64,000 nucleotides of DNA from Clostridia bacterium (GTDB lineage Bacteria; Bacillota; Clostridia; Oscillospirales; SIG627), in the NCBI GenBank assembly GCA_017517325.1, contig JAFWZW010000010.1, forward strand, positions 234,763-298,762, given 5' to 3'. A program made the translations under genes and the position numbers. The first letter of the stretch is position 1; the number at the start of each line of letters is the position of its first letter. Of this stretch, positions 1 through 64,000 are shown piece by piece. The notes beneath the pieces were generated by a model. That model did no database searches, had not been told where the DNA came from, and saw only the letters and a list, made by a program, of their open reading frames with translations.

Positions 1-1042
1 GCTTTTCTTCGGGAAGTTGTAATACGCGGTGCATCTCCGCCTTAGGCCCCATAGGAAGCTTGATCAGGCCTGCGTCAAAGTCCTTTTTCATCTGACGGAA
101 GCGGTCGATCTCATCCATCCCCTTGGTGTTGGTGGGAATGTATTCGATGCGATTGTGGCAGGTAATGGGGGTAGCCTTCTTTTCCACGGTCTTGTCCCAA
201 AGAGAGACCACCGCGTCGGTAATGATGCGCCCCATTCTTTCGCTGTTGGCGTAGCGCTTCTCTCTTTCAAGGGGATCACCCTTTTTGGCAACGGGGGGCT
301 TGGAGAAATCACAATGGTTGGTATCGCCCTGACAGCCGTTGACCAGAATACAATGGGTATCGGGAATTCTCTGTTCGGTCATACGGCGCACAAAGCCCGG
401 CCAGTCAGCGGAGATCTTGGAGCCGCCGATCACGTCGGGGTGGGTGGAAAAGTTCACCAGCGCAATGTCCTTTTTGCCCTCTCTCTTAAATTTGATCAGG
501 CGAACGGTGTTATCGGGCTCCCCGATGGGGCCCACCACGTCGGGCTTCATATAGCCGGGGTTGGTGCGGGTGGAGCCGTCTGCCATACGGTAGCGGCGGA
601 TAAAGGAGATCTGCTCGCTTGTCTGCTGCTCAGCAACGCTCACCACGGCCTCAGCCAGATCGTCTACCGCCATTTTCACAACGTCAAGGTACTTACGCTC
701 CAAAATATCAAGGTAAGCGGGGTCCTTCATGGTATCCTTCTGAAATTCGGAGCCGCCGATGCGCAGAGAGGTGTGCTGATGGAGGCCCTGAATGGCAACG
801 TTCTCCACAGGGATCCCCAGCATTTCCGCAATTTTGGTACGGGTCACGGTAGCCGCACCGAGGCGGGTGTAAACGAAGTCACCGGTCACGTAAACGGCGG
901 TGCTTTCATCGTCGCGAATGACGATGGCGTTCAGTTCGATGGGATCCAGCACCCCTTCGGCGTAACGGATCTCAAAATACCCTGCCAGAGGGCTCCCCAA
1001 AGGGGGAGTAATATCAACTCTTGCAAATCCTGCTTGAAACAT
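1..1042 (-). CDS. Neutral/alkaline ceramidase-like protein, paralog 1 (3' end outside window)
   Basis: Read on the complement from the ATG at 1042, preceded by AAGGAG (1051-1056), the frame stays open for 347 codons to the window edge, so the C-terminus is missing. It starts MFQAGFARVDITPPLG, the N-terminal signature of the neutral/alkaline non-lysosomal ceramidase family. The family metal-site motifs HQHTS and STHPDV are present. No signal peptide is seen, so it should be cytoplasmic, unlike secreted Pseudomonas ceramidase. Its KDPAYLD stretch after HQHTS resembles paralog 4 and not paralogs 2, 3 and 5, so there are two subfamilies in the array. It lies 19 bases after paralog 2 as the last visible gene of the operon. 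Ceramide hydrolysis itself is not shown; some other amide or ester may be the substrate. Confidence 0.85.
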   Translation of the reverse strand, partial: MFQAGFARVDITPPLGSPLAGYFEIRYAEGVLDPIELNAIVIRDDESTAVYVTGDFVYTRLGAATVTRTKIAEMLGIPVENVAIQGLHQHTSLRIGGSEFQKDTMKDPAYLDILERKYLDVVKMAVDDLAEAVVSVAEQQTSEQISFIRRYRMADGSTRTNPGYMKPDVVGPIGEPDNTVRLIKFKREGKKDIALVNFSTHPDVIGGSKISADWPGFVRRMTEQRIPDTHCILVNGCQGDTNHCDFSKPPVAKKGDPLEREKRYANSERMGRIITDAVVSLWDKTVEKKATPITCHNRIEYIPTNTKGMDEIDRFRQMKKDFDAGLIKLPMGPKAEMHRVLQLPEEK

Positions 1043-1061
1043 TTTTATATCTCCTTCGTTA

Positions 1062-2393
1062 TTATTTTTTCATATATTCCTTCAGCATTTCTGCTGCTGT
1101 GGACTGAAGCACCTCGGGAAGTTCTGCGTTGAACATAGCGGAAGCCACCTCGTAGCTGCCCTGGGCATAAGCCTCCCGTGAGGGAAGATAACCTTCCGCG
1201 CCGTTGGCAAGACAAGCGGTGAGAAGGAACAGTTCCGGCACCTGGGCACGAACGGCCTGGGCATATTCCGTAAAGGGCTCTCCTGCATAGCCCAAAATGG
1301 CGATCTTACCGAAGGCAACCATGGAAACGGGCACCGTCTGTACCGCAGACTTCGTATCCAGTCCTGCAATGCGAGCGACGAGACCCACACCTTCCGGGGG
1401 GAGTTCTTCCTTGGCAGGTCTGTCGCCGGACATAAAGCGGTTGTAAAGAGCCTTCATTTCGTCAATGCGCTCAATGCCCTCAGTCTTGGTCAAAAAGCGC
1501 TTGTATTCCACTCTGGCATACACGTTTTCCACGGGAGTCTCTTCTGCCTTATCCCAAAGGGAGACCACCGTATCGGCAATGATACTGCCCACTTTGCGGC
1601 AGTATTCATATTTCACGCGGATCCGTTCAGGGTTACCCTTTTTCAAGCCTGCGGCAGGGTTGGGCTTGAAGAAGTTGCAATGGTTTACGTCGCCCTGACA
1701 GCCGTTGATGAGAATGCAATGGGTATCGGGGATGCGCTCTTCGGTGAAGCGGCGCACAAAGCCCGGCCAGTCCGCAGAATATTTTAGCCCCGCAAACATA
1801 TCGGGGTGGTTCTGGAAGCCCACCATGGCAATATCAAATTTTCCTTCTCGTTTGAATCTTACCAGACGAACGGTATTGTCAGCATCCCCCACGGTACCCA
1901 CCACGTCGGGATTCAGGTAGCCTGGGTTGGTCTTGATGGAGCCGTCCTTCATACGGTAGCGGCGCACGAAGGCAACGGGCTCTGCCGTTTCTTCTTCTCC
2001 GATGGATACCTTTGCCTCCGAAAGATCGTCAATGGCCATTTTAGAGACGTCAACGAACTTGCAGCGGAGCATATCCTGATACACACGGCTCGACGGACCG
2101 CACTCCCCGGGGGTGGTGGAGGTGTGCTGATGCAGGGTCTGATAGAAAATATGATCCAAAGGAAGCCCCGTTTCCGCCGCAATCAGTTTGCGGTAGCGGG
2201 TCGCATCTTTTTCGGGGGTGTACATAAAGTCGCCGGTGATCACCAAAACCGTATCCTCGCCGCTTTTCAGGGCAACGGCGTTAAGGTAAAGGGGATCCAG
2301 GATCCCTTCGGCCAATCGGGTCTCAAAATGCCCGGTCAAGGGGGTGCCCAAAGGCGGGGTCACGTCAACTCTTGAAAAACCTGCTTGTAACAT
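1062..2393 (-). CDS. Neutral/alkaline ceramidase-like protein, paralog 2
   Basis: This is a complete 443-residue member. The start MLQAGFSRVDVTPPLG is chosen over an in-frame ATG 24 bases upstream because AAGGTG lies just before it and because all paralogs begin at this point. Visible family motifs in order are GDFMY, HQHTS, FQNHPDMF, AGEPFTEYA and EGYLPS; by homology these carry the two His, one Glu and one Tyr ligands of the zinc site. There is no signal peptide or membrane segment. The gene follows paralog 3 by 13 bases and precedes paralog 1 by 19, so it is operonic. Its 3' half is very close to paralog 3 at DNA level, which suggests a recent duplication. Family assignment is firm; the substrate is unknown. 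Confidence 0.88.
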   Translation of the reverse strand: MLQAGFSRVDVTPPLGTPLTGHFETRLAEGILDPLYLNAVALKSGEDTVLVITGDFMYTPEKDATRYRKLIAAETGLPLDHIFYQTLHQHTSTTPGECGPSSRVYQDMLRCKFVDVSKMAIDDLSEAKVSIGEEETAEPVAFVRRYRMKDGSIKTNPGYLNPDVVGTVGDADNTVRLVRFKREGKFDIAMVGFQNHPDMFAGLKYSADWPGFVRRFTEERIPDTHCILINGCQGDVNHCNFFKPNPAAGLKKGNPERIRVKYEYCRKVGSIIADTVVSLWDKAEETPVENVYARVEYKRFLTKTEGIERIDEMKALYNRFMSGDRPAKEELPPEGVGLVARIAGLDTKSAVQTVPVSMVAFGKIAILGYAGEPFTEYAQAVRAQVPELFLLTACLANGAEGYLPSREAYAQGSYEVASAMFNAELPEVLQSTAAEMLKEYMKK

Positions 2394-2406
2394 TTTTATC
2401 ACCTTT

Positions 2407-3732
2407 CTATTTCTCAATATATTCCTTCAGTATCGCCGCGGCGGTGGACTGAAGCACCTCGGGGAGCTCGCTGGGGAACATAGAAGCGGCCACCTCGTAG
2501 CTGCCCTGACCAAAGGCCTCCCGTGAGGGAAGGTAGCCCTCCGCGCCGTTGGCAAGACAAGCGGTAAGAAGGAACAGTTCCGGCACCTGGGCGCGCACGG
2601 CCTGGGCGTATTCCGTAAAGGGCTCGCCCGCATAGCCTAAAATGGCGATCTTACCGAAGGCAACCACGGAAACGGGAATGGTCTGCACCGCAGATCTACC
2701 CGGCATACGGGCAATGCGACCCACCAGACCCAACCCTTCCGGCGGAATCTCATCCTTTGCGGTGGGGTCACCTGCCATCACGCGGTCGTAAAGCGCCGTC
2801 ATTTCCTCGATCTGCTCGTAGCCCTCAGTCTTGGTCAAAAAGCGCTTGTATTCCACCTTGGAATATACGTTGTCCACGGGGGTCTCTTCTCCCTTGTCCC
2901 AAAGGGAGACCACCGTATCGGTAATGATGCGGCCCACCCTGCGGCAGTATTCGTATTTCAAACGAACGCCCTCAGGCGCCTTCAGCCCCTTGGAGGGGTT
3001 GGGCTTTGAAACGTCAACGTGGTTTACGTCTCCCTGACAGCCGTTGATGAGAATGCAATGCGTTCCGGGAATATCCTGTTCGGTCATACGGCGCACGAAG
3101 CCCGGCCAGTCGGCGGAAAACTTCTTGTGACCGATCATATCGGGGTGGTTCTAGAAGCCCACCAGAGCAATGTCATTTTTGCCGTCTCTTTTGAATCTAA
3201 CCAAGCGAACGGTATTATCCGCCTCTCCCACGGGACGGAGGATATCGGGGTTGAGATAGCCGGGGTTGGTCTTGATGGAGCCGTTCTTCATATAGTAGCG
3301 GCGCACGAAAGCAACGGGCTCCGCCGTTTCCTTTTCCGCGATGAAGACCTTGGCATCGGAAAGATCGTCCATTGCCATTTTCGCCACGTCAACGAACTTG
3401 CGGCAAAGGAGATCCTGATACGTGCGATCCACCGCACCGCCTTTACCGGGGGTGGTGGAGGTGTGCTGATGGATGGTCTGATAGAAAATATGGTCCAAAG
3501 GAAGCCCCGTTTCCGCCGCGATCAGCTTACGGTAACAGGTGACCTCCTTTTCCTCGGTATACATAAAGTCACCGGTGATGATCACCACCGTGTCCTCGCC
3601 GCTTTTCAGAGCAACGGCGTTCAGCTCCAAGGGATCTAAAATTCCTTCCGAAATTCTGGTTCTGAAATATCCGGTGAGAGGCGTGCCCAATTGCGGAGTC
3701 ACGTCAACTCTTGCAAATCCTGCTTGTATCAT
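2407..3732 (-). pseudogene. Ceramidase-like paralog 3, interrupted by an in-frame amber codon
   Basis: The gene reads as one frame from ATG at 3732 to TAG at 2407-2409, except for an internal TAG at 3151-3153. Paralog 2 has CAG (Gln) at this place in VGFQNHPD, so one C-to-T change explains the stop. The first fragment is 193 residues and keeps HQHTS. It loses the second His, which lies two residues after the stop, and the AGEPF and YLPS motifs. An ATG at 3138 could restart a 243-residue C-terminal piece, but no good ribosome site precedes it. The rest of the frame is intact, so the mutation is recent, or it is an assembly error. Because the gene also ends in TAG at its normal end, reading UAG as Gln is unlikely. 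Confidence 0.85.
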
Positions 3733-3746
3733 ATGGTATCTCCTTT

Positions 3747-5075
3747 TCAGTTGAGTTTTTCTTTGTGTTCGCCCAGCATACGGGCAATGGCAGCGGGAAC
3801 CTGATCCGCAAGGGAAACGGTGAAGCTGCTTCCCACCGCTTCATAGCCACCCTCCTCGAAGGCATCCTTGGAGGGAAGGTAGCCCTGAGCACCGTTTACA
3901 AGGCAAGCGGGCAACAGATACAGCTCCGGTGCCGCCTCTCTGGCCTTGACTCCATACCAGGTGAAGGGCTCGCCGCCCAAGCCTACGATGGCAATTTCAC
4001 CTATCCCCAAAATGTTCACGGGCATTTTCTGGAACAGGGTCTGCTCGGGCAAGTTCAGAACGCGGTTCATTTCCGCACGGGGACCCATGGGAAGCTTGAT
4101 CAGCTTTGCCTCAAAATCCTTTTTCATTTGGCGGAAGCGGTCGATCTCATCCATATATTTGGTGTTGGTGGGAACGTATTTCACCGTGCCGTAGCAAGCA
4201 ACGGGGGTCGCCTTCTTTTCAGCAGTCTCATTCCAGATCTCCTTGACGGTATCGGTAATGATGCGGCCCATTTTTTCACTGTGTGCGTAGCGCTTTTGAA
4301 AGAACAGCGGGTCCTCCTTTTTGGCAATGGAGGGCTTCTTTACGTCAATGTGGTTTACGTCGCCCTGAAAGCCATTGATGAGAATGCAATGGGTATCGGG
4401 GATCTCGCTTTCGGTCATACGGCGCACGAAGCCCGGCCAGTCGGAGGAAAGGTTGTTGCCGCCGATGACGTCGGGGTGGGTGGAAAAATGAACCAGCGCA
4501 ACGGTCTTTTTCCCTTCTCTTTCAAATTTCACAAGGCGAACGGTATTATCCGCATCCCCGATGGGGCCCTCGATCTCGGGGTTCAGACATCCGGGATTGG
4601 TACAGGTGGAGCCGTCCTTCATACGGAAGCGGCGCACGAAGGAAATGGGCTCTGCCGTTTCCTTATGAGCCACCGAGACTCTCGCCTCCCCAAGGTCGTC
4701 CAGCGCCATTTGCGCCACGTCAAGAAACTTGCGGTAAAGCAGGTCAAGATAAGCAGGGTCCTTCAAATGGTCGTCCTTGAAGGTGGTGCCCAAGCGGAAG
4801 GAAGTGTGCTGGTGCAGCGCCTGCAAAAATACGTTTTCAACGGGGATCCCGAAGCGCTCCGAGATCAGGCTGCGCAGCTCGTTTGCCTGATGCAGACGGA
4901 TGGCCACTGCGTCGCAGGTCACGTAAACGGCGGTATTTTCATCGTCCCGCACGGCCAGCGCGTTCAGCTGGATGGAATCCAGAATGGCATCGGCGAAGCG
5001 CACCTTAAAATATCCCGCCAGAGGGCAACCCAAATTGGGGGTAATGTCAACTCTTGCAAATCCTGCCTGAAACAT
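3747..5075 (-). CDS. Neutral/alkaline ceramidase-like protein, paralog 4
   Basis: This is a complete 442-residue member starting MFQAGFARVDITPNLG, with AGGAGA upstream. It keeps HQHTS, STHPDV, GGEPFTWYG and QGYLPS, so the predicted metal site is whole. It differs from paralogs 2, 3 and 5 in having TCDAVAIR in place of the GDFMY stretch and a longer segment after HQHTS that ends KDPAYLD, as in paralog 1. This divergence suggests a different substrate preference within the array. No export signal is visible. It sits 12 bases after paralog 5 and 14 before paralog 3 in the same transcription unit. The enzymatic role is inferred from family only. Confidence 0.87.
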   Translation of the reverse strand: MFQAGFARVDITPNLGCPLAGYFKVRFADAILDSIQLNALAVRDDENTAVYVTCDAVAIRLHQANELRSLISERFGIPVENVFLQALHQHTSFRLGTTFKDDHLKDPAYLDLLYRKFLDVAQMALDDLGEARVSVAHKETAEPISFVRRFRMKDGSTCTNPGCLNPEIEGPIGDADNTVRLVKFEREGKKTVALVHFSTHPDVIGGNNLSSDWPGFVRRMTESEIPDTHCILINGFQGDVNHIDVKKPSIAKKEDPLFFQKRYAHSEKMGRIITDTVKEIWNETAEKKATPVACYGTVKYVPTNTKYMDEIDRFRQMKKDFEAKLIKLPMGPRAEMNRVLNLPEQTLFQKMPVNILGIGEIAIVGLGGEPFTWYGVKAREAAPELYLLPACLVNGAQGYLPSKDAFEEGGYEAVGSSFTVSLADQVPAAIARMLGEHKEKLN

Positions 5076-5087
5076 AATTTTTCTCCT

Positions 5088-6407
5088 TTACTTTTCCAAA
5101 TGCTCTTTCAGCATATCGATGGCGGCATTCTGCAAGGTGGGGGCCGTCACCTCCGTAAAATTGGTGGTTCTGGCTTCATATCCGCCCTCGGCAAAAGCAC
5201 CGCTGCTGGGAAGGTAGCCCTGCCCACCGTTGGCAAGGCAGGCGGAAAGAACGAACAGCTCCGGCACCGCGGCGCGGGGAATATCCGCGTATTCGGTGAA
5301 GGGCTCGCCGCCGTAGCCGATGATGGCAACCTTACCGAAGGCAACCATAGAAACGGGCACTTTCTGAACCAGCGTCACGTTTTCCATATTGGCGATTCTT
5401 CTGACCTCGCCCTTTTCCGCCATATTGAGTTTGACGGGCAAGGGCTTTTCTTCCACGATCAGCTTGTGGAGAGCTCTGCATTCATCCAGTCTTTCAAGGC
5501 CTGCCGTGTTGGAGGGAACACGGAGCGTTTCCACCTTGGCAGAGATCTTTCCTTCGGGGATCGCTTCCGTTTCGTTCCACATTGCCACCACCGCATCGGT
5601 AATGATGCGGCCCATTCTTTGGCTGTTGGCGTATCTCTTTTCATAGAAATCGGGGTCGACTTTTCGGGCAACGGGGGGCTTTGAAACGTCAATGTGGTTA
5701 ACGTCGCCCTGACAGCCGTTCACCAGAATACAATGGGTTTCGGGGAGCGCCTTTTCCGTAAAGCGGCGCACAAAGCCCGGCCAGTCTGCGGAAAACTTGT
5801 TACCGCTGATCACGTCAGGGTGGGTCTGGAAGTTTACAAGGGCAATATCAAAAGCCCCTTCTCTTTCAAATTTCACAAGGCGAACGGTATTGTCAGCCTC
5901 TCCCAAGGGATGATCGATCTCGGGGTTTTGACTTCCGGGGTTGGTTTTGACGCTTCCGTCCTTCATACGGAAGCGGCGCACGAAGGAAATGGGCTCTGCC
6001 GTCTCCTTTGAAGCAATGGAAAGGGTGGCATCCTGAAGGTCGGCCAGGGCCATCTGCACCACGTCAACGTATTTGGCCGCAAGGTACGCCTTATAGGTTG
6101 CATCGGTAGGGCCCGAGGGACCCGCGGTGGTAGAGGTGTGCTGATGAATGGCCTGCATCAGAATGTGATCCGCAGGAATCCCCACCTTTTCCGCAATGAG
6201 GTTGCGGTAGTAGGTAGCGTCCTTTTCCACCATATACATAAAGTCACCGGTGATGATCACCACGGTCTCTTCCCCGCCCTTTACCGCAAGGGCGTTGAGG
6301 TAGATGGGATCCAGAACACCGTCAGATATTCTTAAACTGAAATAGCCCGTAAGCACCGTACCCAACTGAGGGGTTACGTCAACTCTTGCAAAACCCGCTT
6401 GAAACAT
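5088..6407 (-). CDS. Neutral/alkaline ceramidase-like protein, paralog 5 (first gene of operon)
   Basis: This 439-residue protein is the promoter-proximal gene. It starts MFQAGFARVDVTPQLG with AAGGAGAA upstream. Motifs seen are GDFMYMVEKDA, HQHTST, FQTHPDV, GGEPFTEYA and QGYLPS, giving all expected metal ligands of the ceramidase family. It has no signal peptide and no membrane segment. A well-formed sigma-A promoter (6470-6498) and an AT-rich palindrome (6430-6449) lie upstream. Secreted bacterial ceramidases are usually larger, near 650 residues, because of a C-terminal immunoglobulin-like domain. That domain is absent here, so these are catalytic-domain-only cytosolic relatives of unknown substrate. 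Confidence 0.88.
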   Translation of the reverse strand: MFQAGFARVDVTPQLGTVLTGYFSLRISDGVLDPIYLNALAVKGGEETVVIITGDFMYMVEKDATYYRNLIAEKVGIPADHILMQAIHQHTSTTAGPSGPTDATYKAYLAAKYVDVVQMALADLQDATLSIASKETAEPISFVRRFRMKDGSVKTNPGSQNPEIDHPLGEADNTVRLVKFEREGAFDIALVNFQTHPDVISGNKFSADWPGFVRRFTEKALPETHCILVNGCQGDVNHIDVSKPPVARKVDPDFYEKRYANSQRMGRIITDAVVAMWNETEAIPEGKISAKVETLRVPSNTAGLERLDECRALHKLIVEEKPLPVKLNMAEKGEVRRIANMENVTLVQKVPVSMVAFGKVAIIGYGGEPFTEYADIPRAAVPELFVLSACLANGGQGYLPSSGAFAEGGYEARTTNFTEVTAPTLQNAAIDMLKEHLEK

Positions 6408-6429
6408 ACTTTTTCTCCTTTGTCAAAGC

Positions 6430-6449
6430 TATATTGATATATCTATATA
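6430..6449. promoter_or_regulatory. AT-rich palindrome in the 5' leader of the ceramidase-like operon, possible operator
   Basis: A 20-base inverted repeat centred on GATATATC has a single mismatched pair. It lies between the predicted transcription start (about 6463) and the first ribosome site. A roadblock operator is plausible. It could also be chance in AT-rich DNA, and no regulator gene is adjacent. Confidence 0.35.
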
Positions 6450-6469
6450 TAAGAAATACCTTTAAGGTT

Positions 6470-6498
6470 AGAATAAAACAATTTTTGGCCCGTGTCAA
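6470..6498 (-). promoter_or_regulatory. Sigma-A promoter of the ceramidase-like operon
   Basis: On the complement, TTGACA (6498-6493) is followed by a 17-base spacer and TATTCT (6475-6470). The -35 is perfect and the -10 matches four of six positions. It lies downstream of the terminator of the preceding operon and points at paralog 5. Confidence 0.75.
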
Positions 6499-6520
6499 TA
6501 AAAACGGGGATTTCTTCATT

Positions 6521-6560
6521 AAAAAAGACAGAAAAAGGAGAACCGTCAAGTTCTCCTTTT
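6521..6560 (-). terminator. Terminator of the topoisomerase/yigZ operon
   Basis: The stem AAAAGGAGAAC pairs with GTTCTCCTTTT around a six-base loop, followed on the complement by a T-rich run. It starts at the stop codon of the unknown gene at 6559. Confidence 0.8.
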
Positions 6561-7026
6561 AATTTTCGGAAAAAAGTGCAGGATCAAAGGTCAGGGGAAT
6601 CACGAAGCGCATTTCCGCCTGCGGGGAAAAGTGCGGGGCATCCCCCTTGTGAAATTCCCTCTCATCCCCTACGAAGACCATACTGATCCCCGCCTCCTCT
6701 TCGCTTTGGCGGGGGGTGGTATCGCCCCCCTTTTTCAGGGTGGCGCAAAGGGGTGCGGCGCAAAGAAACAGCACCTCGCCCGTTTCATCCGGCTCCGCAA
6801 GGGGTCTGGCACAGGGAATCTTTTCAGGGTCGATCCCCAGCCCTCTTAAAAAATCAAGGCTCTTCTTTTCCCCCGTGGGCAAAAGGGTGCGAAAGATCTG
6901 CAGGGCAGGATCTTCCTCTTCGGGGAGCGTAAAGGCCCCGTAGCCCGCGGCGGTCTCCTCGGGGTAAAGCTCCAGCTCGTAAGAGCCGATCTCAAGGGTT
7001 TTCCCGATCTTCTGCAAAGGTCTCAC
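6559..7026 (-). CDS. Unknown protein, 155 residues
   Basis: I do not recognise this protein. The longest reading starts with GTG at 7026, giving MRPLQKIGKTLEIGSYELEL, and overlaps the end of the YigZ gene by 35 bases. A TTG at codon 4 is an alternative, and neither has a strong ribosome site, so the start is uncertain. The sequence is acidic and Pro-rich, has no signal peptide or membrane segment, and includes a CAAPLCATL stretch and a FVIPLTFDP ending. The overlap with yigZ and the terminator directly after it support its being the third gene of a gyrB-like, yigZ, unknown operon. Confidence 0.6.
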   Translation of the reverse strand: MRPLQKIGKTLEIGSYELELYPEETAAGYGAFTLPEEEDPALQIFRTLLPTGEKKSLDFLRGLGIDPEKIPCARPLAEPDETGEVLFLCAAPLCATLKKGGDTTPRQSEEEAGISMVFVGDEREFHKGDAPHFSPQAEMRFVIPLTFDPALFSEN

Positions 7027-7624
7027 CTACCGTTTTTGGATTGATCTTGCCTCCGGAAAGATCCGAAAGCAGCGTGGAAAGGATCTCCCTCTCCTCGGGC
7101 GATACGATCAGGGAGAGGGTCACGTTTTCGCCGAATTCCTTACCCGTCACCCGAAAGTTGCGGGCGCCCAATTCAAATTCCACCTTGGAAAACAAGGGGT
7201 AAGGGATATCCGCCTTCACCTGAAATACCTTGGAAAAGCGGCAGATCCCCGCGGCGGCAACCGCATCTCTCGCCCCTCTGGCGTAAGCGCGGGCAAGTCC
7301 CCCCGCACCCAAAAGGATCCCCCCGAAATAACGGGTCACCACCACGCAAAGGCCGCAGATCTCCTCTTTTTTCAAAACCTCCAGCATGGGGATGCCCCCG
7401 GTGCCCTTGGGCTCTCCGTCGTCGTCGAAGCGCTGGATATTTCCTTCTCGGTTGATAAAGGCGGAAACGTGGTGGCGGGCGTCGGGGTCCAGCTCCCTTG
7501 CCCGTGCCACGAAGGCCTGTGCCTCCTCCCAGGATTCGCAGGGGGTGACCCTGCCGATAAATTCACTCTTTTTTTCCGTAAAGCGGCTTTCTCCAAAGCC
7601 TCGGACCGTTCTGTAAAATTCCAT
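6992..7624 (-). CDS. yigZ: YigZ/IMPACT family protein (UPF0029)
   Basis: The 210-residue length is typical of bacterial YigZ. The N-terminal domain carries the family hallmarks DDDGEPKGTGGIPM (about residues 67-80) and VVVTRYFGGILLGAGGL (about 94-110). The C-terminal portion is the shorter ferredoxin-like domain of UPF0029 proteins. The family is linked to translation or nucleic-acid binding through its eukaryotic homologue IMPACT, but the bacterial function is not settled. Its ATG overlaps the stop of the topoisomerase gene by one base (TGATG), so translation is probably coupled. Confidence 0.92.
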   Translation of the reverse strand: MEFYRTVRGFGESRFTEKKSEFIGRVTPCESWEEAQAFVARARELDPDARHHVSAFINREGNIQRFDDDGEPKGTGGIPMLEVLKKEEICGLCVVVTRYFGGILLGAGGLARAYARGARDAVAAAGICRFSKVFQVKADIPYPLFSKVEFELGARNFRVTGKEFGENVTLSLIVSPEEREILSTLLSDLSGGKINPKTVGETFAEDRENP

Positions 7625-9660
7625 CAGTACGCATCCGCCAGATCAATGTAAAGGTGCCCGTTTTCGGAAATGTATTTCTTTCTGCCCTCTAAATCGTCAC
7701 CCAAAAGGATCTCAAACATTTCCCTGGTGGCAAATTCATCTTCGGGCATAATGCGGATCAAGCGCCGGGTTTCGGGGGACATGGTGGTCTTACGCATCAT
7801 ATCCGGCTCGTTTTCACCCAAGCCCTTGGAGCGCTGCACGATCACCTTTTTATCCCCTAATTTCTGCAGGATCTGAGCCTTTTCCTTTTCGTCGTAGGCA
7901 AAATAGATCTCGTCCTTACACTGGATCTCATATAGGGGAGATTCGGCAATATACACCCGCCCCTTTTGGATCAGGGTGGGAAGCAGGCGGTAAAACATAG
8001 TCAGGATCAGAGTACGGATCTGGTAGCCGTCCTCATCCGCATCGGTACAAATGATGATCTTATTCCACTTGAGATTATCGTAGTTGAACTGGGCAAGATC
8101 CTTGTGTCCCTTACCGATCTCCACCCCACAGCCGATAATGCGGAGCAGATCCACGATAATTTCACTTTTGAAAATACGGTCGTAACTGCATTTTAAGCAG
8201 TTCAGGGTCTTGCCGCGCACGGGCATAATGGCCTGAAATTCCGCATCCCGCCCCAATTTACAGCTGGCAAGTGCAGAATCGCCCTCTACGATGTAAAGCT
8301 CCCGCTTTTCCTTATCCTTGGAACGGCAGTTGGCAAATTTTTCAATGCGGTTGGTCACGTCCAAATTGCCCGCAAGCTTTTTCTTGATGTTCACTCTGGC
8401 GCTTTCGGCGCTTTCGCGGCTGCGCTTGTTGATCAGCACCTGAGCGGCAATGCGGTCTGCATCGCCGGGGTTTTCCGTAAAGTAGATCTCAAGCTTCTCA
8501 TCAAAAAATTCCACCATTGCTTCCGCAATGAATTTGTTGGTCACTTCCTTCTTGGTCTGATCGGAGAAGGAAGCCACGTTGGAGAAGCAGTTGGTCACCA
8601 GGATCAGGCAGTCCTCCACGTCCTGAAAGCTGATCTTCTGCTCGTTTTTGTTGTATTTTCCGTTGTTCTTCAGATAACCGTCAATGGCGCGAAGAAAACT
8701 GGAGCGCACCGCTTTTTCGGGGCTTCCCCCGTGCTCCAGCCAGCTGGAGTTGTGGTAGTATTCCAGCATCTGGGTCTTGGCGGAAAAGCAGAAGGCAACT
8801 TCGATCCGCACGTCGTATTCGCTTTTATCCTCACGGTCGCGGCCGCGCTTTTCACCCTGCCAGAATTCAGGCACGGTCAGGGTGCCCACCTTCTTCTCGT
8901 CCTCGTTAACTTCGTTGTTTTCGTTGATCTCCGCCGTCTCCCGCACGTAATCCAAGATCCCCTCCTTGTAGAGATAGGAATGCTCGGACCAGGCACCGTC
9001 CTGCCCCTGATAACGGAGCTTCAAGGTAAGGCCGCCGTTGACCACCGCCTGACGGCGCATCACGTCGGTAAAATAGCTTTCGGGGATGTGGATCTCCGTA
9101 AATACGTCAAGGTCGGGCTTCCAGGTGATGATGGTGCCGGTCTTGCGGCGGGTGCTCTCTTCCTTGAAAAGCTCCCCGTCTACCTCGCCCTTCTTAAAGC
9201 CGATGCGATAGTGCCCCCCGCGGGAGTACACCTCTACGTTCATAAATTCCGAGCTGTACTGGGTGGCGCAGGCGCCCAGACCGTTGAGACCCAAGGAATA
9301 CTGATAGGCGCCGCCCTTGGCGTTGTCGTATTTACCCCCCGCGTAAAGCTCGCAGAAGATCAGCTCCCAGTTGAATCTCCCCTCTTTTTCGTTCCAGTCC
9401 AGGGGGATCCCGCGGCCGTGGTCCTCCACGGTGATCACGTGGTCCTTCGTTACCGTGACCGAGATCTCGTCACCGTAGCCGGCGCGTGCCTCGTCAATGG
9501 AGTTGGAAAGAATTTCAAAGAAGGAATGGGCACAGCCATCCAGCCCGTCGGATCCGAAAATGACCCCCGGGCGCTTTCTCACACGGTCGGCACCCTTCAG
9601 GCTCTGTATACTCTGATCGTTATATTCCGCCGTCTTTTTCTTTTTGGTATCGGTCGCCAT
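7624..9660 (-). CDS. Type IIA topoisomerase subunit B (GyrB/ParE-like)
   Basis: This 678-residue protein is the ATPase and TOPRIM subunit of a type IIA topoisomerase. The N-terminal GHKL ATPase shows the conserved Asn in NSIDEA (near residue 52) and VEDHGRGIP. The TOPRIM domain shows YIVEGDSA (near 453) and TDADEDG (near 538), with the metal-binding Asp pair intact. The usual VDGSHIRTL is replaced by EDGYQIRTL, so it is a divergent paralog and not the main gyrase. A strong ribosome site (AAGGAGGT) precedes the ATG. No GyrA/ParC-type subunit is next to it: the gene is followed by yigZ. It may be ParE or a Clostridia-specific paralog; which one cannot be told here. Confidence 0.88.
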   Translation of the reverse strand: MATDTKKKKTAEYNDQSIQSLKGADRVRKRPGVIFGSDGLDGCAHSFFEILSNSIDEARAGYGDEISVTVTKDHVITVEDHGRGIPLDWNEKEGRFNWELIFCELYAGGKYDNAKGGAYQYSLGLNGLGACATQYSSEFMNVEVYSRGGHYRIGFKKGEVDGELFKEESTRRKTGTIITWKPDLDVFTEIHIPESYFTDVMRRQAVVNGGLTLKLRYQGQDGAWSEHSYLYKEGILDYVRETAEINENNEVNEDEKKVGTLTVPEFWQGEKRGRDREDKSEYDVRIEVAFCFSAKTQMLEYYHNSSWLEHGGSPEKAVRSSFLRAIDGYLKNNGKYNKNEQKISFQDVEDCLILVTNCFSNVASFSDQTKKEVTNKFIAEAMVEFFDEKLEIYFTENPGDADRIAAQVLINKRSRESAESARVNIKKKLAGNLDVTNRIEKFANCRSKDKEKRELYIVEGDSALASCKLGRDAEFQAIMPVRGKTLNCLKCSYDRIFKSEIIVDLLRIIGCGVEIGKGHKDLAQFNYDNLKWNKIIICTDADEDGYQIRTLILTMFYRLLPTLIQKGRVYIAESPLYEIQCKDEIYFAYDEKEKAQILQKLGDKKVIVQRSKGLGENEPDMMRKTTMSPETRRLIRIMPEDEFATREMFEILLGDDLEGRKKYISENGHLYIDLADAY

Positions 9661-9695
9661 AGGGTGACCTCCTTTTTTCGTACAATTCTCTTTTT

Positions 9696-9724
9696 ATTAT
9701 ACCAAAAAAAGCTTCTTTAGTCAA
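9696..9724 (-). promoter_or_regulatory. Sigma-A promoter of the gyrB-like gene
   Basis: On the complement TTGACT (9724-9719), a 17-base spacer and a perfect TATAAT (9701-9696) lie about 30 bases before the ATG. The DNA between this and the facing promoter at 9854 holds no gene. Confidence 0.85.
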
Positions 9725-9853
9725 CACAGCCGCGGGATTCTCAAAAAAGAGTTTCGTCCCCCTTCTTCCGCCTCTTGCGGCTTTTTGTCATTAAATTGTG
9801 CAGAATCTCAAAAAAAAGTTGAAAAATCCCCTGCCTGTTTCCGTTTTTTGCGG

Positions 9854-9882
9854 TTGACTACCTTTTCCGTTTATGGTAAAAT
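9854..9882 (+). promoter_or_regulatory. Sigma-A promoter of the FGGY kinase operon
   Basis: TTGACT (9854-9859), a 17-base spacer and TAAAAT (9877-9882) lie about 50 bases before the kinase start. Confidence 0.8.
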
Positions 9883-9932
9883 TATGGGTAGAATTGAGAG
9901 ACTCTGCTTTACTAAAACACAAGGAGAATGCT

Positions 9933-11360
9933 ATGAACCTGTTGGGAATTGATATCGGCACCACCTCGCTGAAGGCCGTGTGCTACGACGAAACCGGCGC
10001 CCCTCTTGCCTCCGCCAATTTGGATTATACCCTGGATACTCGCGGGGATCTGGTGGAATTTGATGCAATGGAATACGTTCGCATCACGAAAGAGGCCATC
10101 GCGCAGATCGAAAAAACCTGTCGGATCGACGCCATCTCCGTGGATACCCAAGGTGAGACTATGATCCTCACCGATGAGAACGGGGCTCCCACTATGCCCG
10201 CCATCGTCTGGCTGGATAACCGCGCCACCGCAGAAGCGGAGGAGATCGCCGCCCACTTCGGGCTGGAGAAGATCTACAACGTCACCGGTCAGCCCGAATG
10301 CACCGGCGGCTGGCCCGGCTGTAAGCTTCTTTGGGTGAAGCGCAACCTCCCCCGGGTCTGGGCAAAGACCAAAAAGGTCTTTCTTCTGGAAGATTGGATC
10401 CTTTGGGCGCTCACCGGTGAATTTGTAACGGAGCCCACCATCCAGTCCTCCTCCATTTATCTTGATATCACTTCCCTTGACTGGTGGGAAGAAATGCTCG
10501 ATTATATCGGTGTGCCCCGCACGATGCTTCCCAAGATCGTGCCCTCCGCCACCCGCGTAGGCTCCTTTGGGGATGCCGCCGTGGTAACCGGTGCTCTGGA
10601 TCAGATCGCAGGGGCCGTGGGCGTCGGCGTTGTGGATGAAAACATCGTCAGCGAAATGACCGGCACCATTATGGCCATCTGCGTGGTCACCCCCAAGATC
10701 CCCGCCTTTGACCCCGCCTCCAAGATCCCCTGTCACCTGCACGCCATCCCCGGGAAATTCGTTTCCCTCCTGTGGTCCTCCACGGCAGGTATGGCTCTGA
10801 AATGGTTCCGCAATCAATTTGCGGAAAGCCTTTCCTTTAAGGAATTGGATGAGCTGGCGGAACAGGCAGGCCCCGGTGCGGAAGGGCTCACCATGCTCCC
10901 CCACCTGTGCGGCTCCACCATGCCCGTTTACAACCCCGATGCCCGCGGCGCCTTTTGGGGTATGACCCTGGCCCACGGCAGAGGGCATTTTGCCCGCGCC
11001 ATTTTAGAGGCCGTCGCCTTCACCCTGAAGGACGACCTTGACGTGATCGGCGCCAAGTGTGACGAGGTGCGCATCACCGGCGGCGGTGCAGGAAGCCCCC
11101 TTTGGGCACAGATCAAGGCCGACGTTACGGGTCTGCGCCTTTCCACCCTGCAGGAAAAAGAATCCGCCTGTCTCGGCACCGCCATTCTGGCAGGTGTTGG
11201 CTGCGGTGTCTACCCCTCCATTGAAGAGGCCTGCGCCAAGATCATCCGCACCAAAAAGACCTATACCCCCGGCGGCGTGGATTACTCCGCTCCCTATGCA
11301 CAGTATAAAAAGCTGGATGCGATGCTCAACGACCCCGAAAACAAGATCGCCCAGAAGTAA
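9933..11360 (+). CDS. FGGY-family carbohydrate kinase (xylulokinase-like)
   Basis: The 475-residue protein phosphorylates a sugar, ketose or polyol in the cytosol using ATP. The start MNLLGIDIGTT is set by AAGGAG six bases upstream; an ATG 60 bases earlier overlaps the promoter. The first FGGY domain has GIDIGTT (residues 5-11), the central region has GALDQIAGAVGVG with the likely catalytic Asp (near 221), and the C-terminal domain has ITGGGAGSPLW for nucleotide binding. It is the first gene of an operon with a SIS isomerase, a triosephosphate-isomerase-like enzyme and a YjbQ protein, so the substrate is probably a pentose or tetrose derivative. The stop TAA is followed directly by TAG. Family is certain, substrate not. 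Confidence 0.9.
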   Translation: MNLLGIDIGTTSLKAVCYDETGAPLASANLDYTLDTRGDLVEFDAMEYVRITKEAIAQIEKTCRIDAISVDTQGETMILTDENGAPTMPAIVWLDNRATAEAEEIAAHFGLEKIYNVTGQPECTGGWPGCKLLWVKRNLPRVWAKTKKVFLLEDWILWALTGEFVTEPTIQSSSIYLDITSLDWWEEMLDYIGVPRTMLPKIVPSATRVGSFGDAAVVTGALDQIAGAVGVGVVDENIVSEMTGTIMAICVVTPKIPAFDPASKIPCHLHAIPGKFVSLLWSSTAGMALKWFRNQFAESLSFKELDELAEQAGPGAEGLTMLPHLCGSTMPVYNPDARGAFWGMTLAHGRGHFARAILEAVAFTLKDDLDVIGAKCDEVRITGGGAGSPLWAQIKADVTGLRLSTLQEKESACLGTAILAGVGCGVYPSIEEACAKIIRTKKTYTPGGVDYSAPYAQYKKLDAMLNDPENKIAQK

Positions 11361-11384
11361 TAGAAAGAAAACGAGGTGTTCAAT

Positions 11385-11981
11385 TTGAAACAAGAAGCAC
11401 TCACCGCCGCACAAAAAGCCTTCCGTATTGAAGCAGACGAGATCCTCCGCGCAGGAGAGGTTATGGATTGGGAAGCCTTCGCCAAGGCCGTTGAGGTCCT
11501 TGCCAAGGCAGAGCGCATCGGCACCGCCGGTTGCGGCCACTCCGGAATCTGCTGCACCCATTTTGCTCACTCCCTTTGCTGCGTAGAACGCCCTGCAAGA
11601 TTCATTTCCCCTGCCGAAGCCGTTCACGGTGGTATGGGCTTTATCCAGAAGGGTGACGTGATGGTCCTTGCCTCCAGAGGCGGCAAGACCGCAGAGCTGA
11701 TCCCCATTATGAACATTGCCCGCACCAAGGGTGCCACCGTGATCTCCATCACCGAAAAGATGGATTCCCCCCTTGCCCAAGGGGCCGATATCGTTTTGCC
11801 CATGCGCGTGGATCTGGAGACCGATAAGTACAATTCCCAATCCACCTCCAGCTTCGTGGCACTGGCAAGCGTGTTCGACGCCCTGCAGACCGCCCTCATT
11901 GAAGAGACGGGCTTTGTCAACGAGCAATTTGCTCTCACCCATCCCGGCGGAGCCGTTGGGGAGAGATTGAACAAAAAATAA
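11385..11981 (+). CDS. SIS-domain sugar phosphate isomerase (KpsF/GutQ-like)
   Basis: The 198-residue single SIS domain contains GCGHSG, LASRGGKTAELIP and the C-terminal HPGGAVGERL seen in arabinose-5-phosphate isomerases. The CBS pair found in KpsF is missing, so this is the SIS-only form. I place the start at TTG 11385, because GAGGTG (11374-11379) is correctly spaced for it. The in-frame GTG at 11376 lies inside that ribosome site. It follows the kinase by 24 bases. A likely task is aldose/ketose isomerisation of the phosphosugar made by the kinase; the exact sugar is inferred only. Confidence 0.85.
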   Translation: MKQEALTAAQKAFRIEADEILRAGEVMDWEAFAKAVEVLAKAERIGTAGCGHSGICCTHFAHSLCCVERPARFISPAEAVHGGMGFIQKGDVMVLASRGGKTAELIPIMNIARTKGATVISITEKMDSPLAQGADIVLPMRVDLETDKYNSQSTSSFVALASVFDALQTALIEETGFVNEQFALTHPGGAVGERLNKK

Positions 11982-11998
11982 AAATTAAGGAGTATACT

Positions 11999-12712
11999 AT
12001 GATCCGGAATCTGAAAATCAAAGCACCCTTTTTTGAGATCGGTCCCAAGAACTACCTGTGGGGCGATGACGTTGTAGAGCTTGCCAAGGTGGCTGACGAG
12101 GCCAGCAAGAAGTACGACGTTGATATCATCTTCACCACCCCCATCGTGGAGCTGCGCCGCGTAAAGGAAGCAACGGAAAAGATCCACGTATTCGCACCTC
12201 ATATGGATTCCCTCACCCCCGGCAGAGGCCTTGCTGATATTCTCCCCGAAAGCCTGGTTGCCGCAGGTGCCGAGGGCGTTATGCTCAACCACTGCGAAAA
12301 GCCCGTGACCGTTGCCCAGCTGAAGGCCGCCATCAAGCGTGCCGACGAAGTGGGTCTGGCTACCATCGTTTGCGCCGATTCCTGCGCAGAGGCCGCCGCC
12401 ATCGCACACCTTGAGCCCAACATCATCGTAGCAGAGCCCACCGAGCTCATCGGTACCGGCAAGGCAAGCGACAAGGAATACGTTGAGGCCTCCACCCGCG
12501 CCGTAAAGGACGTGAACCCCGAGATCCTGGTGCTTCAGGGCGCAGGCATCAAGTGCTATGACGACGTTTACCGCAACATCTTCGCAGGGGCTGACGCCAC
12601 CGGCTCTTCTTCCGGTATCGTGGGTCTGCCCACCGCAGAAGCAAGATATCAGATGGTTGACGATATGATCCGCGCCGTGCGCGAGGCTTACGACGCCCGT
12701 ATGGGTAAATAA
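11999..12712 (+). CDS. Triosephosphate isomerase family protein, archaeal-type
   Basis: This is a 237-residue TIM barrel. Catalytic residues are visible: the N-x-K of NLK (residues 4-6), His98 in MLNHCEKP and Glu146 in AEPTELIGTG, followed by phosphate-binding GSSSGIVG. The short length and the NHCEK motif match the archaeal-type branch and not the usual 250-residue bacterial TpiA. In bacteria, TIM paralogs inside sugar operons can act on other phosphoketoses, such as the tetrulose phosphate isomerases of erythritol catabolism. Its place 17 bases after a SIS isomerase and behind an FGGY kinase suggests such a dedicated role, but plain glycolytic TIM is not excluded. Confidence 0.87.
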   Translation: MIRNLKIKAPFFEIGPKNYLWGDDVVELAKVADEASKKYDVDIIFTTPIVELRRVKEATEKIHVFAPHMDSLTPGRGLADILPESLVAAGAEGVMLNHCEKPVTVAQLKAAIKRADEVGLATIVCADSCAEAAAIAHLEPNIIVAEPTELIGTGKASDKEYVEASTRAVKDVNPEILVLQGAGIKCYDDVYRNIFAGADATGSSSGIVGLPTAEARYQMVDDMIRAVREAYDARMGK

Positions 12713-12740
12713 GTCCACTCAAGCCAAGGTTTCTTTTGCC

Positions 12741-12758
12741 CTTTCTTTTTAAAGAAAG
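12741..12758. repeat. Short relative of the dispersed hairpin family, inside the sugar operon
   Basis: CTTTCTTT-TT-AAAGAAAG matches the core stem of the longer class A repeats in this window. It lies between the TIM-like and YjbQ genes. It may be a degraded or minimal copy. Confidence 0.5.
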
Positions 12759-12799
12759 TGCACACCAATATAAATTATTTTTTTCAGGAGGAACAAAAA

Positions 12800-13420
12800 A
12801 TGGAATTTAAGATGATCCAGAAAGAGATCCAGCTCCAGTCCAGAGGTTGGATCCCCACCTTCCATGACATCTCTACTGATGTTATGAAAATCGTTGAGGA
12901 GTCCGGCGTGAAGAACGGCACCGTTGCCATCGTTTCTCACCACACCACCTGCTCCGTTATGATCCAGGAATGCTCCCACGACTTCGATACCTTCGATCTG
13001 GAGTTCCTGCAGCACGACCTTCTCGATATTATGAGAAAGCTCATCCCCGATTACACCAACGAGGGTGACTACCGTCATCCCGGCCCCGTACACGCACAGT
13101 TCGGCCGCTACGTAGACGAGCCCGGCAACTTCACCTCTATGAATACCGACGGCCACCTCCGCTCCGTATTCTTCGGCAGAAGTGAGACCATGACCATTAA
13201 GGACGGCAAGCTGGATGGCGGCGAATTTGCTCACATCTACTTCATCGACTGGGATCACGTTCGCGCCCGTCCCCGTCAGTGCAACGTTACCATTATGGGT
13301 ACCACCGAAGAAATCACCAACCGTAAGTACAACGACGGTAAGGTTGTCAACACCCTCCGCAAGTTCCCCGCCGAAGAAAAGGCCTATATGGAACAGTACG
13401 ACGAGTGGAAGAAGAGATAA
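12800..13420 (+). CDS. YjbQ family protein (UPF0047), long form
   Basis: This 206-residue protein is longer than the usual YjbQ of about 140 residues. Family marks are SHHTTCSVMIQE, a Y-x-HPGPVHAQ segment corresponding to the metal-binding YxHxxEG-N-AH region, KLDGGEFAHIYFIDWD and RPRQCNVTIMG. The E-G-x-N of the classic motif is changed and extra residues around EPGNFTSMNTDGH are inserted, so it is a subfamily of its own. AGGAGG eight bases upstream fixes the start. Thiamine phosphate synthase activity has been reported for some YjbQ proteins, but this operon context points to sugar metabolism. Function unknown. Confidence 0.8.
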   Translation: MEFKMIQKEIQLQSRGWIPTFHDISTDVMKIVEESGVKNGTVAIVSHHTTCSVMIQECSHDFDTFDLEFLQHDLLDIMRKLIPDYTNEGDYRHPGPVHAQFGRYVDEPGNFTSMNTDGHLRSVFFGRSETMTIKDGKLDGGEFAHIYFIDWDHVRARPRQCNVTIMGTTEEITNRKYNDGKVVNTLRKFPAEEKAYMEQYDEWKKR

Positions 13421-13452
13421 TCTCATCTTTCAAGCAAAAAGAAGCATGAATT

Positions 13453-13486
13453 GCGAGACTTCTCATAAGGAAGTCTCGCAGTTTTA
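13453..13486 (+). terminator. Terminator of the kinase-SIS-TIM-YjbQ operon
   Basis: GCGAGACTTC pairs perfectly with GAAGTCTCGC around a seven-base loop, followed by AGTTTTATT. It comes 33 bases after the last stop and runs directly into the hairpin array. Confidence 0.75.
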
Positions 13487-13653
13487 TTCGCCTTGCGGCG
13501 AGTTTTATTGCTACGCAGTGATATTCGGCTTTCGCCGAGTGGTATTCGCTTCGCAAGTTTAATAGGCGAATAAAATAACACTATGACCGAAGGGAGTAAT
13601 ATACCTTTCACAAAGTGAAAATATCACTCTGTGCGTTATCACAGAATATCACT
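13482..13653. repeat. Tandem hairpin array with ATATT/AATAT(CAC) linkers
   Basis: Small hairpins follow one another: TCGCC-ttgc-GGCGA, TGC-tac-GCA, TCGGC-loop-GCCGA, a decayed TCGC-ttc-GCAA, TTTCAC-aaa-GTGAAA and TCTGTG-loop-CACAGA. In the left half they are joined by GTGATATT-like linkers and in the right half by ATATCAC, the complement. In addition TTTTATTCGCC (13482-13492) pairs perfectly with GGCGAATAAAA (13565-13575). The whole can fold into a branched structure. No coding capacity is apparent. It fills most of the 364-base gap between YjbQ and the AraC gene. Confidence 0.7.
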
Positions 13654-13695
13654 TTTTCTTTTCTGTTGCACTTGATAGTATAACTCACCAACCAA

Positions 13696-13728
13696 GAAAA
13701 ACCACGATGAAATTCATCGTGGTTTTTC
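13696..13728 (-). terminator. Terminator of the AraC-type regulator gene
   Basis: GAAAAACCACGATGAA and TTCATCGTGGTTTTTC form a near-perfect hairpin with T runs on both strands, about 57 bases after the regulator stop. It could work in both directions. Confidence 0.8.
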
Positions 13729-13784
13729 TCATCCTTATAAGAAGTAACCGTTTTCGTGCTTCATTTTTGCGCTTTTTTCTGTAT

Positions 13785-14624
13785 TTATCTATATTTTTTT
13801 CGATAATATAAAGGTCGCACACCCACCTTCTGATAAAACAGATTGGAAAAATAGTGCAGGTCGCCGTACCCAAGGGAAGCACCGATCTCCCCTACGGAGG
13901 TGCGGGTGTAGGCAAGAAGTGCCTTGGCCTTTGCGATCTTTTGCTCCAGCTGATAGGCGTAGGGCGTGGTGTGCATCTCCCGCCCAAAGGCTTTTTCACA
14001 GTAATCTGCGGAACGGAAGATCTGTGCCGCCAATTCCCCCGTGGAAACGCGGCGGTGCAGGTTGGCGTCCAAATAATGCTTCATGGCAAGGACCTCGGGG
14101 CTGAAGCTTGCCTCCTGCCGCCCTCGGGAGAGCCGCGCCAAAATCTCCGTAAAGATCCCCTGCAGAGCAGCCTGCTGATCTCCGTCGGGCCTATCACTTT
14201 TCAGAATGGGCGGGATCCTTTCAAAAACCTCCCGCACCCCCGCATCGGGGAAGAGCACCTGCCCACCGAGGCCGTAGGCCTGCACGAGGCTGGGGCAGAA
14301 AAAGCCCTTGATGTTCAGAAAGATCTTGGAAAAGGGCATCTGAGGATCCGAGCGGTAATCGTGGGCCTCCCCCACGGGGAGAAAGTATACCGTATCCGCC
14401 GTGACCCGATGGCGGATTCCCCCAAGGTTTACCCAGCCAGCCCCCTCCAGCACGTATTCGATCACCGATACCTTGGCAGAGCTTCGGCTCACGTGGTATT
14501 CAGGGTCGGGGTAAGTCACCCCCGCAAGGGAGATGGCAAGAGGAGCTTCCTCTCCTGCGTCGGGAAAGAATCTTAAAAATTCATTCAACTGATTTTCCTC
14601 ACTTTTTAACTGCATTTTCGCCAT
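13785..14624 (-). CDS. AraC-family transcriptional regulator
   Basis: This 279-residue protein has an N-terminal cupin-type sensing domain (VEYVLEGAGWVNLGG, then FLPVGEAHDY near residues 80-90) and a C-terminal double helix-turn-helix. The latter shows AAQIFRSADYCEKAFGREMHTTPYAY and IGASLGYGDLHYFSNLFYQKVG in the order expected for AraC proteins; the final RKKYR is typical. It is divergent from the GtaA-like gene, and their promoters overlap, so it very likely controls that gene. The start codon at 14624 lies only about 14 bases after the predicted transcription start and lacks a ribosome site; MQLKSEE at 14615 is an alternative start. Confidence 0.9.
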   Translation of the reverse strand: MAKMQLKSEENQLNEFLRFFPDAGEEAPLAISLAGVTYPDPEYHVSRSSAKVSVIEYVLEGAGWVNLGGIRHRVTADTVYFLPVGEAHDYRSDPQMPFSKIFLNIKGFFCPSLVQAYGLGGQVLFPDAGVREVFERIPPILKSDRPDGDQQAALQGIFTEILARLSRGRQEASFSPEVLAMKHYLDANLHRRVSTGELAAQIFRSADYCEKAFGREMHTTPYAYQLEQKIAKAKALLAYTRTSVGEIGASLGYGDLHYFSNLFYQKVGVRPLYYRKKYR

Positions 14625-14633
14625 ATATTAGGG

Positions 14634-14663
14634 TTGACAGAATGATTATAGTACAATTATAAT
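14634..14663 (+). promoter_or_regulatory. Promoter of the GtaA-like gene
   Basis: TTGACA (14634-14639), an 18-base spacer and TATAAT (14658-14663) precede the gene. It overlaps the opposing AraC-gene promoter. Confidence 0.8.
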
Positions 14664-14673
14664 CAAATTACAA
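14645..14673 (-). promoter_or_regulatory. Promoter of the AraC-type gene, face to face with the GtaA-like promoter
   Basis: On the complement TTGTAA (14673-14668), 17 bases and TATAAT (14650-14645). The two opposing -10 boxes form the arms of an inverted repeat, GATTATA-N7-TATAATC (14644-14664), so only one promoter can be occupied at a time. Confidence 0.7.
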
Positions 14674-14696
14674 GAAATAAATACAAGGAGAGTGCC

Positions 14697-16661
14697 ATGA
14701 AACAGAAGATCACGAGACTTCCCTCCCTTCCCCTGATCACCCACGATCCCTTCTTTTCCATCTGGGATCCCAACTTTACCCCCACCGGCGGCGAGACCCG
14801 CCATTGGTGCGGCTCTGAAAAGCGTATTCTTGCCGGTGTTGAGATTGACGGAAAGAAAATGCGTATTATGGGTACCGGCGGCAACCCCGCAATGCCCCGC
14901 GTAGCCGTGGATCTGACCCCCCTTTCCACCGCCTACCAATACGAGGCACTGGGCGTGAGACTGACTATGACCTTCACCTCTCCCCTTTTGCCCGACGATC
15001 CGGATATTCTCTCCACCCCCATCACCTACGTGCGCTTCAAGGTGGAGTTTATCGACGGCAACACCCATAAGGTGGCCATCAACTTCGCCTGCAACGAGAC
15101 CTTCGTTTACGCAGGGGAAAAGGGCCCCAAGTTCCGCTCCGACGATTTTGAGGACGATACCTTAAAATACGCCTATTTGGGGCAGATGAAGCAAAACCCC
15201 TTAAGCGGCTCCGGGGATCACCTGACCATCGACTGGGGCTATCTCTTCCTTGCCAGCGACGAGGGCGACGTGCGCAACAACCCCCAATCCATCGCCAACG
15301 CCCTGCGCTTTTACACCTGCCACGAAGAGCCCTTTACCGCCACCCTGATGGTAGGCTACGACGACGTTGCCTCCATTAACTACTACGGTGCCATGCTCCC
15401 CGCCTACTACGCAAGAAACGGAAAGACCATTATCGACGCCTTCCGTGAATTTCACACAAGAAGAGACGAGATCCTCTCCCGTTGCGACGCCTTTGACAAG
15501 GCCCTCCTGAAGGATGCAGAGGAGCTGGGCGGCGAGGATTACGCCCTCGTGATCTGCGCCTCCTACCGCCAGAGCGTAGCGGCACATAAGCTGGTTGCCG
15601 ACCGAAACGGCGATATTCTCTTTATCTCCAAGGAAAACGATTCCAACGGGTGCGCCGCCACCGTGGACGTCAGTTACCCCTCCGTACCCCTGTTCCTCCT
15701 TTATTGCCCCGAGCTGGTGCGCGGTATGCTTCGCCCCATTTTCAAATTCGCCCGTATGCCCGTCTGGACCCACGATTTTGCCCCTCACGATGCAGGCCGC
15801 TACCCCGTTCTCAACGGGCAGATCTACGGCGCACACCTGCGCAATAAGCACTACGCCCACGGGGATACCGTTGCCCCCTATTACCTCTACCCCGCTACCG
15901 TGGATGCCTTCAAGCTTTCCGGTCAGATGCCCGTGGAGGAATGCGGCAATATGATCCTGATGGTCTACAGCGTCTGCCTTGCGGACGGTAACTTCGCGAT
16001 GGCAAAGGAAAACTTGGATCTGCTCCGCAAGTGGAGCCGTTACCTCACCCAATACGGGGAAGACCCCGGTGAACAGCTTTGCACCGATGACTTTGCCGGC
16101 CACCTGAAGGGCAACGTAAACCTTTCCGCCAAGGCTATGATGGGCGTTGCCGCCTACAGTAAGATCCTGGATGCCCTTGGGGAAAAGGAAGAGGGCGCCG
16201 CTATGTGGAAAAAGGCACGGGAAATGGCAGAAAGCTGGCTGCGCCGCGCCGATATGGGCGGCTACACCGCTCTCACCTTCGAAAAAGCAGGTTGGAGCCA
16301 GAAGTACAATCTCGTATGGGATAAGCTCTTCGGCTGGAAGCTCCTGCCCGATTCCTTCTATGAATCCGAGCTTGCAAGCTACCTGCCCCATATCAACGAA
16401 TTTGGCCTCCCCTTGGATTCCAGAGCCGCTTACACCAAGTCCGACTGGACGATGTGGATCGCCGCTATGACCGAGGACAGAAGTGTGTTCGATGCACTCT
16501 GCGCTCCCATGGCCCACTATCTCCGTGAGCGCCGCAGCCCCGTTCCCTTCTCCGACTTTTACGATACGGTGGACGGCGTCTACGATCACTTCGTAGCACG
16601 CAGCGTTCAGGGCGGCACCTTTATGCCCCTGCTTGTTAAGAAATGGGCCGATAAAAGATAA
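14697..16661 (+). CDS. GtaA-like protein (DUF5127/DUF4965/DUF1793 architecture)
   Basis: This 654-residue protein matches the family named after fungal glutaminase A. It starts MKQKITRLPSLPLITHDPFFSIWDP, the family N-terminal signature, followed by a beta-rich domain. The middle and C-terminal part is an alpha/alpha toroid with YRQSVAAHKLV, FSKENDSNG-like FISKENDSNGCAATVDV, PWHDxG-like FAPHDAGRYPVLNG and YNLVWDKLFGWKLLP. There is no signal peptide, whereas fungal and Bacteroides members are often exported, so this one should act inside the cell. AAGGAG precedes the ATG. The fold resembles glycoside hydrolases; in bacteria the true activity is unclear. The AraC and sialidase-like neighbours favour a carbohydrate role. 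Confidence 0.85.
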   Translation: MKQKITRLPSLPLITHDPFFSIWDPNFTPTGGETRHWCGSEKRILAGVEIDGKKMRIMGTGGNPAMPRVAVDLTPLSTAYQYEALGVRLTMTFTSPLLPDDPDILSTPITYVRFKVEFIDGNTHKVAINFACNETFVYAGEKGPKFRSDDFEDDTLKYAYLGQMKQNPLSGSGDHLTIDWGYLFLASDEGDVRNNPQSIANALRFYTCHEEPFTATLMVGYDDVASINYYGAMLPAYYARNGKTIIDAFREFHTRRDEILSRCDAFDKALLKDAEELGGEDYALVICASYRQSVAAHKLVADRNGDILFISKENDSNGCAATVDVSYPSVPLFLLYCPELVRGMLRPIFKFARMPVWTHDFAPHDAGRYPVLNGQIYGAHLRNKHYAHGDTVAPYYLYPATVDAFKLSGQMPVEECGNMILMVYSVCLADGNFAMAKENLDLLRKWSRYLTQYGEDPGEQLCTDDFAGHLKGNVNLSAKAMMGVAAYSKILDALGEKEEGAAMWKKAREMAESWLRRADMGGYTALTFEKAGWSQKYNLVWDKLFGWKLLPDSFYESELASYLPHINEFGLPLDSRAAYTKSDWTMWIAAMTEDRSVFDALCAPMAHYLRERRSPVPFSDFYDTVDGVYDHFVARSVQGGTFMPLLVKKWADKR

Positions 16662-16664
16662 CAG

Positions 16665-16698
16665 AAAAAAGAAGTCTGCTTTGCAGACTTCTTTTTTC
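16665..16698. terminator. Bidirectional terminator between GtaA-like and sialidase-like genes
   Basis: GAAGTCTGC-ttt-GCAGACTTC is flanked by an A run on the left and a T run on the right. It therefore serves both convergent genes. Confidence 0.9.
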
Positions 16699-16708
16699 GT
16701 TTTTGTGA

Positions 16709-17770
16709 TTAAACCTCGTCCCGGCGCAGCTTTGAGATACCAAGGCGTTGCAGACAAAATTCCTCTTCGGGGAGACCGCCGCGGCAATACGCCACCAGAA
16801 TGGAATCGTCCTTGGTGAAGAACAGAGCGGGGTAGCAATAGCCCCGTTGAGGATCCGCCTCAATGGCAACGGGATCGGTCCAGCTTCTGCCGTCGTCCAC
16901 GCTCTTGCGGATCACAAGAGGGGTGCGGTTGGCGGTGGCACTGGTGCGGAAGTGCCCGTTGTAGCTGGGGGTGGGGTTGTATACCGCAAAGACCTCGCCG
17001 CCGTTTTCCACCATTTGCAGGGGTGAACCGGGGCTGGTAAAAACGGAAGGGGCAGGGTCGCTGAAGGTCACCGTATGATCCCTTGACCAAGCCTCGTACT
17101 GGAAGCCTGCAGTGGTGCGGGCCCAAAGGCGAACGGAGCCGTCCTTGTGCTCAATGATCCCCGGCTCCTGCAGACCTCTGCCCGATTTGTTGCGAGCGGT
17201 AATGGCAATGCGACAGGGGGTCTCCAGAACAAAGGTCTTGCCGTCATCTCGGGAGATGAGTACCGTGGAGGTACTGAAGGGGTCAGCCTTACCGTAGCCC
17301 CAATAGGCGTGCATGGCAACAGGTGCGTAAAGGTTTCCGTCGGAAAAGCGGTGGAGGCGGTCGTTATTCATCACGTAATAGGAAAGGGGTGCCTGCATCT
17401 CACAGCGCTCCGGCACGAAGGGAGCAACGCCGTTGGGAGAGATCGCTCTGCCGAAGGTAATGTTCCCCGCTGATTCCTTAATGAGAAAATAAAGGCCGAT
17501 GGCGCCGTCCTCCTGATAGATGGCGGAGGCGCTCATAATATTGGTCACCCCGAAGAAATCGGGCTGTACCAGAATCTCGGGCTCGGTCCAACTTTCGCCT
17601 TCGTCAAAGGAGCGGATCCCCGCAATACAGCAGTTGGCGTGATCCTGCCAGCTGTCACCGCTGTAGCGGCTATATGCAAAAAGGATGCTCTCATCCGGCA
17701 GGCGGATAAAGGAGCCCTCACTGTTTCTTGGATTTCCGGGAGAAGTGGGTCTGTCCCAAACAAGTCTCAT
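16709..17770 (-). CDS. Sialidase-like (BNR/Asp-box) protein, intracellular
   Basis: This 353-residue predicted six-bladed beta-propeller has three Asp boxes: SFDEGESW (residues 54-61), SRDDGKTF (173-180) and SVDDGRSW (near 300). An Arg-containing N-terminal segment NPRNSEGSFIRLPDGS-like NSEGSFIRLPDES and the PGIIEHKDGSVRLWARTT stretch fit the exo-alpha-sialidase superfamily. There is no signal peptide or anchor, so it would act on imported sugars or oligosaccharides. True sialidase activity is uncertain because the Arg triad and Tyr/Glu pair cannot be confirmed by eye. It converges on the GtaA-like gene. Confidence 0.8.
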   Translation of the reverse strand: MRLVWDRPTSPGNPRNSEGSFIRLPDESILFAYSRYSGDSWQDHANCCIAGIRSFDEGESWTEPEILVQPDFFGVTNIMSASAIYQEDGAIGLYFLIKESAGNITFGRAISPNGVAPFVPERCEMQAPLSYYVMNNDRLHRFSDGNLYAPVAMHAYWGYGKADPFSTSTVLISRDDGKTFVLETPCRIAITARNKSGRGLQEPGIIEHKDGSVRLWARTTAGFQYEAWSRDHTVTFSDPAPSVFTSPGSPLQMVENGGEVFAVYNPTPSYNGHFRTSATANRTPLVIRKSVDDGRSWTDPVAIEADPQRGYCYPALFFTKDDSILVAYCRGGLPEEEFCLQRLGISKLRRDEV

Positions 17771-17876
17771 ATTCTATACCTCCGAGCATTTTTCTTTTTT
17801 CGATTCTACCAAAACTCCAAGAGACTGTCAAGAAACAAGGGCGATTTTTTTGCATAATTCTCCCCTCACCTTATTC

Positions 17877-17905
17877 TTGACGAACAGCACAAGTTTTGCT
17901 ATGAT
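17877..17905 (+). promoter_or_regulatory. Promoter of the 17939 gene
   Basis: TTGACG (17877-17882), a 17-base spacer and TATGAT (17900-17905). The rest of the gap to the sialidase-like gene holds nothing else. Confidence 0.7.
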
Positions 17906-17938
17906 AGCATTAGATAACAGTATTGAAGGAGGATTCTT

Positions 17939-19378
17939 ATGGATCGGAACAAGACCCGTGCTCAAAAGCGCCGGAACGGCTTTTTCCCCCTCCTTGCCTG
18001 CGTCCTCCTGGTGGTGACCCTTACGGGCTTTTGTCTGCACCTTACGGGGGGCGGCTCGGTGGCACGGGCTTGGAAAAAGACCGCAGATGCCCTTTGTGAA
18101 AAGGAAGAAGCCACCCTGTTCCTCCTTTCCTCCCTGAAAGAAGGGGGGCTTTCCGCCCAAGGAAAGGAGCTTAACCTAAGCTATCAGGCAAGCCTGCCCC
18201 AAGCTCTCTCCTTTTCCGTAAAGGATCATAGCACCGAGATCGGCTTTTTTGCCCAAGGGGATACCCTTACCCTTCATAGCCCCGCCCTTCTGGAGGGTGC
18301 GTACGCCGCACCCCGCGGCGGCATCGGCACGGCCTTCTCTCAAAGTATATTAAACGGAGAAGCGGTAAGATGCGAGCACGCCGCTCTCTTCCGCCTCATT
18401 CTGGCTCTTTCCGATCCCGCCCTGTGGGGTGAGGACGTGGAGGAAGGGCTTTCGGAGCTGTGGAAAAAGGCAGATCCCAAAATGAACAAGATCCCCCTGA
18501 AGGTAAGGGATATGGGAACGGCAGGCGGCACCGCCTACGAATACACCGTAGATTCCCACGGGCTGGTAAACGCTCTCAATCAGCTGATCAGCCTTCGTAA
18601 ACAGGAAGATTTCCAAAGCGGCATCCGCGCCCGCGCCGCCGCCCTCTTCGCTTTATGCGGGAAGGATTTTACCCCCGATGACGAAAAAGCGCTCCTTGAT
18701 TTTCTTTCCGGCAAGGGAGATGCCTTCAATGCCTTTTCTCAGCTTGTGGGAAAAAGTGACAGCAAGCTGGAGCTGGGAGTCATCGTGAATCGCAAGGGCT
18801 TCGTAAGCCATTTCGGCGCAAGCTGGAATTTAGGGGAATATCAAGGTGAGATCGCCGTTTTGCTGGAAGGAAAAAGCGGCACCCCCTCTTTGGAGGAAGC
18901 CACCTTATCCGTTAAAAAGGGTGAGAGCGAATATCTCTCCTTTACCGCAAAATTTCATATCACCGATGATTCCGACCTCGCCCTGATCCGTGAAGCCACC
19001 TTCTCCCTTTCCGACCAAAGCGGCATCCTTTTGGATCCCGAAGCCTCGGAAAAGACCCTGACCCTGCGGTATTCCTGGGGCAAGGAAAAGGGTGATTTAG
19101 GGCTGAAGATCATCACCCCCGAAAAAGAGATCAATCTTCGCGGCGCCCTTGACGAATGGAAAAGGGGCAGCCGTCTGGCATTTACCCTGAAGCGGCTGGA
19201 ATCAGGGGGCAAAAACCTTCTGACCCAAAAGGAGATCGCCTTCACCCTGCGCCCCGAAGCCGCCCCCAAGTCTGCGCCGGAGGCAAAAGGCCCTCTGTTC
19301 CCCGAGGGAGAAGAGCGCGAGGCACTTGGTCTCCTCTTTGATACCCACTACGGGGAAATTTTCGGAGGTGCGGAATGA
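17939..19378 (+). CDS. Unknown membrane-anchored protein
   Basis: I do not recognise this 479-residue protein. It has a basic N-terminus (DRNKTRAQKRRNG) and one hydrophobic segment at about residues 15-34, so it is either anchored to the membrane with a large outside domain or has an uncleaved signal. The outer part is rich in beta-type alternation, for example LELGVIVNRKGFVSHFGASW and SLEEATLSVKKGESEYLSF, which suggests a repeated beta-sheet or lipoprotein-carrier-like fold. AAGGAGG precedes the ATG. The stop overlaps the start of the glycosyltransferase (ATGA), so the two are cotranslated and may act together at the envelope. Confidence 0.75.
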   Translation: MDRNKTRAQKRRNGFFPLLACVLLVVTLTGFCLHLTGGGSVARAWKKTADALCEKEEATLFLLSSLKEGGLSAQGKELNLSYQASLPQALSFSVKDHSTEIGFFAQGDTLTLHSPALLEGAYAAPRGGIGTAFSQSILNGEAVRCEHAALFRLILALSDPALWGEDVEEGLSELWKKADPKMNKIPLKVRDMGTAGGTAYEYTVDSHGLVNALNQLISLRKQEDFQSGIRARAAALFALCGKDFTPDDEKALLDFLSGKGDAFNAFSQLVGKSDSKLELGVIVNRKGFVSHFGASWNLGEYQGEIAVLLEGKSGTPSLEEATLSVKKGESEYLSFTAKFHITDDSDLALIREATFSLSDQSGILLDPEASEKTLTLRYSWGKEKGDLGLKIITPEKEINLRGALDEWKRGSRLAFTLKRLESGGKNLLTQKEIAFTLRPEAAPKSAPEAKGPLFPEGEEREALGLLFDTHYGEIFGGAE

Positions 19379-20427
19379 AAGCCAGTATCATCATTCCCGC
19401 TTACAATGCGGAAGGCTTCATTGAAGGCGCCCTTCGCTCCGTAACCCAAACGCCGCCGCCCTTTGACTATGAGATCTTAGTGGTGGACGATGGCTCCACC
19501 GACGGTACCGGCGCCCTTTTGGAGCGCCTTTCGGGGGAGCTTCCCTCCCTTCGCATTCTCCGCCGCGAAAACGCAGGTCCCGCCGCCGCCCGCAATACGG
19601 CGCTTCGGGAAGCCCGCGGGGATTATATCCTTTTTTGCGACAGTGACGATACCTTCACCCCCCATGCCGTAGAGCAAGCGGTGACCCTCTGCGAGGAAAA
19701 GAGCGCCGACCTTCTGATCTTCGGTTTCAACGTGGTGCAGAAGGGGGAAAGCATCCCCTATCACCACAAGGCCGCTGAGCTGTTTTCCAAAGAAGCCTTG
19801 GGGGAAGCCCTCGCTTCCCTTTACCGCGCCAATATGCTCAATCAGGTTTGGGGAAAGGTCTTTTCCCGCAGGCTGATCTCCGAAAACCACCTGCAATTCC
19901 CGCAGGAGCTTTGGGGGGAGGATCGCCTCTTCTTCTTCTCGATACTGGAAAAGGCAGAGCGTGTGGCGGTTTCGCCCCTTTGCCTATATAACTACGTTCA
20001 GCAGGAAGGAAGCCTCATTTCCCGTTTTCTCCCCGAAAAGCCGCAGGTCTGCCGCAAGATCCACCTGAGGATCCTGGCCCTTGCCGAAAGCCTGGGCAAG
20101 ATAGAGCCCCAAAGCGAAGAGGTTTATTCTTATATGTACCTAAAAAGCCTTCTTTCCGCTTTTTCCACCTTATTTTCTCCCTCCTGCTCCCTCTCCTTCA
20201 GAGAAAAAAGGCAGTACGTGAAGGAGGCCTTGTTGCAAAAGGAGCTGGGTGAGATCCGCCGCCTTCCGAGGGATGCGGGCCTTTCCTTTAAGATCCTTTC
20301 CAAAATTCTCTTTACCCGAAGCGCCACGTTGAATCTGGCGGCGGCGTGGGGCATTCACAGCCTTTCCCGTTTAAGCCCCGCCCTGTTCCGAAAAGCCAAA
20401 CATGCATATAATAAAAAGGAGAAATAA
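19375..20427 (+). CDS. Glycosyltransferase family 2
   Basis: This 350-residue inverting GT-A glycosyltransferase carries SIIIPAYNAEGFI at the N-terminus, VVDDGSTDGT (near residues 38-47), GPAAARNTAL and the DxD-type CDSDD (near 87). These are the nucleotide-sugar and metal sites of GT2 enzymes. The C-terminal half is helical without clear membrane helices, so it works at the inner face of the membrane or in the cytosol. It shares four bases with the preceding gene. Donor and acceptor are not deducible; no other polysaccharide genes are near. Confidence 0.9.
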   Translation: MKASIIIPAYNAEGFIEGALRSVTQTPPPFDYEILVVDDGSTDGTGALLERLSGELPSLRILRRENAGPAAARNTALREARGDYILFCDSDDTFTPHAVEQAVTLCEEKSADLLIFGFNVVQKGESIPYHHKAAELFSKEALGEALASLYRANMLNQVWGKVFSRRLISENHLQFPQELWGEDRLFFFSILEKAERVAVSPLCLYNYVQQEGSLISRFLPEKPQVCRKIHLRILALAESLGKIEPQSEEVYSYMYLKSLLSAFSTLFSPSCSLSFREKRQYVKEALLQKELGEIRRLPRDAGLSFKILSKILFTRSATLNLAAAWGIHSLSRLSPALFRKAKHAYNKKEK

Positions 20428-20428
20428 A

Positions 20429-21040
20429 ATGAAAAACTTTTTCAAGAATCTGAAAGCGGGAATGATCTTCAGCGGCATCTTTTCCCTGATACTGGGTATC
20501 GTTCTGATCCTCGTTCCCGGCATCATCGAAACAGCGATGCGCTTTATTTTGGGCGGTGGCCTCTGCCTCTTCGGTCTTTTGGAGATCGTATTCGTATTCG
20601 TGCGCCCCAACGGGCTTCTTTCCGTGGGCAGAATGGTACCGGGCATTTTGTGTCTTGCGGTGGGGCTGGTCTTCATTTTCCGCTTTGAGACCTTCTTCTC
20701 CCTTTTGTGGATGCTGATGGGCATTGCCGTGCTCATTGATTCGGTCTATAAATTGCAGTACGCCTTTGAACTGAAGGCGGGAAACGTGCGCATTTGGTGG
20801 GTCAATCTCCTCACCTCCCTCTGCGCCCTGATCTTCGCCGTGGTCCTCATTATTACCCCCTATTCCGATGCCCGCCCCATGGCGATCTTAGCAGGGATCC
20901 TGTTGGCGGTAAACGGTCTGTTCGACCTGGTCTCCGCAGGCTTTATGAGCGCCAACGCCAAAAAGCTGAGATCCCTTGCCACCGTTGAGATCCGCGATGC
21001 GCTGGACGGAGATACGCTCAAAGCCGTTGAGAAGCGCTGA
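20429..21040 (+). CDS. HdeD/DUF308-like integral membrane protein
   Basis: This 203-residue protein has about six hydrophobic segments. The first is MIFSGIFSLILGIVLILVPG, whose 'LGI-x-L-x-x-PG' pattern is typical of HdeD/DUF308 proteins and recurs after each pair of helices (MVPGILCLAVGLVFI, ILLAVNGLFDLVSAG). The start MKNFF is set by AAGGAGA (20416-20422). An upstream in-frame ATG at 20402 overlaps the glycosyltransferase end. HdeD protects enterobacteria against acid stress; in Clostridia the role is unknown. It is one base from the preceding gene and so in the same operon. Confidence 0.85.
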   Translation: MKNFFKNLKAGMIFSGIFSLILGIVLILVPGIIETAMRFILGGGLCLFGLLEIVFVFVRPNGLLSVGRMVPGILCLAVGLVFIFRFETFFSLLWMLMGIAVLIDSVYKLQYAFELKAGNVRIWWVNLLTSLCALIFAVVLIITPYSDARPMAILAGILLAVNGLFDLVSAGFMSANAKKLRSLATVEIRDALDGDTLKAVEKR

Positions 21041-21123
21041 AACGATTCAATAAGCATAAGAAAACGGGCAATTTTTGTTCATAAAGTACAAAAAAACAGT
21101 CAAAATTTAGTAAAAGAATTGAA

Positions 21124-21152
21124 TTGCAAAAGCCCCCGCGTTACGCTATAAT
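21124..21152 (+). promoter_or_regulatory. Promoter of the DUF6273 gene
   Basis: TTGCAA (21124-21129), a 17-base spacer and a perfect TATAAT (21147-21152). Confidence 0.7.
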
Positions 21153-21192
21153 AATGATATCATTCTATGCATAATTTATAAGGAGGATTCCC

Positions 21193-22236
21193 ATGGCAGA
21201 AAATGAAAAGATCGTTCCCGAAGCTGAAGAAGCAAAGGTCGAAGCCCCTGCTGAAGAAGTAAAGGCTGAAGCTGCTGCTCCCGAAGTTAAGGAAGAAAAG
21301 AAAGAAGAAAAGAAACCCGCAGAAAAGAAGCCCCTGAACGTTAAGCTCCTGTCCATCATCGCAGGCGGCGCCGTTGGTCTGGTCGTAATCGTACTTCTGG
21401 TCGTTGCGCTCATCTCCGGTGGTAACGCCATCAGCGCATTCAAGGATAAAGATTACGAAGGCGCTTACAAGGCTGCAAAAATGGCTTGGTTTATGAACGG
21501 AGACGATAAGGATACCATCAAGGTCGGCTACATCCAGGAAGTACTCTGCAAAGAAGGCTTGTTCTTCGAAGCATACGAGCTTCTGGAATCTACCGGTCTC
21601 TCCGCTGACGAGAAGGATGAGGTTTACAAGAAGAACGGTAACCTTGCAATGTGCAAGCCCGGTCAGATCGCAACCTTCGGTACTTATGACACCGTTCCCG
21701 TAGAATGGATCGTTCTTGACGTGGAAGAGAAGAAGATCGGCGGCAAAAAGCACGCTCTGGCTCTCCTCATCTCCAAGGACATCATCGGTTCTCCCGCAGG
21801 CTGGGGTGCTACCACCGTTTACAAGGATAGCGACCTCCACGACTTCTGCGACATCACCTTCAAGAACCAGTTCCTGATGGGTCTTTCCGCAGAACAGCAG
21901 AACTCCATCTGCTCCACCTCCATCTCCACTCCCGAGGGTGACGTTACCGCATTTGCTTTCGCTCCCTCCAAGGAAATGATGGAAACCTACTTCGTTGACG
22001 ATCTGGCTGAATACCTGGCAGCTGCTCCCACTCAGGGTGCAAAAATGGCAGGCGTTGCAGGCCCCGGTGTCAGCAAGTGCGCTTCCTACTACCTGAGAGA
22101 CATTGGTAAGAAGGAAGGCGAAACCCAGTTCGCTTGCGGCGTTAACCACGAAGGCAAGATCAGCGACGGCTTCAGCATGGAACAGAGATCCATCGGCGCT
22201 CGCGTTTGCATCAACGTTGACCTGGGCGAAGTCTGA
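21193..22236 (+). CDS. Membrane-anchored DUF6273 protein
   Basis: This 347-residue protein has an N-terminal disordered, charged region (about residues 1-46, rich in E, K, A and P), one membrane helix (about 49-72, IIAGGAVGLVVIVLLVVALI) and an outer part. After a helical repeat-like segment, the DUF6273 pattern appears: ATFGTYDTVPVEWIVLDVE, ALLISKDIIG and GARVCINVDL. AAGGAGG precedes the ATG. Codons such as GCT, GGT and GTT are common here but rare in most neighbours, as in the GAPDH gene, which suggests high expression. DUF6273 is common in gut Firmicutes surface proteins; its function is not known. Confidence 0.85.
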   Translation: MAENEKIVPEAEEAKVEAPAEEVKAEAAAPEVKEEKKEEKKPAEKKPLNVKLLSIIAGGAVGLVVIVLLVVALISGGNAISAFKDKDYEGAYKAAKMAWFMNGDDKDTIKVGYIQEVLCKEGLFFEAYELLESTGLSADEKDEVYKKNGNLAMCKPGQIATFGTYDTVPVEWIVLDVEEKKIGGKKHALALLISKDIIGSPAGWGATTVYKDSDLHDFCDITFKNQFLMGLSAEQQNSICSTSISTPEGDVTAFAFAPSKEMMETYFVDDLAEYLAAAPTQGAKMAGVAGPGVSKCASYYLRDIGKKEGETQFACGVNHEGKISDGFSMEQRSIGARVCINVDLGEV

Positions 22237-22253
22237 TTCTAAGCTATAAAACC

Positions 22254-22288
22254 AAAAGAAGATCCGCATTTTGCGGATCTTCTTTTTT
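22254..22288 (+). terminator. Terminator of the DUF6273 gene
   Basis: AGAAGATCCGCA pairs with TGCGGATCTTCT around a short loop and is followed by six T. Confidence 0.9.
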
Positions 22289-22303
22289 ATGCAAAATTTT
22301 CGG

Positions 22304-22362
22304 CTCCCTCGCCGGGCAGGCGTTCCTTCTTTGTAAAGAAGGAACCGAAGAAACTTTGCAAT
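22304..22362 (+). repeat. Dispersed hairpin repeat, class A copy 2
   Basis: It shows the family layout: CCTCGCCGGGC, a variable stem GTTCCTTCTTT-gt-AAAGAAGGAAC (22322-22345), then GAAACTTTGCA. Confidence 0.75.
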
Positions 22363-22576
22363 AGAGAAACACAAACCATATTCCTATATCACAGTTTATT
22401 TTTTGGCAGAACGGAAACGAGCGAACAACGGCAAAGCCGCCGCCAATCCCTTCCCCACAGGGGTTGGGGGTACGCCCTCGGTGGAGGAGGAGAATTTCTT
22501 CAGCACGGTAGCCGTCTCGCCAAAGCGGGCAATCGCTCGGGTTTTGGCAAACCGAATCAACTTTATAAAAAAGAAC
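22363..22576. other. Non-coding stretch between two repeats
   Basis: I see no supportable gene here. A short TTG-initiated reading (22403-22609) runs through the following terminator hairpin and lacks a ribosome site. It may be relic DNA belonging to the surrounding repeats. Confidence 0.4.
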
Positions 22577-22607
22577 GCTCTGTACTTATTCGGTACAGAG
22601 CATTTTT
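22577..22607. terminator. Terminator-like hairpin of the recurrent GCTCTGTAC type
   Basis: GCTCTGTAC pairs with GTACAGAGC and is followed by a T run. Nearly the same stem recurs at 45128 and 47207, each time next to a dispersed repeat. Confidence 0.65.
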
Positions 22608-22653
22608 AAGCAAAACTTCAAAGCTATGTTCTATGAACGTATTTTTATTATTT

Positions 22654-22720
22654 CAGTGCAAAGTTTCTTTCCTCCTTTCTTTTCAAAGAAAGGAGGCCTA
22701 CGCGGCGAGCGTGCCCATCC
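22654..22720 (-). repeat. Dispersed hairpin repeat, class A copy 3 (reverse)
   Basis: It reads CAGTGCAAAGTTTCTTT, then CCTCCTTTCTTT-tc-AAAGAAAGGAGG (22671-22696) and a GC-rich end. Twelve perfect pairs form the stem. Confidence 0.75.
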
Positions 22721-22756
22721 GGCGAGGATCTGCATCCCCCGCGGCGAGCGTACGAT

Positions 22757-23785
22757 TCAGTTCAGGTACCCCGTATCCATAGGGGTGCTGTCCTCCGTTC
22801 CGTCGGAGCCGTAAAGATGGGTGTGGATCAATTCGGTGATATCCTTTCTGGCATCCCCCCAACCGCTGTTGGAGAAGAAGAGAATATCGGTGTCATCCTC
22901 AGGCAAGAACATATGCAGAGTGCGAAAGCCCGTACTGCCGCCGTTGTGGCGCACCTCAAGCTTCCCGTGCCAGCGGCGCACCTTACAGCCCATTCCCATT
23001 TGATTCAAAGGTGAGGGAGTCAAGACCTGCTCCCAGGTCTCAGGCTTTAAAAGGAGCTTTTCCTTCACAGCGCGGCGCAGAGCGCCTGCATCCTCCAAGG
23101 TACCCACAAGGTCACCAGCCCCCAGCATCCAGGATGTTCTTCTTGGCGTGGGCGTTACCTTGCCCCCCTGCAAAAGGTACCCCTGCACACGGTGGGGCAC
23201 CGCAAGCCCGGGGCGATCCACCAGCGTATGGGTCATACCAAGGGGCAAAAGCACCTCTTTTTTCAGGTATTCGCTATACTTCATCCCCGTCAAGTTTTCA
23301 ATGGCAAGAGCGGGGAGATTGAAATTCATATTGCAATAGTTCCCCTGTGTCCCCGGCTCGAAGGCCAAAGGAATATCCTTCAGAAGGGGAAGCTGGGCTC
23401 GGAGCGCGTCTCCGTCCGCCGCCGCTTCCGTCATAGGCAGGATCTCATCCTTGGCAAAATCAGGCAAACCCGAAACGTGATGGAGCATATGACGAAAGGT
23501 CACGGCGGGGTAAAGCCCCCGAAGCTGGGGGATCACCCGCCCGGGGTGCTCGTCAAGACTCACCAGCCCCGCATCCGCCAGCTTTAAAAAGCCAAAGGCG
23601 CAAAAGGGCTTTGACATGGAGTAATAGGTAAAACGGGATAGGGGGGTAAACCGCTCCCCCGTTTCCCTGCAGGCAAAGCCAAAATCCTCACGGTAGAGCA
23701 CCGTTTCCCCACGGGTGATCCGCAGGGAGCCGGTTATGCGGTTGGCATCGCAGTATTCACAGATGGCACGGTGCAGTTTTTCCAT
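22757..23785 (-). CDS. Serine hydrolase, class C beta-lactamase/PBP-like
   Basis: This 342-residue protein of the beta-lactamase fold family (PF00144) has all three active-site elements: S56-x-x-K59 in YYSMSKPF, Y150-C-N152 in GNYCNMNF and the HxG-type RHNGGSTG near residue 288. No signal peptide is present, so it acts in the cytoplasm, and antibiotic resistance is unlikely. Such proteins are usually esterases or D-amino-peptide hydrolases. It lies 10 bases after the SPFH gene and is probably cotranscribed. The end of the gene runs into a repeat region. Confidence 0.9.
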   Translation of the reverse strand: MEKLHRAICEYCDANRITGSLRITRGETVLYREDFGFACRETGERFTPLSRFTYYSMSKPFCAFGFLKLADAGLVSLDEHPGRVIPQLRGLYPAVTFRHMLHHVSGLPDFAKDEILPMTEAAADGDALRAQLPLLKDIPLAFEPGTQGNYCNMNFNLPALAIENLTGMKYSEYLKKEVLLPLGMTHTLVDRPGLAVPHRVQGYLLQGGKVTPTPRRTSWMLGAGDLVGTLEDAGALRRAVKEKLLLKPETWEQVLTPSPLNQMGMGCKVRRWHGKLEVRHNGGSTGFRTLHMFLPEDDTDILFFSNSGWGDARKDITELIHTHLYGSDGTEDSTPMDTGYLN

Positions 23786-23795
23786 GTCGCACCCG

Positions 23796-24593
23796 TCAGT
23801 TGATGGTCACCAAAGGATCTGCATCCCCCTGCACCTGAGGCAGCTGACCGTTCCACTTTTCGATTTTCTTATTCTCAATGATCAGATCGGAAAGAGACTG
23901 GCTGACGATCTGGTTGGCCTCTGCCTCGGCTTCCGCCTTGATGCGAATGGTCTCCGCCTCGGCTTCAGCGTTGGTAATGGCAGTCTGCTTTTCCGTTTCA
24001 GCCTTCAAAAGCTGCTGCTGGGCAACCTGCTTCTCCTCGATGGCGTTGATAAAGGCGTCGGAAAAATCAAAGTTCAAGATATTCACGTCGGTGACGTAAA
24101 GCCCTTCACCGTTCAGCTTTTCGTTGAGCCCACTGATGAGCCCCTCTGAAATAATGGCGCGGTTGGTTACGCTCTCCTCTGCGGTGTACTGGGCGGTAAT
24201 GGCTTTCAGCACCTCGTTGACCGCAGGGGTCATCAAAACGCTTTCATAATCTCTGCCGATGTTTTTGTAAATACTGTAGCTCTTGGCGGCATCCACACGG
24301 TAGTTGATGGCAAGGGTGGTGGAAACAGTCTGCAGGTCCTTGGAAAAGGCCTCGGTGTTCACCTCTAACTTGGTAATACGGTTGTTGATCTTCACTACCT
24401 CCTGCACGAAGGGTGCCTTCAGGTGAAAGCCCTCCTGCAAAACGCCGTCGCTGACCCTACCCAAGGTCAGAACCACACCGGTGTGACCGGCCTCTACGAT
24501 GACGAAGCTGTTCGCCAAAATGAAAACGGCAAAGAGCACCGCCAAAACGGTAATGATAATGCCTACGGGTTTCTTGTTTGTGGTTTTGTTCAT
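23796..24593 (-). CDS. SPFH/Band 7 (prohibitin-like) membrane protein
   Basis: This 265-residue protein has an N-terminal membrane helix (about residues 10-30, GIIITVLAVLFAVFILANSF), then an SPFH domain beginning VEAGHTGVVLTLGRVSDGVLQEGFHLKAPF, typical of prohibitin-type members. A long Glu/Ala-rich coiled coil follows (about 190-235, EKQVAQQQLLKAETEKQT and repeated AEAEAE). Such proteins form ring-like membrane scaffolds that often modulate proteases. AAGGAGA precedes the ATG. A weak promoter may lie in the 59 bases before it; otherwise it is read through from the dehydrogenase gene. It is followed by the serine hydrolase. Confidence 0.92.
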   Translation of the reverse strand: MNKTTNKKPVGIIITVLAVLFAVFILANSFVIVEAGHTGVVLTLGRVSDGVLQEGFHLKAPFVQEVVKINNRITKLEVNTEAFSKDLQTVSTTLAINYRVDAAKSYSIYKNIGRDYESVLMTPAVNEVLKAITAQYTAEESVTNRAIISEGLISGLNEKLNGEGLYVTDVNILNFDFSDAFINAIEEKQVAQQQLLKAETEKQTAITNAEAEAETIRIKAEAEAEANQIVSQSLSDLIIENKKIEKWNGQLPQVQGDADPLVTIN

Positions 24594-24652
24594 GATCGTT
24601 CTCCTTTTTTTCTTATGTTAATATTACAGCTTCAATATGACCCCAATTTGAA

Positions 24653-25600
24653 TCAGGGGTTCACCACGTTTTGGGGCGCACCCTTGCACCAGGCATCAAG
24701 ATTTCCCAAAAGAATATCCCAAAGGCGCTCGCGGGTCTCGTTGGGCGCCCAGGCAATGTGCGGGGTGAGAATGCAATTCTCAAGGCCTAAAAGGGGGCAA
24801 TCGGGAAGCTGTGGCTCCACGGAAAGCACGTCGGCGGCATAACCGCCCAGCCTTCCCGCTTTCAGGGCCTCTGCCACGTCCTCCTCCACCACGAGAGCTC
24901 CTCTTGCAGTGTTGATCAGATACGCTCCCTTTTTCATCAGCCCCAGAGTCTCGCGGTTCACAATTCCGCCGGTTTCGGCATCGGCAGGCATATGAAGAGA
25001 AAGGTAATCGCTTTCGCGAAATACCGTTTCCTTATCGCAAAATTCATAAGGCAAGTCTTTCTTCGTTCTTGCGTGGTAGATCACCCGCATTCCCAAAGCG
25101 TCGGCAACCTTCGCCACCTTTTTGCCAATGCTCCCCAGGCCGAAGAGCCCCAAGGTCTTCCCCTTCAATTCCGTAAGCGCATAGGGGTAATAGCAAAAGA
25201 GAGCGGAACGGGTCCAATCCCCCCGACGGGTTGAGGCGTCGTAACGGATGAGATTGGTGGCAAACTGCAGAATAAAGGCAAGGGTCATCTGACTCACCGC
25301 ATCGGAGGAATAATCCGGTACGTTGGTCACGGTGATCCCCCGCTCCTTTGCGGCAACAAGATCAATGTTGTTATAGCCCGTTGCCATCACACCGATATAA
25401 GAAAGGCGGGGGCAAGCGGCAATGACCTCACGGGTAAAGGCCACCTTACTGCAGATCACCACCTCGCTGTCACCCACAAGGTCGGCAACCTCGCGAGGGT
25501 CCGGCTTTCCGTAAAATTTCACCTCTCCGAAGGCCTTCAGCCCGGAGGGGTCAAGATCGGTCCCGCAGACCGATTCCCATTCAAATACCGTAAGCTTCAT
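24653..25600 (-). CDS. D-isomer-specific 2-hydroxyacid dehydrogenase (glycerate dehydrogenase-like)
   Basis: This 315-residue protein has the two-domain fold of D-2-hydroxyacid dehydrogenases. The NAD site GLFGLGSIGKKVA lies near residue 152. The catalytic set is visible as NTARG (Arg, near 236), VLSVEP (Glu, near 264) and PHIAWA (His, near 283). The YGKP and MATGYNNID stretches fit the HprA/glycerate dehydrogenase group. It reduces or oxidises a small hydroxyacid with NAD(P). Its promoter is divergent from that of the CapA gene. Substrate cannot be fixed by eye. Confidence 0.92.
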   Translation of the reverse strand: MKLTVFEWESVCGTDLDPSGLKAFGEVKFYGKPDPREVADLVGDSEVVICSKVAFTREVIAACPRLSYIGVMATGYNNIDLVAAKERGITVTNVPDYSSDAVSQMTLAFILQFATNLIRYDASTRRGDWTRSALFCYYPYALTELKGKTLGLFGLGSIGKKVAKVADALGMRVIYHARTKKDLPYEFCDKETVFRESDYLSLHMPADAETGGIVNRETLGLMKKGAYLINTARGALVVEEDVAEALKAGRLGGYAADVLSVEPQLPDCPLLGLENCILTPHIAWAPNETRERLWDILLGNLDAWCKGAPQNVVNP

Positions 25601-25621
25601 TTTTCACACTCCTTTTCCTAT

Positions 25622-25650
25622 ATTTTAGCACAAAAAGGGCACTTTCACAA
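25622..25650 (-). promoter_or_regulatory. Promoter of the hydroxyacid dehydrogenase gene
   Basis: On the complement TTGTGA (25650-25645), a 17-base spacer and TAAAAT (25627-25622). Confidence 0.6.
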
Positions 25651-25677
25651 GAGAAATTCCAATCTTTCCAAAAGTCC

Positions 25678-25706
25678 TTGACATCTCATTTTCAGGAGGG
25701 TAAAAT
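25678..25706 (+). promoter_or_regulatory. Promoter of the CapA-family gene
   Basis: TTGACA (25678-25683), a 17-base spacer and TAAAAT (25701-25706), about 50 bases before the ATG. Confidence 0.8.
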
Positions 25707-25755
25707 AAAGTCGATCCCCATGGGAAATATATAAAATGAATAAGGAAATCCGACT

Positions 25756-27045
25756 ATGAAATTTACCGCAGCAGGTGATATCCTCTGTCAGCGCCGCCTT
25801 CCCGAAGACTACGAGGGCTTTGAGGAAGTAAAGGAATATATTGCACGCGGCGACGCCCGCTTTTTCAATCTGGAAACCACCGTCCATTACGAGGGTGAGT
25901 GCTACGCTTGCCAGCATTCAGGCGGCACCTACGTTCGCTGTGCCCCCGAGGTAATGGAGGATATGCTGAAATACGGCTTCAACCTCACCACCTTCAATAA
26001 CAACCACGCTATGGATTTTGACCACAAGGGTATGGAAAAAACCATGGAATACGTAAACAGGACCGGCATCGTGCACGCAGGCGTAGGCAACAATCTGCAT
26101 CAGGCGTCGGCCCCTGCCTTTCTTGAAACGAAGAACGGCAGAGTCGCCCTCATTGCAGTGAATACCACCTTCAACCCCGCTATGATGGCAGGTGAGCAGG
26201 CCCGCCGCATCCCCGGCAGACCCGGTATCAACGGCATTCGGGTGGCAAAGCGCCTGATCCTGCCGGAAAAAGCCTTTTTGGCAGTCCAAGAGATCGGTGA
26301 AAAGACCGGTGTCAACGAGCCCAAGAACATCACCCGCGGAGAAGGCTACACCCCCTATCTTCCCGAGGGCGTCTGCGAGATCGGTGATATGCTCTTCCAA
26401 AAGGGCGAGGATTGGGGCATTGAAGAAACCCCCAACGCCGCCGATATGACCCGTGTGAAAAACGCCATTGCGGAGGCTCGCCTGGTTGCGGATTACGTTA
26501 TGATCTCCATTCATACCCACCAGATCGTAGGCAGTGATAAGACCACCGTTTCCCAAGTGCTCAAGGATATTTGCCACGCGCTCATCGACGCAGGTGCAGA
26601 TGCCATCGTGGGTCACGGCCCCCACCTGCTCCGCGCCATCGAAGTCTATAAGGAAAAGCCCATTTTCTATTCTCTGGGCGATTTCGTGATCCAGCTTTAT
26701 CAGGTGCCCGTTGCCCCCGAGGATTTCTATAAAAACTACGGTCTCAATTCCGATTCCTCCGTCATTTCCCTTCTGGAGACCCGCTCCGCAGGCTTTACCC
26801 GCGGCCTGATGGAAGACCCCAGAATGCTGGAAGCGGTGATTCCCTATTGGGAGACCGATGAAAAGGGAAACCTCACCCACCTGGAGCTGAAACCCGTGAA
26901 AGCAAACAAAGGCGACGGAAAGCATCTGGAAGGGTTGCCCCAGCCCGCAAAGGATACGGCCTTTATGGAAAAGCTGGCTGAAATGAGCCGCCCCTTCGGG
27001 GTCACCATGACGATGGAAAATGGCGTTGCCGTCTGCCGTTGGTAA
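25756..27045 (+). CDS. CapA family protein (PGA_cap metallophosphoesterase-like)
   Basis: This 429-residue protein has the CapA signature: FTAAGDIL at the N-terminus, FFNLETTV (near residue 36), FNNNHAMDF (near 80), SIHTHQ, DAIVGHGPHLLRAIEVYKEKPIFYSLGDFV. These are the metal-site motifs of the calcineurin-like fold. Classic CapA takes part in poly-gamma-glutamate capsule formation, but many members stand alone, as here, and have unknown roles. There is no signal peptide or membrane helix, so it is cytosolic, unlike capsule CapA. AAGGAA precedes the start. Convergent with the LacI gene. Confidence 0.9.
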   Translation: MKFTAAGDILCQRRLPEDYEGFEEVKEYIARGDARFFNLETTVHYEGECYACQHSGGTYVRCAPEVMEDMLKYGFNLTTFNNNHAMDFDHKGMEKTMEYVNRTGIVHAGVGNNLHQASAPAFLETKNGRVALIAVNTTFNPAMMAGEQARRIPGRPGINGIRVAKRLILPEKAFLAVQEIGEKTGVNEPKNITRGEGYTPYLPEGVCEIGDMLFQKGEDWGIEETPNAADMTRVKNAIAEARLVADYVMISIHTHQIVGSDKTTVSQVLKDICHALIDAGADAIVGHGPHLLRAIEVYKEKPIFYSLGDFVIQLYQVPVAPEDFYKNYGLNSDSSVISLLETRSAGFTRGLMEDPRMLEAVIPYWETDEKGNLTHLELKPVKANKGDGKHLEGLPQPAKDTAFMEKLAEMSRPFGVTMTMENGVAVCRW

Positions 27046-27060
27046 AAATGATAAAGTATA

Positions 27061-27093
27061 AAAAACTCTGTACCCGTGGGTACAGAGTTTTTT
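27061..27093. terminator. Bidirectional terminator between CapA and LacI genes
   Basis: AAAAACTCTGTACCC-gtg-GGTACAGAGTTTTTT serves both convergent genes; the LacI stop codon lies at its right edge. Confidence 0.85.
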
Positions 27094-28069
27094 ATGTATC
27101 GATCTCAAAGGAGCGCCTGATCTGCAGCTTCGCAGGTACCACGATCTCCTTTTCAGCCTCTTCCCCGCCGATCCGCTTCAGGATCGCCTCTGCCGCCAGT
27201 CGGCAGCGCTCCTCGGGGGAGGAGGAGATGGAAGCCAGGGGCGGATCCAGATAGCGATCCTCCGCCAGATCGTCCTTCCCTAAAACGGCAACGTCCTCAG
27301 GCACGCGAAAGCCGTGATCCTTCAGGCTTCGAATGGCGCCGATGGCAACGTAATCGTAGGCGCAGAGCACCGCTCTCGGGGGCACACCCCGGGAAAGCAG
27401 GGTCTCCATTGCCTGAAAGCCTCCCTCTTCGAAACGCTTTTGGGAGCAGCAGAGGTATTTTTCCTCCACGGGGAGCCCCTCCTCCTCCATCAGACGGCAA
27501 AAGAGCGCCTCCTTATGAGCGGTTTGGTTTTCACTGATAAAGCCAACGGAAGAAACACCCTTTTCCTTCAGGTAACGGATGGCCTCCCGCATGACCTCGC
27601 GGCCGTTGGTATAAATGGAGGTGCATTCCCCGGGAGGATCTCCTCCGGTTGCCTTGCTCCCCCAAAGAAGCACCAACGGGATCTCGATGGATACCACAGG
27701 CCTTGAGATGGGATCAATGAGGATCAATCCGTCAACGTTGGAGTGCTTGGAGTAATAATCCATCAACTCCCGTTCCCGTTCCGGGCTGAAATTGGTGGTG
27801 GAAACGCAAAGCTCGCAGTGATCTAAATTCTGTTGGATCAGAGAGAGAAAACGGGTGTAATACATACTGGAAAATTCAGGCGCGATCACCCCGATCACAA
27901 GCTTTGGATATTTCACGTTGTAGAATTTTTTAAAGCAACCGTGCTCCTTCGCCACCCGAAAGACCAGCTGGCGGGTCTCCTCGTTTACCTCGGGACTGCC
28001 GGAAAAGGCCTTTGACGCCGTGGAAACGGAAACGTGTGCTTCCCTTGCGATCTTGGAAAGGGTCATCAT
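27092..28069 (-). CDS. LacI-family transcriptional regulator
   Basis: This 325-residue protein opens with the LacI helix-turn-helix and hinge (MTLSKIAREAHVSVSTASKAFSG), followed by a periplasmic-binding-protein-like sensor domain (VIGVIAPEFSSMYYTRFLSLI, then NVDGLILIDP, GVSSVGFISEN and PRAVLCAYDYVAIGAIRSL). It is divergent from the fucose-isomerase-like gene. A 19-base palindrome (28141-28159) lies midway between the two promoters, so this protein probably represses both its own gene and the two-gene operon. The effector is likely a sugar or sugar phosphate of that pathway. Confidence 0.93.
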   Translation of the reverse strand: MMTLSKIAREAHVSVSTASKAFSGSPEVNEETRQLVFRVAKEHGCFKKFYNVKYPKLVIGVIAPEFSSMYYTRFLSLIQQNLDHCELCVSTTNFSPERERELMDYYSKHSNVDGLILIDPISRPVVSIEIPLVLLWGSKATGGDPPGECTSIYTNGREVMREAIRYLKEKGVSSVGFISENQTAHKEALFCRLMEEEGLPVEEKYLCCSQKRFEEGGFQAMETLLSRGVPPRAVLCAYDYVAIGAIRSLKDHGFRVPEDVAVLGKDDLAEDRYLDPPLASISSSPEERCRLAAEAILKRIGGEEAEKEIVVPAKLQIRRSFEIDT

Positions 28070-28103
28070 CTTTCCTCACCTCTTTTCCTTTTCTACTACG
28101 TCT

Positions 28104-28132
28104 ATTATACACCCTATCTCCCCTCTGTGCAA
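28104..28132 (-). promoter_or_regulatory. Promoter of the LacI-type gene
   Basis: On the complement TTGCAC (28132-28127), 17 bases and TATAAT (28109-28104). Confidence 0.7.
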
Positions 28133-28140
28133 CAGTACAA

Positions 28141-28159
28141 AATCGAAAACTTTTCGATT
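28141..28159. promoter_or_regulatory. Probable LacI-type operator
   Basis: AATCGAAAACTTTTCGATT is a perfect palindrome around a central C. It is placed 8 to 9 bases from each -35 box of the divergent promoters. LacI-family operators are palindromes of this size. Binding is inferred from position. Confidence 0.65.
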
Positions 28160-28168
28160 GCAGACAAG

Positions 28169-28197
28169 TTGACTTCGGGCACCTTAACGGTTAAAAT
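28169..28197 (+). promoter_or_regulatory. Promoter of the fucose-isomerase-like operon
   Basis: TTGACT (28169-28174), a 17-base spacer and TAAAAT (28192-28197). Confidence 0.75.
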
Positions 28198-28237
28198 GAA
28201 AATAGATAAAAATGCATTTGCATACAGGAGGATCGCA

Positions 28238-29590
28238 ATGAAAAAACTTGCATTCGTAGGCTTCGGTGAGGTAAACACCCCCGTAGAGCTTTTAGAGCAG
28301 AAATGCGCCCGTGCCGCAAAAGAACTGGAAGAGAGCGGCGTTGCCCTTCGCAGCATTTATCCCATTACCGATGATCCCGAGGAAAAGGATATTGCCCGCG
28401 CCGTCTCCTTCTTAAAGGAAGAGGATTTTGATTGTCTGGTGGTCTGCATTGCAGGCTGGATCCCCACCCACGCCGTGGTAAAGGTCACCGAGCATTTCCG
28501 TGAAAAGCCTATGGTGCTCTGGGGCCTCTGCGGCTGGATCGAATCCGACGGGAGACTGGTCACCACCGCCGATCAGGCAGGCACCACCGCCATTCGCAAG
28601 ACCTTTAAGGATCTTGGCTATACCTTCCGTTATTTTTACGATATCATCGGAAAGCCCTCCTCTGCTGTCAAAGTGGCAAGATTCGCCAAGGCCGCCGATG
28701 CCGCTGCAAAGCTGCGCCATTGCCGCATCGGGATGGCAGGCTACCGCGATATGAATCTCTACGGCACCCTTTGCGACGGTCCCTCCCTGAAGCGTGTAGT
28801 GGGAGCCGAGATCGAAACCTTTGAAATGCTGGATTTGGAACAGCGCTACCAGAAGATCACCGCCGAGGAAAAGAACGCCGCCATCGAAAAGCACCTTTCC
28901 TCCTGGAAGTTTTTAAAGAAGCCCAAGCGCGAGAGTATGGAAAAGGCCGTTGGCTATTACCTTGCCGCCCATTCCATCTGCCGTGAGCGCGGGTACGAGG
29001 CCATCTCCTTAAAGGATGTTGACGGTATGAAAAAGCTCCTCGGCTTCCCCCCTGCCCCCATCTTTATGCTCCTTTCCGACGTGGATCACCTCTGCACCGT
29101 TCCCGAAAATGACGCCCTTGGGAACGTTACCCAGCTGATGGTCAAATACCTTACGGGCCAATGCGCCGCCTACCTTGAATTTTACGAATTTTTTGAGGAT
29201 AGCGTTTTAGCAGGCGTGCCCGATTACGTGCCCGCGGAGATCGTAGACGGAGACGTGACCGTAATGCCCGCCGCTTTCGGCGCTCTTTCCGAGGGGATCC
29301 TGAACGTCAGCCGCGTGAAGGAGGGTGAGGTGACCCTGTGCCGCCTTGCTATGGAAAACGGCAAATACGTAATGCATCTGGTCAAGGGCGAAGGCAAGAC
29401 CCCGCCCAAGTGGGAGGAAGCAGGCTGGACCCAGCCCGCACCCCAGCTTCCCGGTCTGCGCATTGAGCTTGACGACGTGCCCCGCTTTGCGGAAAACGTA
29501 ATGTGTCAGCACTATATCATTTCCTACGGGGATCAGGTTGCCCTCATCGAGGACCTTTGCCTGATCCTGGGGATCGACGTGATCCGATAA
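28238..29590 (+). CDS. L-fucose/L-arabinose isomerase-fold protein
   Basis: This 450-residue protein starts MKKLAFVGFGEVN; AGGAGG six bases upstream decides the start over upstream in-frame ATGs. The layout fits the FucI/AraA fold: an N-terminal Rossmann-like domain (DCLVVCIAGWIPTHAVVKV), a middle domain (RIGMAGYRDMNLYGTLCDG), a segment containing DVDG and a C-terminal domain with QHYIISYGDQV. The usual Glu/Asp/His metal ligands cannot be assigned with certainty, so it may be a divergent isomerase. The next gene starts 11 bases on and is ceramidase-like. LacI control supports a sugar substrate. Confidence 0.8.
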   Translation: MKKLAFVGFGEVNTPVELLEQKCARAAKELEESGVALRSIYPITDDPEEKDIARAVSFLKEEDFDCLVVCIAGWIPTHAVVKVTEHFREKPMVLWGLCGWIESDGRLVTTADQAGTTAIRKTFKDLGYTFRYFYDIIGKPSSAVKVARFAKAADAAAKLRHCRIGMAGYRDMNLYGTLCDGPSLKRVVGAEIETFEMLDLEQRYQKITAEEKNAAIEKHLSSWKFLKKPKRESMEKAVGYYLAAHSICRERGYEAISLKDVDGMKKLLGFPPAPIFMLLSDVDHLCTVPENDALGNVTQLMVKYLTGQCAAYLEFYEFFEDSVLAGVPDYVPAEIVDGDVTVMPAAFGALSEGILNVSRVKEGEVTLCRLAMENGKYVMHLVKGEGKTPPKWEEAGWTQPAPQLPGLRIELDDVPRFAENVMCQHYIISYGDQVALIEDLCLILGIDVIR

Positions 29591-29601
29591 GGAGGCAAGA
29601 G

Positions 29602-31089
29602 ATGTCAACGATCAAATTCGGCTGGAGTGAAAAAGATCTCCTGCCCCAAGGGGCTGTTGTCAGCCTTGCAGGGCAGTTTTACGAGCGCGTATCGGGTGAA
29701 GTGGAAAGCCCGCTGACCGTCACCTGCCTTGTAATGGACGGTGGTGACGACGCCGCCATCTTCTGTTCCTGCGATCTGGTGAGCACCAGCCATAGGCTGC
29801 TTGAAAGCGTGCGTGCCCTTTTGAACTCTCACCCCGAAATTCCCGCAGAAAAGGTAATGCTCAGCGCCATTCACACCCACACCGCCCCCGGCTATGCCCA
29901 AAGGAGCGATTCCCTTTCCGGTCTCAGCGCCAAGGAAGCCCTGAAGGAGCTGGTCCCCCACGTACAATACGTGGAGCTGGTGCCCTCCAATGCCGTAAAC
30001 TTTTCAGGGGAAAAAGCCCACCGCTATCTTGCGGAGCGTATCGCCGAAGCGATTGTGGAGGCTTGGGAGCGCCGCAAGGAAGGGGGCTTCGTGCCCGCCT
30101 TCGGCAGAGCCGCCGTTGGCCTTTGCCGCAGAGCCTGCTACGACGATGGCAGCGCCAAAATGTGGGGCGATACGGGCATTGCCAATTTTGAAGAGCTGGA
30201 AGCCGGCAACGACAGCGGCATCGAGCTGCTCTTCATCTACGATAAAGCAAAAAAACTCACAGGCGTGGTGGCAAACGTCGCCTGTCCCGCGCAGGTGCTG
30301 GAGCACCGCAGCTTTATCTCCTCCGACTATTGGGGCAAGGTAAAGGAAAACCTGAGAAAAGAGCTTGGTTCCGAGCTCTTCGTTTTAGGTCTCTGCTCCC
30401 CCGCAGGGGATCAATGCCCCCGGGATCTGATCCGCTGGATCGAGCCCGAAACCCCCGTGAACGACCCCAACATCCGCCACGAAACAAGCCGTTCGCGCCA
30501 CGCCGATCCCTCTATGTTCGATCTTTCCGGCTGTCGCCGCGTGGCAAGGCGCATCAGCACCGAGATCCTCTTTGCCTTGGAGGAAGCGGGCGAGCCCCTT
30601 TGGGAAGCACCCCTGATCCACCGTGTACAAGAGCTCTCCCTGCCCCTGCGCCGCGTCACCCTGGCAGAGCGTGACGCCGCCATTCTGGCCATCCGCGAAT
30701 ACGTAAAGGATAAAAATGTAATCAATTACGAGGATTCCGCCCTGCTCCACGTGCACGTGGGCACCGTTGCCCGCTACCGTGCCCAGCAGGAGATCGACAC
30801 CCGTGACGTAGAGATCCACGCCGTGCGCCTTGGAAGCCTTGCCTTCTGCACCAATCCCTTCGAGCTCTTCCTCAACTACGGCAATAAGATCCGTGCCAGA
30901 AGCCGCGCCACCCAAACCTTCCTGATCCAGCTTTCCTGCGGCTCCTTCGGATACCTCCCCACCCGCCGCGCAGAAGAGGGCAGCCACTATTCCGCCTACG
31001 TTTCCTCCGGCAACTTCGGTCACGAGGGAGGAGACCTTCTGGTGCGCCGCACCTTGGAGGAGATCCGCAATCTTTTTCCGGAGGGATGA
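29602..31089 (+). CDS. Neutral/alkaline ceramidase-like protein, paralog 6 (diverged)
   Basis: This 495-residue protein starts MSTIKFGWSEKDLLPQG; its AGGAGG overlaps the previous stop. It keeps the family frame: IHTHTAPGY in place of HQHTS, VACPAQVLEH in the second-His region, NPFELFLNYG in place of the GEPF motif and FGYLPTRRAEEG plus YVSSGNFG near the end. It is about 50 residues longer than the paralogs at 1-6407 and is only distantly similar. There is no signal peptide. The gene is translationally close to an isomerase-like gene under a LacI regulator, so this family works with sugar metabolism here, not with sphingolipid breakdown. Confidence 0.8.
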   Translation: MSTIKFGWSEKDLLPQGAVVSLAGQFYERVSGEVESPLTVTCLVMDGGDDAAIFCSCDLVSTSHRLLESVRALLNSHPEIPAEKVMLSAIHTHTAPGYAQRSDSLSGLSAKEALKELVPHVQYVELVPSNAVNFSGEKAHRYLAERIAEAIVEAWERRKEGGFVPAFGRAAVGLCRRACYDDGSAKMWGDTGIANFEELEAGNDSGIELLFIYDKAKKLTGVVANVACPAQVLEHRSFISSDYWGKVKENLRKELGSELFVLGLCSPAGDQCPRDLIRWIEPETPVNDPNIRHETSRSRHADPSMFDLSGCRRVARRISTEILFALEEAGEPLWEAPLIHRVQELSLPLRRVTLAERDAAILAIREYVKDKNVINYEDSALLHVHVGTVARYRAQQEIDTRDVEIHAVRLGSLAFCTNPFELFLNYGNKIRARSRATQTFLIQLSCGSFGYLPTRRAEEGSHYSAYVSSGNFGHEGGDLLVRRTLEEIRNLFPEG

Positions 31090-31127
31090 AATAACATTGT
31101 AAATTCTTGCAAAAAGCGGCAACCCCA

Positions 31128-31156
31128 TTGACAATTTATGAAATTTCTGTTAATAT
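31128..31156 (+). promoter_or_regulatory. Promoter of the solute-binding protein gene
   Basis: TTGACA (31128-31133), a 17-base spacer and TAATAT (31151-31156), just after the preceding operon. Confidence 0.8.
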
Positions 31157-31205
31157 GACATAGTGCACATTTTGAGTGCAAAAATAAATTCAAAGGAGAA
31201 GCATT

Positions 31206-32699
31206 ATGAAAAAGATCAGAATTGTGTCTTTTCTGCTTGCTATGATCCTGCTCTGCTCCGGCCTTTTGGTTGCCTGCGGCGGAGAGGATGAGGGCGGAAA
31301 AGCCGGTGGGGACGTAATCCTCAACACCAAAGAAGCCGATACCTCCAAGATCCTTGACCTGGAAAAGAAGGATCTGGGCGGCCACGAATTCCGCTTCCTT
31401 GCCACTAAGGATGACGTTGCCAACGACCTGATGGCAGAAGCCGTTACCGGTGACAAGCTGAACGACGCCGTTTTCGCCCGCAACGCACAGATCGAAAAGG
31501 AATACAACTGCAAGATCATCGTTGACTGGGCAAACGATGCCGCCACCTCCTGCAGAGAGCCTCTGATGGCAGGTGAATATGTTGCCGACTTTATCTACGC
31601 CGGCATCCGCTCTATGCACAAGCTGGCAGGTATGAACCTTCTTTACGATACCTCCAAATCCGAATACATCAACTTTGAAAAGGCTTGGTGGGATCAGGCC
31701 GCTCTGGACGGTCTGAACATCGGCGGCCGCATCTTCGTGACCTACGGTGACGCTACCATCCGCGACGACCTTGCCACCTTCCTTTCCCGCGTTAACTTCG
31801 ACTTTTTGAGCGAGTATGACGACAGCATCGACCTTTATCAGGAGGTGCGTGACGGTAAGTGGACCATCGACCGTATGTACGAGCTGGTTTCCAACACCGC
31901 AAAAGACCTGAACGGTGACGGCTTCCTCATTGGCACCGAAGACCGCTTCGGCTACAATGCAGAGCCCGCCGTAAACTACGCACACGTTGCAGCCTGCGGC
32001 GTGACCCTTTCCGACCGTGACGATGCCGGCAACTTTGAGTTGCCCGCTCAGGTGAAGCCCGCCGTTCTGGATGCTTGGGCTGCCCTGAAGCCTCTTCTCA
32101 CCTCTCCCACCCGTCTCAATGACTGGCGCGGCTTGGCTGACGGTCTTTGCACCTTCTACACCTGTAACACCAGAAGCCTTCTGAGCACCATGGATTCCGG
32201 CTACGACATCGGCGTTCTGCCCCTGCCCAAGCTCAACGAGGATCAGAAGGAGCACTACACCACCGTTTACTTCTCTCAGATCAGCGGCTTTGCCATTCCC
32301 AACACGGTCGCCAACGCTGAGGATGCTGCTGCCCACGGCTTTACCGATGGTATCCAGCAGGCCTGCTACTTCCTGGAAGTATTCTCTTACTACTCCATGA
32401 ACATCATCACCCCCGCCTTCTTCGATCAGGTTCTGATCAAGCAGGGTATGCGTAACTCCGAATCCATCGAAATGATGGAGATCGCCATTAAAAACAAGAT
32501 CTTCGATCCCGTTGTAGGTCTGAACTTCGGCGGTATGTATATGTTCAACGACATCGGCTCTCCCGGAAAGCGCGTTCCCGGCTCCGATATCAACTACGAG
32601 ACCTTGGCTTCCACCTACGAGTCCCGTCTCACCGCAGCCAGAAAGGCCCTTCAGAACTACCTCACCTTCGTTAACACCGAAAGCCTTGACGCCATCTGA
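31206..32699 (+). CDS. Extracellular solute-binding lipoprotein
   Basis: This 497-residue lipoprotein has a type II signal peptide: KK at the N-terminus, a hydrophobic core and a lipobox ending VAC at residue 24 (LLVACGGED). The mature part has the loose pattern of large family 1 sugar-binding proteins of gut Clostridia (GHEFRFLATKDDVANDLMAEA, LNDAVFARNAQIEKEYN, DFIYAGIRSMHKLAG). AAGGAGA precedes the ATG. No permease or ATPase gene is adjacent, so it must share a transporter encoded elsewhere or work as a sensor. Codon choice is rich in GCT and GGT in places, which suggests high expression. Confidence 0.88.
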   Translation: MKKIRIVSFLLAMILLCSGLLVACGGEDEGGKAGGDVILNTKEADTSKILDLEKKDLGGHEFRFLATKDDVANDLMAEAVTGDKLNDAVFARNAQIEKEYNCKIIVDWANDAATSCREPLMAGEYVADFIYAGIRSMHKLAGMNLLYDTSKSEYINFEKAWWDQAALDGLNIGGRIFVTYGDATIRDDLATFLSRVNFDFLSEYDDSIDLYQEVRDGKWTIDRMYELVSNTAKDLNGDGFLIGTEDRFGYNAEPAVNYAHVAACGVTLSDRDDAGNFELPAQVKPAVLDAWAALKPLLTSPTRLNDWRGLADGLCTFYTCNTRSLLSTMDSGYDIGVLPLPKLNEDQKEHYTTVYFSQISGFAIPNTVANAEDAAAHGFTDGIQQACYFLEVFSYYSMNIITPAFFDQVLIKQGMRNSESIEMMEIAIKNKIFDPVVGLNFGGMYMFNDIGSPGKRVPGSDINYETLASTYESRLTAARKALQNYLTFVNTESLDAI

Positions 32700-32715
32700 T
32701 CCGAAAAAATTATAA

Positions 32716-32750
32716 GAAAAAGAAGCACGAAAATTCGTGCTTCTTTTTTT
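32716..32750 (+). terminator. Terminator of the solute-binding protein gene
   Basis: AAGAAGCACGAA-aa-TTCGTGCTTC is followed by seven T. The terminator at 58331 has almost the same stem. Confidence 0.9.
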
Positions 32751-32800
32751 GCCTGCTATCAAGGAAAGCGCCACCGTCTATCTTGCCGCCAAGCAGACAC

Positions 32801-32922
32801 GCTCGCCGCGTAGGCCTCCTTTCTTTGAAAAGAAAGTGACACCTTGGAACCGGGACTCTGCCATCGCCATTCGGCTCGGCACAGTCAGGTTCCGGCGGTC
32901 GAAAAGAAACTTTGCACTGAAA
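32801..32922 (+). repeat. Dispersed hairpin repeat, class A copy 4 (long, without the 44-base insert)
   Basis: It begins CTCGCCGCG, has CTTTCTTT-ga-AAAGAAAG, then a second long inverted repeat from GGAACC (32845-32850) to GGTTCC (32889-32894), and ends AAACTTTGCACTG. It matches the 44951 and 63884 copies up to GTCGAAAAG, then lacks 44 bases found there. Confidence 0.8.
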
Positions 32923-32974
32923 AAACATATTCATAGATCATAGCTATAAGATTTGCACTATGAATATATAAAAA

Positions 32975-33053
32975 CCATTACGAAAGTTTTTGGAGGTTTG
33001 GAACCTTTTTTCAAAAAGGTTCCAAGCAGGGTGCGGAGCGGCAGCCCTGCGCG
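32975..33053 (-). repeat. Dispersed hairpin repeat, class B copy 1
   Basis: CATTACGAAAGTTTTTGG leads into TTGGAACCTTTTT-tc-AAAAAGGTTCCAA (32998-33025), then GCAGGG...CCCTGC. Together with copy A4 it fills the 468-base gap. Confidence 0.8.
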
Positions 33054-33117
33054 GGTGCCAAGCGTATGACCCGAAGCCCTACAAAACCAAAGCGGGCTCC
33101 CGCAGCTTTCGCTATAC

Positions 33118-33151
33118 AAAAAATCTCTGCTGAAATCAGCAGAGATTTTTT
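33118..33151 (-). terminator. Terminator of the prsA-like gene
   Basis: AAAAAATCTCTGCT pairs with AGCAGAGATTTTTT; it ends 17 bases from the stop codon. Confidence 0.9.
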
Positions 33152-33167
33152 CTGTTATTTACTTTTC

Positions 33168-34268
33168 TTATACCAGGTGCTGAAGAGCGGCAACGTCTAA
33201 TTCATCCAGGAAAGCTTCATCCAGCTTAAAATCCTTCTGTGCGTCAGCCAGCAAAGCGGTCTTCTTAGCGCTCTTTAAAAGGGCGATCACGGCATCGCTC
33301 TGCTCCTCAAATACGTCTTGATCCAAGGCGCGGCGGCGAAGCAGGTACGTTCCACCCTCCACGTCCACGCGGGCGATCTCCCCTTCTGCCATGGCAAAGG
33401 CCTTTTCCTCCGCCTCAGCGTTCACAAAGCCTCCCTTTTCAAAGGTATAGCCCTTTTCGGGGGTATCCTCTTCCATAGGCTGATCCGCATATTCACGGCA
33501 AAGCGCTGCAAAATCCTCTCCCTGACGAAGCTTGTTCTCCAGATCCTGTGCCAGGGCGATCTTGGCGTCCTTCTCCTCCTGAGGGAGCACCACCACCTTG
33601 CCGTTGGGGAAGGTCTTGTTGGCAGTGTTGATAAAGATGCAGTCTACGGTAATGTAATTGCCCTTGAAGTAACGCTTAGCGGCATCTTTTGTGATGCGGG
33701 AGGGGCCGTTCTCACCGAAGAGAAGCTCTTCTCCCTGATAGGCCAGGGCCTGGATCATATTGTATTCCAGCATCTGATCGTAATTGATGCCGTAGACCTT
33801 CATATTGGCGTTAAACTCTTTTTTATCGTCAAAGCTGGAAGCAATGAGAGAGGCAAATTCATCCTTTACCATATTCTCCTGCTCACGGTTCAATTCATAT
33901 CCCTGATCCTTGGCGTACTGGCAAAAATACAGATAGGTCTGCAACGTCTCCAGTACCTGCATCTTTAGGGTATCCGCCACCGTAGTGCCGGAGGAATCCG
34001 TTGCCGCCCAGATCTGGGGATTATCCTGCAGCTGAGAGGAGGAAAGATCGTCGGGGGTAATGTTGTAGGCCTCGTAAAGATAAGTGGTCTTTTCCGTACA
34101 GCATAGATACTGGAAAATAGCGCGGCTCACCTTGTAATCTCCGTAGGTAATGACCGCCACCTCACTGGCGGGTGTGCAGGAGGCAAAGGCACAACAAAGC
34201 ATAATAAGGGCCAGCATAAGAGATAGGATTTTTGTGAAACGGTGTTTCATTTTGTTCATTCCTTTCAT
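33168..34268 (-). CDS. PrsA/SurA-like peptidyl-prolyl isomerase lipoprotein
   Basis: This 366-residue exported lipoprotein has a signal peptide with lipobox FASC (LCCAFASCTP). A SurA-type N-terminal helical region (residues about 100-200) is followed by a parvulin-like segment (about 205-310) with VDCIFINTANK, LRQGEDFAALCREYADQP and KGGFVNAEAEEKAF, then a C-terminal helix. It assists folding of exported proteins outside the membrane. The ATG at 34268 overlaps the Mfd stop (ATGA); ATG 34250, preceded by AAAGGA, is the likelier start. The mfd-prsA order is common in Clostridia. Confidence 0.87.
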   Translation of the reverse strand: MKGMNKMKHRFTKILSLMLALIMLCCAFASCTPASEVAVITYGDYKVSRAIFQYLCCTEKTTYLYEAYNITPDDLSSSQLQDNPQIWAATDSSGTTVADTLKMQVLETLQTYLYFCQYAKDQGYELNREQENMVKDEFASLIASSFDDKKEFNANMKVYGINYDQMLEYNMIQALAYQGEELLFGENGPSRITKDAAKRYFKGNYITVDCIFINTANKTFPNGKVVVLPQEEKDAKIALAQDLENKLRQGEDFAALCREYADQPMEEDTPEKGYTFEKGGFVNAEAEEKAFAMAEGEIARVDVEGGTYLLRRRALDQDVFEEQSDAVIALLKSAKKTALLADAQKDFKLDEAFLDELDVAALQHLV

Positions 34269-37200
34269 CGCGTATTACCCCCTGCGGCACTTTCCAAAAA
34301 GCCTTGCAGGTGGCAAAGAAGCTCACGGCATTGAGCCAGCGGGCTTTCTTTCTCTTTTAAATTCAGGGTCAGGGAAGGCTTCCCCGCAAAGCTTAGGGAT
34401 AAGCGGGAAGCATATACAGCGGAAAGCAGAAGGAAGGCTTCATCCTTGGGGGATGCGAAGGTGAAGGTCACTTTTCCCCCCCGCTGGGCGATCTTTTCAC
34501 AGCCACGGCTGCAGCCTAAAGCACGAAGAAGTGCCACGGAAAAGAGATTTCGCACCGGGCGGGGAATATCTCCAAAGCAGTCAAGCAGCTCGTCGGTGAG
34601 ATCGTCTGCATCCTCCTGTGTCCGTAAAGAGGCGATCTTGCGGTAAAGATCCATTCGCTGTGAGGGATAGGGCACGTACTTTTCGGGAATGTAGCCGTCC
34701 AGAGACAGATCCACCACGCAATCGGCTTCCTCCTTGGGAGCAGCTCCCTGCTCCTCCAGCACCGCGTCGTTCAACAGCTTCATAAACATTTCGTAGCCGA
34801 TGCTGTCAAGATGTCCCGATTGCTCCGCACCCAAGAGATTACCCGCACCGCGGATCTCAAGGTCGCGCAGGGCGATCTGAAAGCCCGAGCCAAAGCGGGT
34901 ATATTCCCGAATGGCTTCAAGCCTTTTCGTGGAGATCTCCGATAACACCTTGCCCCGCCGATAGGTAAAGAAGGCGTAGGCCTTGCGGTCGCTTCTGCCC
35001 ACGCGCCCGCGGATCTGATGCAGTTGGGAAAGACCGAAGTGATCGGCGTTTTCCACAATGAGGGTATTGGCATCGGGCAGATCAATGCCCGTTTCAATAA
35101 TGGTGGTGCAAAGGAGAATATCGATCTCCTTATCCATCATTTCCTTCCAGATATCCGAAAGGGAATCCTTATCCATCTTTCCGTGAGCAATCGCAAGGGT
35201 CGCTTCGGGAAAGGCCTGCTGAAGGGCGGGCATTCGAGCCTCCAGCTCTTCAATGTTGTTGTGCAGATAAAATACCTGTCCACCGCGGCGAAGCTCACGG
35301 CGAATGGCTTCCTCCACCATGCCGCGGTCGTATTCCAGAACGTAGGTCTGCACCGGAAAACGGTCCTCCGGAGCTTCCTCCAAAAGGCTCATATCTTTAA
35401 TGCCGCCCAAAGCCATATTCAGAGTACGGGGAATGGGCGTGGCCGTAAGGGTCAGAACGTCTACCCCCTTGGAGATCTCCTTCAGCCGCTCCTTATGGGT
35501 CACACCGAAGCGCTGTTCCTCGTCAATAACCAAAAAGCCAAGGTCGCGAAAGAGCACATCGTTTTGAAGCAGTCGGTGGGTTCCCACCAAAATGTCGATC
35601 TCGCCCTGCCGCACCATCTCCAGAATTTGCGCTTGTTCCTTTTTGGTGCGAAAGCGTGAGAGCATTTCAATGCGAACGGGGTAGCCCTTAAAGCGAGTCA
35701 AGAGCGTCTGATAATGCTGCCAGGTCAAAATGGTGGTAGGCACCAGAATGGCGGCCTGCTTATTATCCATTACGCATTTGAATACCCCCCGCAGGGCAAC
35801 CTCGGTCTTGCCGAAGCCAACGTCTCCGCAAAGGAGGCGATCCATAGGAACGGCTCGCTCCATATCTGCCTTGATCTCGGCGGTGGCGCGAAGCTGGCTA
35901 TCCGTTTCTCCGTAAGGGAAAGCGTCTTCAAATTCCGTCTGCCAGGTGGTATCCCGCGAGAAGGCGAAGCCCTGCATCTTCTGCCGCTGGGCGTAAAGGG
36001 CGGTGAGCTTTTTGGCAATGTCCTTGGCGCTTTTCTTCGCGCGGGATTTTGCCTTGTGCCAATCGGCACCCCCCAGCTTGTGGAGCTTTAAGGTACCCGT
36101 ATCACTCTTGGGGCCGATGTATTTGGAAACGCAATCCAGATTGGAGCATGGTACGTACAAAACGTCACTGCCTGCGTAGGTGATCTTAATAAAATCCTTC
36201 AGGCTGCCGTCGGCGCTTTTCATTTTTTCTACGCCTTGGAAAATACCGATACCGTGACCCGAATGCACCACGTAATCCCCCACCGCAAGATCGGTGTAAG
36301 AGAGGATCTTTTCCTGTGCCGAGGCCTTCAGGGGGCTCTTTTTCTTTTTGCGGCTCCGCCTCTCCACAAAGGTGCTGTCACACAGAAGGGCAAAGCGGGA
36401 ATCTCCCAATTCAAAGCCCTCGCGGATGATCTCGCCACCGGGGGCACTGCGGGGCAGAATGCCTACCACACCCGCCATCAGACCCCCTTCACCCGATAAA
36501 ATGGCGGCGGGAACGCCGCTTTTTTCGAAATGCTCCGCCAAAGCGGCGGCGGCCATCGAGTTTTCGCAAAGAAGCAGGGTCTTATATTCTTCCTCCCGCA
36601 GGACCGAAAGAGCCTCACCAAGTCTGGTCATATCCTGAAAGCTCACGGGGGCTGTGCGGGTGCGGAAGGTGAAGATGCCGCTGGGCGCAATGGGGCTTTT
36701 CCCTGCGAAAAAGTTTTCAAGGAGCACCGTGCGCCGCGCCGAAAGGGTGGCGGCCATAGCGTCAAAATCCGCTAAAAGGCACATTCCGTCAGGGGGGAGC
36801 AGGGTTTTATTCTCCTCGTAAAGGGAAAGCAGCTCCTGCCGCAGGATCTCCCCTGCACGTGCAAGCGCCTCCTTGGCGGCATTCTGATCGTAAAGGAAGA
36901 TCATATCCTCCTTCACGTAATCAAAGAGAGTGGCAAAGCGATAGACCAAGGGCAAAAATAGATCACGGGCAAAATCAAGCCCGTTTTCGATGCGATCCTG
37001 CAGATCACGGATAAAGACCCGCTTTTCCTTTTCCTCAGGTCGGCTTTTTTCCGTTTCCTGCCGCAAAAAGGCGTCGATGATCTCCAGATCCTTACCGGAA
37101 AAGACTAGCTCCTGAGCAGGGGTCATGGTAAATTCCTGCAGGTTTTCCGTTCGTCTTTGAGTCAGGGGGTCAAAATACCCCATAGCGTCGATCTCGTCAC

Positions 37201-37783
37201 CGAAAAGCTCTATGCGGATAGGCGAAGCCTCCCCGGATAAATACAGGTCGATAATGTCGCCGCGGGTGGCGTATTGCCCGGGTCCCTCTACCCGCCAGGT
37301 CTGGCGGTATCCCGCCTCCAAAAAGGCGGTGAGGATCTCCTCCTTGGAGATCTGATCCCCAATGGCAAAGCGCCGCCCCATTTTGGAGAGCACCTCGGGG
37401 GGGACCGTGGCCTGACAGGCGGCCTCGGGGGTGGTCACCACCAGATCGAAATCCCCGCGGGCGATCTGAGTCAACGCCTTCAGCCTCTGCAGGGAAAAAT
37501 CACGGCTGGAGGAATCCACCCGCACCAGAGAATAATCCCTTGATGGAAAAAAGTAGGTGCGCGGAAAAACCGAAGAAAGGGCGCCTGCCACCTCTGCCGC
37601 TTCCCGTTCGTCGGGCAGTAGGATCAACGCTTTTTCCCCGGTGGTATGGATCACGGTCCCGGGAAACAGCATCTTCAGAGAAGATGCAAGCCCCGTAACC
37701 AGAACCGGCTTTTTCTCTTTTTTAAGAGCAGAGATCAAGGGCGCAAAGTCCTTTTCCTTCTGCAAGGCGGAAAATAAGAGCAT
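34265..37783 (-). CDS. mfd: Transcription-repair coupling factor Mfd
   Basis: At 1172 residues this is the usual Mfd length. The UvrB-like N-terminal region includes FPSRDYSLVRVDSSSRDFSLQRL. The RNA-polymerase interaction domain starts at VGDYVVHSGHGIGIFQGVEKM (near residue 494). The translocase has Walker A GDVGFGKTEVA (near 655), the DEEQ box in VIDEEQRFGVTH (near 752) and the QIRGRVGRSDRKAYAFF motif. Mfd removes stalled RNA polymerase and recruits UvrA. I choose MLLFSALQK at 37783, with AAAGGA upstream, two bases after the YmdB stop; an in-frame start further upstream lies inside ymdB. Confidence 0.97.
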   Translation of the reverse strand: MLLFSALQKEKDFAPLISALKKEKKPVLVTGLASSLKMLFPGTVIHTTGEKALILLPDEREAAEVAGALSSVFPRTYFFPSRDYSLVRVDSSSRDFSLQRLKALTQIARGDFDLVVTTPEAACQATVPPEVLSKMGRRFAIGDQISKEEILTAFLEAGYRQTWRVEGPGQYATRGDIIDLYLSGEASPIRIELFGDEIDAMGYFDPLTQRRTENLQEFTMTPAQELVFSGKDLEIIDAFLRQETEKSRPEEKEKRVFIRDLQDRIENGLDFARDLFLPLVYRFATLFDYVKEDMIFLYDQNAAKEALARAGEILRQELLSLYEENKTLLPPDGMCLLADFDAMAATLSARRTVLLENFFAGKSPIAPSGIFTFRTRTAPVSFQDMTRLGEALSVLREEEYKTLLLCENSMAAAALAEHFEKSGVPAAILSGEGGLMAGVVGILPRSAPGGEIIREGFELGDSRFALLCDSTFVERRSRKKKKSPLKASAQEKILSYTDLAVGDYVVHSGHGIGIFQGVEKMKSADGSLKDFIKITYAGSDVLYVPCSNLDCVSKYIGPKSDTGTLKLHKLGGADWHKAKSRAKKSAKDIAKKLTALYAQRQKMQGFAFSRDTTWQTEFEDAFPYGETDSQLRATAEIKADMERAVPMDRLLCGDVGFGKTEVALRGVFKCVMDNKQAAILVPTTILTWQHYQTLLTRFKGYPVRIEMLSRFRTKKEQAQILEMVRQGEIDILVGTHRLLQNDVLFRDLGFLVIDEEQRFGVTHKERLKEISKGVDVLTLTATPIPRTLNMALGGIKDMSLLEEAPEDRFPVQTYVLEYDRGMVEEAIRRELRRGGQVFYLHNNIEELEARMPALQQAFPEATLAIAHGKMDKDSLSDIWKEMMDKEIDILLCTTIIETGIDLPDANTLIVENADHFGLSQLHQIRGRVGRSDRKAYAFFTYRRGKVLSEISTKRLEAIREYTRFGSGFQIALRDLEIRGAGNLLGAEQSGHLDSIGYEMFMKLLNDAVLEEQGAAPKEEADCVVDLSLDGYIPEKYVPYPSQRMDLYRKIASLRTQEDADDLTDELLDCFGDIPRPVRNLFSVALLRALGCSRGCEKIAQRGGKVTFTFASPKDEAFLLLSAVYASRLSLSFAGKPSLTLNLKEKESPLAQCRELLCHLQGFLESAAGGNTR

Positions 37784-37785
37784 TG

Positions 37786-38607
37786 TTATTTCCTTTGTTG
37801 TTGTGCCGAAAGCCCTTCCTCCGTAAGATGCACCTGCTCTACGGCAAGACACCTCCCCGTGGCGGGATCCAGCTCAAAAATAGCACCCCAAGCCTCCTGC
37901 GGGCCTTGGGCAGTGCGGTAATAGGTGGGCATATGGGTCACGAATTTTTCCGTTGCCACCCCGATCTCCATTCCCAAAACGGAATCCCGCGCGCCGCACA
38001 TTCCAAGGTCGGTAATATACCCGCTGCCCCCGGGCAGGATCTGCAGATCCGCGGTGGGAATATGGGTGTGCGTGCCGAAAATGGCGTGAATGCGGGAATC
38101 GAAGTGATAGCCGAAGGCTTTTTTCTCGCTGGTGGCTTCCCCGTGAAAATCGCAAAAAGCAAGGTCAAAGCGCCCCGCTTCCCGCTCCAGAATCTTCTCT
38201 ACGGCTTCAAAGGGATTTGCAAGGGCATCCATAAACAGGGTGCCCTGCACGTTGATCACCAACACTTTCAGACCCGAAAGGGAAAGAATCGCATACCCCC
38301 TGCCGGGGCAAGCGGCGGGGAAATTGCAAGGACGGAGCAGGGATCCTGCTCCGTCCAGAAAATCATAGATCTCACGTTGCCTGAAAACATGATTCCCCGT
38401 TGTTACAAGATCCACCCCGGCGGAAAACAGCATCTCCGTGCTTTCCAGATCGATTCCGCCCCTGCGGGAGGAATTTTCTCCGTTGGCGAGAACAAGGTCA
38501 AGCCCCTTTTCCTTGCGGAAGCGGGGCAGGCTCCGCCGCAGGAACAGCGTTGCCGCTTCTCCCACCACGTCACCCAAGGCAAGCATACGAAAGGCTTGTG
38601 TTTTCAT
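37786..38607 (-). CDS. ymdB: YmdB-family metallophosphoesterase
   Basis: This 273-residue protein of the TIGR00282/YmdB family of 2',3'-cyclic nucleotide phosphodiesterases shows MLALGDVVGE, VLANGENSS, TTGNHVFRQ, CDFHGEATSEK and GTHTHIPTAD. These are the binuclear metal ligands in the right order. In Bacillus, YmdB follows rny and affects biofilm and sporulation decisions, and the same order is kept here. The first ATG is seven codons longer than the usual MLALGDVVG-type start, and neither start has a strong ribosome site. It lies 19 bases after rny. Confidence 0.93.
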   Translation of the reverse strand: MKTQAFRMLALGDVVGEAATLFLRRSLPRFRKEKGLDLVLANGENSSRRGGIDLESTEMLFSAGVDLVTTGNHVFRQREIYDFLDGAGSLLRPCNFPAACPGRGYAILSLSGLKVLVINVQGTLFMDALANPFEAVEKILEREAGRFDLAFCDFHGEATSEKKAFGYHFDSRIHAIFGTHTHIPTADLQILPGGSGYITDLGMCGARDSVLGMEIGVATEKFVTHMPTYYRTAQGPQEAWGAIFELDPATGRCLAVEQVHLTEEGLSAQQQRK

Positions 38608-38626
38608 GGCATCGTTTCCGAATCTG

Positions 38627-40177
38627 TTATTTGGCGTATTCCACCACGCGGCTCTCGCGGATCACGTGGACCTTGATCTGACCGGGATATTCCATCTCGG
38701 CTTCGATCTTGCGTGCAATATCGTGAGCGATAAACGCCATATTTTCATCGTTGACTACTTCAGGCTTCACCATCAGGCGCAGCTCTCTGCCTGCCTGAAT
38801 GGCAAAGGATTTTTCCACACCGTTGTAGGAATTGGCGATCTCCTCCAGCTTCTGTAAGCGCTTGATGTAGGATTCCAGATTCTCTCTTCTGGCACCGGGT
38901 CTTGCGGCACTGACAGCGTCTGCCGCCTGCACGATGATGGCAACCAGAGTCTGGGGCTCTACGTCGTTGTGGTGCGCCTCGATGGCGTGGATCACGTCTT
39001 TGTTTTCGCGGTACTTCTTGGCAATGTCCGCACCGATCTGGGTGTGGCTTCCCTCCACCTCGTGGCTCAGAGCCTTACCGATATCGTGGAGAAGACCGGC
39101 TCTTCTTGCCAGCGCGGGATCGATACCCAATTCGTCTGCGATCATACCGGCAATGTAAGAGACCTCAACGGAGTGCTTCAATACGTTCTGGCCGTAACTG
39201 GTACGGAAGCGAAGTCTGCCCAGAAGGCGGATCAATTCGGAATTCATACTGTGGATTCCGCAGGAGAGCACGGCCTGCTCACCCTCGCTCTTGATGATGG
39301 CATCCACTTCCTTCTTTGCCTTGTCCACCATTTCCTCAATGCGGGCGGGATGGATCCGTCCGTCGGTAATGAGCTTTTCAATGGTGAGCTTTGCAACCTC
39401 GCGGCGCATGGGATCAAAGCTGGAAAGGGTAATGGCCTCGGGGGTATCGTCAATGATCAGATCCACACCGGTCAGAGTCTCGATGGTGCGGATGTTTCTG
39501 CCTTCGCGACCGATGAGTCTTCCCTTCATATCGTCGTTGGGAAGGGCAACCACCGAAACGGTGGCCTCGGTCACGTGATTGGCGGCAATGCGCTGAATGG
39601 CACCGGTAATCAGGTCTCTCGCCTTGTCCTCGGCGTTTTCCTTCAATTCCTGCTCGATTTCAGCCATACGGATGGAGGCGGAGCGCTTGGCTTCCTCCTC
39701 GTAGCGCTGGAAGAGAATGTTCTTTGCCTCTTCCCCGGTCATGCCGGCGGTCTTTTCCAGAACGCGAAGCTCCTCTTCCTTCAGTTTCTCCAGCTCAGAG
39801 AGCTTTTCTTCGTTTTCCTTCAGCTTGCGGTCAAGGTTTTCTTCCTTGCGTTCCAGGTTTTCAAGCTTGCGATCCAGGTTTTCTTCCTTCTGAATGGCGC
39901 GCTTTTCCAGACGTGATACTTCGTTTCTGCGTTCTTTGATTTCTCTGTCTGCTTCGTTTTTGTTGCGAAGGGCTTCCTCCTTAGCCTCTACCAAAAGCTC
40001 CTTCTTCTGCTGCTCGCCCTGACGGCGGGCGTCTTCAATGATCTTTGCTGCCTGGCCTTCTGCAGTACCGATCTTCTTTTCGGCAATTCTCTTACGGTAC
40101 GTCATACCGCAAACGAAGCCTACGACCAGTGTCAGAACAGCGACGGCAAAGAGCAGGATCATTTCTGTCGTTTCCAT
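38627..40177 (-). CDS. rny: Ribonuclease Y
   Basis: This 516-residue membrane-bound endoribonuclease initiates mRNA decay. It has an N-terminal membrane helix (about residues 6-26), a long charged coiled coil (about 30-160, with repeated [20 protein letters not shown]-type heptads), a KH domain ([15 protein letters not shown], near 215) and an HD domain with the catalytic HD in [12 protein letters not shown] (near 350). It ends SRVVEYAK, the usual RNase Y C-terminus. AGGAGGT lies 12 bases upstream of the ATG, somewhat farther than normal. It heads the rny-ymdB-mfd-prsA operon. Confidence 0.97.
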
Positions 40178-40288
40178 TATGTAACCTACACCTCCTTTGT
40201 TTTTGTTTACGGATCCGCAAAAGCTGACAAATCTTCTGCGGCTCGGAAAAAAGATTTCATAATGACGCATCATACAATACGCCTCTAT

Positions 40289-40318
40289 ATTATACCCTAA
40301 AGGAGGTGCTCTTGTCAA
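40289..40318 (-). promoter_or_regulatory. Sigma-A promoter of the rny operon
   Basis: On the complement TTGACA (40318-40313), an 18-base spacer and TATAAT (40294-40289). The leader before rny is about 105 bases. Confidence 0.8.
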
Positions 40319-40347
40319 GGCGGTTTTGCCGAAAAAGCTTGAAAATA

Positions 40348-41034
40348 TCAAGCTTTTGGGGATTTTATCATTGCCTTCAAGGCATCCATTGCATCCCCGA
40401 AGGAGCCAAGCTTTTCCACAAGGCCGGCTGCCACCGCCTCCGCCCCGCAGAGAATGGTGCCGATATCCGTTGCCATATGGTGCTGACCTGCCATCAGAGC
40501 GTCAAGGCTCCTTCGGCTCACGGTGGAATGGGTGGTGATAAAATCGCAGATCCGATCCTGCATTCGCCGCAGGTATTCAAAGCTTTGAGGCACCCCCAAA
40601 ACCAACCCCGTCATACGAACGGGGTGAACGGTCATGGTAGCGGAGGGCACGATAAAGCTGTGATCCGCCGCCACCGCAAGGGGAATGCCGATGGAGTGAC
40701 CCCCGCCCAAAACCAGGCTGACGGTGGGCTTTTTCATCCCCGCGATCATTTCAGCCATGGCAAGGCCCGCCTCTACGTCACCTCCAACGGTATTCAACAA
40801 AAACAATACCCCCTCCACCTCGGGGCTTTCCTCCGCCTTGACCAGCATAGGCAGAACGTGCTCGTAGCGGGTGGCCTTGGCAGGGGGCGGAAGCACCTGA
40901 TGCCCCTCGATCTGCCCTGCGATCACCAGCGTCAGGATCCGCTTTTCCCCTTGGGTCAGGGTAGCGCCGAACTGCAGAATGTCCTCTTCTTCCCTTTTCC
41001 CCACCGTTACTTCTTCCGTCTTTTCTTCCGTCAT
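40348..41034 (-). CDS. ClpP-like serine protease (TepA/YmfB type)
   Basis: This 228-residue ClpP-fold protein has the nucleophile Ser in [11 protein letters not shown] (near residue 112) and the His in TVHPVRMTG (near 137), as in the TepA/YmfB group. In full ClpP the motif is usually MGQAASMG, so this is the divergent branch. It has an acidic N-terminal extension of about 20 residues and no signal peptide. The family is implicated in protein turnover and, in Bacillus, in protein translocation. AAGGAG precedes the ATG. It lies just upstream of the rny operon, which has its own promoter. Confidence 0.88.
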
Positions 41035-41122
41035 AGCATTCTCCTTTTCTTAATTCACAAAATGTTAACCATATTTTTTCCAGATGTGGTATGCTTGATA
41101 CATAAAAGAAATGAGGAACGTT

Positions 41123-42157
41123 ATGAAAAAACGAATTTTGGCTTTCTGCCTTTCTCTGATCTGCCTTCTTTCCTTGGTCGCTTGCGGCAAGGAGGACGAG
41201 GAAAAAGGCGGTAAAAAAAGCGCCTTTACCCCGCTGTTCCGCTTTGTGGTGGCGGAAGGGAGAGGCCGAGAGACGCGCCTGATCTCCCTTCCCGATTCCG
41301 CCGGCTTTTTCTACCTGCACCCCAACCCCGACGGTGCCTTCACCGGGGGCTTCGTTTCCCCCGAGCGCAGCGTGGCGGCAGAGGGCTTCGTGACCCTTGA
41401 AAATGCTGATTTCTGCACCATATCCGAATCCGAGCGGGATCGCGCCACCCTGGTCAGCCCCGATGGGGTCACCCACCTGCTCCTGAAGGAGGGGGGCGCC
41501 GAAACCCGTGCCTTCGGTGACGTGAAGGCTGATTTTTCCCACGGCTTGTATTTTGACGAGCTGACCCTTTTGGGCGTGACCGACTCCCTTTTGGTGCTCT
41601 GCCCCGTGGATCTTTCCCAAACCTACGTATTGGCGCAAAAGGAGCGCCTGCCCGATTTTGCCGCTCCGTTGGCGGTGACCCACACCAAGACCCGCATCTG
41701 GTACGCACGTGGCACCGCAGGGGATTATTCCGGCATTTCCTTTTTCGAATACGGAAAAAACGTGCCCTTAGGCTCCGAAAACTTCCCCTTCCACGATTAT
41801 GAAGCCATCGGTCAAAACGCCATCCTCTTTACCCGCAATCTCCCCGATGGAGGCGCCATGTACCTCTACCGCAACCTTGAGACCGATGAGGTCTTTTCCC
41901 TGACGGTGGATCAGCCCTTCAATGCCGTCACCTGCGATCCCGCAGGCACCACTCTTTGCGGCACCTTGGCCGGTGCTTCCGACGGCTCCGTTGAGATCTA
42001 CGATCTGCAGAGCGGCAAGAAACGCGGCTCCTATTCCTCCGGCGCAGGAGTGCCTGCCGATTCCCTCGCCATCTCCGCCGACGCCGAGACCCTTCTCTTC
42101 TCTATGAGCATGGGCGGCGATGCCGTTCTGGCTACTTTAGATCTGACCCAATACTGA
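41123..42157 (+). CDS. Lipoprotein with beta-propeller-like domain, unknown
   Basis: The start MKKRILAFC is set by GAGGAA just upstream, in preference to an in-frame ATG 12 bases earlier. A type II signal peptide ends at LSLVAC (Cys near residue 21), followed by a charged linker (GKEDEEKGGKKS). The mature 320 residues show repeated short beta segments such as DGAFTGGFVSPERS, SDGSVEIYDLQSGKKRGSY and ADAETLLFSMSMGGDAVLATLDL, which look like WD/YVTN-type propeller blades. It is anchored outside the cell membrane. It stands alone, divergent from the ClpP-like gene, and I cannot name its function. Confidence 0.8.
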   Translation: MKKRILAFCLSLICLLSLVACGKEDEEKGGKKSAFTPLFRFVVAEGRGRETRLISLPDSAGFFYLHPNPDGAFTGGFVSPERSVAAEGFVTLENADFCTISESERDRATLVSPDGVTHLLLKEGGAETRAFGDVKADFSHGLYFDELTLLGVTDSLLVLCPVDLSQTYVLAQKERLPDFAAPLAVTHTKTRIWYARGTAGDYSGISFFEYGKNVPLGSENFPFHDYEAIGQNAILFTRNLPDGGAMYLYRNLETDEVFSLTVDQPFNAVTCDPAGTTLCGTLAGASDGSVEIYDLQSGKKRGSYSSGAGVPADSLAISADAETLLFSMSMGGDAVLATLDLTQY

Positions 42158-42182
42158 TCCCACGCTCATCGAGCTCTGCCAC

Positions 42183-42254
42183 TGCAGGGCTGCCGCCCCG
42201 CACCCCTGCCAAGCCCTTTTTGAAAAAAGGGCTTGACCCCAAAAACTTTCGCAA
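42183..42254 (+). repeat. Dispersed hairpin repeat, class B copy 2
   Basis: GCAGGGCTGCCGCCCCGC is followed by the stem AAGCCCTTTTT-ga-AAAAAGGGCTT (42211-42234), then CAAAAACTTTCGCAA. Confidence 0.8.
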
Positions 42255-42271
42255 TAAAATATAAACCGCTT

Positions 42272-42303
42272 TCATCCATCACAGCCAATACTGTGGTGGA
42301 TGA
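42272..42303. repeat. CATCCATCACAG hairpin attached to the class B repeat
   Basis: TCATCCATCACAG pairs with CTGTGGTGGATGA, with one T-G wobble. The same module sits at 58166-58195 beside repeat B5, with a wobble at a different pair. Confidence 0.7.
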
Positions 42304-42370
42304 TTCTGTCTGCGCTGTATGAACGTATTCTTTATTCTTATTTTGCAAACGTTCCCAAGAAACGAAAAAG

Positions 42371-42405
42371 ATACTCTGCACTTGGTACAGAGTATCTCTT
42401 TTTTA
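42371..42405. terminator. Terminator between repeats B2 and B3
   Basis: GATACTCTG pairs with CAGAGTATC and is flanked by A and T runs. It can stop transcription from either side of the 330-base gap. Confidence 0.65.
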
Positions 42406-42418
42406 TTTTTATAAAACC

Positions 42419-42482
42419 CCATTACAAAGTTTTTGGGGTTTCAGACCCTTTTTGAAAAAAGGGTCTGAGCCTGCCCGGCCGG
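42419..42482 (-). repeat. Dispersed hairpin repeat, class B copy 3
   Basis: CATTACAAAGTTTTTGGGG leads to CAGACCCTTTTT-ga-AAAAAGGGTCTG (42442-42467), then GCCCGGCCGGGG. It abuts the stop of the acyl-CoA ligase gene. Confidence 0.8.
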
Positions 42483-42487
42483 GGCAA

Positions 42488-44182
42488 TTACGCGTTTCTG
42501 CGGATCTTACGAGTGGTGGTCTTTTCAAATTCCTTGTCGCGGATCTTCACGGAGGCGACCTGCTTGTACATGGGCAGATGCGCCGTAAGAGCGTGAATGT
42601 CGGAAAGGATCTTATCGTCGGCAGGTGCGCCGCCCATTTCCTTCACGTGATCCTTGGAAAGGAACAGCTCCGCTTGAATGGCGGTCTTGCCCTTGGCATC
42701 CTTCACGCCGCGCACCACGGCCTCGGCAATGTAGGGCACGTTCATAATGTAATTTTCCAGCTCTTCTGGGTAAACGTTCTTGCCGCTGTCCAAAACGATC
42801 AGGTTCTTGCAACGACCCGTGATGGAAAGATACCCTCTCTCATCAATATTACCAAGGTCACCGGTGTGGAACCAGCCGTCGATCATAGCGGCGGCGGTGG
42901 CTTCGGGGTTCTTGTAATAACCCATCATCACCGTCTTACCCTTCACGCAGATCTCACCGTTTCCGTCTTCACCGGGGTTATCGATGCGTACCTCAAGGCA
43001 AGGCAGGGGCAGACCTACGGTTTCGGGATCGGCGTACTTGTTATTTCGGTTTACGCTTACCAAGGGCGAGCACTCGGTAATACCGTAGCCCTGACATACG
43101 GTGATACCCACCGTCTCAAAGAAGTTGATCACCTCGGGGCGCAGGGGGGCGGCACCCACCACCATCAGCCTCAGGTTACCGCCGAAGGTCTCGTGGAGCT
43201 CTGCAAAAAGCTTTCTGCGCACGTCAATGCCCAATTTCAAAAGGAGCTTGGAGATCTTGGCACCCTTTTGGAAGGTCTCCCACTTGCCGCGCTCTTCCAT
43301 GGTAGCGCGGATCTTTTTATAGAACATTTCAAGGAATGCGGGTACGAGATAAATAAAGTCAGGCTGATACAGCTTGAGATTCTTCAGGATCGCCGCCAGA
43401 GAATCGTTGATGCAGGTAACGGCGTGGCGGTGCAGATATACCAGAAGACCCACCACCGCTTCGTAGGTGTGGTGATAAGGCAGAACGGAAAGACCCACCG
43501 TGAGAATATCTGCCACCTGCAGACCGTGGTACACCTCGCAAACCAGGTTTTCTTCAGAGAGCATAACGCCCTTTGCGATCCCCGTGGTACCGGAGGTATA
43601 AACCAGCATTTTCAATTCGTGGATATCGGAAGAAGTCATATTGGAGGTGTATTCGTCGTACCCCTCCGCCAAAAGGGCCTTGCCCTTTTCCTTCAGCTTG
43701 TTAAAGGAAAGAAATTCCCCTTCGTCCTCTTCACGGTCAAAGCCGATGAAGTAGCGGACCTCCTTCAGCTCCTCTCTCTTTTCGTGGAAAAGCTGCTCAA
43801 ACTGCTTGGAATAGAAGATCACCCTGGCATCGCCGGAGGAGAGAACGTACATCAGATCCTCAGGGGGAAGAAGCTTATCTACCGGGAGATAAACGCCGCG
43901 GGAGCAAAGCACGGAAAGATACACGTTGATCCAGTTGTAGCTGTTATCCGCCACACAGGCAATGTGCTCCTTGTCTACCCCCAGGTGAGAGAGCGCACTG
44001 CCAAGGGCTCTTACGTCTTCACCAAAGCCGCGGTAGGTAACCTCCTGCACTTCCTGAGCGGCATTCTTAAAGCGATAGGCCACCTTATCGGGGCATTCGT
44101 TTTCCGCCTGCGTAATAATATCGACGATGCGATCGATCTTTGATACCTCGTTGTAAGGAAGAAACTTGTATTTTTTTGCCAT
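42488..44182 (-). CDS. AMP-dependent synthetase, long-chain acyl-CoA ligase-like
   Basis: This 564-residue adenylate-forming enzyme activates a carboxylic acid, probably a fatty acid. Visible motifs are the P-loop-like LVYTSGTTGIAKGVMLS (near residue 195), YGITECSPL (near 340), GWFHTGDLG (near 440) and a final K-x-x-R-x-x-IRRNA region. The motifs are those of acyl-CoA synthetases. The start MAKKYKFLP is set by AAAGGA; an ATG 18 bases earlier overlaps this site. It has no membrane segment. It is divergent from the DUF1836 gene and stands alone, so the acid is unknown. Confidence 0.92.
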   Translation of the reverse strand: MAKKYKFLPYNEVSKIDRIVDIITQAENECPDKVAYRFKNAAQEVQEVTYRGFGEDVRALGSALSHLGVDKEHIACVADNSYNWINVYLSVLCSRGVYLPVDKLLPPEDLMYVLSSGDARVIFYSKQFEQLFHEKREELKEVRYFIGFDREEDEGEFLSFNKLKEKGKALLAEGYDEYTSNMTSSDIHELKMLVYTSGTTGIAKGVMLSEENLVCEVYHGLQVADILTVGLSVLPYHHTYEAVVGLLVYLHRHAVTCINDSLAAILKNLKLYQPDFIYLVPAFLEMFYKKIRATMEERGKWETFQKGAKISKLLLKLGIDVRRKLFAELHETFGGNLRLMVVGAAPLRPEVINFFETVGITVCQGYGITECSPLVSVNRNNKYADPETVGLPLPCLEVRIDNPGEDGNGEICVKGKTVMMGYYKNPEATAAAMIDGWFHTGDLGNIDERGYLSITGRCKNLIVLDSGKNVYPEELENYIMNVPYIAEAVVRGVKDAKGKTAIQAELFLSKDHVKEMGGAPADDKILSDIHALTAHLPMYKQVASVKIRDKEFEKTTTRKIRRNA

Positions 44183-44215
44183 AACGATTTCCTTTCTCAT
44201 CTGGTTTTCGAAACT

Positions 44216-44244
44216 ATGTTATCAAATTTTCGGTACAATGTCAA
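44216..44244 (-). promoter_or_regulatory. Promoter of the acyl-CoA ligase gene
   Basis: On the complement TTGACA (44244-44239), 17 bases and TAACAT (44221-44216). Confidence 0.7.
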
Positions 44245-44278
44245 TAGGTTTATTTTCTTTTTTTCTGTTTTTCATCTC

Positions 44279-44307
44279 TTGACGATAGCACAAAGCTATG
44301 ATACAAT
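44279..44307 (+). promoter_or_regulatory. Promoter of the DUF1836 gene
   Basis: TTGACG (44279-44284), 17 bases and TACAAT (44302-44307). Confidence 0.65.
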
Positions 44308-44350
44308 AACTATGTTAACATATTTTGAATTGATTTGCAAGGTGAACGAT

Positions 44351-44908
44351 ATGAAAAAAGCATTGATGCCCACAGCGCCCCCCTCCTGGGCAGATTTCCC
44401 CGATATTGAGCTTTATATGGATCAGGTGATCTCGGTGCTGGAAAAGCACCTGTCCCCTTATTTTGAGGAAAAGTGCATTACCTCTACCATGATCAATAAC
44501 TACGTAAAGCAAAAGCTTATCCCTCCGCCGCAGAATAAGCGCTACACCCGCGGGCAGCTGGCGCGTCTGTTTATGATCTGCATCCTCAAAAGCTTTATGC
44601 AGCTTTCCGATATAGCCGCCCTTTTGGACGAGCTGTGCAAGCCCCGCTCTCAGGAGGAGACCTATTCCCTTTTTTCTGCTGAGCTGAACGAGGCCCTTCT
44701 CTCCGTATTCGGCGGGGCGAAGCCCTCTCAGGAGGCCGCCGCCCCCGTGGAAAACGCCCTGCACACCGCTCTGACGGCCTTCGCCGCCATTCTCTACGCC
44801 CGCCAGAGCTTCCGCCGCGCAGAAGCGGAGCTGATCCCCCCCGCTACGGAGGAGACCAAAGAAAAAAAGAAAAAAGAAGATAAGTCCGAAAAAAAGAAAA
44901 AGGACTGA
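44351..44908 (+). CDS. DUF1836 protein, MerR-like DNA-binding
   Basis: This 185-residue protein starts MKKALMPTAPPSWADFPDIELYMDQV, preceded by AAGGTGA. It carries the DUF1836 pattern: ITSTMINNYVKQKLIPPPQNKRYTRGQLARLFMICILK resembles a MerR-type winged helix, in which the Y-T-R-x-Q-L segment follows the recognition helix. The last 25 residues are a Lys/Glu-rich tail. DUF1836 proteins are common in Clostridia and are presumed regulators. It is divergent from the acyl-CoA ligase gene and may control it. A repeat begins directly after its stop. Confidence 0.85.
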   Translation: MKKALMPTAPPSWADFPDIELYMDQVISVLEKHLSPYFEEKCITSTMINNYVKQKLIPPPQNKRYTRGQLARLFMICILKSFMQLSDIAALLDELCKPRSQEETYSLFSAELNEALLSVFGGAKPSQEAAAPVENALHTALTAFAAILYARQSFRRAEAELIPPATEETKEKKKKEDKSEKKKKD

Positions 44909-44910
44909 TC

Positions 44911-45083
44911 CCCGCCCTCGCCGGGCATGCCTCCTTTCTTTGAAAAGAAAGTGACACCTTGGAACCGTGACTCTGCCATCGCCATTCGGCTCGGCACAGT
45001 CGGGTTCCGGCGGTCGAAAAGACATCGAAAATGACACCCGTGTCATTTTCTCGCTTTCCGCAAAGAAACTTCGCACTGAAAAT
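44911..45083 (+). repeat. Dispersed hairpin repeat, class A copy 5 (long, with 44-base insert)
   Basis: It begins two bases after the DUF1836 stop with GCCCTCGCCGGGC and CTTTCTTT-ga-AAAGAAAG, then a long inverted repeat GGAACC...GGTTCC. A 24-base palindrome GAAAATGACAC-cc-GTGTCATTTTC follows inside the insert. It ends AAACTTCGCACTG. Positions 44951-45067 are identical to 63884-64000. Confidence 0.88.
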
Positions 45084-45122
45084 ATAAAAAAGTATCATCT
45101 ATCACAGTTTTGATTTTTGCAT

Positions 45123-45165
45123 AAAAAATGCTCTGTACCTTGTTCGTACAGAGCATTCTTTTTTA
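45123..45165. terminator. Terminator-like hairpin of the GCTCTGTAC type
   Basis: ATGCTCTGTAC pairs with GTACAGAGCAT and is flanked by A and T runs. It is the same stem as at 22577. Confidence 0.75.
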
Positions 45166-45170
45166 TTCCA

Positions 45171-45246
45171 TTACGAAAGTTTTTGGAGGTTTGGAGCCTT
45201 TTTTCAAAAAGGTTCCAAGCAGGTCGTAGGGCGGCAGCCCTGCATA
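45171..45246 (-). repeat. Dispersed hairpin repeat, class B copy 4
   Basis: CATTACGAAAGTTTTTGGAGG leads to TTGGAGCCTTTTT-tc-AAAAAGGTTCCAA, with one G-T wobble, then GCAGG...CCCTGC. It reaches the stop of the glycosidase gene. Confidence 0.8.
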
Positions 45247-45249
45247 CAC

Positions 45250-46935
45250 TTACACTTCCCTTGACAGAAGATCAAAGGTCAGGGTGTTGCTCCAGCCGTA
45301 ATCGCGAATGGCCTGAGGGCGGATCTCAAAATCATAAGGCTCAAAGGGCGGGCCCTTGCGGTTCAGCTCCCAAGGCGCACGGCAGTTTTCGCTGTCGTAA
45401 AATTCAAAGAGAACGCCTCCCTTGCGGTACCAGAAATTCACCGTGGAAAGGGTGTTTTCGCGGAGAGAGCGGGCGCATTCCTCAAAGCCGTATTGCTCCA
45501 GCCCTTCTATGATCATATAGTTATAATTGATCCAAACGGGGCCCCGCCACATATCAGAGCCGAAGGTGGCATCCTTTTTGGAAATACTGGGCACGGAAAA
45601 AGGAGTTGCAAAGCTTTCGGGATCCTGTAAATGCCCCAAGAGCGCTTCCGCCTGCTTCGGACTGCAAATCCCTGCAAGGAGCGGAAGGAAGGAGGAGACC
45701 GCCCACACCTTGTGGTGCGCACCCTTCTTCAGGTTATAATCAAAGTAGAAGCCGTCTTCCTCGCTCCAGAGGATACGGTCGATCTCCTGCCGAAGCTCCG
45801 CAAAGCGCTGATCCCAGATCTCTCCCGATTCCCCCAATTCCCGCGCAATGGCCGCCAGGTGGCGAGCTTCGTTTGCCATAAAGCAGGAAAGGTCAATAGC
45901 AAGAAGGGTATCCTCCGTATCAAAACGGGGTGAGTTATCCATACCGCATTCATCACAGCGGCAGTTTTTATCGGCCTTGGTATACCAGGCGTAAAGAGAA
46001 GCGCCCTGGGGGCGGCGGTTTTCACGGAGCCATTCCCAGAAGCGGGCGGCGGCGGTATAGACCTGCTTTAAAAAGGCACGGTCACCGCTTTTTTCGTATA
46101 CCTTCCGTGCACCCCAGGCAAGAACGGGAGGCTGGGTGATCTTGGACCGTTTCTCCCAGTTGGCAAAGTGCGGAATAAAGCCGTCATCCCCTTGGAGATC
46201 CACCACCGCCAGGATCAGCTCCTGAGCCAAGGCGGGGTCAATATTCCGAAAGCCGATGGCGTGGAACACCGAATCCCAAAGCCAAAGGCCCCTATGGGGC
46301 AAGCGGTCGGGAGTAGACCAGGTGTGGGAAAAATTCCCCTCGGGAGAATAAAGCTGGGTCTTCATGGTGGAGAGGCATTTGGCGTAAAGCCTTGCGTAAG
46401 GGTGATCCTCCTTCAGAGAGAAGCGGCGGTACAGCGCCAGCTTTTCTTCGTATTCCGCGTCTGCGTCAAGCAAGACACCTTCCTCTGCCAGAGCACGCAC
46501 CGTATCCGCAGAATGACCGAAGGCCAAGGCGAAGCGATCCCCACGGGTCAAAAGGGCGCTGAAGTCACCGTCTCCCGTATTCTGGATCAAAAGGTCGTCC
46601 TCCTTCAGGATCTGTGCATCTCCGTGGCAAAGAAGGATCGGCGCCGCAGGAGAAGCAAGCCTTCCCACGATCAGGTGCCGCCGTGCGTAAACCACGCGGC
46701 AAGTCTCCCCTTTTTCACCCAAAAGAGAAAGGAAATCTCCTCCGATCCCCTCAAAGGCAGGGCGAATTTTTCCCAGCCTCGTCAGGATCAATTCCCTTTT
46801 TACCTTACTGAAAAAACGGATTCCCACACGGTCGGAATCCAAAATCCCCACAAAATCGTCGGAAGCAAAAGAGTCCCCGTCAAGAGCGGAATAAGCAAAA
46901 AGCTGCCCACCGCTCCATACGTTAGAAAGTACCAT
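45250..46935 (-). CDS. GH63/MGH1-like glycoside hydrolase, intracellular
   Basis: This 561-residue protein has an N-terminal beta domain (about residues 1-190) followed by an alpha/alpha toroid. Motifs match GH63-clan glucosidases and mannosylglycerate hydrolase-like (MGH1) enzymes: LWLWDSVFHAIGFRNIDPALA (near residue 230, with the general-acid Asp), a Cys-rich CRCDECGMDNSPRFD (near 350) and FGSDMWRGPVWINYNYMI (near 475, with the base). AAGGAG decides the start. No signal peptide is present. It cleaves alpha-glucosyl, alpha-mannosyl or glycerate-linked oligosaccharides in the cytosol. Confidence 0.87.
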   Translation of the reverse strand: MVLSNVWSGGQLFAYSALDGDSFASDDFVGILDSDRVGIRFFSKVKRELILTRLGKIRPAFEGIGGDFLSLLGEKGETCRVVYARRHLIVGRLASPAAPILLCHGDAQILKEDDLLIQNTGDGDFSALLTRGDRFALAFGHSADTVRALAEEGVLLDADAEYEEKLALYRRFSLKEDHPYARLYAKCLSTMKTQLYSPEGNFSHTWSTPDRLPHRGLWLWDSVFHAIGFRNIDPALAQELILAVVDLQGDDGFIPHFANWEKRSKITQPPVLAWGARKVYEKSGDRAFLKQVYTAAARFWEWLRENRRPQGASLYAWYTKADKNCRCDECGMDNSPRFDTEDTLLAIDLSCFMANEARHLAAIARELGESGEIWDQRFAELRQEIDRILWSEEDGFYFDYNLKKGAHHKVWAVSSFLPLLAGICSPKQAEALLGHLQDPESFATPFSVPSISKKDATFGSDMWRGPVWINYNYMIIEGLEQYGFEECARSLRENTLSTVNFWYRKGGVLFEFYDSENCRAPWELNRKGPPFEPYDFEIRPQAIRDYGWSNTLTFDLLSREV

Positions 46936-46963
46936 AATACACTCTCCTTTTTTTAGTTCGCCC

Positions 46964-46992
46964 ATTCTATCACACACCTCACCAAAAAGCAA
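46964..46992 (-). promoter_or_regulatory. Promoter of the GH63-like gene
   Basis: On the complement TTGCTT (46992-46987), 17 bases and TAGAAT (46969-46964). Confidence 0.55.
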
Positions 46993-46999
46993 CCCTATG

Positions 47000-47058
47000 C
47001 CTCGCCGGGCAGGCGTTCCTTCTTTTGAAAAAGAAGGAACCAAGAAAACTTTATGCCA
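47000..47058 (+). repeat. Dispersed hairpin repeat, class A copy 6
   Basis: CCTCGCCGGGC is followed by GTTCCTTCTTTT-ga-AAAAGAAGGAAC (47015-47040), then AAAACTTTATGCC. The next 150 bases are AT-rich and show no gene. Confidence 0.75.
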
Positions 47059-47206
47059 AAAAACAGAAATACGATCATATATCGCAAATTAAGTTTAGTT
47101 AATACAACAAAAAACAAATAAAAGTAAAGCCTCAGCCGATCTGCCGCCCCAGCCGCTGAAGCGGCCGCAGAGTCGGGTACTTATAAAACAATCAAGCTAT
47201 AAAGAA

Positions 47207-47240
47207 AATGCTCCGTACCTTGTTCGTACAGAGCATTTTT
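47207..47240. terminator. Terminator-like hairpin of the GCTCTGTAC type, one mismatch
   Basis: AATGCTCcGTAC pairs with GTACaGAGCATT, followed by a T run. Confidence 0.6.
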
Positions 47241-47272
47241 ACTAAATTTCAAAACCGTGATGGATGATTTTT

Positions 47273-47455
47273 ATGAAGCGGTGGCTTTGCCACCATGAAG
47301 CATTGGCTCCGCCAATGTGAAGCACAAGGCTGCGCCTTGTGTGAAGCAAAGCGCACCGATTATTTCAATGTGCCGCAGGCACGCTTCATAGCTTTTGGCA
47401 GCTTCATTCTTCATGCACCGCAAGGTGCGCTTCATTTTGCCCTTACGGGCAAAGA
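47273..47455. repeat. Tandem hairpin array with TGAAGC linkers that invert midway
   Basis: Successive units are GGTGGC-ttt-GCCACC, ATTGGC-tcc-GCCAAT, ACAAGGC-tgc-GCCTTGT, then GTGCC-gca-GGCAC, GCACC-gcaa-GGTGC and TTTGCCC-ttac-GGGCAAA. In the left half each hairpin is joined by TGAAGC, in the right half by its complement GCTTCA. Stems differ in sequence but pair perfectly. The last hairpin lies three bases from the HtrA stop and could act in its termination. Confidence 0.85.
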
Positions 47456-48850
47456 TCAATCGGGGGTGTATTCGTCCAGGGTAATTTCAAGGGTCAGAGT
47501 CTCGCCGCTGCGGTAAACCTCAAGCTTTACCGTATCCCCCGCCTTGTGGCGGTTCTTAGCGTTGATCAGCTGATTGGCGGATTCGATCTTGGTATCGTCA
47601 AGCTTGGTGATGATATCCCCCACCTTGATGCCGGCGCGGTTGGCGCAGGAATCCTTGCCCACTTCTTCTACCCGTGCGCCCTTGGCAGTCTCCACCAGAA
47701 CGCGTCTGCCGAATTCATCGGTGCCGTATTCGTAGCCCAAGGAATCGGAAACGGCAATGCCGAAGTTGGGGCGACCGGTAACGTAGCCGTGCTCCACCAG
47801 ATCCCTTGCAATGGTCATGGCATCGTTAATGGGAATACAGAAGCCGATGCCCTCCACACCGGTGGAAGCGTATTTGGCACTGGCAACGCCGATCACGGCG
47901 CCGGTAGCGTCAAAGGCAGGGCCGCCGGAGTTGCCGGAGTTAATGGCCGTATCGGTCTGGAAGGTGGTAATATTGTGTTCGCCCGTGTTAATCGTGCGAT
48001 TTACTGCAGAAACGATACCCTTGGTCAGGGTAAAGGTCAGGTCACCCAAGGGGTTACCGATGATGAGCACGTCCTCGCCCACCTTCAGATCCTCCGAATT
48101 GGCAATGGTCACGTGCTTCAGACCCTTTGCTTCCACCTTCAGAACGGCAATGTCGTTGATCTCGTCACCGCCGATAAAGGTAGCGGTATAGGAATCCCCG
48201 TTGTGCAGGGTCACGGCAATGTCCTCGCTCTCCTCCACCACGTGGTGGTTGGTGAGAATATAACCGTTTTCGGAATCGATCACAAAGCCGGAGCCGGTAG
48301 ATTGCCCCATACGGTAATTGGCGGTAACGAATACCACGCTTTCCACGTTCTTTTCGTAAAGCTCGGAAGCGGTAAGGGTATCCCCCGTGTAATCATCCGA
48401 AACGATGGGGTTCTTGCTGTCGGGCTCGTCGTTTTCCACGATGGGCGCGTTCTGCACCGGATCCTCGGTCTTTTTCCCTTCCTCGGTCTTCACCGTTTCC
48501 TCTGCGTCAGGCTCTTTCTGTGCGATCTGCAGAGCGCCACCGGCGATCAGGGCAAAAAGCCCGCATACCAACAAAAGGTACAGTGCCGCAAGGCCGATCA
48601 CCCAGCCTGAGACCTTTTTAGGCTTTTTGGGGGGCTTGGGCTGCTGGGGCTGCTGATAATACCCCCCGCCGTATGCACTTTGCTGCCAGGGATTGGGGGC
48701 GCCGTAGGGCGCCTGATTCGAGGTCTGATTCCGGGGCTCCTCGTTTTGAGGCGCAGGGGTAGGAGCCTCCTGCTGAGGAGGCGTCTGCTCCGAGGGGGTA
48801 CCCTCGGGCTTGTTATCTTCAGGATTAAAGAAGTTTCTCTCGTCTGTCAT
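47456..48850 (-). CDS. HtrA/DegP-type membrane serine protease with PDZ domain
   Basis: This 464-residue surface protease has a cytoplasmic Pro/Gln-rich, disordered N-terminus (about residues 1-80), one membrane helix (about 83-106), an acidic linker and a trypsin-like domain. The catalytic triad lies in ILTNHHVV (His, near 204), NDIAVLKV (Asp, near 232) and GNSGGP (Ser, near 307). A PDZ domain occupies about 365-460 (AGIKVGDIITKLDD). It degrades or refolds damaged exported proteins. ATG 48850 is preferred over GTG 48856 because AAGGTG is correctly spaced for it. Confidence 0.95.
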   Translation of the reverse strand: MTDERNFFNPEDNKPEGTPSEQTPPQQEAPTPAPQNEEPRNQTSNQAPYGAPNPWQQSAYGGGYYQQPQQPKPPKKPKKVSGWVIGLAALYLLLVCGLFALIAGGALQIAQKEPDAEETVKTEEGKKTEDPVQNAPIVENDEPDSKNPIVSDDYTGDTLTASELYEKNVESVVFVTANYRMGQSTGSGFVIDSENGYILTNHHVVEESEDIAVTLHNGDSYTATFIGGDEINDIAVLKVEAKGLKHVTIANSEDLKVGEDVLIIGNPLGDLTFTLTKGIVSAVNRTINTGEHNITTFQTDTAINSGNSGGPAFDATGAVIGVASAKYASTGVEGIGFCIPINDAMTIARDLVEHGYVTGRPNFGIAVSDSLGYEYGTDEFGRRVLVETAKGARVEEVGKDSCANRAGIKVGDIITKLDDTKIESANQLINAKNRHKAGDTVKLEVYRSGETLTLEITLDEYTPD

Positions 48851-48930
48851 AGTCACACCTTCCTTGCTTGGTCGTTTGCCTTATTGTAAAAGGGAAAGAT
48901 GAATACTGTGTGAAAATTTACTGAAAATCG

Positions 48931-49479
48931 TTACTGTCCCAAGAAAGCGCGGGAATTGTAGAAGCGCAGAACCTTTTCAGCCTTTTCCATAATTTCAAAA
49001 TACAAAAGGGTCTTTTTTCCGTCCTCCTCCCGCACGATGGCGTAGCGTGCGTAGGGGCTTTTCTTCTTGGTAGCGCAGAAAACGGTCTTATCCACACCGT
49101 TCAGGTCTGCCTTGGGCACCTCGCCGTTCTGCAAGGGCGCGATCTTTTCCACCCGTGCCAGCTTTGCGGTGTAATAGTGCTTGCGCTGACGTCTGCCGTA
49201 TACGATATCAAAGGAGATCTCCCCCTGATGAATGGTATATTCAAATTCAACAGAGACAAAGCGCCACAGAAACCAGATCACGTAAGCCGCCAAAATAAAG
49301 AAAATAGCACCCAAGCCGCCCACTGCGGGGAAAAGCACCATTAAAACGATAATTGCCATAACCAAAAGGATCGCACCGCAGATCAGCGCAATTCGTTTGG
49401 GAAGGACCAGCTTCGGCTCCTTCAAGGGCACAATATGCTCCACGTAATTGGGCAAAAATTCGTTTCCGTTTCCAGCCAT
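48931..49479 (-). CDS. Small membrane protein with two helices, unknown (possibly DUF6106)
   Basis: This 182-residue protein has two adjacent membrane helices (about residues 31-75) and a C-terminal cytosolic domain of beta strands: EFEYTIHQGEISFDIVYGRRQRKHYYTAKLARVEKIAP and ARYAIVREEDGKKTLLYFE. The pattern resembles PH-like or DUF6106 proteins of Clostridia; this is from memory of the family and not certain. The start MAGNGNEF is fixed by AAGGAG seven bases upstream. It follows no partner gene closely; the HtrA gene lies 80 bases further in the same direction. Confidence 0.72.
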   Translation of the reverse strand: MAGNGNEFLPNYVEHIVPLKEPKLVLPKRIALICGAILLVMAIIVLMVLFPAVGGLGAIFFILAAYVIWFLWRFVSVEFEYTIHQGEISFDIVYGRRQRKHYYTAKLARVEKIAPLQNGEVPKADLNGVDKTVFCATKKKSPYARYAIVREEDGKKTLLYFEIMEKAEKVLRFYNSRAFLGQ

Positions 49480-49567
49480 AGTATTTCTCCTTTTTGTCAT
49501 TTCTATCAGTTTACCATATATTTCTTAAAAATTCAAGGAATATTCTGTGAATTTCAGCAAACAAAAG

Positions 49568-49604
49568 AAAAGACACTTTCCTTTTTCGAAGAAGAGTGTC
49601 TTTT
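49568..49604 (-). terminator. Terminator of the 49612 membrane protein gene
   Basis: AAAGACACT pairs with AGTGTCTTT, with a partly paired inner segment; it lies eight bases after the stop. Confidence 0.65.
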
Positions 49605-49611
49605 CATAAGA

Positions 49612-50298
49612 TCAAAATGCCGCGGGATCGTTGGGCGGGCTTTGTTCGCCGTCGGAAAGAACGCGGGCCTCGGCAGGCTCAAAGGGAGCACCGTCGTTCC
49701 CTTGGGCGGGCGGGGTCTTACCGCCGCCGGGGTAGCGGTCCCGAAGGAGGAACATAATAACGGGCTGGCTGATATTGACGAAAACGGTCAATATCATATA
49801 GAGCGTTGCGTTATCGGGGTCAAAAAGCCGATAGATCTTATAAAGAGCAACGTAGTTCATCACTGCAAGCGCCAGCGCCACACCCATCATAAGAAGGTAG
49901 ATAATAAGGATCAAAAGAACGGCCACGAGGGATTCGTAAAGCCCCGCGATCACCGCAAAGAGAAAGATCAGCGGAAGAAAGAGAAAGATGGCAATGGCAA
50001 AAGCGGGGAGCAATTTACTCCAAGCGCCCTTTCCTTTCCCGTAATGCAGGTTGGATCTTTCCGCAAGGGTGCCGATGCACCACAGATTTCCAACGGGGAT
50101 CCAGGCAAGCCACGGATTTGAAATGCCCGCGTTCTTGCTCATTCCGTAAAGCCCCAAGCTCTGGAATACGTAGATCACGAAAGAAACGATCATGGTAAAC
50201 AAAAGGATCATCAGGTACGCACCGAAAAAGAGCACGAGCCCCTCCTCCAGCCTTTCGGCACCGCCGTAGCCGTCAAAATTCGCAAAGATCGGAAACAT
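49612..50298 (-). CDS. Integral membrane protein, unknown
   Basis: This 228-residue protein has about five hydrophobic segments. A central conserved-looking loop reads GLYGMSKNAGISNPWLAWIPVGNLWCIGTLAE, a type seen in many uncharacterised Clostridia membrane proteins, in which NPWLAWIP precedes the second half. The C-terminal 40 residues are Pro/Gly-rich and probably disordered in the cytosol. AGGAGGT lies before the ATG. It is divergent from rnfC with its own promoter. I cannot name a function. Confidence 0.75.
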   Translation of the reverse strand: MFPIFANFDGYGGAERLEEGLVLFFGAYLMILLFTMIVSFVIYVFQSLGLYGMSKNAGISNPWLAWIPVGNLWCIGTLAERSNLHYGKGKGAWSKLLPAFAIAIFLFLPLIFLFAVIAGLYESLVAVLLILIIYLLMMGVALALAVMNYVALYKIYRLFDPDNATLYMILTVFVNISQPVIMFLLRDRYPGGGKTPPAQGNDGAPFEPAEARVLSDGEQSPPNDPAAF

Positions 50299-50330
50299 TG
50301 AAAATACCTCCTTTTTTTCCTCTTTTTTTC

Positions 50331-50359
50331 AGTATAGCCCGCAGGCGTAATTCTGTCAA
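50331..50359 (-). promoter_or_regulatory. Promoter of the 49612 gene
   Basis: On the complement TTGACA (50359-50354), a 17-base spacer and TATACT (50336-50331). Confidence 0.8.
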
Positions 50360-50382
50360 TAAAGGGGGGATGAAAATTACTA

Positions 50383-50410
50383 TTGAAAAAAACGGAAAAA
50401 ATGGTATACT
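50383..50410 (+). promoter_or_regulatory. Promoter of rnfC
   Basis: TTGAAA (50383-50388), a 16-base spacer and TATACT (50405-50410). A small leader hairpin AAGGCGC-gttt-GCGCCTT follows at about 50422-50440, before the ribosome site. Confidence 0.65.
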
Positions 50411-50465
50411 AAAGATAAGGAAAAGGCGCGTTTGCGCCTTAAATTCCATTAAAGGAGGAACCTGT

Positions 50466-51776
50466 ATGGCACTTTCCTTTCGCGGCGGGCTCTGTCTTGA
50501 CGGGCAGAAGATCACCGCACGTGAACCGATCATAACCATGCCCGCGCCTGATCTGGTGACCCTCCCCCTCCTGCAGCACAAGGGGGAGCCCTGCAAGCCC
50601 CTGGTCAAGGAAGGGGATGCGGTGCTGAAGGGTCAGATCATCGCCACCCAAGAGGATGGTGACGCACCCCTGCACGCCAGCGTTTCCGGCCGCATTCTCG
50701 CCATTAAAAAGACCCTCACCACTCTGGGCGAGACCGATGCTCTGGTCATTGAAAACGATCATAAGGATACCCTCTCCCCCGAGATCCGCCCCTTTCACAA
50801 GCCCATCTCCAAGGCCGAGCCGGAGGAGCTGATCGCCCACATCCGTGAAAAAGGGATCGTGGGAATGGGCGGCAAGGGCTTCCCCACCTGGCGCAAGATC
50901 GAAGCCGCACGGGGCAAGGCAAAAACGCTGGTCATCAACTGCACCGAAAGCGAGCCTTATCTCACCTCCGACCATCGGATCCTGCTGGAAAAAACGGAAG
51001 AGGTGGTGGGCGGTGTCAAGATCCTGCTTCGCGCCACCGGCTGTGAAAAGGCCGTCTTTGCCATTGAAGACAATAAGGAAGACGCCGTAGAGGCCGTGGG
51101 GCAGATCGTGGGCGGAAGCCCCAGCTTTGCCATTGCCGTCTTTCGCTCCAAATACCCCCAAGGGGATGAGAAAAATCTCATCCGCGCCATGATGAATAAG
51201 GAAGTAAAGGAAGGCACCCTCCCTATGGATATGGGCGTGGTCACCTTCAACGTGGAGACCTGCTGGGATATCTACCGCGCCTTCGTTACCGGGCTTCCGG
51301 TGGTGGAGCGGCTGGTCACCGTCAGCGGGGACTGCGTTAAATCCCCCGCCAATCTGATGGTGCCCTTGGGCACCTCCTTCGATCAGGTGCTTCAGCGCTG
51401 CGGCGGTCTCTTTCCCGCACCGGACCGCATCCTTTCAGGCGGCCCTATGATGGGGGAAGCCATTGCAGACGAGAGCATCCCCGTCACCAAATGCGTAGGT
51501 GCCATTCTGGCCCTTTCCGCCCCCAAGGAAAAGGAGAGCCCCTGCATCCGCTGCGGCAGATGCGTGCGCGCCTGCCCCTTGCGCCTGATGCCCCTTGAGA
51601 TCTATCAGGCAGTGAAAACCGAAAACTACCCCAAAGCCGCCCTCTACAGCATCCGATCCTGCAATGAATGCGGCCTTTGCACGTACACCTGCCCCTCCCG
51701 CCTTCCGCTTTTGGAGGTGATCCGTAGGGGCAAAGCAGAACTTTCCGCAAGGGAGGAAGGAGGCACCAATGGCTGA
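50466..51776 (+). CDS. rnfC: Electron transport complex subunit RnfC
   Basis: This 436-residue protein is the NADH-interacting subunit of the Rnf ferredoxin:NAD oxidoreductase. It has an N-terminal biotinyl-like region (residues about 25-85), the flavin/NADH-binding motif GMGGKGFPTWRKI (near 130) and CTESEPYLTSDHR. Two [4Fe-4S] clusters are bound by CIRCGRCVRACP and CNECGLCTYTCP near the C-terminus. AGGAGG precedes the ATG. The stop overlaps the start of rnfD. The usual next genes rnfG, E, A and B are not here. Confidence 0.95.
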   Translation: MALSFRGGLCLDGQKITAREPIITMPAPDLVTLPLLQHKGEPCKPLVKEGDAVLKGQIIATQEDGDAPLHASVSGRILAIKKTLTTLGETDALVIENDHKDTLSPEIRPFHKPISKAEPEELIAHIREKGIVGMGGKGFPTWRKIEAARGKAKTLVINCTESEPYLTSDHRILLEKTEEVVGGVKILLRATGCEKAVFAIEDNKEDAVEAVGQIVGGSPSFAIAVFRSKYPQGDEKNLIRAMMNKEVKEGTLPMDMGVVTFNVETCWDIYRAFVTGLPVVERLVTVSGDCVKSPANLMVPLGTSFDQVLQRCGGLFPAPDRILSGGPMMGEAIADESIPVTKCVGAILALSAPKEKESPCIRCGRCVRACPLRLMPLEIYQAVKTENYPKAALYSIRSCNECGLCTYTCPSRLPLLEVIRRGKAELSAREEGGTNG

Positions 51777-52854
51777 ACGTTATTCCGGTGCGGGGCCGCA
51801 CATTCGCTGTGAGGATTCCACCCGCTCTATGATGCTGGACGTGCTCATTGCCCTTGCCCCCGCCTTTTTATGGGGCTTTTACGCCTTCGGTCTGCGGGCC
51901 GCGGCGATCCTTGCCATCAGCCTTCTCTCCTGCGTGGGGATCGAAGCCATCCTCCTTTTCATTCCCGGAAGAGGCGGCAGCGTTTCCGATCTTTCCGCCT
52001 TGGTGACCGGCGCCGTCTTGGCCGCCGCTCTGCCCGTGGCAACGCCCCTTTATCTCGTACCCTTGGGCGCCTTTTTCGCCATGGGTCTGAAGGCACTCTT
52101 CGGGGGCCTGGGTAAAAACCCCGTGAACCCCGCCCTCTTTTCTTTGGCACTGCTCTATTTTACCTTCCCCGAAAAGCTCAGCCGCTTCACCCGCCCCTTT
52201 GACGGGCTCCCCTCCTTTTCCTTTACGGCAGAGGAGCTGGCGGCCGCAAGGGAGCCCTCTCCCCTGCAGGCGCTTTTGAAGGGAGATCTGACTCAAAGCA
52301 TCACCGTTTCCCAGCTTCTCACGGGCTCCGTGGCAGGGGGCATTGCTTCCTCCTCCGTTCTGCTTTTGTTGGCGGGGCTCCTGTATCTGCTGGTGCGCCG
52401 CGTCGTCTCCTTGCACGTTCCCGTCAGCATTCTCATAGGTGCCTTCGGCACCGCGCTCCTTTTGGCAAAAGGCAGCTGGAGCGAACGGGCAATGCTTGCC
52501 CTGCTGACGCTCCTTTCGGGAAGCCTGATCTTCTTGGCCGTCTTCGGCGCAACGGACCCCGTTACCTCCCCCATCACCCGCAAATCCAAGCTCCTTTACG
52601 GCCTTCTCATCGGCGGCCTTACGGTCCTTCTCCGTAGCCGCACGGGGGCTCTCGAGGGTGGCGTGGTTGCCGTTCTTCTGGTTTCCCTCTTCTCCCGCCC
52701 CATGGACTTTTTGGGCAGACCCAGAGTCTACGGAAAAAAGCGCGGTCTCATCCGCTCTCTTGCAGCCCTGCCCGCCGTGTGGAAGCACCGCTTCCTCCGC
52801 CTGAAGGAAAAGCTTGAACGCTTTAAAACCAAAAAGCAGGATCCCACCCCGTAA
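51769..52854 (+). CDS. rnfD: Electron transport complex subunit RnfD
   Basis: This 361-residue integral membrane protein has about ten helices. The FMN-attachment region of the RnfD/NqrB family is present as FGATDPVTSPITRKSK (near residue 262). In the known complex the flavin is covalently linked to a Thr of the S/T-GAT-type motif; the Thr in FGAT fits. The N-terminus GPHIRCEDSTRSMMLDVLIALAPA is the family opening. The C-terminal 40 residues are basic. It overlaps rnfC by eight bases and is followed by a terminator, so the operon ends with it. Confidence 0.93.
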   Translation: MAERYSGAGPHIRCEDSTRSMMLDVLIALAPAFLWGFYAFGLRAAAILAISLLSCVGIEAILLFIPGRGGSVSDLSALVTGAVLAAALPVATPLYLVPLGAFFAMGLKALFGGLGKNPVNPALFSLALLYFTFPEKLSRFTRPFDGLPSFSFTAEELAAAREPSPLQALLKGDLTQSITVSQLLTGSVAGGIASSSVLLLLAGLLYLLVRRVVSLHVPVSILIGAFGTALLLAKGSWSERAMLALLTLLSGSLIFLAVFGATDPVTSPITRKSKLLYGLLIGGLTVLLRSRTGALEGGVVAVLLVSLFSRPMDFLGRPRVYGKKRGLIRSLAALPAVWKHRFLRLKEKLERFKTKKQDPTP

Positions 52855-52861
52855 TCTCCGA

Positions 52862-52892
52862 CCCGACGGCGTTTGCCGTCGGGCTTTTCTTT
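52862..52892 (+). terminator. Terminator of the rnfCD operon
   Basis: CCCGACGGC-gttt-GCCGTCGGG is followed by CTTTTCTTT, eight bases after the stop. Confidence 0.9.
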
Positions 52893-52904
52893 CATATTTT
52901 ATAC

Positions 52905-52933
52905 TTGAAATACCACGCCTTTTGGGGTATAAT
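52905..52933 (+). promoter_or_regulatory. Promoter of metG-tatD
   Basis: TTGAAA (52905-52910), 17 bases and TATAAT (52928-52933). Confidence 0.8.
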
Positions 52934-52990
52934 AGTAGGAAATTATGGAAAGTGGGCTCATTCGCCCCTTTCGGAAAGCGAGATAGACCT

Positions 52991-54952
52991 ATGGAAAAAC
53001 AAAAGTATTATATCACCACCGCCATTGCTTACACCTCCCGCAAGCCCCACATCGGCAATGTTTACGACCCGGTGCTGGCCGATGCCATTGCCCGGTTCAA
53101 GCGAATGGCAGGCTTTGACGTCTTCTACCTCACCGGCTCCGACGAGCACGGCCAGAAGATCGAGGAACTGGCAAAGGAGGCAGGCATCTCCCCCAAGGAA
53201 TACGTGGATGGGGTCGCCGCCCAGATCAAGGACGTGTGGGATTGTATGAACGTCTCCTACGACCGCTTCATCCGCACCACCGATGCCGACCACGAAGCCG
53301 CCGTGGAAAAGATCTTCCAGAAGCTGCTGGAAAAGGGCGATATTTATAAAGGGGAATACGAGGGCAAGTACTGCGTGCCCTGCGAATCCTTCTTCACCGC
53401 CAGCCAGCTGGGTGAGGGTGGCGTGTGCCCCGATTGCGGCCGCCCCGTTACCGATGCCAAGGAAGAGGCTTACTTCCTGCGCCTCTCCAAATACGCTGAC
53501 CGTCTGGTGCAGTATTACGAAGAAAACCCCGAATTTTTCGCACCCCTTTCCCGCAAAGCGGAAATGGTCAACAATTTCATTAAGCCCGGCCTTGCGGATC
53601 TTTGCGTTTCTCGCTCCACCTTCTCCTGGGGCGTCAAGGTAAAAGAGGATCCCCGCCACGTGATCTACGTATGGATCGACGCCCTCTCCAACTACATTAC
53701 AGGCGTTGGCTTTGATCCCGACGGGTCAAAACCCTCCTTCGATCACTATTGGCCCGCAGACCTTCACGTGATCGGAAAGGATATCGTTCGCTTCCACACC
53801 ATCTACTGGCCCATTTTGCTGATGGCGCTGGATCTGCCCTTGCCGAAGCGCGTGCTGGGTCACCCTTGGGTACTGGTAGGGGAGGATAAGATGAGCAAAT
53901 CCAAGGGCAACGTGCTCTATGCCGACGAGCTGGCCGAGATCTTCGGTGTGGATGCAGTCCGCTATTACCTGCTCTCCGAGATCCCCTTTGCTCAGGACGG
54001 CTCCATTACCTACGAATCCATGATCGCAAAGTTCAATTCCGATCTTGCCAATACCCTTGGCAATCTGGTAAGCCGCAGCGTGGCAATGGCGGATAAATAC
54101 TTCGGCGGAAAACTCTCTCGCCCCGTCGCCTTTGACGACGAGATTGATCAGGATCTCATCGCCTGCGAGAAAAAGACCTTCGAGACCTTAAATCAGAGCA
54201 TTGATAACCTCCACGTGGGTGACGGTGTCAACGCCGTGATGGATTTTGCCAAGCGTTGCAACAAGTACATTGACGAGACCATGCCTTGGGCCCTTGCCAA
54301 GGACGAAGCCCAAAAGGCAAGGCTGGAAGCGGTGCTCTATAACCTTCTGGAATCCATTCGCCGCATCGCCGTGATGCTCTACCCCTTTATGCCCGCCACC
54401 GCCGATGCCATTCACACCGCCCTGAATCTTACCACCGGCCATACCTTGGAGGAGGTCACCGCCCCCTTCGGTCTGGTTGAGGCCTTCGCCGTTACCCCCT
54501 GTCAGCCCCTCTTTGCCCGCATTGACGCAGATAAGCTGATCAAAGAGCTGACCGAAAAGGAAAAAGCAAAGAAGAAAGCGGAAAAGGAAGCCAAAAAGGC
54601 ACAGAAGAAGGAAGAGGCCGCCCCTGCGGGTCCCTGCACCTTCGATGATTTCTGCAAGATCGAATTGGTCTGCGCCAAGGTTTTGGAATGCGAAAACGTT
54701 CCCAAGAGCGAAAAGCTCCTGCGCTTCCGCCTTGACGTGGGTGACGAGGAGAGGCAGGTGCTCTCCGGCATTGCCAAATTCTATAAGCCCGAGGAGCTCT
54801 TGGGCAAGAATCTGGTTTTGGTCAAGAATCTTCTGCCCAGAAAGCTTATGGGCTACGAATCCCACGGTATGCTCCTCTCCAGCGAGGCTGAGGGCGTACT
54901 GCGCGTTCTCATTTTAGATCCCGAGACACCCGCGGGTGCACGCATCGGATAA
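52991..54952 (+). CDS. metG: Methionyl-tRNA synthetase
   Basis: This 653-residue class I synthetase charges tRNA-Met. It opens YYITTAIAYTSRKPHIGN, in which HIGH is PHIG. The zinc knuckle CVPCESF...CPDC (near residues 128-146) and the KMSKS loop in EDKMSKSKGN (near 299) are present. After the anticodon domain comes a Lys/Glu/Ala-rich linker (about 525-550) and a C-terminal tRNA-binding EMAP-like domain (about 555-653). The ATG at 52991 matches the family start although the ribosome site is weak. It overlaps tatD by one base (TAATG). Confidence 0.97.
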   Translation: MEKQKYYITTAIAYTSRKPHIGNVYDPVLADAIARFKRMAGFDVFYLTGSDEHGQKIEELAKEAGISPKEYVDGVAAQIKDVWDCMNVSYDRFIRTTDADHEAAVEKIFQKLLEKGDIYKGEYEGKYCVPCESFFTASQLGEGGVCPDCGRPVTDAKEEAYFLRLSKYADRLVQYYEENPEFFAPLSRKAEMVNNFIKPGLADLCVSRSTFSWGVKVKEDPRHVIYVWIDALSNYITGVGFDPDGSKPSFDHYWPADLHVIGKDIVRFHTIYWPILLMALDLPLPKRVLGHPWVLVGEDKMSKSKGNVLYADELAEIFGVDAVRYYLLSEIPFAQDGSITYESMIAKFNSDLANTLGNLVSRSVAMADKYFGGKLSRPVAFDDEIDQDLIACEKKTFETLNQSIDNLHVGDGVNAVMDFAKRCNKYIDETMPWALAKDEAQKARLEAVLYNLLESIRRIAVMLYPFMPATADAIHTALNLTTGHTLEEVTAPFGLVEAFAVTPCQPLFARIDADKLIKELTEKEKAKKKAEKEAKKAQKKEEAAPAGPCTFDDFCKIELVCAKVLECENVPKSEKLLRFRLDVGDEERQVLSGIAKFYKPEELLGKNLVLVKNLLPRKLMGYESHGMLLSSEAEGVLRVLILDPETPAGARIG

Positions 54953-55731
54953 TGGGGCTCTTCGACTCTCACGCCCACTACGACGATCCCCGCTTCGCAG
55001 GGGATCTGGATCAGGTGGTAGAGCACATCTCCTCCCAAAGCGAGATCTGCCCCTGCGGGGTGGAATACGTGGTGAACATCGGTTGTGACGTTCCCACCAG
55101 CCGCCTTTGCTTGGAGCTGGCAGAAAAATACCCCCTTTTCTACGCCGCCGTGGGTATTCACCCTCAGGATGCCGCCACCTTCAACGAAGAGAGCATCCCT
55201 GCATTAAAGGAAATGCTCCGTCACCCCAAGGCCGTTGCCATCGGGGAGATCGGGCTGGACTACAAATACGAAAATTCCCCCCGTGACCTGCAAAAGGCAG
55301 TATTCCGCCGCCTGATGGATCTGGCGCGGGAAACGGGCTACCCCGTCTGCATTCACGACCGTGACGCCCACGGAGACGTGTTTGATATCATCCGCGAATT
55401 TCCCGACGTAAAGGGCGTTATGCACTCCTTCTCAGGCTCTCCTGAAATGGCAAGGCAATACGTAAAGATGGGCTGGTTCATTTCCTTCTCCGGCACCGTG
55501 ACCTTCAAGAACGCCGCCGTGGTTCCCGAAGCGGCAAAGGTGGTGCCCCTTGACCGCCTTTTGGTAGAGACGGATGCACCCTATCTTGCCCCCGTTCCCT
55601 ACCGCGGAAAGCGCAACAAATCCTCCTTTGCATACGCCACCGCCGCCCGCCTTGCAGAGCTTCATGGGCTGACTACGGATGAAATGGTAGAAATTACCCG
55701 CCAAAATGCCTTGAATTTCTTTCAAATGTAA
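54952..55731 (+). CDS. tatD: TatD-family metal-dependent deoxyribonuclease
   Basis: This 259-residue TIM-barrel hydrolase has all TatD metal motifs: FDSHAHYDD, VGIHPQD, IGEIGLDYKY, CIHDRDAHGD, MHSFSGSPEMA and ETDAPYLAP. It acts as a 3'-5' exonuclease and in DNA repair or quality control in other bacteria. The Arg/Lys-rich PYRGKRNKSSF segment is as usual. Its ATG is formed with the last base of the metG stop. The metG-tatD pair is common across Firmicutes. Confidence 0.96.
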   Translation: MGLFDSHAHYDDPRFAGDLDQVVEHISSQSEICPCGVEYVVNIGCDVPTSRLCLELAEKYPLFYAAVGIHPQDAATFNEESIPALKEMLRHPKAVAIGEIGLDYKYENSPRDLQKAVFRRLMDLARETGYPVCIHDRDAHGDVFDIIREFPDVKGVMHSFSGSPEMARQYVKMGWFISFSGTVTFKNAAVVPEAAKVVPLDRLLVETDAPYLAPVPYRGKRNKSSFAYATAARLAELHGLTTDEMVEITRQNALNFFQM

Positions 55732-55758
55732 CAAAAATTAAAAAAAATATAAAATTCC

Positions 55759-55787
55759 CTTGTATTATTGGAAAAAATATACTATAC
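55759..55787 (+). promoter_or_regulatory. Promoter of the GAPDH gene
   Basis: TTGTAT (55759-55764), 17 bases and TATACT (55782-55787) lie in a very AT-rich stretch that may act as an UP element. Confidence 0.6.
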
Positions 55788-55831
55788 TAATCGATGGTAA
55801 AAAAATTTTATAACAAAAAGGAGATACCAAC

Positions 55832-56839
55832 ATGTCTGTAAAAGTTGCCATTAACGGTTTTGGTCGTATCGGCCGTCTCGCTTTCCGTCAGATGTTCGCT
55901 GCTGACGGCTACGAAGTAGTTGCTATCAACGACCTGACCAACCCCAAAATGCTCGCTCACCTTCTGAAGTATGACTCTGCTCAGGGTCGCTACAACAAGA
56001 CTGTTGAAGCTACCGAGAACTCCATCATCGTTGACGGTAAGGAGATCAAGATCTACGCTATGCCCAACGCTGCTGATCTTCCCTGGGGCGAAATCGGTGT
56101 TGACGTTGTTCTGGAATGCACCGGCTTCTACACCTCCAAGGAAAAGGCAAGCGCTCACATCACCGCAGGCGCTAAGAAGGTCGTTATCTCTGCTCCCGCA
56201 GGCAACGATCTGCCCACCGTTGTTTACAACGTAAACCACAACATCCTCACCAAGGATGACACCGTTATCTCCGCTGCTTCCTGCACCACCAACTGCCTGG
56301 CTCCCATGGCTAAGGCTCTTAACGATTTCGCTCCCATCCAGAGCGGTATCATGACCACCGTTCACGCTTACACCGGCGACCAGATGATCCTGGACGGCCC
56401 CCACAGAAAGGGTGACTTCCGCAGAGCTCGCGCAGGCGCTGTGAACATCGTTCCCAACTCCACCGGTGCTGCAAAGGCCATCGGTCTTGTTATCCCCGAA
56501 CTGAACGGCAAGCTCATCGGCGCTGCTCAGAGAATCCCCACCCCCACCGGTTCCACCACCATCCTCATTGCAGTTGTTAAGGGCAAGGATATCACCCCCG
56601 ATAAGATCAACGCTGCTATGAAGGCTGCTGCTACCGAGTCCTTCGAGTACAACGAAGACGAGATCGTTTCTTCCGATATCGTTGGTGCTACCGCAGGCTC
56701 CATCTTCGACGCTACCCAGACCATGGTTGCTAAGATCGATGATGACACCTATCAGGTACAGGTTGTTTCTTGGTACGACAACGAGAACTCCTACACCAGC
56801 CAGATGGTTCGTACCATCAAGTATTTCGCAGAAATCTAA
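55832..56839 (+). CDS. gap: Glyceraldehyde-3-phosphate dehydrogenase, type I
   Basis: This 335-residue glycolytic enzyme has an NAD-binding start [15 protein letters not shown], the catalytic Cys in [12 protein letters not shown] (near residue 151), the His in [10 protein letters not shown] and the WYDNE(N)SYTSQMVRT ending. Codon choice (GCT, GGT, GTT, AAC, CGC) is strongly biased, as expected for one of the most expressed genes, and differs from most neighbours. AAGGAGA precedes the ATG, with a terminator directly after. It is monocistronic, away from other glycolysis genes. Confidence 0.98.
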
Positions 56840-56856
56840 GAAATACAGTCTTTTTC

Positions 56857-56887
56857 AAAAGAGGATGCTTCGGCATCCTCTTTTTTT
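56857..56887 (+). terminator. Terminator of the GAPDH gene
   Basis: GAGGATGC-ttcg-GCATCCTC is followed by seven T; the stable TTCG tetraloop marks a strong terminator. Confidence 0.92.
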
Positions 56888-56933
56888 ATTCCTTCACCGC
56901 AAGTTTTTGACGGCAATTAAGCAAGGAAATACC

Positions 56934-56962
56934 TTGCATTTCAGGTGCCCCCTTGGTAAAAT
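56934..56962 (+). promoter_or_regulatory. Promoter of the Gfo/Idh/MocA gene
   Basis: TTGCAT (56934-56939), 17 bases and TAAAAT (56957-56962). Confidence 0.65.
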
Positions 56963-57016
56963 GACAACAGAACAAGCCCTTTTGGGGCAAAAATTTGATA
57001 TTTTGGAGGAGATCCT

Positions 57017-58066
57017 ATGAAAGTTGCCGTCATCGGCTGCGGTAAGATCGCAAACAATCAGCACATTCCCGCTTATATGAAAAACCCCGATACCGAAATC
57101 AAATACTTCTGTGATATTATCCCCGAACGTGCCCAAAAGGCCGTAAAGGAATACGGCTGCGGCATTGCCGTTACCGACTACAAGGAGGTACTGGCCGACC
57201 CCGAGGTGGTGGGCATTTCCGTTTGTACCCCCAACTACGCCCACAGCGAGATCGCCATTGCCGCTCTGGAGGCTGGCAAGCACGTGCTTTGTGAAAAGCC
57301 CGCCGCAAGAGTTTACGAAGAGGCTCTTAAAATGCAGGAGGCGCAGCACCGCACCGGCAAGACCCTGAACATCGGTGTTTGCAACCGCTTCAACACCGGC
57401 GTCAACAAGATCAAGGAAATGATCGACGGCGGCGAGCTGGGCGAGATCTATCAAGTCTACGCAAGCTTCCGCAACCAAAGAAGCATTCCCGGTCTGGGAG
57501 GCGATTTCACCAATCAGGCTGTGGCGGGCGGCGGCGTTCTCATTGACTGGGGCGTTCACTTCCTTGATATCGTGATGTATTGCTGCGGCGACCCCAAGGT
57601 CAAAACCGTTTCCGCAGAAAAATTCTGCCATATGGGCAAAAACATTGAGGATTACGTTTACGTGAAAATGTGGGCAGGCCCTCCCAAGAAGGACGGCGTC
57701 TGTGACGTGGAAGACGGCATTACCGGCATCATCCGCACCGAAGGCCCCACCATTACCATCAACGGCGCCTGGGCGCAGAACATCGGCGAAAACGAAATGT
57801 TCATTGATTTTATGGGCACCAAGGGCGGCGTTCGCCTGATCTACGGTAAGGACTTCACCTTCTATTCCACCAAAAACGGTATGCTCACCCAAACCACCTT
57901 CGCAATGCCCGCTCCCTCTATGTTCGAGCAGGAGATCGCCGCCTTCGTGGACTGCATCAATACCGGCAAGAAAGCAAGCTCTCACATTGATACCAATATC
58001 ATCACCGCCGCTATGATGGATGCCATCTACCGCAGCGCTAACACCCACGAGGAGATCCGTCTGTAA
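57017..58066 (+). CDS. Gfo/Idh/MocA-family oxidoreductase
   Basis: This 349-residue NAD(P)-dependent sugar or cyclitol dehydrogenase has VAVIGCGKIANNQHIPAY at the N-terminus (Rossmann), CTPNYAHSEIAIAALEAGKHVLCEKPAA with the conserved EKP Lys (near residue 95) and GGVLIDWGVHFLDIVMY with the catalytic-site Asp/His pair (near 177-182). These are the family's key positions. AGGAG precedes the ATG. It stands alone, so the substrate is unknown; inositol, glucose and N-acetyl sugars are all used by relatives. Confidence 0.93.
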   Translation: MKVAVIGCGKIANNQHIPAYMKNPDTEIKYFCDIIPERAQKAVKEYGCGIAVTDYKEVLADPEVVGISVCTPNYAHSEIAIAALEAGKHVLCEKPAARVYEEALKMQEAQHRTGKTLNIGVCNRFNTGVNKIKEMIDGGELGEIYQVYASFRNQRSIPGLGGDFTNQAVAGGGVLIDWGVHFLDIVMYCCGDPKVKTVSAEKFCHMGKNIEDYVYVKMWAGPPKKDGVCDVEDGITGIIRTEGPTITINGAWAQNIGENEMFIDFMGTKGGVRLIYGKDFTFYSTKNGMLTQTTFAMPAPSMFEQEIAAFVDCINTGKKASSHIDTNIITAAMMDAIYRSANTHEEIRL

Positions 58067-58083
58067 GCCTCTCGGGGCCTCCC

Positions 58084-58146
58084 GCCACGCACCTTGCTTG
58101 GGAACTTTTTGAAAAAAGTTCCCAAACCCTCAAAAACTTTCGCAAA
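58084..58146 (+). repeat. Dispersed hairpin repeat, class B copy 5
   Basis: TTGGGAACTTTTT-ga-AAAAAGTTCCCAA (58098-58125) is followed by CAAAAACTTTCGCAA. The stem sequence differs from the other copies but still pairs perfectly. Confidence 0.8.
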
Positions 58147-58165
58147 AAAATAAAGACAAGCTTTT

Positions 58166-58202
58166 CATCCATCATAGCCAAAACTGTGATGGATGTTTTT
58201 TT
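58166..58202 (+). terminator. CATCCATCATAG hairpin with T run, probable terminator of the Gfo/Idh gene
   Basis: CATCCATCATAG-ccaaaa-CTGTGATGGATG is followed by a T run. It is homologous to the module at 42272. Confidence 0.7.
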
Positions 58203-58213
58203 CTATATTCTCC

Positions 58214-58316
58214 CCCATTACGAAGTTTCTTCGGTTCCTTCTTTTCAAAGAAGGAACAAGTTTTTGGGGTTTCAGACCCTTTTTTCAAAAAGGGTCTGAG
58301 TCTGCCCGGCGAGGGC
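58214..58316 (-). repeat. Compound repeat: class A copy 7 joined to class B copy 6
   Basis: CATTACGAAGTTTCTTCG and GTTCCTTCTTT-tc-AAAGAAGGAAC (58234-58257) run straight into CAAGTTTTTGGGGTTT, CAGACCCTTTTT-tc-AAAAAGGGTCTG (58273-58298) and CTGCCCGGCGAGGGC. This shows that both classes share end sequences. Confidence 0.8.
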
Positions 58317-58330
58317 ATAGACATAAGCAC

Positions 58331-58366
58331 AAAAAAAGAAGCACGAAAGTTTCGTGCTTCTTTTTT
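58331..58366. terminator. Terminator of the 58378 lipoprotein gene
   Basis: GAAGCACGAAA-g-TTTCGTGCTTC is flanked by A and T runs, 12 bases from the stop. Confidence 0.85.
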
Positions 58367-58377
58367 GTAAGTCAAAC

Positions 58378-59172
58378 TTATGCAGCAGCCTTAACAACCT
58401 TGGTGATGTGGGTGTTAACGCCCTCATACCAGTAGATAAAGCCTTCTACGTCGATAACGTCGCCGGCCTTCAGATCAGCAAAAGCCTTGTAAACGTCGGA
58501 ATCGGGACCGGTAAGATATGCTTCTACGCAGAAGTTGTAGTCAGCCTCACCTACGGTAACGGTAACGTAGATATCGTTGCCTTCGCCGGGAGCATCGTTC
58601 TTGTAAGCGATGGACTTGATGGTCAGACCCTTGAAGGAAGCCAGCTCATTCTGATGCTTGATCAGATCGTCGGTACCCAGAAGAGCGGTAGCATCAAAGG
58701 GCTCTGCAACGAAGGTATCAGCGCCTTCAACAAATTCGAAGGTAGCATCGGTGATCTCAACTTCGCCGGACCACTCTGCCTTGTAACCGGTCACGCGGAT
58801 CTTGGTACCGGGAACCAGCTTGGCAGCGTCTTCCTCAGAGCACTTCATTTCATAAATGAAGTAAGCGCCGTCCTTATCCTGAGCGTAAACGGTGATCTTG
58901 TCATCCCACCAGGACTGGGTAGCCTGAACGTAAGCTTCCACGATCACGCCGGACTCGAGATCTGCGGCAACGTAGCCTGCGTAATCCACTTCAACGGGAT
59001 CAGCCTTCTCTTCGGTTTCGGTTGCTTCTTCTTCCTCAGTTACGGTTGCTTCCTCGGTAACGGTAGCGGCGGTGTCGCCTGCATCAGCGGTACCGGGTTC
59101 TTCGGTGCTGGCGCATCCTACGAAAGAGAGGATCATAATGAGAGCCAGCATCATAGCGAGAATCTTTTTCAT
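58378..59172 (-). CDS. Lipoprotein with OB-fold-like repeats, unknown
   Basis: This 264-residue lipoprotein has signal peptide MKKILAMMLALIMILSFVGC with the lipobox Cys at residue 20, then a Thr/Glu-rich linker (about 21-60). Two related beta-rich segments follow, each ending in a GxxIxVxGxxxxW-type strand: VPGTKIRVTGYKAEWSGEVEI and LKAGDVIDVEGFIYWYEGVNTH. This pattern is typical of OB-fold domains that bind oligosaccharides or ligands outside the cell. The start is fixed by AAAGGAG. It has its own promoter and terminator. Confidence 0.82.
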   Translation of the reverse strand: MKKILAMMLALIMILSFVGCASTEEPGTADAGDTAATVTEEATVTEEEEATETEEKADPVEVDYAGYVAADLESGVIVEAYVQATQSWWDDKITVYAQDKDGAYFIYEMKCSEEDAAKLVPGTKIRVTGYKAEWSGEVEITDATFEFVEGADTFVAEPFDATALLGTDDLIKHQNELASFKGLTIKSIAYKNDAPGEGNDIYVTVTVGEADYNFCVEAYLTGPDSDVYKAFADLKAGDVIDVEGFIYWYEGVNTHITKVVKAAA

Positions 59173-59217
59173 TTCATTTCTCCTTTTGGATTTTGTTATG
59201 CACGTGGCACAAAAAAC

Positions 59218-59245
59218 ATTATACATACTTTTTCCAAAAAATCAA
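59218..59245 (-). promoter_or_regulatory. Promoter of the 58378 lipoprotein gene
   Basis: On the complement TTGATT (59245-59240), a 16-base spacer and TATAAT (59223-59218). Confidence 0.6.
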
Positions 59246-59252
59246 TGGTTTA

Positions 59253-60851
59253 TCAAAAAACCTTTGGTTTTTTTTTGATTTTTTTGCCCAAGGCAAAGGC
59301 GCCCAAAAGCACCCAAACGGTACCCAGGGTACCAAGGAGCACCCAGGCCGACCCGGGCAGGGGTCCCAGCGCCACCTTTCCCGCCGTTCCGCTCTCGATC
59401 TGATCCAGCCGATACAGAGAGGTGGTCTCCTCAAAGAGCCGATCCAGATAGGCCCCGTCCACCTTTTCCTTGCGGCGAACGGATTTGGTCACGCTCTCCA
59501 CCAGATGCCCCGCCGCATCACGCAGGGAGGCAGAGCCGTTGAATACGCTGGTAACGAAGGTGTGATCGGTGTTGTCAAGCAGAAGCCTTGTGGCCTTCAG
59601 CTTCACGTCGTAGTGCAGATCGGAATCCTCCCCCGCACGGGCAAGGTAATCCTGATATTCCGCCGTCTCCCGCGCCTTTGAGGTAACGGGCACGTACCCC
59701 TCCGTTTGGGAATAGGCGATCTGAACCTCATCGGTGAGAAGAAACTGGGTAAAGAGCCAGGAAGCCAGCACCTCCTGAGGATCCTCCTTGTTGAAAACGC
59801 AAACGGAAGGCCCTTGAGAGATCATCGTGGGGTTTTGGGGATCCTTTTGAGGAATCAGCATTACCTCCGTATCGAACTTCACCAGCTTTTCCTCGGCAAT
59901 ATCCACAAGGGGCGCTTCAGACCCCATCCAGGTAGCGCCCGCGGTGGAGTCAATGGCAAAAATGCACTGCCCTGCGTTCAGGAAGTTTGCGGGGTAGCCG
60001 GAAATTTTAAAGGTAGAAAAGGCACCTTTTTTGGTGTATTTGGCAACGGTCTCCAAAAAGGCACGAGTTTCCTCGTGAAACAGATCAATTTCTCCACGGT
60101 CGTTGGAGTAACCCGCTCCCTCCTGACGGAGCACGGTGATCATCATATTATCGGTAGACTTATAGATAAAGGGGAGAAGCACCTTCTGCCCGTTCACCTT
60201 GTAAAGCCCCGCCGCATCCTTTTCGACAGCCTTGGCGGAAACCTCCCAGATGAAATCCCAGGTGAGCACCTCAGGCAGAGTGAAGCCCAGCTTTTCCACG
60301 AAGGTGCGGTTCACGTAGCAGGCCTCGGTGGAGCGCATAAAGGGCAGGGCGAAATGGGCGCCGTCCTGATAGCATTCCTCTAAAAACTTGGGGATCATCT
60401 CCTCCATCGTGGGAGAATCAAAGCGGAGCGCATCCCCCCCCAAGCCGTAGCGGGGATCCTCCATCAAAGCGTCCAGCGGCACCACGTTATCCTCACCCGT
60501 TTTATAGGTGGCAATGTGATCGGGGTAGGTGATACAAACGTTGGGGGTGGTATCCGTTGCAATGTTGGTGATCACGTCGTTATAGATCTTGCCGTAATCC
60601 GTATAGAGACGCAGGTTTACCTTGATATTGGGGTAAAGCGCCTGAAAATCCTCAATAGCCTTTTCGTAAATGGCAACCTGGGTGGAGTTGGTATCGTTCT
60701 TCGCCCAGAAGCTGATCTCGTATTCCCTCTCCTCGTCAAAGGCGGGAGGCATCTGAAATTCCACCCGCTCCACGGAGCCGTGACAGGCGGCAAGGCAGGG
60801 CAGGGTCAGAGCCAGGATCAAAAGAAGGCTCAAAAATCGTTTCACTCTCAT
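59253..60851 (-). CDS. ABC sugar-binding lipoprotein with an extra C-terminal membrane segment
   Basis: This 532-residue family 1 solute-binding protein has a type II signal peptide (LPCLAACHG, Cys near residue 23). The mature part shows the pattern ISFWAKNDTN, YEKAIEDFQALYPNIKVNL, LPFMRSTEACYVN and SVCVFNKEDP typical of UgpB-type proteins. Unusually it ends in a hydrophobic helix (about 501-521, WVLLGTLGTVWVLLGAFAL) with a basic tail KKIKKK, preceded by LPGSA. It is therefore anchored at both ends, or LPGSA acts as a sorting signal. It is the last gene of the importer operon and overlaps the upstream permease gene by four bases. Confidence 0.9.
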   Translation of the reverse strand: MRVKRFLSLLLILALTLPCLAACHGSVERVEFQMPPAFDEEREYEISFWAKNDTNSTQVAIYEKAIEDFQALYPNIKVNLRLYTDYGKIYNDVITNIATDTTPNVCITYPDHIATYKTGEDNVVPLDALMEDPRYGLGGDALRFDSPTMEEMIPKFLEECYQDGAHFALPFMRSTEACYVNRTFVEKLGFTLPEVLTWDFIWEVSAKAVEKDAAGLYKVNGQKVLLPFIYKSTDNMMITVLRQEGAGYSNDRGEIDLFHEETRAFLETVAKYTKKGAFSTFKISGYPANFLNAGQCIFAIDSTAGATWMGSEAPLVDIAEEKLVKFDTEVMLIPQKDPQNPTMISQGPSVCVFNKEDPQEVLASWLFTQFLLTDEVQIAYSQTEGYVPVTSKARETAEYQDYLARAGEDSDLHYDVKLKATRLLLDNTDHTFVTSVFNGSASLRDAAGHLVESVTKSVRRKEKVDGAYLDRLFEETTSLYRLDQIESGTAGKVALGPLPGSAWVLLGTLGTVWVLLGAFALGKKIKKKPKVF

Positions 60852-61711
60852 CCCTTGGTACCTCCTCTGGCCATACCCGCCATGATCTTCTTGCGGAACA
60901 CGATAAAGAGGATCACAAGGGGCACGCAGATGGCAACCACCGCCGCCATCATAGCGGGAATATTATCGCGCCCGAAGCCGTTTTCGCGGATCTCCTGAAT
61001 GCCCACGGAAACCAGAAAATAGTTATGATCGTCGGTAACGAGCCTTGGCCACACGTACGAGTTCCAGCATTCGATCACCTTTAAAATGGTAATGGTGATA
61101 ATGGTGGGGCGGCAAATGGGCACCATCACCCGCAAAAGGTATTTCAGATCCGAGGTACCGTCAACCTTGGCGGCAAAGTACAGCTCATCGGGGATCTGGG
61201 CAAAATTCTCCCGCAGGAGATAGATGTAAAACACGCTGGTGACCGAAGGGAGGATCAGCCCCGTAAAGGTATTGCGCAGGTCGAGATTCGTCACCGTAAC
61301 GAAGTTGGTAATGACCACCAGCTCCGAGGGGATCATCATCAGGGAAAGAAACAGAGTAAAGGCAAGGTTTTTCCCCTTGAACTGCAAGCGCGAGAAGGCG
61401 AAGGCGGCCAGCACCGTTACCACCAGCATCAGAAGGGTGGTGACCACCGTAAAGAGAATGGTATTGAAGAAATAATCCCAAAGGGGCACCCCGCGGAAGG
61501 CCTCTGCGTAATTTTCAAAGGTGGGGGAAAGGGTGTAAAGCTTGGGGATAAATTCGGAGTTGTAGGCGCCGTAGCTCTTTAAAGAGGTAAGCACCATCCA
61601 GTAAAAGGGAAAGAGCACCATCAGCCCCCAAAGGGAAAGGAGAAAATAGGTCAGCGCCGTGGTGCACCGCCGGGTAATGCGGCGGCGTTTTTCCTGCTGT
61701 TCAAAATTCAT
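60848..61711 (-). CDS. Carbohydrate ABC transporter permease, UgpE/MalG type
   Basis: This 287-residue permease has six membrane helices and the cytoplasmic EAA-loop in ELYFAAKVDGTSDLKYLLRVMVPICRP (near residues 187-215), which contacts the ATPase. The opening YFLLSLWGLMVLFPFYWMVLTSLKS and the final GTKG fit MalG/UgpE members. With the other permease it forms the channel. It begins 12 bases after the first permease and overlaps the binding-protein gene (ATGA). Confidence 0.95.
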   Translation of the reverse strand: MNFEQQEKRRRITRRCTTALTYFLLSLWGLMVLFPFYWMVLTSLKSYGAYNSEFIPKLYTLSPTFENYAEAFRGVPLWDYFFNTILFTVVTTLLMLVVTVLAAFAFSRLQFKGKNLAFTLFLSLMMIPSELVVITNFVTVTNLDLRNTFTGLILPSVTSVFYIYLLRENFAQIPDELYFAAKVDGTSDLKYLLRVMVPICRPTIITITILKVIECWNSYVWPRLVTDDHNYFLVSVGIQEIRENGFGRDNIPAMMAAVVAICVPLVILFIVFRKKIMAGMARGGTKG

Positions 61712-61723
61712 ACTGCACCTCCC

Positions 61724-62617
61724 TTACGAATAGTGCACGTGCTTGCGGCTCACCATCAGATTGATGCAGGTAATGGTCAAAACGATGGCAAACAGGATCA
61801 CGGCGGCGGCGGAAGCGTAGGAGGGGTAGCCACCTGCGTTGCCGTAGAGCATATCGTAAACGTAGCCCACGATGGTGTTCATCTCTGCCGCGTTCAGATC
61901 CGTTCCGAAGAGGGCCACCGCATCGCTGTACGCCTTGAAGGCGCCGATGAAGCCGGTGATGATGAGATAAAACAGCGTGGGTGAGATCATAGGAATGGTA
62001 ATGCGGGTAAAAATGCGGAATTTGCCGGTGCCGTCAACCCTTGCGGCGTTGTAATAGTTGCGGTTCACCGAGGCAAGGGCTCCCGTGAGCACCAGAATCT
62101 TAAAGGGGAGCACCACCCAAACGGTGTAAAAGCAAAGCACGAACATCTTCGCCCAATAGGGGCCGTCAATAAAATCCACGGGGGTCATTCCGAATACCCC
62201 CAAGATCAGATTCACAAGCCCGTCGGTATAGGCGGTCTTCTGAAAAAGGATCATAAATACCAGCCCTACTGCCAGAGTATTGGTTACGTAAGGCAGGAAG
62301 AAAACCGTCTGAAACAGCTCCTGAAGCTTGGGGATGGAGCTGATCCCAAGGCTGATGAGAAGAGCCAGAAGGGTGGAAACGGGAACGGTGATGATCACCA
62401 GAATAAAGGTGTTCTTCAGTGCCTGCAAAAAATAGGGGTCGCGCAGTACGTAGCCGTAATTGTAAAGCCCTACGCCAAAGGAGGTCTGGGAGGCGGAATT
62501 ATACCCTTCCTCCAGGGAATAAATGAAAACGTCAACCAGGGGGTAGACCATAAACGCTCCCAAAAAGAGAATGGCGGGGAGGAGATACAGCCAGGCCTTT
62601 TTATTGTTTTGCTCCAT
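61724..62617 (-). CDS. Carbohydrate ABC transporter permease, UgpA/MalF type
   Basis: This 297-residue permease has six helices. It starts MEQNNKKAWLYLLPAILFLGAFMVYPLVDVF, the usual UgpA N-terminus. The EAA loop is NYYNAARVDGTGKFRIFTRITIPMISP (near residues 190-215). A GGAGG about nine bases upstream supports this ATG; an earlier in-frame one overlaps the ATPase gene. It lies four bases after the ATPase stop, so the genes are tightly coupled. Confidence 0.95.
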   Translation of the reverse strand: MEQNNKKAWLYLLPAILFLGAFMVYPLVDVFIYSLEEGYNSASQTSFGVGLYNYGYVLRDPYFLQALKNTFILVIITVPVSTLLALLISLGISSIPKLQELFQTVFFLPYVTNTLAVGLVFMILFQKTAYTDGLVNLILGVFGMTPVDFIDGPYWAKMFVLCFYTVWVVLPFKILVLTGALASVNRNYYNAARVDGTGKFRIFTRITIPMISPTLFYLIITGFIGAFKAYSDAVALFGTDLNAAEMNTIVGYVYDMLYGNAGGYPSYASAAAVILFAIVLTITCINLMVSRKHVHYS

Positions 62618-62621
62618 TTCC

Positions 62622-63710
62622 TTATACCTCCGGGCGCAAACGGGCGCCGTTCTCATCGAAGATCAGAGTCTTATGGGGCTTCAAATCAAAGCGGAGCTCA
62701 CCAAGCTCGCCCCCCGCTTCCTCTGCGGAAACGATGGCGCGGATGCGCTTCCGGGCGGCGGGGTTTTCGCAGATCAGGGTCACGTCACGACCCATCACCT
62801 CCACCTGTGTGAGGGTAACGGAAAGAGCGCCGTCTTTTGTGGGAACAAAGCCCTCGGGCCGAACGCCCACAGTGACCTTCCCATCTTTCAGGCCTTTGGC
62901 GGCAAGGGGAGAATCCGAGCCGATATAAAGGCGCTCGTTTTCGATCCTACCTTCAAAAAGATTGATGGGCGGGGTACCCAAAAAGCTTGCGACGAAAAGG
63001 TTTGCGGGGTCGTCGTAGACCTCTTGGGGCTTGCCCTGCTGCTGCAAAACGCCGTCACGCATGACCACGATCACGTCGGAAATGCTCATAGCCTCCTCCT
63101 GGTCGTGGGTCACGAATACCGTGGTGACCCCCGTGGCACGCTGAATGCGGCGGATCTCCTCACGGGTCTGGAGGCGCAGGCGGGCGTCCAAATTGGAAAG
63201 GGGCTCGTCCAAAAGCAGGATCCGCGGGGTCTTCACCAGGGCTCTGGCAATGGCAACTCTCTGCTGCTGACCGCCGGAAAGCTCCGAGGGCTTCCGATCC
63301 ATCAGGGTATCGATGAGCACCAGCTTTGCCACCTCCCTTGCCTTTTCCTCCATTTGGGCGCGGGTCATTTTATCCTTGCCCTTTAGGTTCTGCAAGGGGA
63401 AGATAATATTCTGCATCACGTTCAGGTGGGGGTAGAGAGCGTAATTCTGGAATACCATTCCCACGCCCCGTGCTTCGGGAGGTAGAGCGGTAACGTCGTC
63501 CTCCCCAAAGAGGATCCTGCCGCCCGTGGGGCGAAGCAGTCCGCAAAGAAGGTTGAGAGCGGTGGATTTTCCGCAACCGGAGGGGCCCAGAAGCCCTACC
63601 AGCGTTCCATCAGGAATTTCCAGATCAAAGTTGTTCACAGCCGTCACGTCAGACGCGCCCTTGCCCCTGCCGGGGAATACTTTCGTAAGAGATTCAAGCG
63701 TAACCTTCAT
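62622..63710 (-). CDS. Carbohydrate ABC transporter ATPase, UgpC/MsmX type
   Basis: This 362-residue ATPase energises sugar uptake. It has Walker A GPSGCGKST (near residues 42-50), the Q-loop in MVFQNYALYPHLNV, signature LSGGQQQR (near 142), Walker B ILLLDEP (near 162) and the H-loop in FVTHDQEEAM. The C-terminal 120 residues form the OB-type TOBE regulatory domain (VGVRPEGF). The start MKVTLESLTKVF matches relatives. It is the first gene of the operon; having the ATPase with its permeases is unusual in Firmicutes, which often share one MsmX. Confidence 0.96.
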   Translation of the reverse strand: MKVTLESLTKVFPGRGKGASDVTAVNNFDLEIPDGTLVGLLGPSGCGKSTALNLLCGLLRPTGGRILFGEDDVTALPPEARGVGMVFQNYALYPHLNVMQNIIFPLQNLKGKDKMTRAQMEEKAREVAKLVLIDTLMDRKPSELSGGQQQRVAIARALVKTPRILLLDEPLSNLDARLRLQTREEIRRIQRATGVTTVFVTHDQEEAMSISDVIVVMRDGVLQQQGKPQEVYDDPANLFVASFLGTPPINLFEGRIENERLYIGSDSPLAAKGLKDGKVTVGVRPEGFVPTKDGALSVTLTQVEVMGRDVTLICENPAARKRIRAIVSAEEAGGELGELRFDLKPHKTLIFDENGARLRPEV

Positions 63711-63775
63711 GGCAATTCTTCCCTTTTTTCTTGGTTTTCTTACCGCTTTTTCCACAAAGCGGCATCTTGCCTTAT

Positions 63776-63804
63776 ATTATACTGCCTTTTTTCCGCTATT
63801 TCAA
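63776..63804 (-). promoter_or_regulatory. Promoter of the sugar importer operon
   Basis: On the complement TTGAAA (63804-63799), a 17-base spacer and TATAAT (63781-63776). Confidence 0.8.
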
Positions 63805-63842
63805 TAAATTTCGCAAATTTACCTGCGCCGTATCCAACCAAA

Positions 63843-64000
63843 ATGCCCTCGCCGGGCTCGCCTTACTTCTTTTGAAAAAGAAGGTGACACCTTGGAACCG
63901 TGACTCTGCCATCGCCATTCGGCTCGGCACAGTCGGGTTCCGGCGGTCGAAAAGACATCGAAAATGACACCCGTGTCATTTTCTCGCTTTCCGCAAAGAA
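63843..64000 (+). repeat. Dispersed hairpin repeat, class A copy 8 (long, cut by the window end)
   Basis: GCCCTCGCCGGGC is followed by CTTCTTTT-ga-AAAAGAAG (63866-63883), then 117 bases identical to 44951-45067, including the 24-base palindrome. Confidence 0.88.

Follow-up and report, generated by a model that had tools for sequence, protein, structure and literature searches.

Dispersed palindromes of bacterial genomes have been described as REP sequences and REPINs. Excerpts of two papers (Di Nocera 2013, PMC3733652; Bertels and Rainey 2011, PMC3116915) present them as short repeats with inverted doublets, located mainly between convergent or tandem genes, marked by a GTAG or CGTC tag, partnered by RAYT, and proposed to spread non-autonomously. 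Another related group is PIT/TM_ECO, the repeats of which fold one strand into a hairpin plus a third strand. As described in the excerpt of Holder et al. 2015 (PMC4666352), TM_ECO is a single, almost invariant homopurine pattern rich in G/C, CCCTCNCCC-GGGNGAGGG-GGGNGAGGG, and in vivo footprinting gave no support for stable triplex formation by this motif. In alternate-strand triplexes of synthetic oligonucleotides, the third strand passes from a purine tract on one strand to a purine tract on the other (excerpts of PMC4807104 and PMC3660596).

The window analyzed here is a stretch of 64,000 nucleotides from a Clostridia bacterium, the assembly of which is 80.8% complete. It contains repeats that share features with all of these systems. 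A search of the own genome with the family model R1 gave 68 matches at E <= 1, and none of the 68 is inside a called gene. Twelve R1 matches, spanning 22302 to 63913, are in the window, and one nested arm (58223-58257) raises the number of arms there to 13 (Table 1). The sequence-only reading had counted at least 13 copies of one layout, in both orientations and only between genes, and all three points hold. The copy it placed at 12741 is a doubtful relic without an R1 match.

Table 1. Arms of the family and associated palindromes in the window.
Feature	Position	Strand	Components	Basis
Possible decayed arm, doubtful	12727..12762	-	Stem CTTTCTTT, tail AAAAGAAACC	Palindrome; no R1 match
Arm	22302..22356	+	GC end 22302-22321, stem 22322-22345 GTTCCTTCTTT, third-strand tail 22346-22356 CGAAGAAACTT; partner 22661-22713	R1 match
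Arm	22661..22713	-	Tail 22661-22670 AAAGAAACTT, stem 22671-22696 CCTCCTTTCTTT, GC end 22697-22713	R1 match
Long-version arm	32798..32919	+	GC end, stem 32819-32836, insert, distal tail AAAGAAAC ~32904-32910	R1 E 0.02
Arm	32984..33051	-	Tail 32984-32996 CCTCCAAAAACTT, stem 32998-33025 TTGGAACC, GC end 33026-33051	R1 match
Arm	42185..42248	+	GC end 42185-42208, stem ~42209-42236 (AAGCCC), tail 42237-42248 CCCCAAAAACTT	R1 match
Unit middle	42272..42397	.	Central inverted repeat 42272-42303, terminator-like hairpin 42369-42397	Palindromes
Arm	42427..42486	-	Tail 42427-42438 CCCCAAAAACTT, stem 42441-42468 (CAGACCC), GC end 42469-42486	R1 match
Long-version arm	44917..45071	+	Stem 44934-44951, insert ~109 nt, distal tail CAAAGAAACTT 45061-45071	R1 E 0.08
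Arm	45177..45243	-	Tail 45177-45189 CCTCCAAAAACTT, stem 45191-45218, GC end 45219-45243	R1 match
Single arm, tandem gap	46999..47051	+	GC end 46999-47014, stem 47015-47040 GTTCCTTCTTTT, tail 47041-47051 CAAGAAAACTT	R1 match
Arm	58076..58139	+	GC end 58076-58097, stem 58098-58125 TTGGGAAC, tail 58127-58139 CCCTCAAAAACTT	R1 match
Nested module without GC end	58223..58257	-	Tail 58223-58233, stem 58234-58257, abuts ACTT of next arm	Palindrome, sequence
Arm	58258..58317	-	Tail 58258-58269 CCCCAAAAACTT, stem 58272-58299 (CAGACCC), GC end 58300-58317	R1 match
Long-version arm, cut by contig end	63847..64000	+	GC end, stem 63866-63883, insert	R1 E 0.1; family D9

An arm is composed of a GC-rich hairpin, an AT-cored stem, and a tail. 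The stems are near-perfect palindromes, and their sequences differ between copies. Frequently, two arms are arranged tail-to-tail with a central inverted repeat or a terminator between them, and the usual unit in the own genome is ~200-320 bp long. In GTDB loci, 63 of 101 arms are single. In five own-genome cases, a hairpin together with its third-strand segment forms a single module that is attached to other arms. In the long version, seen in three window arms (stems at 32819, 44934, and 63866), an insert separates the stem from the tail. The insert of the 32819 arm is ~67 nt, and the last of the three arms, cut by the contig end, is 99% identical to 44943-45067 over 125 nt (family D9). Three contigs of the own assembly (C9, C10, and C11) end inside a long version or at most ~240 bases from it.

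The central observation is that the tail changes along with the stem, while the sequence-only reading had taken this closing segment as fixed. In class I, a 5' arm of the form G^k A^m C^n T^t comes with a downstream tail of the form C^k T^(m-1) C^n A^t. Exactly this predicted tail is present in 85 of 157 class-I copies, against a shuffled mean of 8.9 (SD 2.8, maximum 21 in 5000 shuffles), and in 65 of 135 distinct stem/tail combinations against 6.5. Many of the 72 copies that miss the exact rule are off by one position at a block edge. Alternative rules fit far fewer of the 157 copies: one for the inner G of a pure mirror repeat, three for a T count of m, and 16 for m-2. The length of the third strand is exact in 115 of 141 copies (rho 0.84). 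R1, with which the copies from relatives were retrieved, includes a tail consensus. Previously unviewed GTDB loci, held out from the rule, show the exact tail in 16 of 28 copies (4.4 shuffled, maximum 11 in 5000). For new stems, tails were predicted before the flanks were read, and 14 of 21 were exact (shuffled mean 6.4, maximum 12 in 5000), including two of the 21 that had already been seen.

In class II, T2CT3 is followed by A2GA3 (8/8), T2CT4 by A2GA4 (9/11), and T3CT3 by A3GA3 (7/9). The four misses are long versions without an adjacent tail, and 22 of the 24 fits come from the own genome. Of the 62 own copies, 50 have a match of at least 9 nt on the tail side and none (0/62) has one on the other side; the 44 other perfect hairpins have none either. 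Between two copies, seven of 198 bases differ; four of these are in the GC end, and the other three are exactly the positions of one predicted triad. Within the own genome alone, only two of the four run-length correlations reach significance, and none of them does so over its eight distinct combinations.

On the complementary strand, each tail block can be read as a standard triad of a DNA triplex, and the strand is switched once. Ordinary pairing does not account for this. A pure mirror repeat fits class II but only one of the 157 class-I copies. Watson-Crick pairing of the tail with the stem arms has the wrong polarity. The fold of a single arm of the own genome (42411-42486) shows the tail paired with the downstream segment GTAATGGGG, and among the copies listed this segment stays the same when the stem changes. 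With an adjacent third segment obeying triad rules (85/157 vs 8.9; 50/62 vs 0/44), the family resembles PIT/TM. In contrast to TM_ECO as described in the excerpt of PMC4666352, the stems here are many, and the third strand follows their changes, including the purine strand switch. None of 62 listed stems is a homopurine stem of the TM_ECO type; class-I stems go from purine to pyrimidine within the arm. The synthetic alternate-strand triplexes (excerpts of PMC4807104 and PMC3660596) show the same switching, whereas the present arrangement is apparently kept through natural variation.

The two stem arms also change together, as the sequence-only reading had stated, on the main measures. Among 50 gap-free copies (48 distinct), hand-picked from the 85 of the GTDB scan, the stem covariation score is 0.368 against 0.109 +/- 0.012 for shuffled copies, and 0 of 500 shuffles reach it. 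When the arms are slid, the score is at most 0.126. Pairing cells are 92.6% vs 78.6%. On two coarser measures from the same 50 copies, there is no excess: seven stem pairs changed on both sides vs 6.3 shuffled, and 20 further pair types vs 22.7. The sequence-only reading took the covariation as a sign of a selected fold. Selection is supported, but stem covariation by itself fits quasi-palindrome correction as well. Template-switch correction turns imperfect palindromes into perfect ones, so that arms match without selection. If tails were inherited by subfamily, the related copies within one genome could then be explained with no selection on the fold. This is very unlikely, because the third segment co-varies with the stem. 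Relative to the 5' arm, the tail is complementary in parallel orientation, except that C remains C and a single base is missing. Template switching copies antiparallel and cannot make such a tail, and the rule holds for distinct combinations, new stems, and held-out loci. Neither Watson-Crick folding nor template-switch repair is sufficient, because neither yields the tail rule.

The copies show a clear bias in location. Among own-genome gaps of at least 100 bp, called by a codon-trained gene caller in stretches partly picked for holding R1 matches, copies occupy 18 of 21 convergent, 15 of 36 tandem, and 0 of 24 divergent gaps. In GTDB loci, with codon tables per locus, they occupy 20 of 39 convergent, 30 of 122 tandem, and 6 of 51 divergent gaps. 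Counted by copy, with codon tables pooled by assembly, 18 are convergent, 33 tandem, and 2 divergent among 53 with two called neighbors. Such a location at gene ends could suggest intrinsic terminators. This is hardly credible for the arms, since the stem leads into a C/T block and then an A-run, with no T-run directly after it; T-run terminator-like hairpins, separate from the stems, adjoin some arms and lie mid-unit in some units.

The same bias and the mid-unit hairpins would also suit a transcribed 3'-end RNA element. Such an element would be read in sense downstream of a gene, shielding the 3' end of the transcript or assisting termination, with contact between tail and stem in the RNA. 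We regard this as improbable. The RNA level is unsupported because arm orientation in tandem gaps is unbiased (12 vs 13 in the own genome, 14 vs 19 elsewhere) and there is no clear excess of G.T-type stem mismatches (12, several of them from one Verrucomicrobia assembly) over A.C-type ones (9). Moreover, the sense-strand tail would set C opposite G^n, which is no standard antiparallel triad. Of the two folds named by the sequence-only reading, RNA or cruciform, the former is not supported, and, compared with a plain cruciform, single-stranded DNA folded with a third strand is the better fit.

Arms are densest on the contig carrying dnaA, dnaN, gyrB, and gyrA. In the cluster, 14 of 16 convergent gaps hold arms, compared with 0 of 4 in eight control stretches. 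This near-saturation could reflect a DNA barrier or insulator at gene ends, mainly near the origin, where an arm stalls RNA polymerase or absorbs torsion between converging genes and spread is secondary. It seems unlikely, if somewhat less so than the RNA element. Converging transcription generates positive supercoils, which disfavor extrusion. Two same-genus relatives (G002 and G006) are without R1 matches, and the avoidance of divergent gaps also fits a tolerated selfish element.

A mobile element is suggested by the units themselves, which are discrete dispersed copies with unrelated flanks. One set of copies (C8) shows 97% identity over 208 bp and has inverted GC-rich ends, GCACGCTCGCCGCTTG/CAAGCGGCGAGCGTGC; ends were compared for this set only. 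In length, near-identity, dispersal, and these terminal inverted repeats, the units resemble MITEs (excerpt of PMC3116915). No parent transposon was found via PF01797, and three sets of aligned copies show no target-site duplication. Like REPINs, the own-genome copies form inverted doublets in non-divergent intergenic space, while GTDB arms are mostly single. Compared with REP/REPIN in the excerpts of PMC3733652 and PMC3116915, which describe no third strand, the family has an AT-cored stem with a third-strand tail and is without a constant tag. GTAG or CGTC is not constant at the hairpin foot, where the bases adjacent to the stem vary among the copies listed, uncounted (..GGCAGGC, ..CGTAGGC, ..CCTGC, ..CTTGGGC). 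A RAYT partner, as the same excerpts give for REP/REPIN, is not found by PF01797. This Y1 transposase/RAYT profile has 0 matches in the own genome, at its 80.8% completeness, and 0 in the relative G013. PF01797 also does not track arm number in relatives, and it was rejected as the mobilizer. The sequence-only reading had noted no transposase nearby, which stands as far as Pfam on 10 window proteins and PF01797 genome-wide reach.

A search by stem alone recovered this arm-and-tail arrangement from Clostridia, Acidobacteriota, Verrucomicrobia, Aminicenantes, Desulfovibrionaceae, and Acidocella; Acidocella facilis and Acutalibacter sp. 1XD8-33 are among the carriers. The relative G013 has 23 R1 matches. 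Among 246 genomes of the class (at least 99% complete), R1 matched the own genome only, a result of little weight as 19 candidates were scored per genome. An orthologous-gap comparison was set aside, since the best match of the query protein outside the own genome is 44% identical. Viral contigs gave 4, 0, and 2 matches to three stem patterns, and the flanks of the four matches to the first pattern do not obey the tail rule. One query unit had no match in phage and plasmid collections. Rfam at gathering score gave 0 matches in the window, and seven relative loci gave six sub-threshold matches. Among the matches listed in open-licence PMC text on bacterial repeats, triplexes, and REPIN/RAYT, the family is not described.

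Taken as a whole, the family is somewhat more probably than otherwise a dispersed non-coding REPIN/MITE-like DNA element, the arms of which putatively fold as intrastrand triplexes. It can be speculated that a single-stranded state, in replication, transcription, or a transfer intermediate, lets each arm fold as a hairpin, the major groove of which would take the neighboring segment as a third strand. Seen on the strand that carries this segment 5' to the hairpin, its T^t G^n part would lie in parallel orientation along the inner purines (A^t G^n). Its A^(m-1) G^k part would next switch to the other strand and lie antiparallel along G^k A^m, with the loss of one base at the crossing. The stem offers only ~9-13 triads, some of which require protonated C or mixed T/G steps in parallel orientation. 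The element might act as DNA, recognized by an enzyme or favored by the usefulness of its sites. It most likely spreads non-autonomously, as REPINs and MITEs do, and persists in gene-end gaps. A more specific proposal, which we put forward tentatively and at slightly less than even chances, is that selection for an intramolecular DNA triplex of the alternate-strand type maintains a family of mobile DNA hairpins across several phyla, with three co-varying segments, a purine strand switch, and a base lost at the crossing.

It is an unsettled question whether intramolecular DNA triplexes play any part in living cells. In the best-studied bacterial case, the triplex is stable in vitro and leaves no footprint in vivo (excerpt of PMC4666352). 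A third strand that tracks its stem through many changes is evolutionary evidence independent of catching the structure, and the family offers many natural sequences with built-in compensated variants, among them the natural pair GGAACC/CCTCC and GAAACC/CTTCC. It is also a dispersed element, without an Rfam gathering-score match here, at which assemblies break. If the proposal is true, it would be natural evidence that alternate-strand triplexes form and matter in cells.

The covariance model R1, trained on nine arms of the window, was searched against the assembly of the same Clostridia bacterium (1.74 Mb, 24 contigs, 80.8% complete), whose contig C9 has the window as its final 64 kb, and gives 94 matches at E ≤ 1. 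Excluding 24 short matches, in which the palindromic core is echoed on the reverse strand, and two full-length echoes (C10:16730+ and C10:22541-; C numbers denote contigs of this assembly), 68 arms are left. Twelve of them lie in the window, together with one nested arm. In the orientation used here, every arm consists of a GC-rich end (for example GCCCTCGCCGGGC, CACGCTCGCCGCG or GCAGGGCTGCCGCCCTGC), an AT-cored palindromic stem, and a tail finishing with an A-run, C and TTT. In this genome the arms are frequently paired tail-to-tail, and a terminator or central inverted repeat lies between them.

The central inverted repeat is of two sequence types, TTCATCCATCACAG or TTCATAGATCATAG. A second repeated hairpin type, terminator-like and with related stems (CTCTGTAC and GTACAGAG), is seen in the middle of the unit in several cases. 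In a long version of the arm, a conserved insert, GTGACACCTTGGAACC...GGTTCCGGCGGTC, which resembles a nested hairpin, separates the stem from the tail. The end of contig C9 falls within this long version.

Features of the hairpin family and examples of loci (L numbers) at which the predicted tail was read
Feature	Position or locus	Remark
Central inverted repeat	42272-42303, 58166-58195 (window)	also in several units of the same genome
Second hairpin type	22574-22604, 27058-27095, 42369-42397, 45123-45161, 47205-47239 (window)	
Long arm version	32819-32919, 44934-45071, 63866-64000 (window); C11:35271, C16:19419	
Predicted tail read	L145, L177, L196	Acidobacteriota
Predicted tail read	L205	Aminicenantes
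Predicted tail read	L209	Verrucomicrobia
Predicted tail read	L158	Desulfovibrionaceae
Predicted tail read	L146, L199	Acidocella

Compensatory change in the stem, claimed in the sequence-only reading, was scored in 50 gap-free 34-nt copies (48 distinct) selected from a stem-only pattern scan of GTDB contigs. Both sides change in 7 of the 16 stem pairs; the other nine are invariant because the search pattern fixed those positions. The covariation score, 0.368, compares with 0.109 for shuffled copies and no more than 0.126 after sliding. In these 50 copies, two coarser measures show no excess over shuffles. Two positions in each arm were unconstrained by the pattern, and both are complementary in 75 of 85 copies, with pairing extending outward past the pattern. 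Both free positions also pair in 32 of 37 hairpins from the loci held out of the first analysis (34 of 114).

The tail is related to the stem by a rule. In class I, a 5' arm G^k A^m C^n T^t is followed by the tail C^k T^(m-1) C^n A^t. The rule was scored in 212 copies oriented by the A-run and CTT, the variable block playing no part: 62 of the 68 arms of this genome (C16:801 parsed on the stem of its neighbour), 81 of 110 hairpins of relatives, and 69 of the 85 copies at the first 80 GTDB loci. Copies with no usable hairpin or an ambiguous tail side were excluded. Class I accounts for 157 of the 212, and 85 of these carry exactly the predicted tail (24/29 in this genome, 30/59 in relatives, 31/69 in GTDB loci), versus a mean of 8.9 and a maximum of 21 in 5000 shuffles of tails among stems. 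Misses are often by one position at a block edge, such as CCCC-TT for the predicted CCCCC-T. Rank correlations between stem runs and tail runs are positive for all four runs (0.61-0.74 in 141 copies; 0.56-0.62 over 67 distinct combinations). In this genome alone, two of the four are significant among 26 copies, and none over the 8 distinct combinations. For the pyrimidine stems of class II, TxCTy predicts AxGAy, which 24 of 28 copies show; 22 of those 24 come from this genome. The four misses are long versions, in which the insert occupies the tail position.

In the held-out loci, unseen until this test, 16 of 28 oriented class I copies are exact versus 4.4 after shuffling (maximum 11); 9 of the 37 hairpins could not be oriented. 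For other stems, with tail predictions fixed in writing before the flanks were read, 14 of 21 are exact versus 6.4 shuffled, or 12 of 19 without two previously seen loci; 20 further hairpins were left out, lacking an orientation or a perfect graded stem. Of the 62 arms of this genome, 50 have a match of at least 9 nt on the tail side and none has one on the opposite side; the 44 other perfect hairpins in the same stretches all lack such a match. In the open-licence literature searched, nothing like the tail rule was found. Two loci of genome G351 (L298 and L301) have far longer stems, such as GGGGGAGAGGAAAAC, with similar longer tails, CCCCCTCTCTTTTC, that are not exact; these may be the family's longest third strands.

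Parallel-orientation G.G-C and switching of the third strand belong to the general background on triplexes. The rule is best read as a putative triplex that would act at the DNA level. The tail-first strand would pair as T.A-T and G.G-C (C+.G-C where a G stands alone) parallel to the inner purines, and then as A.A-T and G.G-C antiparallel to the outer purines of the other strand, one base being lost where the third strand would cross. This strand is the likelier one to fold, since the other would set C against G in the inner block, which is not a standard triad. PMC4666352 gives TAT and CGC as basic parallel triads and A(T)AT and GGC as antiparallel ones; parallel G.G-C and strand switching rest on PMC4807104 and PMC3660596. 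Template-switch repair of palindromes could keep the two stem arms matched, but it cannot write the tail, because its copying is antiparallel. When two copies are compared across 198 bp, they differ at seven bases, of which four lie in the GC end. The other three fall one per segment where a single triad is predicted, in the part adjoining unique flanks; because both copies reach contig ends, their right halves, which are identical, may represent a collapsed repeat.

The arms are concentrated in part of the genome. Five small contigs hold 50 of the 68 (C10 19, C16 15, C11 9, C4 5, C20 2), and 12 lie in the final 42 kb of C9; positions 1-257 kb of C9 have one weak match. C10 (34 kb) encodes dnaA, dnaN, gyrB and gyrA. 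Genes usually show a leading-strand bias. All five C9 stretches have a negative GC skew, and the minus strand carries most genes in three of them (plus-strand share 0.41 and 0.74 in the other two), which would fit a right end of C9 facing the origin. Among the matches listed for relatives, dnaA contigs carry at least 2 of 32 in G005, at least 1 of 9 in G004 and at least 2 of 23 in G013. Element-rich C16 also encodes a 230-aa DnaA/Hda-like AAA protein (L043:3335-4024), under the DnaA and Hda cut-offs. At the other end of the window, 2-6407 holds five tandem paralogous minus-strand genes with a period of about 1.34 kb; the single one tested (1065-2393) has no Pfam match.

None of the 68 arms lies within a called gene. 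Among gaps of at least 100 bp, called with a codon-trained gene caller, arms occupy 18/21 convergent, 15/36 tandem and 0/24 divergent gaps, some stretches having been fetched for their matches. The values are 14/16, 14/30 and 0/16 in the cluster alone, and 0/4, 0/35 and 0/16 in eight 20-kb stretches elsewhere. In tandem gaps, arm orientation is even. Across the first 80 GTDB loci, each selected for holding a copy, 20/39 convergent, 30/122 tandem and 6/51 divergent gaps are occupied, so that divergent gaps are avoided less strongly than in this genome. A barrier at gene ends is a less likely alternative for the function.

The units are discrete and dispersed. Two copies on C8 are 97% identical over 208 bp; their flanks are unrelated and their GC ends inverted. 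Copies on C9 and C11 are about 90% identical over 317 bp. Three contig-end copies are 92-96% identical, which may reflect a collapsed repeat. The family, the rule linking its three segments, the bias in location and the dispersal of units are observed directly; the triplex, its action as DNA and mobilization by some enzyme are inferred. The held-out test supports the tail rule; the less strict avoidance of divergent gaps outside this genome and the caution over contig ends weigh slightly in the opposite direction. The distribution is patchy: R1 matches 14 of 59 genomes searched, this one counted, and within the same genus G005 has 32 matches and G002 and G006 none. The GTDB scan, an uneven survey, found at least 114 stretches. 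The 80 titled matches include Clostridia, Desulfovibrionaceae, Verrucomicrobia, Acidobacteriota, Aminicenantes, planctomycetes and the isolate Acidocella facilis, a list that mis-binned contigs could inflate, the Acidocella isolate excepted. The four planctomycete loci show no exact fit to the predicted tail. In five cases in this genome, a tail-plus-hairpin module is joined straight after the ACTT of another arm. Because the module joins other arms whole, hairpin and third strand seem to move as one.
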